Program-made: the position numbers and the translations under genes | Part shown: positions 1 to 37,042 of the stretch, in pieces | How positions within the stretch are numbered: position 1 is the stretch's first letter | How the letters are laid out: each line of letters opens with the position of its first letter | Source: an uncultured Gammaproteobacteria bacterium | Lineage (GTDB): Bacteria > Pseudomonadota > Gammaproteobacteria > Pseudomonadales > Pseudohongiellaceae | Reading direction: 5' to 3' | NCBI GenBank assembly: GCA_903837345.1 | Contig: CAILUG010000053.1 | Span: forward strand, 1-37,042 | DNA length: 37,042 nt | Notes under the pieces: model-generated | Told to the model about the DNA's origin: nothing | Databases searched by the model: none | Seen by the model: the letters and a program-made list of their open reading frames with translations, nothing else

Positions 1-18
1 AATAAAGAAGATTTGCCC

Positions 19-762
19 ATGACCCTGCTCGACGTTAACACTCTGCTGTTCCTCGCCCTGATGGCCCTGTGCACCGGCTTCGTCAAAGGTGGCATGCCGT
101 CGTTGGGTCCGCTGTTGTCGGCAGCGGTGGCACTGTGGTTTCCCTCACGCGATGCGCTTGGTATCACCCTCACCCTGTTTCTTATCGGCGATTCTGCCGC
201 CGTGTATTTGTACTGGCGCCTTGCCAACTGGCGTGAACTCACGCGCATGCTACTGCCTTTGATAGTGGGCATCGCCATTGGCGCGATGGTGCTGCGCGGG
301 CTCGACAATCACCGGCTGGGTCTGGTGATCGGCATACTGGTGCTGATGCTGGTAGGACTGGAACCCATGCGTCCGCAGCTGACGCGGTGGGCGCTGGCGC
401 ATCCGCGTGTGGCCCGGTCGACCTCCGGCACGCTGGCCGGCATCGCCACCACCATCAGCAACTCCTCCGGCCCCATTCTCAACATTTATTTCCTGGTATT
501 GAATCTGGACAAGCGCACCTTCATCGGCACCGCCAGCATGTTCTTTGCGTTCGCCAATCTGGCCAAATTGCCGATATTCATCGGGCAGGATGTCTACCAG
601 TGGAAATATGTGCCGTCATTGCTGCTGGTGATACCGCTGGTATATCTCGGTGCCTTTGGCGGCAAACTGTTTCTCGAATGGATTTCGCAGTTGTGGTTCA
701 ACCGCATCGTGCTGATCTTGACGGCAGTGGCGGGCATTACACTGATCATCAACAATTACTGA
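19..762 (+). CDS. TauE/SafE family membrane permease
   Basis: A 247-residue, very hydrophobic protein with about eight predicted membrane segments. It has the two-half layout of the TauE/SafE (sulfite/anion exporter) family: an early Gly-rich stretch (FVKGGMPSLGPLLSA, about residues 22-36) and a second half beginning with TISNSSGP near residue 150. The family exports small sulfur-containing or organic anions across the inner membrane; the substrate here cannot be told. The ATG at 19 is preferred to the in-frame TTG at 13, which adds only two residues. Upstream sequence is cut by the window edge, so promoter and operon partners are unseen. It converges on pldA across a gap of about 30 bp. A second, separate TauE/SafE gene lies at 17.9 kb. 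Confidence 0.85.
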   Translation: MTLLDVNTLLFLALMALCTGFVKGGMPSLGPLLSAAVALWFPSRDALGITLTLFLIGDSAAVYLYWRLANWRELTRMLLPLIVGIAIGAMVLRGLDNHRLGLVIGILVLMLVGLEPMRPQLTRWALAHPRVARSTSGTLAGIATTISNSSGPILNIYFLVLNLDKRTFIGTASMFFAFANLAKLPIFIGQDVYQWKYVPSLLLVIPLVYLGAFGGKLFLEWISQLWFNRIVLILTAVAGITLIINNY

Positions 763-792
763 ACTGCAGGCTCGCCAAATGTCGCTGCCCGC

Positions 793-2127
793 TTACGGCG
801 TTTTCAGTTCAAATCCCAGGCCCCAGCTCTTGGTATAGCGATAGTAATCCACCAGATCGACACCATAGCCGGTGCGACTCCACAACTGGATCGGCAAACC
901 GAAAAAGTCGGTGGTGAATTCCACGGTGGTGGTGTTGTGTTTGAACAGGCCGGAATAGCCGGTTTCCTGGGTCAGGTCCAGTTTCTTGAAACAGACACCG
1001 GCAGTACCGAGAAAACAGCGGCTGCGATTGAAATTGTATTGCATGCCCAGACTGACGCCGTCGTATTGGCGACGAGGCCGCGCGACATCGCCACCGTCTT
1101 CCCAGGTGTTGTATTCCTCGCTCTTGCCCTGGAAAGGTCCGTTGTTGAGGTACTGGCGCAATTGCAGGTGTGAATACCACTGGCTGGTCCACACGTGTTG
1201 CCATTCCAGGTAGGTGTAATCCCAGCCACGGCTCAGTGCATCGCGGGCAAAATCCGGGCTTTCACCGCGCGCCACATGATCCTGCTCGGTACGTTGAAAC
1301 GTGGCAAGGTTGTCGATGTGCTGGCCATTGGATTCATGGCCAACACCAAGGTCGAACCACTCTTCATCAGATCTCCAAACCCGCACAAACAGCGAAGGAT
1401 TCAACCGGCGCGCCACCACCGGCGACGATTCGCGGGTGCCGAGGAATTGCGACAGGCGGCCGGTAAAGGCCAGATACATTTGCAGCAGATATTCCTGATG
1501 GTCGGGCATCACGCCTTGCAGCAAGCCGGCAGCCCTCTCCTGCTGGCGCACCAGTGTGCCCCAATTGGCGAACAAGGGATGCTTCATCGACAACGTGAAA
1601 TCAAGATAGGGATGACTCGGATTGTGACTGTCAGTGCGCATCATCAGCTTGCTGGCTTCATGGCTTGACAGCTGGGTATTGCGCGCCAGCACTTCCTGAC
1701 GAATATTGTTGCTGCCGATGTCGGTGGTGCCAACTCTGGCTGTGGCGATGATGGCCAGCGCCGGCAGCAGGACTTCATACTGGCAGTCATAGTATTCGCG
1801 CCATTCCTTGCCGCTTGCGGTATAGATCACCATATTGCGGGTGCGCATCACATCGTCGGCCACGTTGATGAACAGATCCTTGTCCTGGTGACGAAGCGTG
1901 AGCTGGCGGTAGATCACCTGCGGCTGCTGGTTGAGGATGCGGGTCTGGCACTGGCCAAGGTCGAGTTGCTCGAGTCTGGTGGCAATATACAGCTTGTCCA
2001 GGTCGGTCAATTGCGGGGTTTGCCCACTGTCGTCTACCAGCACTACTGAATCCTGTGCCAGCACGCTGGCTGCCGTGAGACAGGCAAGGGCAACAAGCAT
2101 CGCCCGGATAATTTGCTTGGAGGTCAC
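793..2127 (-). CDS. pldA: Outer-membrane phospholipase A (PldA/OMPLA)
   Basis: Likely calcium-dependent outer-membrane phospholipase A1, which removes phospholipid that has strayed into the outer leaflet. A signal peptide (about residues 1-24, ending VLAQ) is followed by an extra N-terminal region of about 150 residues and then the barrel. The family signature is GHESNGQ: His264 and Ser266 match the catalytic His/Ser of the H-x-S-N-G motif. The later SRGW motif (299-302) matches the SRSWN block, but the next residue is Asp303 where E. coli has the catalytic Asn156. The Ser-to-Asp spacing is also 37 residues rather than 12, so there is an insertion in that loop. At 444 residues it is longer than the roughly 290-residue E. 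coli enzyme. Translation starts at a GTG with AAGGA upstream. Divergent from the M48 protease gene. Confidence 0.85.
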   Translation of the reverse strand: MTSKQIIRAMLVALACLTAASVLAQDSVVLVDDSGQTPQLTDLDKLYIATRLEQLDLGQCQTRILNQQPQVIYRQLTLRHQDKDLFINVADDVMRTRNMVIYTASGKEWREYYDCQYEVLLPALAIIATARVGTTDIGSNNIRQEVLARNTQLSSHEASKLMMRTDSHNPSHPYLDFTLSMKHPLFANWGTLVRQQERAAGLLQGVMPDHQEYLLQMYLAFTGRLSQFLGTRESSPVVARRLNPSLFVRVWRSDEEWFDLGVGHESNGQHIDNLATFQRTEQDHVARGESPDFARDALSRGWDYTYLEWQHVWTSQWYSHLQLRQYLNNGPFQGKSEEYNTWEDGGDVARPRRQYDGVSLGMQYNFNRSRCFLGTAGVCFKKLDLTQETGYSGLFKHNTTTVEFTTDFFGLPIQLWSRTGYGVDLVDYYRYTKSWGLGFELKTP

Positions 2128-2236
2128 GTAAGAGATTCCTTAACGATCGATTAATAAAGATTTATTGCAGTTTCTCGGCATCCCGAAGCCCTCTAGAATG
2201 CACAGCTGTCGTACAGTCCTCCAGGGAGAAGCCACA

Positions 2237-3811
2237 GTGCTCCGCTTCAATTCAGCGTTCCGGATTCTGGCAGCCATTTTCACGCTTTGGGCGGTTGCGG
2301 GCTGTGCCGTCAATCCGGTTACCGGCCGCAGCGAATTATCGCTGGTTTCCGAGGCGGAGGAACGCAAAATCGGCGCAGAGCAATATGTACCGTCGCAACA
2401 GGGGCAGGGTGGGCGCTATCAGGTGGACCCGGAACTGACTGCCTATGTCAGCAAGGTCGGCAAACGACTGGCGGATGTGAGTGATCGCAAGTTCGATTAC
2501 GAATTCGTGGTGCTCAACAACGACGTGCCCAATGCCTGGGCCTTGCCGGGCGGCAAGATTGCGGTGAATCGCGGCCTGTTGTATGAGCTCAACAATGAAG
2601 CCGAACTGGCTGCCGTACTCGGTCATGAAGTCAGCCACGCTGCCATTGGCCACGGGGCGCAGGCGATGACGCGTGGCACGCTGATGCAGGGTGCCATGGC
2701 GATTGGCGCCATTGCCGTGGGCACCAGTGATTACAAAAAATACGGTGATTATGTGCTGGGCGGGGCGCAGCTGGGCGCGCAACTGGTCACGCAAACCTAT
2801 GGCCGTGAGGCCGAGCGCGAAGCCGACCACTACGGCATCGAATACATGGTGCGGGCCGGTTACGATCCGCACGCGGCCATCACCTTGCAGGAAACCTTTG
2901 TTGCGTTGTTCGAAGACAAGAAGAGCGGCTGGATGGAGGGCATGTTTGCCAGCCATCCGCCTTCAGCCGAGCGGGTGGAGAACAACCGGGCCCAGGTGGC
3001 CGCCATGATGCCAAAGCTGGCCGGTCACGATCTGGAAACAGGCGAGGCCCGCTTCAACCAGGCCATCGCCAAACTGCAAAAGACCAAGCCGGCCTACAAG
3101 GCGTTTGAAGATGCGCAAAAGGCCATCAACAAAAAGGACTATCAGACCGCGCTGGTCAAGGTCGATGGGTGTATCAGGCAGGTACCGGAAGAGGCGCGTT
3201 TTTACGGGCTCAAGGGTGATATCCTGGTCTCACAGAAGCAATACTCTGCGGCCTTGCAAAGTTACGACGATGCACTGAAACGCGACAGCAGTTATTACGA
3301 TTACTACCTGGGCCGTGGCGTGGCGCATTCAAGACTCAACCAGACCGCACTGGCACGCCAGGATCTGGAACAGAGTGCGAAAATTTTGCCAACTGCGATG
3401 GCGATGAACGAGCTCGGCAAAGTCGCACTGGTTGACGGCAACCGCGTGGACGCCAAGCGCTACTTCCAGCAGGCCTCGCAAGCCAAAGGTTTGCTGGGCG
3501 AAGAGGCCAGCGCTGCCTTTGCCAGACTGGACATGGCAGACAATCCCGCTGCCTATGCCACTGCTGAAGTCTATGCCGATCGCAATGGTCGCATCCTGGC
3601 GCGGGTCAGCAATCGCAGCAAGGTGGAAATGAGCGGCATGGCAGTGCAGTTCCGCGCCTTGATCAATGGCAAGGTGGTGGAGCGGCGCGTGGCGTTGCTG
3701 ACCCTCGCACCCAATACCTACCAGGATGTGTCTTCCGGTCTGGCCTTCCCGGCCGATACGGCATGGACTGCCGATATGATGGCGGTGCAATTGCTGGGAA
3801 CCGGCAAGTAA
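2237..3811 (+). CDS. M48 family zinc metalloprotease lipoprotein with TPR repeats (BepA-like)
   Basis: Periplasmic membrane-anchored protease of the M48/TPR type, related to BepA, which controls assembly or removal of outer-membrane proteins. I place the start at the GTG at 2237: GGAGA lies about 6 nt upstream, and it gives a clean lipoprotein signal with lipobox AVAGC (Cys23). An upstream ATG at 2198 lacks these features. The zinc site is His130-Glu131-x-x-His134 (GHEVSH), with the third ligand in the ExxxD motif around Glu193-Asp197 (REAEREADHYG). After residue about 290 come helical TPR-like repeats, followed by a beta-rich tail. Length is 524 residues. A -10-like TAGAAT lies at 2194-2199 but no good -35 was seen. 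The deaminase gene follows after 4 bp, suggesting cotranscription. BepA itself is soluble, so the lipid anchor is a difference. Confidence 0.88.
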   Translation: MLRFNSAFRILAAIFTLWAVAGCAVNPVTGRSELSLVSEAEERKIGAEQYVPSQQGQGGRYQVDPELTAYVSKVGKRLADVSDRKFDYEFVVLNNDVPNAWALPGGKIAVNRGLLYELNNEAELAAVLGHEVSHAAIGHGAQAMTRGTLMQGAMAIGAIAVGTSDYKKYGDYVLGGAQLGAQLVTQTYGREAEREADHYGIEYMVRAGYDPHAAITLQETFVALFEDKKSGWMEGMFASHPPSAERVENNRAQVAAMMPKLAGHDLETGEARFNQAIAKLQKTKPAYKAFEDAQKAINKKDYQTALVKVDGCIRQVPEEARFYGLKGDILVSQKQYSAALQSYDDALKRDSSYYDYYLGRGVAHSRLNQTALARQDLEQSAKILPTAMAMNELGKVALVDGNRVDAKRYFQQASQAKGLLGEEASAAFARLDMADNPAAYATAEVYADRNGRILARVSNRSKVEMSGMAVQFRALINGKVVERRVALLTLAPNTYQDVSSGLAFPADTAWTADMMAVQLLGTGK

Positions 3812-3815
3812 GGCC

Positions 3816-4253
3816 ATGACCGGCACAGTCGAACATTTCATGGAGCTGGCACTGACGGAAGGCCGCAAGGCAATTCCGCTCTGCGGCGACAATCCGCCGG
3901 TCGGGTGTTTGCTGGTGCGAGGTGGCGAGGTCGTGGCATGTGGCCACACCAATGTGCCGGGCGCACCGCACGCAGAAGCGATGGCCTTGCAACAACTTGC
4001 CGGCAATGCGACGGAGGTGACCGCCTTTGTCACGCTGGAGCCGTGTTCCTTTCACGGCCGTACTCCATCGTGTGCCAAAGCGCTGATAGATGCCGGTGTC
4101 AAAAAGGTTTACGTCGCCATCATGGATCCCGATCCACGCAACAACGGACGCGGCATCGCGTTGTTGCGCGAGGCAGGGATAGCTGTGGAAGTGGGCGTGC
4201 TGGCCGCCCAGGCCATTGCAGATTTGCAGCCCTACCTGGGCAAGGCACCCTGA
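3816..4253 (+). CDS. RibD-type cytidine/pyrimidine deaminase domain protein (stand-alone)
   Basis: A 145-residue zinc deaminase resembling the N-terminal domain of RibD, which deaminates the diaminopyrimidine intermediate of riboflavin synthesis. Zinc and catalytic residues are His52-Ala-Glu54 and Cys77 to Cys86 (PCSFHGRTPSC). The C-x8-C spacing equals that of RibD. The downstream strand AIMDPDPRNNGRGI is also RibD-like rather than cytidine-deaminase-like. It lacks the reductase half found in normal bifunctional RibD (about 360 residues). The reductase may be encoded elsewhere, or this may be a side-branch deaminase acting on a related compound. It starts 4 bp after the M48 stop codon and is probably cotranscribed. 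A later ATG at 3840 is possible but would trim the first helix. Confidence 0.82.
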   Translation: MTGTVEHFMELALTEGRKAIPLCGDNPPVGCLLVRGGEVVACGHTNVPGAPHAEAMALQQLAGNATEVTAFVTLEPCSFHGRTPSCAKALIDAGVKKVYVAIMDPDPRNNGRGIALLREAGIAVEVGVLAAQAIADLQPYLGKAP

Positions 4254-4266
4254 CGACGAGTGTGTG

Positions 4267-4506
4267 TTATTTGTCGTTCAGCATGTGATAAAGCTGATCC
4301 TTCAAATGCAGTCTTTCCAGTTTGCGGCTTTCCAGATGCGCGTCGGAAGTGTTGACGGCGCCGGTTTCAATGCTGTGCACTTCGTGATCAACCACATGGT
4401 AGGCCTCGAACAACCTGGCAAAATGCGCATTGGTGGTTTTCAGCTGATGGATCCTTTCCTTGTATTCGGGAAATTCGTGGATAAGGTCATGTTTGCCAGC
4501 GGACAT
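4267..4506 (-). CDS. YdcH family (DUF465) small protein
   Basis: A 79-residue, charged, alpha-helical protein of the YdcH/DUF465 type. It shows the usual pattern: HDLIHEFPEYKERIHQLK near the N-terminus, a central helix with FARLFEAYHVVDHEVHSIE, and the late motif LERLHLKDQLYHML. The fold is a small helical hairpin. Function is unknown and none is claimed here. An AGGAG ribosome-binding site lies just upstream. It converges on the deaminase gene with a 13-bp gap and no terminator-like hairpin between them. About 96 bp separate it from the polyphosphate kinase gene upstream on the same strand, so it may be the tail of that operon. Confidence 0.85.
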   Translation of the reverse strand: MSAGKHDLIHEFPEYKERIHQLKTTNAHFARLFEAYHVVDHEVHSIETGAVNTSDAHLESRKLERLHLKDQLYHMLNDK

Positions 4507-4602
4507 ACTTTTGCTCCTGTTGAAATCCGATACAGACAGGCTAGCGCTTGTCTGCAGGTGGGGCTTTGATAATGGTCAATCAAAGCAGTTTTACTGCAGG
4601 GC

Positions 4603-5340
4603 TCAGGCTGTCCCGTACAAATAGACTATATTCCGGTCCGGATGTTCAAGATGTTTCTTTTTCTCCGGGCTTTCTACCCGGCGCAGCATGTCGCGGATGA
4701 CATTGAGCCGGGCCTCTTCCTTGTTGTCGGTCTTGACCACGATCCAGGGGGAATCTGCGCTGTGGGTGCGCGTGAACATTTCATCCCTGGCCACCGAGTA
4801 GTCTTTCCAGTGCTTGATGGCAGTGGTATCAATCGGGCTGATTTTCCACTGGGTCAACGGGTCCTTGCGCCGGTCGGTGAGGCGTTTGCTTTGTTCGGAG
4901 CGGCTGATATCCAGATAGTACTTGATCAGGGTTATGCCTGACCTTATCAACAAGTGTTCGAAGTCATTTACAGTCTGCATGAAGATTTCATATTCCTCTT
5001 CGGTGCAGAAGCCCATCACTTTTTCCACACCGGCACGGTTGTACCAGCTGCGATTGAACAGCACCATTTCGCCGTCGGCCGGCAGATGCGAAACATAGCG
5101 TTCGAAATACCACGAATGGTTTTCCAGCTCGGTCGGTTTACCCAGAGCTACCACCCGCGTTTCCCTGGGGCTCAAATGCTCGGTAATCCGCTTGATCAGG
5201 CCGTCCTTGCCGCTGGCATCGCGGCCTTCAAACAGGATCAGCACACGGGCGTTGTTGCTGATGATATGCCGCTGCAACTTGACCAGTTCAACCTGCAGTT
5301 CATGCAATTCCTTCTTGTAACTGGCTTTGCTGATTTTCAT
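4603..5340 (-). CDS. ppk2: Polyphosphate kinase 2 (PPK2)
   Basis: Cytoplasmic nucleotide kinase that uses polyphosphate as phosphate donor (ADP to ATP or GDP to GTP for single-domain class I enzymes). The 245-residue length fits one PPK2 domain. Walker A is GRDASGKDG (residues 39-47, Lys45). The Walker B/lid region is VLFNRSWYNRAG (93-104), followed by VEKVMGFC, and DRRKDPLTQWK (156-166) is the usual PPK2 segment. Its ATG overlaps the stop codon of the ATP-grasp gene by 4 bp (ATGA), so translation is probably coupled. That pairing suggests PPK2 could regenerate nucleotide for the ligase, which is inference. No ppk1 or ppx is in the window. The exact nucleotide preference cannot be read from sequence. 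Confidence 0.92.
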   Translation of the reverse strand: MKISKASYKKELHELQVELVKLQRHIISNNARVLILFEGRDASGKDGLIKRITEHLSPRETRVVALGKPTELENHSWYFERYVSHLPADGEMVLFNRSWYNRAGVEKVMGFCTEEEYEIFMQTVNDFEHLLIRSGITLIKYYLDISRSEQSKRLTDRRKDPLTQWKISPIDTTAIKHWKDYSVARDEMFTRTHSADSPWIVVKTDNKEEARLNVIRDMLRRVESPEKKKHLEHPDRNIVYLYGTA

Positions 5341-6122
5341 GGTGTAGCTCCTGGATTCCCGTTGACTGTTGCAAGATACGCCAGAATTGCCGCATTGATC
5401 CGTGCGTCACCCCCTGTTATGCCCTTGTTGCCAAACAGGCGGTTGAGTTCAAACAGGTAGGGTCGCTCACCCACCATCGCCACATCGAAACCGGCATGGT
5501 TGATGCCGAGTGCTTTCGACACCTGCAGCACCAGATTGAGTGCGGCTTGAGGCGCCGGGCTGAAATCGGCTTCACCGCCGCGTGCCAGGTTGTTGTGGAA
5601 GCTGTAGGGTGACTGCACGCGCCAGTAGGCCGCCAGAATTTCATCGCCTACCAGAACGATGCGCAAATCGCGGTCGATGGGCAGATATTCCTGCACATAC
5701 AGCACATCGGTCTTGCCGAGATATTGCTGCCAGTCGCTGTGGGTCTGGATCAGCCACACGCCTTCGCCCTGCGAGCTCTTGGGCAGCTTGGCCACAAACG
5801 GCTGCGGCAGGCTGTGCCAGAGTTCTTCGGCATTGGCGGTAGTATTGGCGAGGATGTAGGTATCAGGGGTGTTGTGCGGTGCCACGGCCATGAACGCGCG
5901 CGTCATCTCGATCTTGTTATGGCCGATGCGATAGGTGGCTTCACTCGGGAATACCCGCGCTTTCCACGCATATTGCAGGGCATTCAATTGCCAGTATTCC
6001 GGGAACAGCACCCAGTCGGCGCTTTGCAGCTCGGCAGCCTTGTCGTACATCTGGGCCGGCTTCATTTGCGTGGTGGCCGGGAAGCCTATCGTGCGCAACG
6101 TATCAAACGACACCATGTTCAT
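5337..6122 (-). CDS. RimK-like ATP-grasp ligase
   Basis: A 261-residue ATP-grasp protein that would join a carboxylate to an amine using ATP. Visible family blocks are FVAKLPKSSQGEGV (about 128-141, the ATP-binding Lys and Gly-rich loop), VQEYLPIDRDLRIVLVGDE (hinge and strand), NNLARGGEADF, and GFDVAMVGERPYLFELNR (the metal-binding Glu/Asn motif). The RimK/glutathione-synthetase-like branch fits best, but no substrate can be assigned; there is no cyanophycin or peptide-tag partner nearby. It overlaps the DsbA-like gene upstream by 4 bp (ATGA) and PPK2 downstream by 4 bp, placing it in the centre of a translationally coupled chain. A second ATG two codons in is an alternative start. Confidence 0.8.
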   Translation of the reverse strand: MNMVSFDTLRTIGFPATTQMKPAQMYDKAAELQSADWVLFPEYWQLNALQYAWKARVFPSEATYRIGHNKIEMTRAFMAVAPHNTPDTYILANTTANAEELWHSLPQPFVAKLPKSSQGEGVWLIQTHSDWQQYLGKTDVLYVQEYLPIDRDLRIVLVGDEILAAYWRVQSPYSFHNNLARGGEADFSPAPQAALNLVLQVSKALGINHAGFDVAMVGERPYLFELNRLFGNKGITGGDARINAAILAYLATVNGNPGATP

Positions 6123-6736
6123 GCTGAGGTTTTTTCCTGCAGAAAGCGGATGAACTTTTCCATTTCCTCAAGCGGATGAAAGCCCGAGAACTGGTAGCCG
6201 CCGGCGCTGAAAGTGGGCACGCCGGTGATCTGGAAACGGCGTGCGCGCTCCCAGGCTTCGTCGCAGGCGGCACGGAATGAGCGTTGTTCCAGCACTTGTT
6301 GTGCCGCTGCCACATCAAGGCCGGCTTCGGCGACAGTGGCCAGCAATACTGCCGGCTCAGCCAGATTGCCGTTGTGCACGAAATAGCGGCGATAGAGCAG
6401 TGAATGCAGCTTGTCACCGCCGTTCTGCGTGTCGGCCCACAGGCCGAGCTCTTGTGCGAGACGGCTGTTGTAGGTTTTGTCGCGGGGGCCATATTCAAGG
6501 CCAAGCTCGTCCATCAATGCATAGAGTCGCTGGTGCACACTGGTGAGATCGACACCGCGCAACAGTTCGCTCAGCAGCAAGCCTTCCTTGGGAGTGGAGG
6601 CATGCAGGGGAAACGGCGAACGTTTCACCTCCAACAGGAATCGCGTCTGCAGTTTCTCAACCACGGCATTGCCGAGATAGCACCAGGGGCACACGTAATC
6701 GGCAAAAACTTCCAGTTTGATGGCCTGTGCGTTCAT
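6119..6736 (-). CDS. DsbA family oxidoreductase (FrnE-like)
   Basis: A 205-residue thioredoxin-fold protein of the DsbA/FrnE group. The active site is Cys16-Pro-Trp-Cys19 in DYVCPWCYLGN, and the cis-proline loop is GVPTF near residue 168. There is no signal peptide, so it should act in the cytoplasm, as FrnE-type dithiol oxidoreductases do. The start is set at the ATG at 6736. A 37-residue upstream extension is possible in frame but runs back into the preceding gene and has no homology-like content. The stop codon overlaps the ATP-grasp ATG. It lies 13 bp after the chalcone-isomerase-like gene, in the same five-gene minus-strand cluster. Confidence 0.85.
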   Translation of the reverse strand: MNAQAIKLEVFADYVCPWCYLGNAVVEKLQTRFLLEVKRSPFPLHASTPKEGLLLSELLRGVDLTSVHQRLYALMDELGLEYGPRDKTYNSRLAQELGLWADTQNGGDKLHSLLYRRYFVHNGNLAEPAVLLATVAEAGLDVAAAQQVLEQRSFRAACDEAWERARRFQITGVPTFSAGGYQFSGFHPLEEMEKFIRFLQEKTSA

Positions 6737-6749
6737 GTCTGAAACCTGT

Positions 6750-7262
6750 TTATGGGTGGGATCCAAGCAATTGCTGGCGCAGCGTGGTGTGAGTGCTGTG
6801 ATCACCAAGCCAGATGCCGACAAAGGCATTGATAAATTCGGGATCATTGAAATTGGCTATCGGTTTGCCATTGTGCAACAACACGGCAATGTCATCTTCA
6901 TTCACTTCGAGTCGCAGGCTGTCCCCCTTGCGAATGTTGGGCATCACTTGCTGCATGCGCTTGTGCCAGGTTTCAGGCACGACCAGTTTTTGTTGCTTCC
7001 ACTGGGTGAACACGTTGTCGATGAGATCTTCAGCTTCCAGATCCAGCTTGTAGGTGAAGGTGAGTGCGAACGGCCTGGTGCGGGGGAAATCGAATTGCGA
7101 TTGCAGTGCTTCCAGCCTGGCGTCATAGACCGGTATAAACAGGCGTTTGTAACTACCCTGTCCTACGGTGACCCAGGTGGGTGCCTCCACGCTGGCCGGC
7201 AATGCTGATGGAGTGACACCCAACCACAGGCAAAGCAGCAAGCCAGTGCGTAGCGGCGACAT
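6750..7262 (-). CDS. Chalcone isomerase-like exported protein
   Basis: A 170-residue protein of the bacterial chalcone-isomerase-like group. A signal peptide (residues 1 to about 23, ending ALPAS) precedes the domain. The pattern VGQGSYKRLFIPVYDARLEA resembles the family's opening strand, and the end has FINAFVGIWLGDHSTHTTLRQQLLG. Bacterial members are periplasmic and are not known to make flavonoids; some are proposed lipid or fatty-acid binders. The role here is unknown. Its ATG overlaps the MFS stop codon by one base (TGATG), indicating coupled translation. An MFS gene joined to it may mean that both handle the same hydrophobic compound, which is inference. Confidence 0.78.
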   Translation of the reverse strand: MSPLRTGLLLCLWLGVTPSALPASVEAPTWVTVGQGSYKRLFIPVYDARLEALQSQFDFPRTRPFALTFTYKLDLEAEDLIDNVFTQWKQQKLVVPETWHKRMQQVMPNIRKGDSLRLEVNEDDIAVLLHNGKPIANFNDPEFINAFVGIWLGDHSTHTTLRQQLLGSHP

Positions 7263-8656
7263 CAGTCTTCATCCTTTTCAGTCACTGTCAGCCAGTCGAG
7301 TACAACACCGTTGGAATTGTAACGCGCGATACGGTAAAGCAGTTTGAACAGTTGCGGATGGGTGCGGATGCGCGGTTCTTCCGCCCGTGGAATGAACCAG
7401 AACAGCATGACTGCACGCACGATGCCGCTGGCCAGGAATACGATAAACAGCCCGGCGCCAAGACTGAACGGTGTCAGTTTTACCAGCAAGCCCGACAGCG
7501 CTGCCAGGTAGCCGCCGGCCAGACCGCCGGCAAACACCATCGCCGCAGTGACGATGGCCTGCAGGGAAGCATAAGTGGCGAAGTTGGAATGGTGCGGACG
7601 TATGTCGTAGAGGTAGTTGGCAGTGGTGAGGTTGAAGCCGCTCCACGCCAGCCCCGACAGCAATTGCACCACCAGCAGATAGTAGAAATTGGCTGAAAAC
7701 AGCCACAATACAGGCAGTGCCGGTAGCACCGCACTGCACACCAGCATGATGTAACGGTTGCCGTGCTTGTCGCTGAGCCGGCCCCAGTAGCGCAGCATCA
7801 GGAACTGGGCGGCAATCGCTGCCGCCAGGTTCATGCTGTACTGGAAATAGCTGAAGTTGAGCACTTTCAGCATGTACACTGCAAAGAACGGGGCCGAGAT
7901 GGCAGCCGCACCCTGCATGCCGGCCACAAAGTAGCTGTAGTTGCGAAACACCGGGTCCTTGAACGCTTCCCGCACGATGCCAAAGGTTTCATAGAACTGG
8001 GTCGATACCGGCACCACGGTTTGCGGCACCGGATCATTCATGTTGAAGAGATAAAAACACGAGAAGGCACGGCCAACGGTGGCTGCCAGGAACATCAGGA
8101 AAAAGCCGATCCACGCCAGTCCGATGATGTCGCCCATCGTCAGCACCACACCACCGATCACAAACACTGCCAGTGAAGTGGCCATGGTCAGCCGCGTGCG
8201 GGCCGCGAAAAATACGCCACGCTGGTTTTGTCGCGCCATGGCGCCCAGCCAGGCACGCCACTGCGGCTGGATCAGGTTGGATGAACACTGGTAGGCAATC
8301 ACCAGCATGATGAGGTCGCCGGCCAGATCGTCGCGATGTTTCACTGCCAGCACCGCAAAACCGGACATCAGCAGCGTTTGCAGCAGCGCCGTGCACAGCA
8401 CCAGCATGCGCCGGGTGAAAAAAGTACCCAGCCACACCGACACCAGTTGCATCAGGGAACCCAGCAGTTGCGGGAATGCGGTCAGAAAACCCATCTGGAT
8501 GCTGGTGGCACCCAGATGCAACGCAAAAGCGTTCATGAAGTTGTCGCAGGCCGAGGTCATCGCTGACGACGCCACCGCCTCCTTCTGGCTGTAATCCAGC
8601 GATTTCAGCAGGTGGTAGCGTGGATGTTGGCTATTGCTATCGGTCGGTTCGGACAT
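7262..8656 (-). CDS. Major facilitator superfamily transporter
   Basis: A 464-residue polytopic inner-membrane protein with about 12 hydrophobic segments in the MFS pattern. The polar N-terminus (first 30 residues) and the C-terminal tail after about residue 425 are likely cytoplasmic. The inter-helix loop GRLSDKHGNRY (about residues 290-300) resembles the MFS A-type signature (G-x-L-[SA]-D-[KR]-x-G-[RN]-R). The substrate is not evident. It is the first gene of the minus-strand cluster 8656-4603 and diverges from the quinone oxidoreductase gene across 105 bp, which should contain both promoters. The downstream chalcone-isomerase-like gene starts inside its stop codon. Confidence 0.85.
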   Translation of the reverse strand: MSEPTDSNSQHPRYHLLKSLDYSQKEAVASSAMTSACDNFMNAFALHLGATSIQMGFLTAFPQLLGSLMQLVSVWLGTFFTRRMLVLCTALLQTLLMSGFAVLAVKHRDDLAGDLIMLVIAYQCSSNLIQPQWRAWLGAMARQNQRGVFFAARTRLTMATSLAVFVIGGVVLTMGDIIGLAWIGFFLMFLAATVGRAFSCFYLFNMNDPVPQTVVPVSTQFYETFGIVREAFKDPVFRNYSYFVAGMQGAAAISAPFFAVYMLKVLNFSYFQYSMNLAAAIAAQFLMLRYWGRLSDKHGNRYIMLVCSAVLPALPVLWLFSANFYYLLVVQLLSGLAWSGFNLTTANYLYDIRPHHSNFATYASLQAIVTAAMVFAGGLAGGYLAALSGLLVKLTPFSLGAGLFIVFLASGIVRAVMLFWFIPRAEEPRIRTHPQLFKLLYRIARYNSNGVVLDWLTVTEKDED

Positions 8657-8761
8657 GTACGACAGGAATCCAGCTGGATGTCAGGGTGGCGGATGCAGGT
8701 AAAATGCCGGCTGTGATTATCCCGCATCCCGGGCCGCGCGCCTATTGATTGGAGACAAAAC

Positions 8762-9736
8762 ATGAGTAAAGCAATCGTGATGCAGCAAACCGGTGGCCCG
8801 GAAGTGTTGCAACTGCTGGAAGTGACAGTGGCAAAACCGGCCAAAGGCGAAGTGCAGGTCAGAATTGCTGCCGCTGGCGTCAACTTCATCGACACATATC
8901 AGCGTAGCGGCCTGTATCCGGTGCCGCTGCCGCACATTCCCGGCGGCGAGATGTGCGGCGTGGTGGTGGCGACCGGTGCCGGTGTCAAGGACTTCAAGGC
9001 AGGCGATCGTGTGGCCTGCGGCACCGGCGGCCAGGGTTGCTATGCCGAACTGGTCAATGTGCCGGCAGCGCGACTGGTGAAAGTGCCCAAGGGCATCAGT
9101 GATGAGGTGGCAGCCGCCATCATGCTGAAAGGCATGACCGCGCAATACCTGATCCGGCAGGTCTACCGCGTCGGCAAGGGCGATACCATTCTGGTGCATG
9201 CGGCGGCCGGCGGTGTTGGTCTCATTCTTTGCCAGTGGGCGAATGCCCTGGGCGCTACTGTTATTGGCACCGTCAGCTCTGCGGCCAAAGCCAGACTGGC
9301 CAAAGCCAATGGTTGCACGCATGTGATCAACTACGCGGAAAAGGTTTTCGTGAAAGAAGTGAAAAGAATTACCAAAGGCCGGATGCTGCCGGTGGTCTAT
9401 GACTCAATAGGAGCAGCTACATTCCCGGCTTCGCTCGATTGCCTGCAGAAGTTCGGACTGTTCGTGACTTATGGCAATGCTTCGGGCCCGGTGCCGGCTT
9501 TCGCTCCTGGTCTGTTGGCACAAAAAGGTTCGCTGTTCATGACACGCCCGACCTTGTTTGATTTTGTGCATACGCCCGAGCTGCTGCGCAAGGTGGCCAA
9601 TGAAGTGTTTGCTGTAGTGAAAAACGGCACCGTAAAAATCAGCATCAACCAGCGTTATCCATTGGCACAGGCAGCCAAGGCCCACATCGATCTGCAGGCG
9701 CGCAAGACTACCGGCAGCATATTGTTGCTGCCATAA
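8762..9736 (+). CDS. qor: NADPH:quinone oxidoreductase (zinc-free MDR family)
   Basis: A 324-residue medium-chain dehydrogenase/reductase of the quinone oxidoreductase type, reducing quinones with NADPH in the cytoplasm. The N-terminal GroES-like domain includes GVNFIDTYQRSGLYP (39-53) and IPGGEMCGVV (59-68). The Rossmann motif is HAAAGGVGLILCQWA (146-160), typical of Qor. Zinc ligands of alcohol dehydrogenases are absent, as expected. A GGAGA ribosome-binding site lies just upstream of the ATG, and a TAAAAT (8700-8705) could be a -10, though no clear -35 was found. A large palindromic repeat starts about 43 bp after its stop codon and may end its transcript. Confidence 0.9.
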   Translation: MSKAIVMQQTGGPEVLQLLEVTVAKPAKGEVQVRIAAAGVNFIDTYQRSGLYPVPLPHIPGGEMCGVVVATGAGVKDFKAGDRVACGTGGQGCYAELVNVPAARLVKVPKGISDEVAAAIMLKGMTAQYLIRQVYRVGKGDTILVHAAAGGVGLILCQWANALGATVIGTVSSAAKARLAKANGCTHVINYAEKVFVKEVKRITKGRMLPVVYDSIGAATFPASLDCLQKFGLFVTYGNASGPVPAFAPGLLAQKGSLFMTRPTLFDFVHTPELLRKVANEVFAVVKNGTVKISINQRYPLAQAAKAHIDLQARKTTGSILLLP

Positions 9737-9778
9737 CGTGCCTCGCATTCTTCTTTTCGGTAAGCTTCGATGTTTGAA

Positions 9779-9890
9779 GCGGCGGGGCAGGAATAGGTTT
9801 CTGCGACCGTCGGAGGCCATGGATGGCCGGAGGCGAGCCTACAGGGACGTACTCGTGGCGTGTCGCAGGGGCCTATTCCTGCTCCGCCGC
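9779..9890 (+). repeat. Palindromic repeat element, copy 1 (29-bp arms around a conserved 54-bp core)
   Basis: Left arm 9779-9807 and right arm 9862-9890 are complementary over 29 positions. As plus-strand RNA, all 29 pair: 25 Watson-Crick pairs and four G-U pairs. The core 9808-9861 contains the small palindrome GGCCATGGATGGCC and the string CTACAGGGACGTACTCG. The same core occurs at 36798-36848 (reversed) and 36961-37013, but with different arms. It fills most of the 177-bp gap between qor and aguA. It could end or stabilise the qor transcript or be a non-autonomous mobile repeat. I cannot name a described family that fits. Confidence 0.85.
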
Positions 9891-9913
9891 CCGCACCAAT
9901 CCAGGGATTATCA

Positions 9914-10939
9914 ATGACGAAACATTTCTCAATGCTGCCGGAATGGGCGCAGCAACAGGCTGTGATGTTGGCGTGGCCGCATGAAAGCACTGACTGGCAA
10001 CCGTGGCTGGCGGCGATTCAGCGTGACTATGTGGAGCTGGCTGTCGCGATTGCCAGCGAAGTGACGCCGTTGATCCTGTGTCAGGATGAGGCTCATAAAA
10101 AGCAGATTACAGAGCAACTGGCTGGCCGTTGCCAGCACGCGCCGCGTTTGGTGATTGCGCCTTACAACGATACCTGGTGCCGCGACTATGGTCCGATCAC
10201 GCTGGCTGCCGATGGCAAAGTGCAGATGCTGGATTTCCAGTTCAAGGGCTGGGGCGACAAATACGATGCCACTCTCGACAACAGGATCAATCAGCAAATC
10301 TGGGGCGAATGGCGTGCGCCGCTCAGAACCATTCATTATGAACTTGAAGGTGGCAGCATCGAAACGGATGGGCAAGGCACGCTGCTCACCACCGCGCACT
10401 GTCTGCTCGACAGCAATCGCAACAAGGATTTCACCAAAGCCCAGGTGGAAAAATTTGTGCTGGAACAGCTCGGGCTTGATCGCATCCTGTGGATCACTGA
10501 AGGCGCGCTGCTGGGCGATGATACTGATAGCCACATCGACAACCTGGTGCGGTTCTGCTCGCCCGACACCATCGCCTATGCCACCTGCTCACGCGGTAAT
10601 GATGTGCACTATGAGCCGATGCAGAAGATGAAGGCGCAGGTGGAAGCATTGCGGCAGCCCAGCGGCGAGCCCTACCAGTTGCAACCTATGGAAATCCCGG
10701 CGCCGCAGTTTGATGAGAATGGCAAACGCCTGCCGGCCAGCTATGTGAATTTCCTGATCGTCAACCACAGTGTGATCGTGCCGGTGTTTGGTTGTGACGA
10801 AGATGCAGCGGCGCTGGCCGGTTTGCAGGCTTGTTTCCCGGGCAAAAAGCTGGTGCCGGTGCCGGGGGGCAACCTGATCAAACAATATGGCGGCCCGCAC
10901 TGTGCTACGATGCAATTACCTGTGGGAACCCTGCTATGA
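9914..10939 (+). CDS. aguA: Agmatine deiminase
   Basis: Converts agmatine to N-carbamoylputrescine and ammonia, in the arginine-decarboxylase route to putrescine. The protein has 341 residues. Guanidino-group enzyme motifs are present: NDTWCRDYGP (85-94, Asp91), ELEGGS (143-148), the catalytic His207 in SHIDN, and the nucleophile Cys330 in GGPHC near the C-terminus. I start at the ATG at 9914. An in-frame GTG at 9860 would add 18 Pro-rich residues that are simply translated repeat element. The stop codon overlaps the aguB start by 4 bp (ATGA), as expected for the next enzyme of the pathway. Confidence 0.95.
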   Translation: MTKHFSMLPEWAQQQAVMLAWPHESTDWQPWLAAIQRDYVELAVAIASEVTPLILCQDEAHKKQITEQLAGRCQHAPRLVIAPYNDTWCRDYGPITLAADGKVQMLDFQFKGWGDKYDATLDNRINQQIWGEWRAPLRTIHYELEGGSIETDGQGTLLTTAHCLLDSNRNKDFTKAQVEKFVLEQLGLDRILWITEGALLGDDTDSHIDNLVRFCSPDTIAYATCSRGNDVHYEPMQKMKAQVEALRQPSGEPYQLQPMEIPAPQFDENGKRLPASYVNFLIVNHSVIVPVFGCDEDAAALAGLQACFPGKKLVPVPGGNLIKQYGGPHCATMQLPVGTLL

Positions 10940-11847
10940 CCACCAAACATCTTCGCGCTGCCGTCATTCAGCAACAAGCCTGGCCCGACAAAAACCAAAG
11001 TCTGGCCGAGAGCGAGCGTTTGCTGAAAGCGGTGCACAAGTCGCATCAGCCGGAGCTGGTGCTGCTGCAGGAACTGCACACCACCCATTATTTCTGCCAG
11101 AGTGAAGACACGGCGGTGTTTGATCTGGCTGAGCCTTTGGATGGGCCGAGTGCGGCTCGCCTTTCTGCTTTGGCCAAACAATACAGCTGTGTGTTGGTGG
11201 GCGGCATTTTTGAGAAACGCGCGGCCGGTGTGTTTCACAACACGGCGCTGGTGTTTGACAAAGACGGCTCACTCGCCGGCACCTATCGCAAGATGCATAT
11301 CCCGGATGATCCGGCCTTCTACGAAAAATTCTATTTCACACCCGGTGATGCCGTGCGCCTCGATGGCAAGAGCGGCTTCACGCCGATCAAGACCAGTGTT
11401 GGCAAACTCGGCGTGCTGATCTGCTGGGACCAGTGGTATCCGGAAGCGGCGCGGCTGATGGCGCTGGCCGGTGCCGATGTGTTGCTGTATCCCACCGCCA
11501 TTGGCTGGGACCCGCAGGAACAGGACGACGAAAACCAGCGGCAACAAGGCGCCTGGCAGACCATCCAGCGTGCACATGCGGTGGCCAATCACCTGCCGGT
11601 ATTGGTGGCCAACCGTGTGGGCCATGAAGCGGCGCCAGGCGCGGGCAGTGGCATCAACTTCTGGGGCGGCAGCATGGTCGTGGGCCACCAGGGCGAGATA
11701 CTGGCGGAAGCCGATTCCAGCACCAGCGGTTCACTGGTGGTTGATCTCGACATGAGCCGCACCGAAAGCCTGCGCCGCATGTGGCCGTATTTCCGCGATC
11801 GTCGTATTGATGCCTATGGCGGGCTCACCGCCAGATTTCTCAAATAA
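10936..11847 (+). CDS. aguB: N-carbamoylputrescine amidase
   Basis: Nitrilase-superfamily amidase that releases putrescine, CO2 and ammonia from N-carbamoylputrescine, completing the agmatine route. The 303 residues carry the Glu-Lys-Cys triad: Glu46 (LLQELH), Lys119 (YRKMHIP) and Cys163 (LICWDQW). Other family strings are FYFTPGD and the C-terminal RRMWPYFRDRRIDAYGGL. The start at 10936 overlaps the aguA stop codon; a longer in-frame form starting inside aguA is not needed. Spacing to the Rieske oxygenase gene downstream is 25 bp, so all may share one transcript. Confidence 0.95.
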   Translation: MTTKHLRAAVIQQQAWPDKNQSLAESERLLKAVHKSHQPELVLLQELHTTHYFCQSEDTAVFDLAEPLDGPSAARLSALAKQYSCVLVGGIFEKRAAGVFHNTALVFDKDGSLAGTYRKMHIPDDPAFYEKFYFTPGDAVRLDGKSGFTPIKTSVGKLGVLICWDQWYPEAARLMALAGADVLLYPTAIGWDPQEQDDENQRQQGAWQTIQRAHAVANHLPVLVANRVGHEAAPGAGSGINFWGGSMVVGHQGEILAEADSSTSGSLVVDLDMSRTESLRRMWPYFRDRRIDAYGGLTARFLK

Positions 11848-11872
11848 CCGCAGGCAACGGGGAGAGAAGACG

Positions 11873-12940
11873 ATGGATCTGCTGAAAGGTTCCCACATCC
11901 CCCAGTTGCGCCACTGCTGGTATGTGGCGGCATGGAGCCATGAAGTGCCGGTGGGCAAACTGCACGGTATCACCATCATCGGCCAGCCTGTGCTGATCTA
12001 CCGCAAGCAGGACGGCACGCTCACCGCCATGGCCGACCAATGCTGCCATCGCCATGCCCAGCTCTCACGTGGCCGTCTCGAAGGCGACGACGTACGCTGC
12101 ATGTATCACGGCCTCAAATACAACAGCAGCGGCCACTGCATCGAAATTCCTGGCCAGGACGACATCCCCGAGCGCTTCTGCGTGCGCACCTATGCCGTGC
12201 AGGAAGCCGACAGCTGGATCTGGGTGTGGATGGGCGAACATGACAAGGCCGACCACGCGCTGATTCCCTCAGCCACCGGCCCTGATGATCCGCGTTACCA
12301 CATGCGCAGCGGCCATATCGATTACCAGGCCAACTACTTGCTGGTGAACGACAACCTCACCGATTTCTCGCACATCGCGTTCGTGCACGAAAACAGTTTT
12401 GCACGCGGCACCAAAGACACTGCAGTACTGCAGCCGCGCGTGCAATTGCTTGAGCGCGGCATCCGCATCACCCGCTGGAATCGCAACCAGCCTAGCCGCC
12501 ATAACGATCCGCTGCATCCGGTTGCCGATGTATTCATGACCTATGATTTTTTGGTGCCAGGTGTATTGCTGATGTTCACCGGCTCCTATCCGGCCGGCAC
12601 CGCTGAAGCAGTGCAGCTGGGTTCGCCCGGCGAACGCGAGCCGTTCGCTGCCACTTTCACCTCACAAGCGGTAACACCACTTACTGCCAACACCAGCCGC
12701 TATTTTTTCTGCTGGGGTCCGCGCAGCGAAGAACACAAGGCCAACCCGCAGATCATCGAGAACCTGTGGCAGCTCGCCCATATTGCGTTTGAAGAGGACC
12801 GCCAGATCATTGAAGCGCAGCAGCGCAATATCAACCTCAACACCAACGCGCCGGTGCTGTCCATCACGCATGATCGTGGGCCGACCATGATGCGCAAGGT
12901 GATTGAAAGGTTGCATGCGGCGGAGACGGGTCAGCAATGA
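11873..12940 (+). CDS. Rieske non-haem iron oxygenase, VanA-like (aromatic demethylase/hydroxylase subunit)
   Basis: A 355-residue oxygenase subunit of the vanillate O-demethylase/phthalate dioxygenase type. The Rieske [2Fe-2S] centre is Cys57-x-His59 with Cys76-x2-His79 (CCHRH ... CMYHGLKY). The mononuclear iron site is Asp164-x2-His167-x4-His172 (NLTDFSHIAFVH). A GGGGAGAG ribosome-binding site precedes the ATG at 11873; a longer form overlapping aguB is rejected. The substrate is likely an aromatic methyl ether or similar ring compound, but it is not readable from sequence. No ferredoxin reductase (VanB) gene is in the window, so electrons must come from elsewhere. An SDR follows after 33 bp and may act on the product. 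Confidence 0.9.
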   Translation: MDLLKGSHIPQLRHCWYVAAWSHEVPVGKLHGITIIGQPVLIYRKQDGTLTAMADQCCHRHAQLSRGRLEGDDVRCMYHGLKYNSSGHCIEIPGQDDIPERFCVRTYAVQEADSWIWVWMGEHDKADHALIPSATGPDDPRYHMRSGHIDYQANYLLVNDNLTDFSHIAFVHENSFARGTKDTAVLQPRVQLLERGIRITRWNRNQPSRHNDPLHPVADVFMTYDFLVPGVLLMFTGSYPAGTAEAVQLGSPGEREPFAATFTSQAVTPLTANTSRYFFCWGPRSEEHKANPQIIENLWQLAHIAFEEDRQIIEAQQRNINLNTNAPVLSITHDRGPTMMRKVIERLHAAETGQQ

Positions 12941-12973
12941 AATCCGGGATTCAACCCTGGAAATGAGATAAAA

Positions 12974-13801
12974 ATGTCCAATGTCATTGTTGTCATCGGA
13001 GCAGGTTCGATCGGTCAGGCGATTGCACGGCGCGTCAGTGTCGGCAAGCATGTGCTGCTGGCTGATTTGCGCCGCCACAATGCTGAATCTGCAGCGAACG
13101 TCCTGAGTGACGCCGGTTTCGAGGTGAGCACTACAATCGTCGACGTATCTGCACGGGCTTCAGTGCAAGCGCTTGTTGGGAAGGCCGCATCAATTGGTGC
13201 CATTACCGGCGTCATCCATGCGGCCGGTGTGTCTCCCACGCAGGCAACGCCGGCAGTAATCCTGAAAGTCGATCTCTATGGTACTGCGCTGGTGCTTGAG
13301 GAATTCGGCAATGTCATTGCGGACGGTGGAGCGGGAGTAGTGGTCGCTTCGCAGTCAGGGCATCGCCTGCCAGCGTTGACTGTTGAGCAAAACAAGGCGC
13401 TGGCAACTACACCGGTTGATGAGTTGCTTGCACTGCCAATGTTGCAGCCGGAGCATGTGAAGGATTCGCTCCACGCCTACCAGCTTTCCAAGCGTGGCAA
13501 CTCACTGCGGGTTATGGCTGAAGCGGTGCGGTGGGGCAAACGTGGCGCGCGCGTCAATACCATCAGCCCCGGCATCATCTTCACGCCGCTGGCCAGGGAC
13601 GAGCTGAACGGCCCGCGCGGTGACGGCTATCGACGCATGATCAGGTTGTCTGCGGCCGGGCGCGGCGGTACGCCGGATGAGGTAGGAGCTGTTGGCGCGC
13701 TTTTGATGGGGCCGGATGGTAATTTCATCACCGGCAGCGATTTCCTCATGGATGGCGGCGTCACCGCTGCCTACTGGTTCGGCGAACTCGCGCCACAGTG
13801 A
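12974..13801 (+). CDS. SDR family NAD(P)-dependent oxidoreductase
   Basis: A 275-residue classical short-chain dehydrogenase. The cofactor motif is GAGSIGQA (9-16), a slightly short version of TGxxxGxG. The catalytic residues are Ser127 (ASQSGH), Tyr169 and Lys173 (YQLSK). The NAG-like motif is HAAG (82-85), and the C-terminal GSDFLMDGG is usual for the family. There is a loop of about 30 residues between Ser and Tyr (LTVEQNKALATTPVDELLALP) longer than in many SDRs, also seen in substrate-binding lids. It sits between the Rieske oxygenase and a serine hydrolase, suggesting it oxidises or reduces an oxygenase product. That link is inferred from position only. Confidence 0.88.
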   Translation: MSNVIVVIGAGSIGQAIARRVSVGKHVLLADLRRHNAESAANVLSDAGFEVSTTIVDVSARASVQALVGKAASIGAITGVIHAAGVSPTQATPAVILKVDLYGTALVLEEFGNVIADGGAGVVVASQSGHRLPALTVEQNKALATTPVDELLALPMLQPEHVKDSLHAYQLSKRGNSLRVMAEAVRWGKRGARVNTISPGIIFTPLARDELNGPRGDGYRRMIRLSAAGRGGTPDEVGAVGALLMGPDGNFITGSDFLMDGGVTAAYWFGELAPQ

Positions 13802-13836
13802 TGGCAAGCATTGTGAATTTGTTCAGGAGGATGTTC

Positions 13837-15072
13837 ATGAATTCTTCACGTCTGCAGGTAACCATCCTGTTGGCGGCAATGCTGGGTTCATTGCCGATCG
13901 CTGCCCAACAGTCTTTGCCGGCACCGCTGGTGGGCGGCCCGCCCACCCAGGTGCCGGTTGCCGTGCAGATTCTGCGCTGGCATATGCTCGACAATGAAGT
14001 CAGTTCCCTGATGTTCCGCAGCATGGACACTCTCTTCACCACCCGCACAGTTGCCCGCAGTGGACCGGTGTGGGAACTGCCGCATCGGGATCATGCGCTG
14101 GATTTCAGCTATAAATGGCAAGACAAGAGCTTGCCAGCCGGGCAGTTGCTGGAACGCACCTACACCAATGCGCTACTGGTGATGAAGGATGGGCGCATTG
14201 TCAGCGAGACGTATCGCAACAACACTTCCCCCCAATCCCGCTTTATCGGCTGGTCGATGACCAAGTCGATCACTTCAGTGCTGGTCGGTTGTGCGCTGGC
14301 TGACGGCACCATTGATTCGCTCGATACTCCGATCTCCCGCTACCTGCCCGAACTCAAGGGCGGCGGCTATGACGGTGTCACCATCCGCCAGGTGATGCAA
14401 ATGCGTTCTGGCGTGGATTACGAGGAGCGCTATGATTTTGAACATCCCGGCACCGCCGCCAGCAACCATATCGCCGCGCTGGTGCGTAATACTGCGCGCT
14501 TTGTGGATGTGGCGCGCACGTTGAAACGTATCCATGCTCCGGGCGAATTCTTCCAGTACAAAACCATTGATACCGCGGTGCTGGGCTGGCTGATCGAGCG
14601 CGTGAGCAAAGGCAGTGTGGCGGCTTACACCGAGCGTTGCCTCTGGGAACCTTTGGGCGCGGAAGCAGACGGGTTCTACATCATGGATGGGGCGCCGGGG
14701 GTCGGCCGCGAATTCAGCGGCGCGGGTTTCAACGCCACACTGCGTGACTTTGCCCGTTTCGGGCAAATGGTGCTCAACGGTGGCCTCGCCGATGGTCGGC
14801 GCATTGTGTCAGAGGACTGGATACGGCAGTCCACGCAGCCGAGTGGCGGTGAAGCACAAAGTCGCGGTGGTTATGGGCTGCAATGGTGGATGGTCGGGAA
14901 CAGCGGGGCGTTCTCCGCCATCGGCCTGCAGGGGCAGTATATTTATATCGATCCCGCCACCAAAACCGTAGTGGTGAAGCTGAGCTACTTCCCGCCTGGT
15001 GACAACACGGCACTTGCTGCAGAGACCCAGGCTTTCATGGCTGCTGCCTCAGCCTGGAAACCGGATTTATAG
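13837..15072 (+). CDS. Class C beta-lactamase-like serine hydrolase, exported
   Basis: A 411-residue serine hydrolase of the beta-lactamase/penicillin-binding-protein fold (family VIII esterase-like). A signal peptide covers residues 1 to about 23 (ending IAAQ). The nucleophile motif is Ser140-Met-Thr-Lys143 (GWSMTKS), and Tyr241 (FFQYKTID) fits the YxN-like position, with Thr in place of Asn. It may hydrolyse an ester, lactam or amide in the periplasm; true beta-lactamase activity is not implied. The start at 13837 is chosen because AGGAGG lies 7 nt upstream and it gives a clean signal peptide. An earlier ATG at 13801 overlaps the SDR stop codon. The 3' end overlaps the convergent TPM gene by 6 bp. 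Confidence 0.85.
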   Translation: MNSSRLQVTILLAAMLGSLPIAAQQSLPAPLVGGPPTQVPVAVQILRWHMLDNEVSSLMFRSMDTLFTTRTVARSGPVWELPHRDHALDFSYKWQDKSLPAGQLLERTYTNALLVMKDGRIVSETYRNNTSPQSRFIGWSMTKSITSVLVGCALADGTIDSLDTPISRYLPELKGGGYDGVTIRQVMQMRSGVDYEERYDFEHPGTAASNHIAALVRNTARFVDVARTLKRIHAPGEFFQYKTIDTAVLGWLIERVSKGSVAAYTERCLWEPLGAEADGFYIMDGAPGVGREFSGAGFNATLRDFARFGQMVLNGGLADGRRIVSEDWIRQSTQPSGGEAQSRGGYGLQWWMVGNSGAFSAIGLQGQYIYIDPATKTVVVKLSYFPPGDNTALAAETQAFMAAASAWKPDL

Positions 15073-15582
15073 AATAACAACCTGATTGGACAGTTCTTCC
15101 GGGTTGTGGGCACTGTGTTGCGGAAAATGCTGATGCAGCAATGCGGCAATCCGTTTTAACCCGTCAATACTGCCCTCCGAAAATCGACCCGACTGAAACG
15201 CCTTGGTCATGCTGGCACAGATGGTTTCCCATTCCTGTTGCGGCACCCGCGCGCTGATGCCGCGATCCGCCACGATTTCCAGTTGCTGTTCTGCAAACAA
15301 CACGTAGACCAGAATGCCGGTATTGTGTTCGGTGTCCCAGATACGCAAATCGGAAAACAGGTTCACGGCGCGGGTGCGTGCATCAATGTTGCGCCACAGA
15401 TGTGGCCAGTCCAGCGCACCTTCCACAACAAAACGGATTTCAGCGCGATTGCCTTTTTCGGAAGCAGCAATAGCTGTTGCAATCGACTCACATACAGATT
15501 TTGAAAAAGCACGGCGCACTTGCCAGGGCATTACCAGCGCATGTGTGAGTATTCGTTTTAATTTCGCTAACAGTTTCATCAC
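15067..15582 (-). CDS. TPM domain protein
   Basis: A 171-residue protein with one TPM (TLP18.3/Psb32/MOLO-1) domain. Characteristic parts are the start of the domain at AIAASEKGNRAEIRFVVEG, VNLFSDLRIWDTEHNTGILVYVLFAEQQLEIVADRGI in the centre (about 94-130), and the closing helices around WETICASMTKAFQSGRFSEGSIDGLKRI. No signal peptide or convincing membrane segment is visible, so unlike its neighbour it looks cytoplasmic or peripheral. Its ATG overlaps the stop codon of the upstream TPM gene by 4 bp. The trio LemA-TPM-TPM is a recurrent arrangement in proteobacteria whose role is not settled. Confidence 0.85.
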   Translation of the reverse strand: MMKLLAKLKRILTHALVMPWQVRRAFSKSVCESIATAIAASEKGNRAEIRFVVEGALDWPHLWRNIDARTRAVNLFSDLRIWDTEHNTGILVYVLFAEQQLEIVADRGISARVPQQEWETICASMTKAFQSGRFSEGSIDGLKRIAALLHQHFPQHSAHNPEELSNQVVIL

Positions 15583-16469
15583 CAGCGTCCCGAGGCTCCG
15601 CCGCCACCAAACCCGCCACCGCCGCCACTCCAGCCGCCACCGCCACCACTACTGCCACCGCCTGAGCGGCCTTGCATTGAGGAAGCGAGCAGAACAAACC
15701 AGATTTCATTGGGGACCAGGGCCAGCATCAACGCCATGAAAGCTATCCCCACGGCCATCATCAAGGACCAGCCAATCACCAGCCACACAAACAACACAAT
15801 GAGGGGTGCTCCCGCTACCGGCGCCACAATGTGCCCGGTCACGCCCCGCATTATTTTTATGAAAATCATGCCCAGCACAATGATGAAGAAGAAGGAGATA
15901 GCCTGCTGGTTTTCATCGCCTGCCGGACGGGCACTGTCTTGCTGGCCGGGCGGGATTGTGCCGGCTATGCGTTGATAGACACTGTCCACCACTGCATTGA
16001 TGCCGCCATAAAATTCGCCTTGTCTGAAAAATGGAGCCATCACCGTGTCCAGCAAGCGGCTGGCCACTACATCCGGAATGGTGCCTTCCAGTCCATAGCC
16101 CACCTGCATTTGTGAACGGCGGTCGTCTTTGGCAATGAACAACAGCAAACCATTGTCCACTTTGGCAGCACCCAGCTTCCATTTCTCAACTACACGCATG
16201 GAGTAGGTAAAGGCATCTTCCGGCGCCGATGAGGCAATGATCAATACCTGCATTTGTGCGCCGTATTTGTCGTGCAGCGACCTCAGCTTTGCGGAAAGCT
16301 GTGCCTGTTGATTGGCGTCGAGCGTGCCCGTCATATCGATCACGGGACTGGTCAGTGGCGGAATCTCCTGCAGCGAACTGCTGGCGGCATTGGCAGCGGG
16401 CATCGTCGCCACCAGCTGCAACAGGCAGAGCAGGAAATAGCAGTACCAGCGTCGCAGTGTTGGCATCAC
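15579..16469 (-). CDS. YgcG-like TPM domain membrane protein with Gly-rich tail
   Basis: A 296-residue membrane protein: signal peptide (1 to about 28, ending ANAAS), an extracytoplasmic TPM domain (about 38-165, with DNGLLLFIAKDDRRSQMQVGYGLEG), two or three hydrophobic segments between about 190 and 265, and a strongly Gly/Ser-rich end finishing GGASGRW. This order is standard for YgcG-type proteins. The Gly-rich tail is low complexity, so similarity based on it means little. It lies 12 bp after lemA and overlaps the next TPM gene by 4 bp, so the three genes form one operon read leftwards from 17102. Confidence 0.88.
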   Translation of the reverse strand: MMPTLRRWYCYFLLCLLQLVATMPAANAASSSLQEIPPLTSPVIDMTGTLDANQQAQLSAKLRSLHDKYGAQMQVLIIASSAPEDAFTYSMRVVEKWKLGAAKVDNGLLLFIAKDDRRSQMQVGYGLEGTIPDVVASRLLDTVMAPFFRQGEFYGGINAVVDSVYQRIAGTIPPGQQDSARPAGDENQQAISFFFIIVLGMIFIKIMRGVTGHIVAPVAGAPLIVLFVWLVIGWSLMMAVGIAFMALMLALVPNEIWFVLLASSMQGRSGGGSSGGGGGWSGGGGGFGGGGASGRW

Positions 16470-16481
16470 AGTATGGATAAA

Positions 16482-17102
16482 CTACTGCTGTGGTGCTGGT
16501 GCTGGTGCTGGTGCAGGTTTGGAAAAATCCACTTTGGGCGGAGCACTGATGGCTTTTTCATTCTCCACCGCAAAATTGGGTTTGGTTTTCATATCAAGAT
16601 ATTTGGCCGTCAGATTGCTCGGGAACGAGCGTATCGTGGTGTTGTAGGTTTGCACGGCTTCGATATAACGCTTGCGTGCCACCGTGATGCGGTTTTCGGT
16701 GCCTTCCAGTTGCGCCGACAGATCCTGGAAATTGCGGTCGGCTTTCAATTGCGGATAATTTTCCGACACCACCAGCAAGCGCGACAACGCGCTGGTCATG
16801 CTGGCCTGCACTTGCTGGAACTCTGCAAAGGCTTTGGGATCATTCAACAGTTCCGGTGTGGCCTTGATGCCGCCCACCGAGGCGCGGGCATTGGTGACTG
16901 CTTCCAGCACTTCGGCTTCATGCTCGGCATAGCCTTTTACCGTTGCCACCAGATTCGGCACCAGATCGGCCCGGCGCTGGTATTGGTTCAGCACTTCCGA
17001 CCACGCAGCAGAGATCGCCTCATCCTGGCTTTGCAAATCGTTGTATCCGCAGCTGCTTGCCGCCAGCGTCATGACCAAAGTCAAAAGTAAACGTAGTTTC
17101 AT
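16482..17102 (-). CDS. lemA: LemA family lipoprotein
   Basis: A 206-residue LemA-family protein. The signal peptide ends in a lipobox-like LAASSCGYN, suggesting a lipid-anchored Cys near residue 19. The long helical body has the usual LemA strings: QRRADLVPNLVATVKGYAEHE, LSRLLVVSENYPQLKADRNF and ENRITVARKRYIEAVQTYN. It ends in an Ala-Pro tail (APAPAPAPQQ) coded by a short in-frame hexamer repeat (ggtgct on the plus strand, about 16493-16514). An AGGAG ribosome-binding site lies 8 nt before the ATG at 17102; a 12-residue upstream extension is unlikely. First gene of the LemA-TPM-TPM operon. Confidence 0.9.
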   Translation of the reverse strand: MKLRLLLTLVMTLAASSCGYNDLQSQDEAISAAWSEVLNQYQRRADLVPNLVATVKGYAEHEAEVLEAVTNARASVGGIKATPELLNDPKAFAEFQQVQASMTSALSRLLVVSENYPQLKADRNFQDLSAQLEGTENRITVARKRYIEAVQTYNTTIRSFPSNLTAKYLDMKTKPNFAVENEKAISAPPKVDFSKPAPAPAPAPQQ

Positions 17103-17129
17103 GCAAGTTCTCCTGTGAACAAGTCCCAC

Positions 17130-17159
17130 TTGATACATCCTTGCGGTAAAGTGTATATG
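17130..17159 (+). promoter_or_regulatory. Possible sigma70 promoter for tpm
   Basis: TTGATA (17130-17135) and TATATG (17154-17159) are separated by 18 bp, in the 108-bp divergent gap between lemA and tpm. The -35 matches 5 of 6 positions and the -10 matches 4 of 6. It would give a leader of about 45 nt before the tpm ATG at 17211. This is a sequence match only. Confidence 0.35.
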
Positions 17160-17210
17160 AATCCGGTCGCAAACACTTTGATCAATTCAGCAACGAGCGG
17201 GAAATCAGCT

Positions 17211-17855
17211 ATGGAAACAGGTTTTTGGCATGACAGATGGGCGCGCCGTGAAATTGCCTGGCATGAAAGTGCGGCGCACCCGTTGCTGGTCGAGTATTTT
17301 TCCAGGTTGAAGCTGGCCACAGGCAGTCGCGTATTCGTGCCGCTGTGCGGCAAGACCATTGATATAGCCTGGCTGCTGGCCAACGGTTACCGGGTGGCGG
17401 GCGCTGAATTGAGCGAGATCGCCATCACCGAGCTGTTCCAGGAGCTGGGCGTGCAGCCGGTCATCACCAGGCTGGGCAAACTTGCTCATTACGGTGCCCA
17501 TGACATCGACATCTTCGTTGGCGACATCTTCGATCTGACAGCGGCAACATTGGGGCAGGTCGATGCAATCTATGATCGTGCGGCTTTGGTGGCGCTGCCC
17601 AGGACCATGCGTGAGCAATATTCGCAACACTTGCGCAACCTTACCCGTACCGCGCCGCAACTGTTGATCACGTTTGAATACGATCAGCAGCTGATGGATG
17701 GCCCGCCGTTTGCCATTGTCAAAGCCGAAGTGAAACAGCATTATGCCGCGGCCTATCACTTGACGGCAGAGGTACACAGGCAGTTGCCAGGTGGCTTGAA
17801 AGGGAAAGTGCCGGCAACTGAGACTGTCTGGTTGTTGCAACCGGCAAAAAAATAA
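17211..17855 (+). CDS. tpm: Thiopurine S-methyltransferase
   Basis: A 214-residue SAM-dependent methyltransferase of the bacterial TPMT family, which methylates thiopurines and, in bacteria, tellurite or selenium oxyanions. It opens METGFWHDRWARREIAWHES, with the family's W-x2-R/W and WHE features. The SAM site is VFVPLCGKTIDIAWLLANGYRVAGAELS (about 42-69), followed by GDIFDL and DAIYDRAALVALP. Start at 17211: the upstream in-frame region has no family content and overlaps the lemA promoter side. It is followed after 13 bp by a TauE/SafE permease gene, so the two are probably cotranscribed. Linkage to an anion exporter fits detoxification of an oxyanion, which is inference. Confidence 0.93.
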   Translation: METGFWHDRWARREIAWHESAAHPLLVEYFSRLKLATGSRVFVPLCGKTIDIAWLLANGYRVAGAELSEIAITELFQELGVQPVITRLGKLAHYGAHDIDIFVGDIFDLTAATLGQVDAIYDRAALVALPRTMREQYSQHLRNLTRTAPQLLITFEYDQQLMDGPPFAIVKAEVKQHYAAAYHLTAEVHRQLPGGLKGKVPATETVWLLQPAKK

Positions 17856-17868
17856 ACAGGTTCATTAC

Positions 17869-18681
17869 ATGCCCGGTGTTGAGTGGTTGTTGTTGTATCT
17901 GGTGCTGGGCACGTTGACTGGATTCCTGGCTGGTTTGCTGGGTTTGGGCGGCGGCGGCATCCTGGTGCCGTTGCTGGTCACCATATTTGCCTGGCAGGGA
18001 TTCGGCACCGATAACGTCGTGCATCTGGCGCTGGGTACCACCCTGGTGGCCTGCATGATGATTGCTTCCCTGGCCAGCCTGCGCGCGCATGCGTTACGCG
18101 GCGCTGTCGAGTGGCGGTTCGTGCGCGGCATGGCGCCCGGCATCATGCTGGGCGCGTTTGTAGTTGCCCAGCTGGTTGGCAACGTCAACTCGGCCTACAT
18201 AGCGTTGTTTTTTTCGCTGTTCATGGCGCTGATGGCCGTGCAACATTTTCTGGATTGGCAACCCCGGCCCAACCCCAGGCCAACCACCTTGCCAGGCCTG
18301 GCTGCAGTGGGTGTCGTGATCGGAGCCGTTTTCACGATTGCGGCAGTGGGCGGGGGTTTTCTCACCTTTATCTACCTGGGCTACAAGAACGTGGACCTGA
18401 AAAAAGCCATTGGCACTTCCGCGGCGATGGCCTTGCCGATTTCCATCAGTGGCGCCATTGGCTACATGGTCAGCGGCTGGTCCAGAACCGTGAGCACTCC
18501 CTATACGCTTGGCTACGTTTATGTGCCGGCCTTTGTCGCCATAGCCATCGCTATCGCCGTGGCAGCCCCCTATGGCGCGCGCTATTCGCACAGTTTGCCG
18601 GATGCGCAGCTGAAAAAGTGGTTTGCCGTTGTCTCGCTGGTGCTGAGCATCAAGATGTTCGTGTCATTTCTGCAATTCTGA
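17869..18681 (+). CDS. TauE/SafE family membrane permease
   Basis: A 270-residue inner-membrane protein with about eight hydrophobic segments. It has the family's N-terminal repeat GFLAGLLGLGGGGILVPLL (about 18-36) and the second-half counterpart IAAVGGGFLTFIYLGYKNVDLKKAIGTSAAMALPIS (about 158-193), including the Gly-rich turn after the fifth segment. It is a more canonical family member than the one at the start of the window. Substrates in the family are sulfite, sulfoacetate or other small anions. It is 13 bp downstream of tpm on the same strand. It converges with the DsbA-like gene, with 18 bp between stop codons. Confidence 0.9.
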   Translation: MPGVEWLLLYLVLGTLTGFLAGLLGLGGGGILVPLLVTIFAWQGFGTDNVVHLALGTTLVACMMIASLASLRAHALRGAVEWRFVRGMAPGIMLGAFVVAQLVGNVNSAYIALFFSLFMALMAVQHFLDWQPRPNPRPTTLPGLAAVGVVIGAVFTIAAVGGGFLTFIYLGYKNVDLKKAIGTSAAMALPISISGAIGYMVSGWSRTVSTPYTLGYVYVPAFVAIAIAIAVAAPYGARYSHSLPDAQLKKWFAVVSLVLSIKMFVSFLQF

Positions 18682-18699
18682 TGAGCCTGGCAGCGCCGT

Positions 18700-19407
18700 C
18701 TAGCACCAGCTGGCGCGCTCATCCGAGTGTGACAGCAGTTCCTGGATGTTGGCTTCTATGATGCGATAGCCGACATTGCCATAGAGTTTCTGGCGGCCGC
18801 CGGGGAACAGGAAAGTAGGGCTGCCTTCCACCAGATGTTTTTCCTTGGCAGAGAAATCGGCGCACAGCGCCGCATAAGCCTGGCCACTGTCGATCTGTTG
18901 GCGAATTTCCATCAAAGGCAAATCCAGCTCTGCGGCTATCGCCTCCTGTATGGAGCGATCGGCAATGTTCTGCAGATCCCTGAAAAAGCGCAGCCGAAAA
19001 CGCCACATGGCTTCTTCGAACACGGTTTTGCCTTCGTGGACGGGTTGTGGTTCTGACGGAATCCGGCCGGCCTTTTCCAGCAGCTGGATGGCCTTGAGAA
19101 ACAGGTGGCAGCTGGCGGAGGAGGGCGGAGTGTTGCGCAGCCAGATCTCCGGATGCACTTCGATATGCCCAAACGGCTTGGCCATTTCTTTCACATGCCT
19201 GGCATAGGTTTCGATGCCGCCCCGGCTGCCCCAGCTGTTGTCGATCCAGCCGTTTACATTCCCGAACAGCGGCAGGAAGTGATAGTCCAGACGAATCTGG
19301 TTACCGAAGTGGCGGCGCAGTTCATCCAGCTTGATTTGCGCCACATAGGCCCACAGGCACAGGACATCCGAAAAATAGGCGATGGAGATCATGGCTGGCT
19401 TTGGCAT
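18700..19407 (-). CDS. DsbA family / HCCA isomerase-like thioredoxin-fold protein
   Basis: A 235-residue protein of the DsbA-like superfamily, close in style to 2-hydroxychromene-2-carboxylate isomerase or GST-kappa. The first strand SIAYFSDVLCLWAYVAQIK carries only one cysteine at the active-site position (Cys-Leu-Trp-Ala), so a CxxC dithiol exchange is not possible. The cis-proline loop is GSPTFLFPGGRQKLYGNVGYRIIEANI near the C-terminus. It may bind glutathione or act as an isomerase. No signal peptide. I start at the ATG at 19407, with GAGGA upstream; a longer form to 19464 is possible but would run into the divergent promoter region. Confidence 0.75.
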   Translation of the reverse strand: MPKPAMISIAYFSDVLCLWAYVAQIKLDELRRHFGNQIRLDYHFLPLFGNVNGWIDNSWGSRGGIETYARHVKEMAKPFGHIEVHPEIWLRNTPPSSASCHLFLKAIQLLEKAGRIPSEPQPVHEGKTVFEEAMWRFRLRFFRDLQNIADRSIQEAIAAELDLPLMEIRQQIDSGQAYAALCADFSAKEKHLVEGSPTFLFPGGRQKLYGNVGYRIIEANIQELLSHSDERASWC

Positions 19408-19462
19408 GGGCAGGGTCCTCGGAAATCCTGCAATAATAAACCAGTCATGGTCGCGTTTTTCC

Positions 19463-19477
19463 ATTAGCTGCGCTAAT
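19463..19477. promoter_or_regulatory. Inverted repeat in divergent promoter region (possible operator)
   Basis: A perfect inverted repeat, ATTAGC-TGC-GCTAAT, lies in the 117-bp gap between the DsbA-like gene (minus) and the small exported protein gene (plus). Symmetry and position fit a dimeric regulator site. No regulator gene is adjacent, and such a short palindrome can arise by chance. Confidence 0.35.
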
Positions 19478-19524
19478 CTCTGGCGGCCGTTCTATTTCAA
19501 TGATTCCACAAGAAGGAGACTCGC

Positions 19525-20073
19525 ATGCGCTTTCCTCGTGTTCTGTTGTTTACCATTGCTGCATCACTGTCATCACTGGCCGGCGCTTCCGGTGTCGATG
19601 CGGTGTATTACCCGGATCAGGGCAGGGTAGTGCTGCCCAATCTCAAGGTTGGCAACCAGGTTTATTTCGCAGTGCTCAACAAACTGCCTGGCACCAATGA
19701 CTTCCGGCTGGATCTGACCAGCGTCAATAACCTCTCAACAACACCGTCGTTTACGCCGGCCGCCACCAGCGATCTGATAGGAACTTTTACATCGGTGGAA
19801 AGCCCGACCTCGTCTGCCACCATCAACGCAGATGGCACCTATACCATGATCCAGGGTCCCAAAACCGATCCCAATTGCCCTGCCGCCGGCGGCACCGAAT
19901 CCGAGACTTGGCAATATGAGCCCACCACGGGTGTATTCAGCGCGATTGCACTGGTAGACAACAACGGCCAGTGTGGTTTTTCGAATCCACAAGGCATAGT
20001 CAGGATCAAGAAAGTGGGTACCGATCTGTATTTCATGGAAGGAACCCAGCAACAAAAATTGGTCAGGAAATAA
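19525..20073 (+). CDS. Exported protein of unknown function
   Basis: A 182-residue protein not recognised as a named family. A signal peptide is clear (1-21, ending LAGAS). The mature part starts VDAVYYPDQGRVVLPNLKVGNQVYFAVLNKLPG, is rich in Thr, Ser, Asn and Gly, and looks all-beta. Two cysteines (DPNCPAAGG and GQCGFSN) could form a disulfide. The middle segment with LIGTFTSVESPTSSATINADGTYTMIQG resembles a lipocalin-like or META-like strand pattern, but I would not assign it. A strong GAAGGAGA ribosome-binding site precedes the ATG. A 133-bp gap separates it from the next operon, so it is probably transcribed on its own. Confidence 0.7.
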   Translation: MRFPRVLLFTIAASLSSLAGASGVDAVYYPDQGRVVLPNLKVGNQVYFAVLNKLPGTNDFRLDLTSVNNLSTTPSFTPAATSDLIGTFTSVESPTSSATINADGTYTMIQGPKTDPNCPAAGGTESETWQYEPTTGVFSAIALVDNNGQCGFSNPQGIVRIKKVGTDLYFMEGTQQQKLVRK

Positions 20074-20206
20074 TGCAGCAGTCTGTTAGTGGTCTTCCGG
20101 CTGCCTCCGGGTCGGTAATAGTGTAAATATTTTTCAAGACATACAGTGAGGTTGCCCCTTGGTGCACCGGTCTATATGCTCGACCCGGTGTTTCTGAGGG
20201 GGAACC

Positions 20207-21727
20207 ATGTTGCGTAATCTGTTGGTGCTATTCGCTTGTTTGTGTTGCACGGTGCAGGCGCAGAATCTCCCTCGCACAGCCGTGGGCAAACCCGATCTGC
20301 AGGGCATCTGGCAAGTCAAAGCCGGTGCCGGCGCTGATCTTGCTGTCTTGCTCAAAGATGCCGGCAACTCCAAAGCGCTTCCATACCTTCCAGCTGCTCT
20401 GACGCAAAAACAAGCCAATTTCACCGAGCGGGCCAGCAAGGATCCGTTTAATCGCTGCTGGTTGCCCGGCACGCCGCGCGTGATGCTGCTCGATTATCCG
20501 TTCCAGATTACCCAGACCGATGCGGAAGTGGCGCTTACTTTCCAGTGGCAGCAGGTCTATCGTCTGATACATACCAGCGGCGGCAAGTCGCGTTATGAGG
20601 GCGTGGAATCATGGATGGGCCATTCACGCGGGCATTGGGAAGGCGATGCGCTGGTAGTGGAGGTAACTGAATTCAACGACCGCAGCTGGCTTGATGCCAG
20701 CGGCAATTTCCACAGTGGTGCGATGCAGGTGAGCGAGCGTTACCAGCTGCGCGATGCCGATACCATTGCTTATCAGGCTACCATTACCGATCCCAAAACC
20801 TACAGCAAACCGTGGACGATAGCGGCTGAATTCAAGCGGCAAAAAAACCAGCCACGCCTGCTGGAATACCAGTGCCAGGCCGAGAAAGAAGAAGCCAATG
20901 GCGCTTTCGAACACGATGAGCGCCTGTGGTATCCGGCCAAAATTCCTGCCAGCAACCAGCCATTTGATGCCAGCGCCGGCAAACCACCGCCACTGCCAAA
21001 AAGTAGCGCAACCATTCGTCGATTGAAGGACGGCACCCCTGATCTTGGTGGTTACTTCATGTCGGATGCCGGCGGCGCCAACTACGGGCTGGAAGGCACC
21101 AAGGGTGGATTTCTGACACCCAATTCGCGCGGCGTGGTAATTGATCCTGCCAGCGGCGTGTTGCCTTACCAGCAATGGGCAAGGGACGAGCGCATCAATC
21201 GTGAACAGCCTTGGCGCGGCTACGACGATCCAACCGCCCACTGTTTTGTGGCCGGCATTCCGCGTTCGCTGTATGTGCCGTCACCGTTCCAGATCGTGCA
21301 GACCCGGGACAATGTGGTGTTTTTGCATGAGCGCATGGCCTGGCGCCAGGTGGCACTCAATCGTCGCGACCATCTGCCCGACACCACCCGCTTGTGGCAG
21401 GGTGATTCCATCGGCCATTTCGAGGGTGATACGCTGGTGGTGGATACCCGCAATTTCAACGGCAAGCAGTGGCACAACGAAGTGGGTGATGTGATGAGCC
21501 ATATGCAGACGCTCACCGAGAGCTTTACGCCGGTCAGCGAGGATCGCATCATCTACCGCGCCACCGTCAGCGACCCGATTCCTTACTCGCGGCCGTGGAC
21601 CATCGAGTTCCCGCTCAACCGCATGGATGACGAACTGCTGGAAGTGGCTTGCCTGGAAGATAACGGGGATTTGCAGCATCTGAAGGATGTGCGCGATGAA
21701 TACCGGGCAGCACATTCCAACAAGTAG
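20207..21727 (+). CDS. Exported protein of unknown function with internal duplication
   Basis: A 506-residue exported protein, signal peptide 1-18 (ending VQAQ). The mature protein is two copies of one unit. Unit A (about 28-225) has GKPDLQGIW, FNRCWLPGTPR, YPFQITQT, HSRGHWEGDALVVEVTEFN and DPKTYSKPWT. Unit B (about 276-483) has GTPDLGGYF, AHCFVAGIPRSL, SPFQIVQT, SIGHFEGDTLVVDTRNFN and DPIPYSRPWT. Proteins with the G-x-[WF]-EGD-[AT]-LVV pattern are common in soil and aquatic bacteria beside DUF6152 genes, but no function is known to me. Each unit has one early Cys and one late Cys (about 84/223 and 346/482), a likely disulfide pair. First gene of a six-gene operon; the next gene starts 19 bp after its stop codon. 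Confidence 0.8.
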   Translation: MLRNLLVLFACLCCTVQAQNLPRTAVGKPDLQGIWQVKAGAGADLAVLLKDAGNSKALPYLPAALTQKQANFTERASKDPFNRCWLPGTPRVMLLDYPFQITQTDAEVALTFQWQQVYRLIHTSGGKSRYEGVESWMGHSRGHWEGDALVVEVTEFNDRSWLDASGNFHSGAMQVSERYQLRDADTIAYQATITDPKTYSKPWTIAAEFKRQKNQPRLLEYQCQAEKEEANGAFEHDERLWYPAKIPASNQPFDASAGKPPPLPKSSATIRRLKDGTPDLGGYFMSDAGGANYGLEGTKGGFLTPNSRGVVIDPASGVLPYQQWARDERINREQPWRGYDDPTAHCFVAGIPRSLYVPSPFQIVQTRDNVVFLHERMAWRQVALNRRDHLPDTTRLWQGDSIGHFEGDTLVVDTRNFNGKQWHNEVGDVMSHMQTLTESFTPVSEDRIIYRATVSDPIPYSRPWTIEFPLNRMDDELLEVACLEDNGDLQHLKDVRDEYRAAHSNK

Positions 21728-21745
21728 CAATACGGAGCCAGGAAC

Positions 21746-22159
21746 ATGAATGCGAAAATAAAATCATTGCTGTCAGTGGTGCTGGCGATCTCGAGCAGTG
21801 CAGCGCTGGCGCATCACTCCTTTTCTGCCGAATATGACAGCAGCAAACCACTCGCACTCACCGGCAAGGTGACAGAGATGAAGTGGTCGAATCCGCATGG
21901 CTGGATCTATCTGGATGTTACTGATGAAAAAGGCAACACCGTCAACTGGGCGCTGGAAACCACCGCTGCCAACGGCCTGATCCGTCGCGGCTGGCGCAAG
22001 GAAGATTTGCCACCCGGCACTGTGCTCAAGGTTGAAGGCTGGCAGGCGCGCAACGGCAGTGCCACCGGCAATATCCGGTCAGTGACATTAGCGGACGGGC
22101 GCCGCCTGTTTGCCGGCACTTCCAACCAGAGTGTGCAGGACGAAGAGAAGGCGAAATAA
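21746..22159 (+). CDS. DUF6152-like exported small protein
   Basis: A 137-residue periplasmic protein. After a signal peptide ending AALA (1-22), the predicted mature N-terminus is His-His-Ser-Phe. The core pattern is LTGKVTEMKWSNPHGWIYLDV (about 39-59), then GNTVNWALE and GTVLKVEGWQARNGS, a small beta barrel. This is the layout I associate with DUF6152. A mature N-terminal His plus the internal His of NPHGW recalls copper sites of CopC-type proteins; that is inference. An AGGAAC stretch precedes the ATG. The paralogue at 23959-24462 has the same mature start. About 174 bp separate it from the next gene. Confidence 0.8.
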   Translation: MNAKIKSLLSVVLAISSSAALAHHSFSAEYDSSKPLALTGKVTEMKWSNPHGWIYLDVTDEKGNTVNWALETTAANGLIRRGWRKEDLPPGTVLKVEGWQARNGSATGNIRSVTLADGRRLFAGTSNQSVQDEEKAK

Positions 22160-22333
22160 GCCCACTATCGAGGTGCCGGAACGTCCTTGTTTGCTGCATG
22201 AATTCCGGCCTCCTGGTTGTGAGCCAGAACATTGCGCTGGGTATCGGTGGCGGCTACTATCCGCAGCTTAGTGCACGTTGAAAACAGGCGCACCAGAATA
22301 CCGGGACCGATACCCGGAACGGGGGATACAGAA

Positions 22334-23962
22334 ATGCAGATTGCGAAGAAATTGGTGGCGGCTTCCGGGCTGTTGCTCATCATCGGAATAGCTGGTGTGC
22401 AAGCGGCTGATTCCGATACCAGGAGCGTGGGACGTGGTTGGCCGCTGGCCGTCGACCTCAATCAGCCGCCGCCCAATCCCAAGCCTGTGAAGGTGCAGGA
22501 CCCGACAATCCAGCAAGCTGTGGATCGTGACCTCTGGCAGGTCGGTCCGGCGCCGATGCGTGGTTTCGGTGGCATCCTGGGCGGGTTTCCGCCGGGTTCA
22601 GGTGGGCCTCCTGGTATAGGCGGGCCTGCTGCAGGTGGCCCTCCCGGAGCAGGTGGCCCTCCCGGTGCAGGTGCACCTCCAGGTAATAACGGCGGCGGGA
22701 GGCCCCCAGTTGCCGGGGTACCGCCGGTGGCGGGTTCGCAGGGAGTTGCTACCGAGTTGTTCGCCAGCGCCACGGGCGGCAAGGCACCTGCTGGTGTGAA
22801 GCCACTGCCGGTTGACCTCTTTACCACCAAGGATTTCTACCAGGACCGCGCACTGTGGAGCGACCCGCGCTACTTCCGTTGCAACAGCCCTTATGGGGCA
22901 GAGTCGCAGCGGGGTGCCAATGGCGCTGCACTGGCTGGCAATGATCCGAAGAATGCACCGTGGGGATTCTGTGATCGCGACTATCCGCGCTCGTCCATGG
23001 TGAGCCCGTATCCCTTCAAGACTGCGCAGGAACACTACGAAGCGCTGATGGCCGAAACCAAGGCGCACGGTGGCCCGACCCAGTACACCTATAAAACCGT
23101 GCCCGGCGACTGGACCGGCCGTTATGGACTCGGCGGACAGAACTGGTACGGCAGCATGCGCGTCAACCAGATCCCGACTATCCTGTCGCTGCTCACCCCC
23201 GAGTACCAGAAACGCATGGTGGAGCTGCTTTATCAGGAAGGCGTCAACGCCGCCTCCCAATGGCCTTCGCAATATTGCTGGCCGGAAGGCTTCATGCGCC
23301 GCTTTGATCCGGTGGCCATTCAGCCTGGCATTAATCCCCATTACGTCCTGGTCACACCGGAACTGATACAGATTTCCACTGGGGTGGCGCGCAATTTTGT
23401 TACCAACATCAATGTCGGTCGCTCATTCAACATGAGCGGCGCCACGCCACGCCTTGGCGCCGACGTGCCGCGCTGGTACGGCGAGACCGTTGGCTTCTGG
23501 GACAAGGAAAACCTGATCACCTGGACTTCCAACGTGCAGGGCTGGATGGTGCATGGCAAGTACGAGTTTTCGAGCAAGATGCAGACCATCGAAATCTATT
23601 CAGCAATCCGCGATGCCCAGGGCAAGCTCACCGGCCTCAACCACGAAGCGATCTTCTACGATCCTGAATCGCTGGTGCAGCCAACCCGCATTGTGCGCAC
23701 GCTGACCCGCCTGGGCGGCATGGATACCGGCAATCCCTACGCCTTCATCGAATGTGTGCCGAACATCTATGCGGTCAAAGGCAAGGCCACACCAGTCACG
23801 CCCGGCCAGGTGATCGAGTATGAAGTGCCTGACATGTATGGTCGTCCGTGGGCGAAAACGTGGGCGAAGTATTTCGAATCCGGCATGAAAGATCCGGACA
23901 AGGCCAAGGAAGAAGAAATGTTCAATTTCGACACCCCTGCCGATAAAAAGAGTGGTAAATGA
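22334..23962 (+). CDS. Large exported protein of unknown function with Gly-Pro-rich segment
   Basis: A 542-residue exported protein, signal peptide 1-24 (ending VQAAD). Residues about 77-130 are low-complexity and collagen-like, made of GGPPG-type steps (bases about 22560-22735). The rest is a globular domain rich in Trp, Tyr and Pro, with blocks such as [53 protein letters not shown] and [23 protein letters not shown] do not recognise a catalytic motif. The start at 22334 follows a GGGGGATA stretch; an in-frame extension upstream to 22232 lacks a signal. A CCGGG/CCCGG hairpin (about 22304-22320) lies just before the ribosome-binding site. The stop codon overlaps the next ATG by 4 bp. Confidence 0.75.
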
Positions 23963-24462
23963 CAATGAATAAACTGATCTTGCGGAATATCTGCGGCGCC
24001 ACGGCGCTGGGTCTTGGCCTGGTTGCAACCTCGGTGCAGGCGCATCACTCGTTCGCGGCGTATGACATGACCAAGACGGAGATCCTGACTGGCGTGGTCA
24101 CGCGCGTGAATCCGGATGCCAACCATCTGCAGATTTTCTTCGCGCCGATGAACGAGGAGCGCAAGAACGTTGAGCGCGACAAGGATGGCAAGCCGGTGAT
24201 CTGGGCCGTGGAAATGGCCGGCTCGGCCGCTGCAGCCCAGGATGGCATCTCTGTCTCCACGTTCACGTCAGGTACGGTCTTCAGTGTAGGAGTACATCCG
24301 CAACGCAGCGGCGATCCTTCCGGCTTCAGGGAAGGCCCGCTGTTCAAGTGTCCGAATGGCGCGAACGGCAAAGCCACACCGCCGAAACCGGGCCAGCATT
24401 GCGACTCAGTGGAAGGCAACACCGCTTTTGGTCAGGGCAAGCTGCCTACGCCGACCAAATGA
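23959..24462 (+). CDS. DUF6152-like exported small protein (second copy)
   Basis: A 167-residue paralogue of the protein at 21746-22159. The signal peptide ends SVQA (1-28) and the mature protein again begins His-His-Ser-Phe. The first strand is [20 protein letters not shown], where the NPH of the first copy becomes NPDANH, keeping a His nearby. A central insertion ([15 protein letters not shown]) and a tail with two Cys ([10 protein letters not shown] and GQHCDSVEG) distinguish it. The ATG overlaps the previous stop codon (ATGA), implying coupled translation and a matching amount of both proteins. A second ATG two codons in is possible. Function unknown. Confidence 0.78.
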
Positions 24463-24470
24463 GATAACTG

Positions 24471-25013
24471 ATGAGTTTGCTGGAAATCGCAAAAGCGATA
24501 GACGCCACAGCGCTGAGTACGTCTCTCAAAACCATCAGCTGGATAATACCGTTGATGCAGTGCTTCCATGTCCTGATGGTAGGAGTGGTGTTTGTCTCCA
24601 TTCTGATGATTACACTCAGGGTACTGGGCCGTGTGCGTAACGATGAACCGTTGTCGCAGACCTGGAACCGCTTCGCGCCATTCCTGTGGAGTGGAATTGT
24701 GGTCATGGTGGTGAGCGGCGTGCTGCTGGTCATCGCCGAACCGGTGCGCGAGCTGATGGCGCTGTCGTTCCGGCTCAAGATGCTGCTGCTGCTCATTTGC
24801 GTGATCAGTGCCGCTTTTTTCGGTCGTATCATGCGCGGCGCCAGTCTTGCAGCCGCAGTTGAGACACTATTGCCGGCTGGTATCCGGTTGACTGCGGTAG
24901 TCACACTGGCACTTTGGATCGCGATTATCGTGTTCGGCCGGACTATCGCCTACGACGATTCGGTCTGGGGTGAGTGGTCGCCGGCCGTGTTGCAGCGGGG
25001 TGCAGGGACATGA
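24471..25013 (+). CDS. Small integral membrane protein (DUF6644-like)
   Basis: A 180-residue inner-membrane protein with about four membrane segments: ISWIIPLMQCFHVLMVGVVFVSILMI (about 24-49, containing His33), FLWSGIVVMVVSGVLLVI, LKMLLLLICVISAAFFGRIM and TAVVTLALWIAIIVFGRTIAY. His and Cys (Cys31) sit inside the first segment. It resembles the family I know as DUF6644, which in turn recalls the shape of CopD membrane proteins; this is weak similarity only. It starts 8 bp after the DUF6152 gene, and its stop codon overlaps the start of the next, related membrane protein. Confidence 0.72.
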   Translation: MSLLEIAKAIDATALSTSLKTISWIIPLMQCFHVLMVGVVFVSILMITLRVLGRVRNDEPLSQTWNRFAPFLWSGIVVMVVSGVLLVIAEPVRELMALSFRLKMLLLLICVISAAFFGRIMRGASLAAAVETLLPAGIRLTAVVTLALWIAIIVFGRTIAYDDSVWGEWSPAVLQRGAGT

Positions 25014-25555
25014 GAACGCCTCCGTCATTCGTGCATGACATCGAATTTTCCGTCGTTGGCGAATGGATGCGCAGCAATGTGCTCGCCATGCCCTGGGTCA
25101 ATGTGACGCACGTGCTGTGTGTCACCTTTGTATTCGGCACCATCCTGATAGTTGATCTGCGCCTGCTGGACCTGCTCGACCGTGGACGTGCGGTGACCAA
25201 GGTTGCCAACGAGATGCTGCACCTGACCTGGGCTGCTTTCGCTGGCGCCGTGTTGACCGGTGCCATGTTTTTCTCGGCCAACGCCACCACTTACTGGTTC
25301 AACAATGAGTTCCGTTTCAAGATGCTGGCGATACTGCTCGCTGGCGTGAACATGGCGGCATTCCACTTCACGACTTACCGCACTGTGGCTGGCTGGGATC
25401 GCAATACACCTACACCGCGCGCAGCCAAAGTGGCTGCTGCACTTTCCATCCTGATCTGGATCGCCGTGGTTGTGCTCGGCCGCCTGATCGGCTTCACCAA
25501 GGGTTTCGATGTGACGTTGCCGGACAACGTCGATTTCGATTTTGGTAATCCCTGA
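25010..25555 (+). CDS. Small integral membrane protein (DUF6644-like, second copy)
   Basis: A 181-residue paralogue of the preceding gene, also with about four membrane segments: PWVNVTHVLCVTFVFGTILIVDL (about 28-50, His35 and Cys38), LTWAAFAGAVLTGAMFFSA, FKMLAILLAGVNMAAFHFTTYR and AALSILIWIAVVVLGRLIGF. The layout around the first-segment His and the F-K-M start of the third segment match the first copy, so the two may form a heterodimer. The ATG at 25010 overlaps the upstream TGA (ATGA). Last gene of the operon. A hairpin covers its stop codon, and an IS element begins shortly after. Confidence 0.72.
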   Translation: MRTPPSFVHDIEFSVVGEWMRSNVLAMPWVNVTHVLCVTFVFGTILIVDLRLLDLLDRGRAVTKVANEMLHLTWAAFAGAVLTGAMFFSANATTYWFNNEFRFKMLAILLAGVNMAAFHFTTYRTVAGWDRNTPTPRAAKVAAALSILIWIAVVVLGRLIGFTKGFDVTLPDNVDFDFGNP

Positions 25556-25567
25556 CGTTCGTCAGGG
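25550..25567 (+). terminator. Hairpin over the operon's last stop codon (possible terminator)
   Basis: CCCTGACG (25550-25557) and CGTCAGGG (25560-25567) form an 8-bp stem with a nominal 2-nt loop, including the TGA stop codon. No T-run follows, so intrinsic termination is uncertain. It could instead protect the 3' end of the message. Confidence 0.4.
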
Positions 25568-25582
25568 CCTCAAGCGCTTGGG

Positions 25583-27437
25583 TGAGCCATATGTGCCACC
25601 AAAGCACCATAGAAAAACTTCGTTCAGCCTTAACCGTCTTGCACTATGTTGACAGCAGTTCTGTCCAGGAAAGGATTCCTGCATGCCCTCGCTGGCCCAG
25701 CCTGCAAGCCCGCTTGCCGGTAACAATCGCGCCCCTTACCAACGTCACCAACCCGAGCACACACTGCTGTATCAGTTGGTAGAGCGTCATTACCCCACCT
25801 TCAACACCCTGATGGCCAAGACCGGGCGGCCCTTGCCGGATTTTGTGCAACAGGAGTTTGATGCCTACCTCAAGTGTGGCCGCCTGGAGCACGGCTTTCT
25901 GCGCGTGCAGTGCAGCCGCTGCAAGCACGAAGACCTGGTGGCGTTCAGTTGCAAGAAACGCGGGTTCTGTCCCAGTTGTGGTGCCAGGCGCATGGTAGAA
26001 CATGCCGCTTTGCTGGTGGACGAGATTCTGCCGCAGGCTCCCTACCGGCAGTGGGTGCTCAGTGTGCCGTTCCAGCTGCGTTTCCTGTTCGCCAGCTATC
26101 CCGAGTTGATGGGCAAGGCGCTGGGCATTGTGTATCGCACCATCGCCACGCATTTGATTCACAGCGCGGGCCACACCCACGACACTGCCCGCACCGGGGC
26201 CATCACTTTTATTCAGCGCTTTGGTTCTGCTCTGAATCTCAACGTGCATTTTCATATGCTGTTTCTGGACGGGGTTTATGTCACTAGTTTCGACCAGCAC
26301 AAGCAGGTCTTCAAACAGGTCAACGCGCCCACCAAAGCCACGCTGCAAGCCCTGGTGCAGTGCATCAGCGAACGCCTTGCCAAGCTGCTCACCCGCGCAG
26401 GCTTGCTCACGCAGGATGACGAGAATGCTTACCTCACGCTCGATCAGCTGGAAGACAACTCTTTACACCATCTGCACGGCTACAGCATTACCTACCGGGT
26501 GGCTGTTGGGCCGCAGCAAGGCAAGAAGGTGTTTACTCTGCAAACCATTCCGGCCCAAGCACCGGAAGACGACCGCTTCAGGCAGGTGGGCAAGGTGGCC
26601 GGCTTCAGTCTGCACGCCGCAGTTTCCACCCAAGCGCATGAACGCCAAAAGTTGGAACGCATCTGCTGTTACATCGCCAGGCCAGCAGTGTCAGAACAGC
26701 GGCTTTCGCTCACCAAGAATGGCAATGTGCGTTACCAGCTGAAAACTCCATACCGTGACGGCACCACCCATGTGATCTTTGAACCGCTCGACTTCATGGC
26801 AAAGCTGGCAGCGCTCGTTCCCAAGCCCCGGGTGAACCTGACTCGTTACCACGGGGTGTTTGCGCCCAACAGTCCTTACCGAGCGCTCATCACCCCGGCC
26901 AAGCGAGGGAAGGGCGCAGTGAAGGCGGTCAGCACCGAGCCTGATGACCGAACCTTCATGGAGAAGCGCGCGTCGATGAACTGGGCGCAGCGGCTCAAGC
27001 GTGTATTTGGTATCGACATAGAAACCTGCCGCCATTGCCAAGGCCCGGTGAAGATCATAGCCTGCATCGAAGACCCTCTCATCATTGAAAAGATACTGAA
27101 GCACCTCGAGAGCAAAGCGCAAAAAAGTCAGGCTGAGCTGCCACTGTTGCCGCCTGCCAGAGCACCACCGGAATTCGGGGCTGGGTTGTTTGGCGAGGAG
27201 AGCTACATACACTGACGATCACAGACGATGCGACTAAAGAGACTTGCAGGATGGACGTTGGATGATGCAATGGAAAGGCAGGGGAAAACAGCTGACGAAC
27301 AGGCAGGCAAGCAAGATTTCAGGGAGAAGCGGGGGTAGCCGGGGTGGTTTTGGGCTGGGGTAGCATGGAAGTTGGCGAATAATTCAGGCTCGGATCAAAT
27401 GGAATGGGGTGTTATCCTTCCTATACCCTCATAAAGT
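25583..27437 (+). mobile_element. IS91-family insertion sequence (boundaries approximate)
   Basis: A rolling-circle IS91-type element carrying one transposase (25683-27215) and a 3' end with an oriIS-like string at 27418-27428, directly before a CTTG. IS91 elements insert without target duplication next to GTTC or CTTG, so the right end is fairly well placed near 27437. The left (terIS) end is not recognised; I place it in the gap after the DUF operon as an estimate. Between the transposase stop codon and oriIS lie about 200 bp of noncoding sequence, normal for the family. One-ended transposition could have carried DNA from the left side. Confidence 0.75.
25683..27215 (+). CDS. tnpA: IS91 family transposase
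   Basis: A 510-residue HUH-type rolling-circle transposase. The N-terminal zinc ribbon is CSRCKHEDLVAFSCKKRGFCPSCGARR (about 77-103). The HUH metal motif is His-Phe-His in LNVHFHMLFLDGVY (about 189-202), and the catalytic Tyr is in ERICCYIARPAVSEQRL, followed by the family's VRYQLKTPYRDGTTH. A C-terminal zinc-binding-like CRHC is near residue 450. Only one Tyr is seen at the active helix. Length and motif order look complete, so the element may be functional. AGGAAAGG precedes the ATG. Confidence 0.95.
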   Translation: MPSLAQPASPLAGNNRAPYQRHQPEHTLLYQLVERHYPTFNTLMAKTGRPLPDFVQQEFDAYLKCGRLEHGFLRVQCSRCKHEDLVAFSCKKRGFCPSCGARRMVEHAALLVDEILPQAPYRQWVLSVPFQLRFLFASYPELMGKALGIVYRTIATHLIHSAGHTHDTARTGAITFIQRFGSALNLNVHFHMLFLDGVYVTSFDQHKQVFKQVNAPTKATLQALVQCISERLAKLLTRAGLLTQDDENAYLTLDQLEDNSLHHLHGYSITYRVAVGPQQGKKVFTLQTIPAQAPEDDRFRQVGKVAGFSLHAAVSTQAHERQKLERICCYIARPAVSEQRLSLTKNGNVRYQLKTPYRDGTTHVIFEPLDFMAKLAALVPKPRVNLTRYHGVFAPNSPYRALITPAKRGKGAVKAVSTEPDDRTFMEKRASMNWAQRLKRVFGIDIETCRHCQGPVKIIACIEDPLIIEKILKHLESKAQKSQAELPLLPPARAPPEFGAGLFGEESYIH

Positions 27438-27441
27438 CTTG
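27418..27441 (+). other. oriIS-like end of the IS91 element and CTTG target
   Basis: TTCCTATACCC (27418-27428) matches the string I recall from oriIS ends of IS91/ISCR elements. CTTG at 27438-27441 is a preferred IS91 target tetranucleotide and lies immediately outside. Together they set the right boundary of the element. Confidence 0.6.
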
Positions 27442-27815
27442 CGGTTTTGCAATCGTCAATCTGATCAAGTGGCATCTGGCTTTCCATCCATTCTACTGAT
27501 GAATATTGTGAAGGCTGCCAAAGCAGCAGTAATCGCATTCGCCTGTCCTGGATCCTCCAAATCCCGGCTCAGAAACGGTGATGGCAAGTCATAGGCTCCC
27601 TTTCAGAGTAACTCACAATACAACTTGCATTATTGATCAATATCAACGCTTTGAAGGTATCGCTGCCTGGCATTCCAGACGACTGGCAGCTGCAGCTGCA
27701 ACTTAAAATACGCATCGCGCAGTCATGGATTTTTGATAGCGCCATGTATATCCGCTGAAATCCGGAATCACCCTACGTTCGTATAACACCAAAACATCAC
27801 ATTCACGGCTTGACC
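27442..27815. other. Intergenic region between the IS and the SOUL gene
   Basis: About 370 bp without a convincing gene. It is visibly more AT-rich than the flanking operons. The only signal I can support is the FNR/ANR-type box at 27633-27646. A small in-frame run of about 60 codons crosses the IS boundary and has no family-like content. Confidence 0.6.
27633..27646. promoter_or_regulatory. FNR/ANR-type binding site
   Basis: TTGATCAATATCAA is an exact match to the FNR/ANR/DNR consensus TTGAT-N4-ATCAA. It lies 169 bp before the SOUL haem-protein gene. If it acts as a class II site, transcription would begin near 27681, giving a leader of about 135 nt; the -10 there is poor. It suggests control by oxygen or nitric oxide. 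Confidence 0.6.
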
Positions 27816-28502
27816 ATGCAACGCAAACTGATTCAATCTGCACTGTTGATGACAGCACTTTTGCAGTCGATTATTGCCATGGCCACTGAAGAACCCAAAT
27901 ACACACTGCTCGCCACCATAGACGGCGTTGAATACCGGCAGTATGCCCCTTACCTGGTGGCAGAGACTGTGATTGCAGACGAGGCTGACCGCGATACTGC
28001 TGCCAGTGAAGGCTTTCGCCGTCTGTTCAAATACATCAGCGGTGCCAACACCACCAAGACCCCCATTTCCATGACTGCGCCGGTGCAGCAAACGCCGAAT
28101 CGCAAGATCGCCATGACAGCGCCAGTGCAACAGACCCTTGCAGCCGATGGCTGGACCGTTGGCTTTACCGTGCCAGGTGAGTTCACTGAAGAGACCACGC
28201 CAAAGCCGACCAGTGCGGATGTCGCCATACGCGCAGTCCCTGGACAGTTGATGGCAGTAATAAAATATTCAGGCCGCTGGACCGACCAGAACCTCAAGCA
28301 ACACGCTGATGAGCTGGTTCGGAAATTGGGCGCTACCGGCATCACTGCCGCTGGTGAAATAGTTAGCGCCGCTTATAACGCGCCCTTCACGCCGCCGTTC
28401 ATGCGTCGAAATGAAGTAATGGTTGCGGTTGACTGTAATGACCCAGTGAATTTCTGCTCAGGTATTATTCCACTAACGAATGGAGCTAGCGTGAGCAACT
28501 AA
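27816..28502 (+). CDS. SOUL family haem-binding protein
   Basis: A 228-residue exported SOUL/HBP-type protein. Signal peptide about 1-22 (ending IIAMA). The body has EPKYTLLATIDGVEYRQYAPYLVAET at the start, AASEGFRRLFKYISGAN, then two adjacent copies of MTAPVQQT (ISMTAPVQQTPNRKIAMTAPVQQT), a doubling seen in many bacterial members. It ends with PGQLMAVIKYSGRWTDQNLKQHADEL and APFTPPFMRRNEVMVAVD. The family binds haem or tetrapyrroles. The ATG at 27816 is preferred to the TTG two codons earlier. An FNR-type box upstream would fit control by oxygen. It converges with the LapG-like gene over 183 bp without a clear terminator. Confidence 0.88.
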   Translation: MQRKLIQSALLMTALLQSIIAMATEEPKYTLLATIDGVEYRQYAPYLVAETVIADEADRDTAASEGFRRLFKYISGANTTKTPISMTAPVQQTPNRKIAMTAPVQQTLAADGWTVGFTVPGEFTEETTPKPTSADVAIRAVPGQLMAVIKYSGRWTDQNLKQHADELVRKLGATGITAAGEIVSAAYNAPFTPPFMRRNEVMVAVDCNDPVNFCSGIIPLTNGASVSN

Positions 28503-28685
28503 CGGCTCGGTATTCACCGGCATCGCTTCGAGTCACTGCAGAATGCCAGCCGAGTCAATCGGCGACAGGATTGGCTTTTACAACACCCGGCCTCCTGGCC
28601 AGGCACTGGGTATGTCTACACCCGCCGAGGCTTATGCTTTAGCGGCCTGACCTGTGCAGAAACCGCTGGGTCATTACATATTTAC

Positions 28686-29591
28686 TCAGCGAGTCACTGA
28701 ATACAATTGCGTGTGGAAATTAGTCAATTCGTCACCGTATCCAGCTCGCAATTCCTGTTCATCGACGCCCTGGCTTCGGACCCGCCGCTGCAAATCCTGC
28801 CAGCGAGTCAAATGCTCTACATTTGAATCACGCGGGGACGTCGCGGCGGCAACACCAAGCCATACAGCTGCACTGTTAAAACTGAAAATTGGCTGCAAAT
28901 CGCTACGTAGTGCTGCAGACTTTATCTCAATATCGAGATTGTCCAGCACAAGAGGTACAGAAGTGGGGGTTGGGAAATAGGCCAAAACCATATGCGCCTG
29001 TACTGATTTAGCCTTGGATCCGCCAGTGCTTGCTTTTACATACACAAGCCGCAGCTTTTCCACTGCCACCCCCGCCACTATAAGCGAATAATATTTGGCT
29101 ATCGCTACGTCTTCACAGTCGCCACGCCCCTGCCCTATCAACTCAATTGGCGTTGCCCAATAGTCGCTTTGATGCCAAACAGCCAGATCGTCAACGAACT
29201 GGAAATTGTTATTAAAGAAATCGTTGATGATTTCAAGCCGATCTGCTTCTTTTTGCCCGACAGCTTCAACCAGCTTTTTCTGCCATCTTTCCAGCATGAA
29301 CAAACGTTCCTGGCCAAACGCTGCAATCAAAGACACCTTCAATTGCGTAAAGCTGAAACCAGGGGCATCCATTTGGTGAGACGCATTTTCGCCAATCTTG
29401 GACGTGCCCTCGAAAACAACGCAACTCGCCTGGTAATCCAATCCCGGAATAATCTTTCTTATAGACACTTTCTGACTTTCAGGAGAATCTATTAAAGACC
29501 GGCATTTTCCAGAGTAATTAAACGATACTTGTTGCGACAGGCATGATTCAGAAATCAATAAATAGCAGATCAAAAGCCAAGATATTGGCAA
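28686..29591 (-). CDS. LapG-like transglutaminase-fold cysteine protease (orphan)
   Basis: A 301-residue bacterial transglutaminase-like cysteine protease. The catalytic triad is Cys159 (GRGDCEDVAIAKY), His200 (QAHMVLAY) and Asp217 (VLDNLD); the His-Asp spacing of 17 equals that in LapG. LapG cleaves the surface adhesin LapA and is held inactive by the c-di-GMP receptor LapD; neither partner is in the window. The hydrophobic N-terminus (ISWLLICYLLISESC) is a possible signal or anchor. No ATG is available: the reading frame opens at a TTG (29591) exactly where homology to the neighbouring flavoprotein begins, so its true 5' end may be missing. Base composition is more AT-rich than neighbours, suggesting transfer. 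Confidence 0.75.
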   Translation of the reverse strand: MPISWLLICYLLISESCLSQQVSFNYSGKCRSLIDSPESQKVSIRKIIPGLDYQASCVVFEGTSKIGENASHQMDAPGFSFTQLKVSLIAAFGQERLFMLERWQKKLVEAVGQKEADRLEIINDFFNNNFQFVDDLAVWHQSDYWATPIELIGQGRGDCEDVAIAKYYSLIVAGVAVEKLRLVYVKASTGGSKAKSVQAHMVLAYFPTPTSVPLVLDNLDIEIKSAALRSDLQPIFSFNSAAVWLGVAAATSPRDSNVEHLTRWQDLQRRVRSQGVDEQELRAGYGDELTNFHTQLYSVTR

Positions 29592-30850
29592 GCCCCGGCT
29601 CGGTGATTCTCGACATGAGTCGTATGAACCGTATTCTGGAAGTGAATACCGACCTTGCTTATTGCATGCTCGAACCCGGAGTTGGCTTTTACGATCTGCA
29701 CGAGCACCTTGCCCAAAACCGGATCCCGCTCTGGTTGTCGATCCCGGGCAACGGCTGGGGCAGCGTGATGGGCAATGCGCTCGAACGCGGCTTCAGCCGC
29801 ACACCCTATGGCGAACACACCAACAGCATTTGCGGCATGGAAGTGGTGCTGCCCAATGGCGATCTGGTGCGTACCAGCACTGGTGCCATGGCCAACAGCA
29901 AAAGCTGGCCTCTGTTCAAAGCCGGTTTTGGCCCGGGTTGGGACCAGATGTTCTGCCAGTCCAATTTCGGCATCGTCACCAAGATCGGTTTCTGGCTGAT
30001 GCCGGAGCCGCCCGCGACCCTGAACATGAGCCTGGGTTTGCCCAATGTGGATGACATCGGCTGGCTGGTGGATGTGCTCACCCCGCTGCGGATCAGTGGC
30101 GTCATTCCGCATAATGTCGGCATTGCCAATTATCTGGGTTCTGCCACCACCGCCAGTCAGCGCAATGAATGGTTCGAGGGTGAGGCTGCGCTGCCTGATG
30201 AAGCAATCGCCCGCATCATGCAGCGCTATAACGTTGGGTGGTGGAATTTCACGCTCACTTTGTACGGGCACCCAGAGGTGAATGAAATCCATCGCAAAAT
30301 CATCGAGGATGCTTTCAGGCCGCATACCAGCCAGAACTTCCGCATCTCCCGCTGGAACAAGGGTGAACCCGGCGGCGGACCGGTACCCAGTGTATTCGCC
30401 TTGCGCGTCGTCAACTGGCATGGTGGCAGAGGCGCGCATCTCGGCTTCTCGCCTATCCTGCCCGGCAAAGGCGCTGCAGTGGTGGAGCAAGTACACCGCA
30501 CACGCGCACGTTACCGTGAATCCGGTTGCGATTATTCGTCGACTATTTATGTGTGCGGCCGCCATGCCATAAACGTCAACTTGATGTTGTACGACAAGGA
30601 CAACGCCTCGCTGGTGGAGCGCACCAACCGGCTGTTTGCAGTACTGGTTGCCGATGCTGCCGCTGCCGGCTATGGCGAATACCGTACTCATCTGGAGTGG
30701 ATGGACGAGGTGGCAGCATCATTTGATTTCAACGGACAGGCTTTGCGCCGCCTCAATCAGCAGGTGAAAGATACACTCGACCCCAACGGCATCCTGGCGC
30801 CGGGCAAGAGCGGCATCTGGCCACAGCGCTTTCGCAAGGATCAGCCATGA
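29543..30850 (+). pseudogene. pchF: 4-cresol dehydrogenase/vanillyl-alcohol-oxidase-type flavoprotein, 5'-truncated
   Basis: Open frame of 435 codons matching the flavoprotein subunit of p-cresol methylhydroxylase or eugenol hydroxylase, whose relatives have about 520 residues. Homology starts at about codon 18 (GSVILDMSRMNRILEVN) and continues with MLEPGVGFYDLHEHL, SIPGNGWGSVMGNALERGFSRTPYGEH, MEVVLPNGDLVRT and the C-terminal DPNGILAPGKSGIW. Roughly the first 100 residues, which hold the FAD pyrophosphate-binding loop, are absent, replaced by the LapG-like gene. In the VNWHGG block, the position that I recall as the FAD-linking Tyr (YNW) is Val. Activity is doubtful. The cytochrome subunit gene overlaps it by 4 bp and is intact. 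Confidence 0.75.
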
Positions 30851-31203
30851 GAACCACCATCACTTCACTGTTGCTGGGTTTTTGCTTCTGCCATCCGCTT
30901 TATGGAGCGGAAACAGCCGGCAGCTCCGGCAACAATGCTGTTGAGAATGGCGCCAGGTTGTTTGAACAGCGCTGCAGTCTTTGTCATCGCGGAACCGGTC
31001 CGGGCGTATTCATGCTGGAACGGCGTTTGGGAGCAGACCAATCCGTTCTCGAAAACCGCAGCAACCTCACCAGGGACTATATCCGCACCGTCGTGCGCTG
31101 GGGGGTGGGCAGCATGCCCCGCTTCAGTCGTGGTGAAATTTCTGATCCCGAACTGGAAGCGATAATGAAGTATTTGCTGAATCCTGCAATCAAGACACCT
31201 TAG
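30847..31203 (+). CDS. pchC: Cytochrome c subunit of the 4-cresol dehydrogenase-type complex
   Basis: A 118-residue periplasmic c-type cytochrome. Signal peptide 1-20 (ending LYGAE). Haem motif Cys43-Ser-Leu-Cys46-His47 and distal Met90 in GSMPRFSR. In p-cresol methylhydroxylase this small cytochrome accepts electrons from the flavoprotein and passes them to the respiratory chain. The ATG overlaps the flavoprotein stop codon by 4 bp, a normal arrangement for the two subunits. With its partner truncated, it may be a leftover. A strong bidirectional terminator follows. Confidence 0.85.
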   Translation: MRTTITSLLLGFCFCHPLYGAETAGSSGNNAVENGARLFEQRCSLCHRGTGPGVFMLERRLGADQSVLENRSNLTRDYIRTVVRWGVGSMPRFSRGEISDPELEAIMKYLLNPAIKTP

Positions 31204-31251
31204 TGTGTCAAAGACCTTCAGCCAGGCCAGCGGGGGGTTTGGCCGGAGCCC

Positions 31252-31286
31252 AAAAAAAACCGGCGGCTTTTCGGGCCGCCGGTTTT
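31252..31286. terminator. Bidirectional intrinsic terminator
   Basis: AAAACCGGCGGC (31256-31267) and GCCGCCGGTTTT (31275-31286) form a perfect 12-bp stem with a 7-nt loop. A-rich sequence on one side and T on the other allow termination of both the cytochrome gene (plus) and the TonB receptor gene (minus). Confidence 0.9.
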
Positions 31287-31314
31287 CTGCGCAAATGAAT
31301 GCACTATTGCCTTG

Positions 31315-33702
31315 TCAGAACTTCCGTTTGACTGTCAGTGCGAATTCGCGCGGACGTCCTGGCTGGCCATCGGTGACGCCTGTCGTCGTGTACTGGTCGA
31401 AACGCGTCAGGAAGTAGTACTTGTTGTCCAGGTTGGTGATCTCTGCCGATGCTTCCCAATCCTTCATCGCACTCCGCCAGGTCAGACGCGCATTGGCCAG
31501 CGCGTAGGAACCGATGCGGTTGGTTTCCGCATTGGAACCGCTGGCATACATCTCGCCCTGATAGCTCGCATCCAGCCTTGGTGTGATGGAGGCGCCTGAG
31601 GCCAGATCAAACTCGTACTGGATGCCGATGCTGCCTTTCAGTTTCGGCACATAGGCAGGACGCATGCCGTATTGCGGGCCGGTGGGACGGCCCGGGCCGC
31701 CAGCTGCCGGATCAAGGTAGGTGTACTTGAAGTTGAGCGTGCTGGCGGAAGCATCGATGGTCCAGCCGTCGCCTGGATGCGCAATCACTTCCAGCTCGAC
31801 GCCTTTCATGTCAGCGTTGCCGGCATTGGCAACCACCGCACACGGCAGGCCTGCGCCGTATTGCGGACAGCTCAACAAGGTCAGCTGCAGGTCGTTGTAC
31901 TTGCTCAGGAACACCGAGCCGTTCACGCGCAGACGGCGATCAAACAGTTCCGACTTGAAGCCTGCTTCCTAGGATTTCAGTTTTTCAGGATTGAACGGCA
32001 CTGCCTGCGCAGGCGAGAACGGACGCGGCGATACTCCGCCGCCCTTGAAGCCGGTGGCGTATTGCACGTAGGTCATCAGGTCCTTGTTCCAGTCATATTG
32101 CAGGTTGACCCGGTAGTCGTATTTGCTGCCGTCATAATTGCGCGGATTCCCGGCCTCCAGCACACCGAGAGTCGGATGCAAGGCGCCAGAGTAGGTGCGA
32201 CGCACGAAGGTGTAATCCTTGTGCTCGTCGGTGTTGCGAATGCCGAGGTTGGTCGTCAAGGCATCGGTGAAGTGGTACGACACATGGGCGAAGAGTGCCT
32301 TGGTGTCTGCGTTCACCGGGTCATTGCCCTGGAACTGGGTCAGGCCGGTGGCCGAATAGCGCAGATCCTGCACGGTGGCGTAGATCGACTTCTGGTCCAG
32401 GTAGAAGGCGCCTACCGTGTAATCGAGGCGGTTGTTTTCCAGTGCGGTGCCGCTGAGGCGCAGCTCTTCGCTGATCGAATGGAATGCCAGGTTGCCGTAG
32501 CCCAGTGAGAGGGACAGCGGCGACAGGTCGTTGTCATTGGTGAAGTAGCTGTCGTAGGTGCGGTACCCGGTGATCGACTTCAGCGTCAGCGTGGGTGACA
32601 GCTTCCAGGTGGCATCGAGCGAACCACCCGATCCTTTGAAATTCACGCCGAGCACCGGGCGCGTTTCCAGCGCGGGCGTGGACGTTAGCGGTGCCACCAG
32701 GCGCGTGAAGGTAGCGGGCGGATTGTAGAAGGAGGCATAGTTGTAATAGGAACCATAGGGCGGAACGAAGTCGGAGGGCGCCAAATGGGTCACGCCCGGC
32801 ACGGGCTGTGCGTTCGGGTTGACGGTGGTGCTGCCCTGGACTATCACAGAGCCGGCCGGGGTACGAACGTCACTGGTGTAATCGACGGAGGCAAGGATTT
32901 CGAGATTCGATGTCGCGTCCCAGGCCAGTTCGGCACGAAGCGCCGAGTAATCAACATCGCCGAGCGTCCCCACCTTGCAGTCGTTTCCAACCGGCTTGAG
33001 GATAGGGACTCCACTGTCCGGATGCGAGCAGCCGTAATCGATCCTGTCGATGTAACCGTCCTGGCGTTTGCTGACGCCGGTGATGCGCATGAACAGATTG
33101 TCGCTAATGGCAAAGTCACCGCTTGCACGCAGATCGATGCGATCGCGCGAGCCATAGGTGCCGGAAATGGAGCCGCCCTGGCCGGTTGGTTTGCGCGAGT
33201 ACAATTTGACGGCGCCGCCGATCGAGTTCTTGCCGGCCAGCGTGCCTTGCGGTCCGCGCAGGATTTCCACGCGGTCGAGGTCGAGCAGGTCGAGGGTGGA
33301 GCCGGTCAGCGTCGCATAGTAAACATCGTCAACATAGATGCCCACGCCGGGCTCAAGGGCCGGGTTGAAGTCATACTGGCCGACGCCACGAATCGAGGCC
33401 GCCATCGATGGACCATAGGCAGCGCCTTGTGGTTTCAGTGTTACGTTGGGCGCCTGATTGGCTATTTCAGCCAGATTGGTCTGGCTGCGTGATTCAAGCA
33501 TTTCGCCCGAGATGGCCGTGATGGACAACGGCGTATCCTGAACGTTCTGCTCCCTGAACTGTGCGGTGACAACGATTTCTTCCAGGCTTGACGATTTGTC
33601 AGCTGGTGCGGCGGCCCATGCCGCGCCAAGTCCAAGCGAATTGGCGATGACGAAAGTCATGCCTGCTTGAACGGCAACAGTGATTGCTTTCTTCTTGAAC
33701 AT
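31315..33702 (-). pseudogene. TonB-dependent receptor interrupted by an in-frame amber codon
   Basis: One reading frame of 795 codons encodes a full outer-membrane receptor, broken by TAG at 31969-31971 (codon 578). Signal peptide 1-31, TonB box around EEIVVTAQ, plug domain with DTPLSITAISGEML, VGIYVDDVYY and RVEILRGPQGTLAGKNSIGG. The barrel ends in the C-terminal Phe of ALTVKRKF. The stop lies in EKLKS-stop-EAGFKSELFDRRL, where relatives have SYE, so it is probably Tyr TAC or TAT changed to TAG. The frame stays open for 217 codons after it. The first 577 codons would lack the last barrel strands and not fold properly. Read-through or a sequencing error are alternatives. Confidence 0.85.
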
Positions 33703-33814
33703 TGAATTCCCCGATATTTGACTGCGGTGATGGTGTTTCCGGTACTTGAGTCAGCCTTCAAAAATTCTCCCTGACTACCGTCCCCGGACCTATGCGGCTT
33801 CCTGCGCGGCGCGG

Positions 33815-33844
33815 ATTTTAACATTCAAAATATCGTTATGGAAA
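33815..33844 (-). promoter_or_regulatory. Possible sigma70 promoter for the TonB receptor
   Basis: On the minus strand, TTTCCA (33839-33844) and TAAAAT (33815-33820) are spaced by 18 bp. They lie in the 184-bp gap before the receptor gene, giving a leader of about 105 nt. The -10 matches 5 of 6 positions and the -35 matches 4 of 6. Confidence 0.4.
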
Positions 33845-33886
33845 TTTGCCCCCCGGGCAGGAAAGGGATTCAACAATTAATCTTTT

Positions 33887-34801
33887 CTACTTGTCCCAAA
33901 CGGACCTGTGCATCAGTACCACTTCTGCAAAGTTCAGCGCCGGCTTGCCGGTGATCATCTCGATGTGGCGGCTGCAGATCGAGAAATAGCCCTGTTTTAT
34001 CGCCATTTCGTAAGTGATCATCTCATCGCTGGCCCAGGCGTTGGTGGTGTCGTTCATCATGCCTTCCTGGTAATCGCGGCTGATGCCCATCGCATCGAAG
34101 ATCGCCTGTTTGTCGGCATGGCTGAGGTTCTGGTACACGATGGGTTTGCGACTCGCTGTGCTGCAGTGCTGCATCATGCCGGCAAGTGTGAACAACTCGG
34201 GGCCGGTGATTTCATAGATGGCGTTGACATGATGACTGCTGTTGGCCAGTACTGCTGCAGCCGTACGCGCACAATCATCTTTTGCCACCGGCGCCACCAT
34301 GCCGTCTCCGGTGCTGAAGCCGATGGTGCCCATGGCGATGGCGGCCGGCATCAACAGTTGCGGGATTACATCGGCATACCAGGAATTGCGCAGGATGGTG
34401 AAATCAAGTCCGCTCTTCTGCAGCACTTGTTCAGTGGCATAGTGCTCCCGCCCTGAAATGGACGGTGTCTGCGGCTGAATGCCGCAACTCGAGGTATAAA
34501 CCACGTGTCGCACACCAGCCGCTTTGGCGGCATTGATGGCTGTGGTGTGCTGCTGCAGGCGTTTGCCGATGCTGAGTGTACTGATCAGCATCAGCACATC
34601 GCCACCTTGCAGCGCGCGCTCAAGGCCGCTGGCATCGTTGAAGTCGGCCTTGCGTACATCGGCGCCTTTGGATATGGCGTCGGCCAGACTGGCGGGATTG
34701 CGGCTGAGCAAAATCAATTGCGAGGCCGGCACCCGTTGCAAAAGCTCCGCGGTAATTTTGCGGCCAAGATCGCCGGAGGCGCCGCTGATAACGATTTTCA
34801 T
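33887..34801 (-). CDS. NmrA-like NAD(P)-binding reductase
   Basis: A 304-residue atypical short-chain dehydrogenase of the NmrA/QorB group. The nucleotide motif is GASGDLGRK (7-15). It then has the family's LLSRNPASL, KADFNDASGLERALQGGDVLMLIST and GVRHVVYTSS (about 99-108), followed by LDFTILRNSWYADV and the C-terminal YEITGPELFTLAGM. It may reduce quinones or sense the NAD(P) state; which one is not clear. It follows the PQQ dehydrogenase gene by 19 bp on the same strand and is probably in its transcript. A tail of about 40 residues with Cys and Met near the C-terminus is not typical and unexplained. Confidence 0.82.
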   Translation of the reverse strand: MKIVISGASGDLGRKITAELLQRVPASQLILLSRNPASLADAISKGADVRKADFNDASGLERALQGGDVLMLISTLSIGKRLQQHTTAINAAKAAGVRHVVYTSSCGIQPQTPSISGREHYATEQVLQKSGLDFTILRNSWYADVIPQLLMPAAIAMGTIGFSTGDGMVAPVAKDDCARTAAAVLANSSHHVNAIYEITGPELFTLAGMMQHCSTASRKPIVYQNLSHADKQAIFDAMGISRDYQEGMMNDTTNAWASDEMITYEMAIKQGYFSICSRHIEMITGKPALNFAEVVLMHRSVWDK

Positions 34802-34820
34802 GTGCAGATTCCTGTTTTTG

Positions 34821-36689
34821 TCATGGCGCCGGCTTGAAGGCCAGCAGCAGATTGCCGGGCACGCCCATCAAGCCATAGCCTGACTGGACAAACAGCATGC
34901 CGTTGGCTGCGACGACAGTCGCGTTGTCGATGGCACCGCCGTGACCTTTGACACCATTGACAGTATCAAACGAACGCGCGGTATCAAACGTGAAAAGTGG
35001 CTCGCCACTTTTGGTATCGAACACCTTGAGGTAGCCGTCGTTGGCGCCTTGCACCACCGCGCCATCCACCAGCAGCGTGGCGGCCGACATGCCGTAATTG
35101 CTGTTGCAGGATTTGATTTCCTGCTGGCGGGTGCCGCTGCAATCGGGTTTGTGCAGGTACGACCACAGGATGTTGCCGTTGTTGATGTCGAGTGCAAACA
35201 GTCCGGGCGTGACGCCATCGGCGGTGGGACCGGTGGACATGTTGTCGGCTGCAAACAAACGCTGTTGCCCGTCGTAGGCCATGCCCCAGTGGATGCCGCC
35301 CATTGCGCCGCCAGCGCCGACCTTGGTGCTCCACACCAGTTTGCCGGTGTCAGGATTCAGCGCCCACACCATGCCGTTTTTCTGGCCGCCCAGCACCAGT
35401 TCGGAACCATCCGGTTTTTTGGCGAGCATGATGCCAGCCCCGAAATCCCAGTCTTTGTTGACGCTGGTGGGTGGCGGGCAGTTGGGGCCGTCCGGCTGGT
35501 TCATGCAGCCGGTGAGGAAGATATCGTTGGGCGTGGTCTGGTATTTCCATGCCAGTTTGCCGTCTTCCATGTGTATCGCCAGGATCGCGTCGCTGCTGTC
35601 TGTAGCCGGTGCCGATGTGTTTTCACCAGTGCCGACATAGATAAGGTGGCGCTTCTCATCAATGGCTGCGGCTGTCCAGATCGGTGCACCCGACGGTCCA
35701 TAGTGTTGGGTGCCCACTTTGCTGACATCGGTTTTCTTCGCATCTTCCATCGTGTGATACACCCACAGCCGCTCGCCAGTCGACACTTTGAGCGCCACCA
35801 CGGCGCCGTGACTGGTGCAGCATTCGTAGTCAGGCACTGCGCCCATGTTGAGCTCGCCGGACGAGATGGGCACAAAGATCCTGTCTTCAAACAGCACCGG
35901 CATTGCGGTGACATTCGACACGCTGGTGACTTTTACCGAAGTGGTCCACAGCACTTGTGCATTGGAGGCATCCATCATCAGCACGTGGGTGGCGGCATCG
36001 GCAAACAGTAATACGTTACGGCCATTCGGCAATTTGTGATAAGCGAGCGCCGTACGCAGAGGCACGTCGTGCTGGTAAACCCACTTCACGCACGGTGCAG
36101 CACCGCCGATGTCGAGAGCAAACAACTGGCCGGAATCAACAATGGAAAGATACATGGTGTTACCCACCACCACCGGCTGTGCACGCATGTTGGCGGTTTG
36201 CGGAAATGCCATCACCCACGCCAGTTGCAGCTTGCCCATCTGGGCTGTGGAAAGGCCGGCCTGTTTGGCAGTGAGGCGACGATTGTTGTGGGAGTCAAAA
36301 CCCCACTGGCCGATGGTGGGAGTGCCGGTGTCCACGGCCAAATGATCGGCCTTGCAGGAATGGGATGCGATCCAGCTGTTGTCGACATCCGCGGTGGCAG
36401 AGAGATACGACACCACGCTGTCGATGTCCTTCGCACTCAGCGGCGCGGCTTGTGCTTTCATCTTGCCGTTGGTGAGTGCATAGGACACCGAGCGTGGCCC
36501 CATGCGCTTGAGGGTTTCAATCGGCGGCGCCTTGGTTTCAGCCGGCTTGGCGTGGCAGGTGGCACATACGGTGTCGTAAATCTTCTGGCCGTCCTTGTTG
36601 CCATCGGCGCTGCGCACCGGTTGCTGGCCGAACGCTAGCGGTACAGCAAGAGCAACTATGAATGTGAATCTGGCGACTTGTTTGAACAT
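34821..36689 (-). CDS. Cytochrome c / PQQ dehydrogenase, polyvinyl-alcohol-dehydrogenase-like
   Basis: A 622-residue periplasmic quinohaemoprotein. Signal peptide 1-21 (ending AFGQ). N-terminal cytochrome c domain with Cys42-Ala-Thr-Cys45-His46 and a likely Met77 ligand (GKMKAQ). From about residue 120 there is a PQQ-type beta-propeller, with repeated strands such as GQLFALDI, GAVVALKVSTGERLWVY, GMVWALNPDTGKLVWST and GLFALDINNGNILWSY, and a vicinal Cys290-Cys291 in DYECCTSHG. Haem first, propeller second is the order of polyvinyl-alcohol dehydrogenase, unlike alcohol dehydrogenases with C-terminal haem. The true substrate may be another secondary alcohol. The start at 36689 has GAGGGG upstream. 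A palindromic repeat lies about 80 bp before it. Confidence 0.85.
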   Translation of the reverse strand: MFKQVARFTFIVALAVPLAFGQQPVRSADGNKDGQKIYDTVCATCHAKPAETKAPPIETLKRMGPRSVSYALTNGKMKAQAAPLSAKDIDSVVSYLSATADVDNSWIASHSCKADHLAVDTGTPTIGQWGFDSHNNRRLTAKQAGLSTAQMGKLQLAWVMAFPQTANMRAQPVVVGNTMYLSIVDSGQLFALDIGGAAPCVKWVYQHDVPLRTALAYHKLPNGRNVLLFADAATHVLMMDASNAQVLWTTSVKVTSVSNVTAMPVLFEDRIFVPISSGELNMGAVPDYECCTSHGAVVALKVSTGERLWVYHTMEDAKKTDVSKVGTQHYGPSGAPIWTAAAIDEKRHLIYVGTGENTSAPATDSSDAILAIHMEDGKLAWKYQTTPNDIFLTGCMNQPDGPNCPPPTSVNKDWDFGAGIMLAKKPDGSELVLGGQKNGMVWALNPDTGKLVWSTKVGAGGAMGGIHWGMAYDGQQRLFAADNMSTGPTADGVTPGLFALDINNGNILWSYLHKPDCSGTRQQEIKSCNSNYGMSAATLLVDGAVVQGANDGYLKVFDTKSGEPLFTFDTARSFDTVNGVKGHGGAIDNATVVAANGMLFVQSGYGLMGVPGNLLLAFKPAP

Positions 36690-36768
36690 GGCGATCCCCT
36701 CTTTTTTGTAGCCTGATTTAGCCAGTGAAGGAAGCTGGAGGCAAGAGCGCTGCAACAGTCCGGTGTGC

Positions 36769-36877
36769 AGCCTCTGGCCGGCACAGTGTTCCGCGACCGC
36801 CGCGAGTACGTCCCTGTAGGCTTAGTCTTCGGCATCCATGCCTCAGATGTCGCTGCACACTGTGCCGGCCAGAGGCT
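36769..36877 (-). repeat. Palindromic repeat element, copy 2 (reversed orientation)
   Basis: Arms 36769-36797 and 36849-36877 are complementary at 27 of 29 positions, with partial pairing continuing a few bases outwards. The core 36798-36848, read on the minus strand, matches copies 1 and 3 (GAGGCATGGATGCC, then CTACAGGGACGTACTCG). The arms share no evident sequence with copies 1 and 3. It lies upstream of the PQQ dehydrogenase gene and faces copy 3. Confidence 0.85.
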
Positions 36878-36931
36878 TCAGACATTCGAGCGTGTTCACA
36901 ACAGCAGGAGGAATTACGCTCTGAACTCGAG

Positions 36932-37042
36932 AGCCTTGGGCGGAGAGACGCTTCTGAAACTGTCTGAGGCCAGGGACGGCCGAAGACAAGCTACAGGGAT
37001 GTACTCGTGGCGTGTTTCAGAAGCGTCTCTCCGCCCAAGGCT
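36932..37042 (+). repeat. Palindromic repeat element, copy 3 (reaches window edge)
   Basis: Arms 36932-36960 and 37014-37042 are perfectly complementary over 29 bp, and the right arm reaches the last base of the window, so pairing may extend further. The core 36961-37013 has GAGGCCAGGGACGGCC and CTACAGGGATGTACTCG. It is separated from copy 2 by 54 bp holding no gene; GAGCGT (36888-36893) and ACGCTC (36916-36921) are an inverted pair in this spacer. Confidence 0.85.

Follow-up and report, generated by a model that had tools for sequence, protein, structure and literature searches.

A dispersed gammaproteobacterial repeat with a long paired handle and two ANGGA hairpins: a candidate CsrA-binding RNA

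A dispersed repeat, found in three copies in a 37,042-nucleotide stretch of contig CAILUG010000053.1 from an uncultured bacterium of the Pseudohongiellaceae (the whole stretch is referred to below as the window), probably encodes a CsrA-binding RNA; we put the probability of this reading at roughly 60%. As judged from the sequences, binding of CsrA appears to be the best single explanation of the structure, the preferred strand and the loop identity of the repeat. In the proposed mechanism, the variable arms would form a long paired handle, the sequence of which could drift freely while pairing holds, and the handle would display two A-N-G-G-A-N hairpins about 20 nt apart, with one CsrA/RsmA dimer clamping both loops. 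Given two hairpins in this clamp geometry, each transcribed copy would bind CsrA and would titrate it away from its mRNA targets, in the fashion of a CsrB/RsmZ-type sponge; alternatively, a copy might serve as a CsrA clamp within the mRNA of which it is part. The copies would spread singly and as head-to-head pairs of about 300 bp.

The activity of the global regulator CsrA is partly set by RNA decoys. Should dozens of repeats bear paired CsrA sites, decoys of this kind would propagate in the manner of selfish DNA and be very different from one sister species to the next; Csr/Rsm regulons could then change rapidly as a result, and a function would be found for a large set of unannotated intergenic repeats. 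Two catalogued RNA families, TwoAYGGAY and Ysr224, would be joined to one design, raising the question of whether the Ysr224 model represents the correct strand.

Copies, arm types and head-to-head pairs

The original prediction placed three elements with a common core and paired arms of about 29 nt in the window, all of which we recovered at the same positions (Table 1); the core string is matched there three times, against 0.03 matches expected. In the whole genome (3.26 Mb), the core string with up to two mismatches yields 68 matches, and the reversed pattern none. Elements account for 67 of the 68 matches, and the remaining one (C17:7023), which lies inside a predicted gene and has no element around it, was called a chance match. 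A covariance model (R1) gave 73 matches in 44 stretches of the genome, namely, the 67 pattern copies and six head-to-head partners that the pattern does not cover; with one more R1 copy (G000:C14:8775), the model finds seven copies beyond the pattern.

Table 1. Positions of the elements and their parts in the window
Feature	Position	Strand	Remarks
Element 1	9779..9890	+	Arm type 'other'; R1 86.2 bits
Element 1, neighbours			Zinc-type dehydrogenase gene on one side, PAD_porph (deiminase-like) gene on the other
Element 1, 5' arm	9779..9807	+	
Element 1, hairpin-1 loop AUGGAU	9819..9824	+	Closing stem GGCC/GGCC
Element 1, hairpin 2, UAC[AGGGAC]GUA	9840..9851	+	CsrA-site-like; pairing backed by relatives
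Element 1, 3' arm	9862..9890	+	Pairs with 9779-9807
Element 2	36769..36877	-	Arm type C; left half of head-to-head pair; R1 81.7 bits
Element 2, hairpin-1 loop AUGGAU	36834..36839	-	
Element 2, hairpin 2, UAC[AGGGAC]GUA	36807..36818	-	
Spacer of the element 2/3 pair	36878..36931	none	
Element 3	36932..37042	+	Arm type A; right half of pair; R1 76.0 bits, truncated by contig end
Element 3, hairpin-1 loop AGGGAC	36972..36977	+	
Element 3, hairpin 2, UAC[AGGGAU]GUA	36992..37003	+	

By simple string rules, the arms of the 67 copies fall into type A (28), type B (26), type C (4) and 'other' (9, a class that takes in copies truncated by contig ends). The three copies in the window look unrelated because each has arms of a different one of these classes. 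The claim that every copy has arms of its own stands only in part: the arm types recur at unrelated places in the genome, yet between arm types, as well as between species, arms are unrelated in sequence and still complementary. Type A arms differ in their middle part from copy to copy and still pair almost perfectly. In attC sites, the ends are conserved and the middle varies; the reverse is seen here, as had been predicted.

Pattern matches no more than 260 bp apart occur at 15 places. At all 15, a minus-strand copy is followed by a plus-strand copy, that is, the two stand head-to-head, and a type A copy is joined to a non-A partner. The pair unit (about 300 bp) recurs at ten other places in the genome with 78-87% identity over at least 256 bases. 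The spacers of such pairs carry related 5' flanks of both halves; the spacer in the window holds those beginning GAACACGC.. and GAATTACGC.., which are akin to the flanks of other pairs. By eye, the ends of the elements offer no clear case of a target duplication.

Fold, covariation and preferred strand

The fold was assessed in an alignment (A2) of 46 diverse sequences from other genomes; its handle has 28 pairs, hairpin 1 has nine, and hairpin 2, which is bulged, has six. Paired cells make up 90.8% of A2, compared to 57.2% after shuffling and 34.9-45.4% after sliding; both sides change in 38 of the 43 pairs, and the covariation score is 0.813, against 0.184 for shuffled and at most 0.175 for slid alignments. 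The 46 sequences were taken from 59 non-redundant ones among the 71 of 176 copies that have GGA at offset -18 as well as paired arms; the GGA conservation and part of the pairing in A2 therefore arise by construction. Unaided, RNAalifold returned hairpin 1, three pairs of hairpin 2 (the upper ones) and all of the handle except the outermost pair. An alternative fold of hairpin 2, suggested by single-sequence folding, was set aside because the UAC/GUA pairs change in step. The presumed conserved core did not hold up as a constant block: it is made up of the two hairpins, of which the first has a stem that differs freely from species to species.

Among unselected copies from other genomes with complete flanks, the arms pair in 99 of 121, and in the source genome the flanks are complementary in 53 of 55 copies (12 of the 67 were dropped, with a contig end within about 100 bases), whereas none of 528 swapped combinations, made of the left arm of one copy and the right arm of an unrelated copy, pairs. 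The complementarity of the flanks, originally predicted from three copies, therefore extends to most copies in the genome and beyond it, and these copies do not share a single arm sequence.

The mismatches within the arms reveal a preferred strand. Counting only the copies with paired arms and scoring all mismatches alike, G-U outnumbers A-C on the GGA strand by 126 to 28 in the 99 copies from other genomes (121 other mismatches) and by 50 to 3 in the 53 copies of the source genome (85 other mismatches). Since A-C on the GGA strand is G-U on the opposite strand, the GGA strand is the one that is kept foldable, a bias that fits RNA and single-stranded DNA alike.

Selection for structure, one of the mechanisms originally proposed, is thus well supported by the excess of pairing, the two-sided changes and the preponderance of G-U over A-C. 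The arms, which within type A differ between copies and pair almost perfectly, might also be made and kept perfect by template switching (quasipalindrome correction) without any selection on structure. This we consider highly improbable, given that G-U exceeds A-C, that the hairpin stems covary too, and that template switching alone has no strand or loop preference. Copying from arm to arm by this route may still act as a helper that keeps the arms perfect.

Loops, putative CsrA sites and described RNA families

Hairpin 1 lies outside the scan pattern and therefore provides a fair test of loop conservation: of the complete copies, 112 of 121 from other genomes and all 55 of the source genome have GGA in place. 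Among the 112, position 1 of the loop is A in 99, and position 2, directly before GGA, can be any base (G 49, U 41, A 18, C 4). When the best hairpin is counted, GGA occurs in 106 of the 121 loops, compared to 9.5% in shuffled sequences, and 43 different inner stems occur among the copies with such a loop. In loci L072-L190, the scan pattern itself fixes hairpin 2, which is free only in the loci fetched by the covariance model, a model that was trained on this hairpin; all 31 full-length model matches in these loci have ANGGA in both hairpins (one of the loci, L220, is also in the pattern scan, and the antisense row of L219 was left out). The stem of hairpin 2 is other than UAC/GUA in eight of the 31, and the change is compensated in all eight (UCC/GGA in three, CCC/GGG in three, CAC/GUG and UAU/AUA in one each). 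The repeat carries two such A-N-G-G-A-N loops on one handle, and the spacing from GGA to GGA is 19-22 nt in 167 of 176 copies, the other nine having no GGA at the place searched.

In the excerpted text of PMC7652899, the SELEX consensus for CsrA is RUACARGGAUGU, with a six-base loop and the AC and GU paired, and CsrA bridges two sites 10-63 nt apart, best when they are more than 18 nt apart. Hairpin 2 is close to this consensus, hairpin 1 presents ANGGA in a six-base loop, and the spacing falls within the bridging range; this likeness was noticed post hoc, after inspection of the sequence.

The source genome encodes one csrA. Overall, csrA was detected in 44 of the 48 genomes with model matches (the source genome included) and in 36 of the 37 carriers with a completeness of 90% or more and a contamination of 5% or less; the difference between the 44 of 48 carriers and the non-carriers (150 of 181) is not significant (p 0.18). 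Three of the four csrA-less carriers have completeness values of 67-88%. In the fourth, G251, with a completeness of 98% and 10 model matches, no csrA was detected over the cut-off, even at relaxed E, the sole match to the csrA profile being weak and located within a 573-codon frame. This genome counts against the CsrA reading, as does the lack of a significant difference from the non-carriers.

Searched against Rfam, the window yielded no family at or above its cut-off, including CsrB/CsrC/RsmX/Y/Z and Ysr224; micro-RNA families matching the long stem were taken as stem artefacts. TwoAYGGAY (RF01731) matched element 2 on the GGA strand with 32.6 bits (E 0.0017; cut-off 43) and did not match element 3, in the same stretch, at E up to 10; the lack of a match to element 3 also counts against the CsrA reading. 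In the genome-wide search, this family produced a single weak match (23.2 bits, E 0.535) and did not return element 2, and it had no match at E up to 10 in eight other loci. TwoAYGGAY and the repeat share the outer stem and a pair of hairpins whose ANGGAY loops follow each other in the same order, and TwoAYGGAY belongs to the same Rfam clan (CL00106) as CsrB of E. coli. The proposal that TwoAYGGAY binds CsrA reportedly comes from Gardner and Eldai. It is stated in the excerpt of PMC4333381, and the sources of the family given in the excerpt of PMC2864571 are human gut, Gammaproteobacteria and Clostridiales. In the excerpted descriptions, TwoAYGGAY is not a many-copy repeat, whereas the present repeat has dozens of copies. 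By analogy, the best reading is that the repeat would work like a TwoAYGGAY or CsrB-type RNA; it is not filed under RF01731 because the curated score is not reached.

Ysr224 (Yersinia sRNA 224; RF02770; cut-off 70) exceeded its cut-off in two of 16 loci (L134 and L143), the copies of Samsonia and Pectobacterium, with 84.7 and 73.3 bits, and had eight matches below the cut-off (19.5-37.3 bits) in seven of eight further loci. All 10 matches lie on the strand opposite to GGA; read backwards, the Ysr224 consensus includes UACAUGGAUGUA and CCAGGGAUGG. Ysr224 is present in Y. ruckeri in several copies with differing expression profiles (PMC12112432) and is temperature-responsive and among the 20 most prevalent bacterial sRNAs (PMC9029176); the excerpts of these two papers draw no link to CsrA. 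Described as an expressed sRNA, this relative has its model on the opposite strand, which is a further point against the CsrA reading. The original statement that no described family could be named is correct for the window, where no family reaches its cut-off, but not beyond it: TwoAYGGAY, of the same design, and Ysr224, on the opposite strand of enterobacterial copies, are both catalogued.

The CsrB, CsrC and RsmX/Y/Z RNAs are encoded by few genes and contain many GGA motifs each. The present repeat differs in having dozens of loci with two GGA loops each and a long stem. What these RNAs share with it is GGA in hairpin loops, where the CsrA dimer has its sites; in CsrB, many GGA are found in one RNA (both from the excerpt of PMC7652899). 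The CsrA-related sRNAs of Alcanivorax and Alteromonas are different RNAs, judging by the excerpts that describe them. Among the literature matches listed for such repeats, whether on their own or in connection with CsrA, BIMEs or MITEs, none describes this family; one preprint of 2026 (PMC12889724), the subject of which is Csr/Rsm binding across the Gammaproteobacteria, could overlap. The four papers listed as containing core strings in their full text all have mammalian subjects, by title, which we took as chance, and the text of the RepRanger paper mentions neither Marinobacter, Microbulbifer, Halomonas nor CsrA, and Stenotrophomonas only in a reference.

Spread among genomes and gene context

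A scan of named genomes identified at least 119 stretches with the core pattern. The 80 titles among the matches listed all denote Gammaproteobacteria or genera and families of that class; they include Stenotrophomonas, Xanthomonas, Marinobacter, Halomonas, Microbulbifer, Pectobacterium, Shewanella, Methylococcaceae and Chromatiales, the genera among which we take to be gammaproteobacterial. All carriers listed with a stated affiliation belong to this class. Among the named loci fetched, the best translated matches are scattered over several loci and point to no single host species. The covariance model matched at least 48 of 229 genomes of the class and at least 18 of 299 genomes of the phylum, the source genome included in both, and all 18 fall within the class, the share of the 299 that lies outside Gammaproteobacteria not being given. 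At most 16 candidates per genome were scored in the class search and at most 12 in the phylum search, so the model counts and the prevalence are lower bounds. In plasmids and phages, blastn found no match of element 1 at E 1e-5.

Copy number is patchy even among close relatives. Pattern counts within the genus are 68, 25, 22, 21, 20, 10, 3, 3, 2, 1 and 0, with completeness values of 73-90% for several of these genomes. Of the 25 genomes in the remainder of the family, 22 have 0-2 matches and the other three have 3, 4 and 7; the reversed control pattern gives 0-5 matches. Different species have amplified different subtypes; thus, hairpin 2 reads ACATGGA in most of the matches listed for G005. 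Counts from 68 to 0 within a genus are unlike those of a required regulator, which counts against the CsrA reading. A bolder extension of that reading would be a mobile repeat of Gammaproteobacteria that lives through CsrA, where each new copy adds two high-affinity sites, so that copy number, from 0 to about 70 within a genus, would set the level of free CsrA as an inherited dial; head-to-head pairs of two arm types would then supply one sense copy whichever strand is transcribed. We offer this extension tentatively and regard it as less likely to be right than wrong.

Gene context was classified from home-made, rough gene calls, with the members of pairs counted apart. In the source genome, 45 of the 68 matches could be classified on both sides: 18 lie between convergent and 5 between divergent genes, and those in co-directional gaps are 10 in sense and 12 in antisense. 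In other genomes, with 52 of the 121 copies unclassified, the remaining 69 comprise 16 convergent, 9 divergent, 20 sense and 24 antisense copies. The lack of a sense bias beside genes counts against the CsrA reading and, in particular, against a simple role in cis; of the two copies in a head-to-head pair, one is always in sense, which does not hold for single copies. The 18 convergent cases among 45 in the source genome could point to a hairpin at mRNA ends with a role in transcript stability or termination, in which case the GGA loops would be incidental. However, the convergent share in other genomes is little enriched over the background in these loci, where gaps of 120-800 bp number 204 (38 convergent, 50 divergent, 116 co-directional), no T-run follows the arms in either direction by eye, and such a hairpin needs neither loop conservation nor two hairpins, nor does it account for the about equal orientations. 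We judge this explanation quite improbable.

The repeat might instead be a REP/BIME-like or other mobile element based on DNA hairpins, in which the GGA strand would fold as single-stranded DNA, the loops would be read by a transposase or another DNA enzyme, and the likeness to CsrA sites would be coincidental. REP/BIME elements with TnpA-REP resemble it in their many copies, head-to-head dimers (likewise favoured by GTAG and CGTC REPs in the excerpt of PMC3733652) and uneven distribution between species. Orientation indifferent to genes, the recurring pair unit, the strand preference in folding, and the presence, absence and inversion of the element at one corresponding site within the genus are also what such an element would show. 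In contrast, REPs are defined in the same excerpt by a GTAG or CGTC end tag and a stem of 5-13 bp, neither of which is found in the repeat: its branched stem is much longer (about 29 bp plus two hairpins), and there is no fixed GTAG/CTAC, the base before UACAGG being variable. The source genome has no match to the Y1 transposase (PF01797), and nothing in a DNA-hairpin element would lead one to expect ANGGA in both loops. On balance, this alternative appears rather unlikely, although it is the most probable of the rivals to the CsrA reading.

The site compared within the genus is that of element 1, around which several genomes retain the gene order (no match was obtained in G006 or G008). In G009, an element with related arms occupies the same site, inverted and with the GGA of hairpin 2 lost, and in G002 a 499-bp gap contains a hairpin remnant. 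The gaps in G007 and G004 are short (89 and 96 bp) and hold no element, nor, by eye, do those in G010 (136 bp) and G001 (47 bp). Insertion of cores into pre-existing palindromes, another of the origins first suggested, finds no support: the same arm types turn up in unrelated places, and the element-free gaps of the sister species G007 and G004 contain, by eye, no such palindrome.

As a separate observation, element 1 is located between a -10-like stretch that the window has in common with G007 and G009 (a putative promoter, assigned by eye) and the start of the deiminase-like gene.

Head-to-head pairs and copy number

Outside the source genome, both Stenotrophomonas maltophilia E301 and one gammaproteobacterial MAG carry two neighbouring elements in minus-then-plus arrangement; therefore, the head-to-head pairing is old or recurrent. 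In the source genome itself, both the number of elements and the extent of pairing are likely higher than counted, because many contigs of this draft assembly start or end at or within an element.

Coordinates of elements, pairs, Ysr224 matches and element-associated contig ends
Feature	Location	Strand or orientation	Source
Single element	L256 (G009:C199), ~4211-4311	inverted relative to window element 1	G009
Pair	L138, 1927-2246	minus-then-plus	S. maltophilia E301
Pair	L140, 6769-6986	minus-then-plus	gammaproteobacterial MAG
Ysr224 match (Rfam)	L134, 4184-4290	opposite to GGA strand	Samsonia
Ysr224 match (Rfam)	L143, 638-745	opposite to GGA strand	Pectobacterium
Contig ends at or inside element	window 37042; C3, C5, C12, C22, C26, C28, C35, C46, C59, C62		source genome (G000)

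Inverted and degraded copies

At the intergenic site where element 1 lies in the window, genome G009 has an element that is turned the other way and whose second hairpin has decayed; the reversal may reflect either a flip between the inverted arms or a separate insertion. Arm pairing is degraded in two elements of the source genome (G000:C1:38219 and G000:C56:37455), possibly products of recombination between copies.

CsrA and the Ysr224 strand

No csrA above the cut-off was found in carrier genome G251 (98% complete), which contains ten matches of the covariance model. The strand assigned to Ysr224 in Rfam may be worth re-examining.
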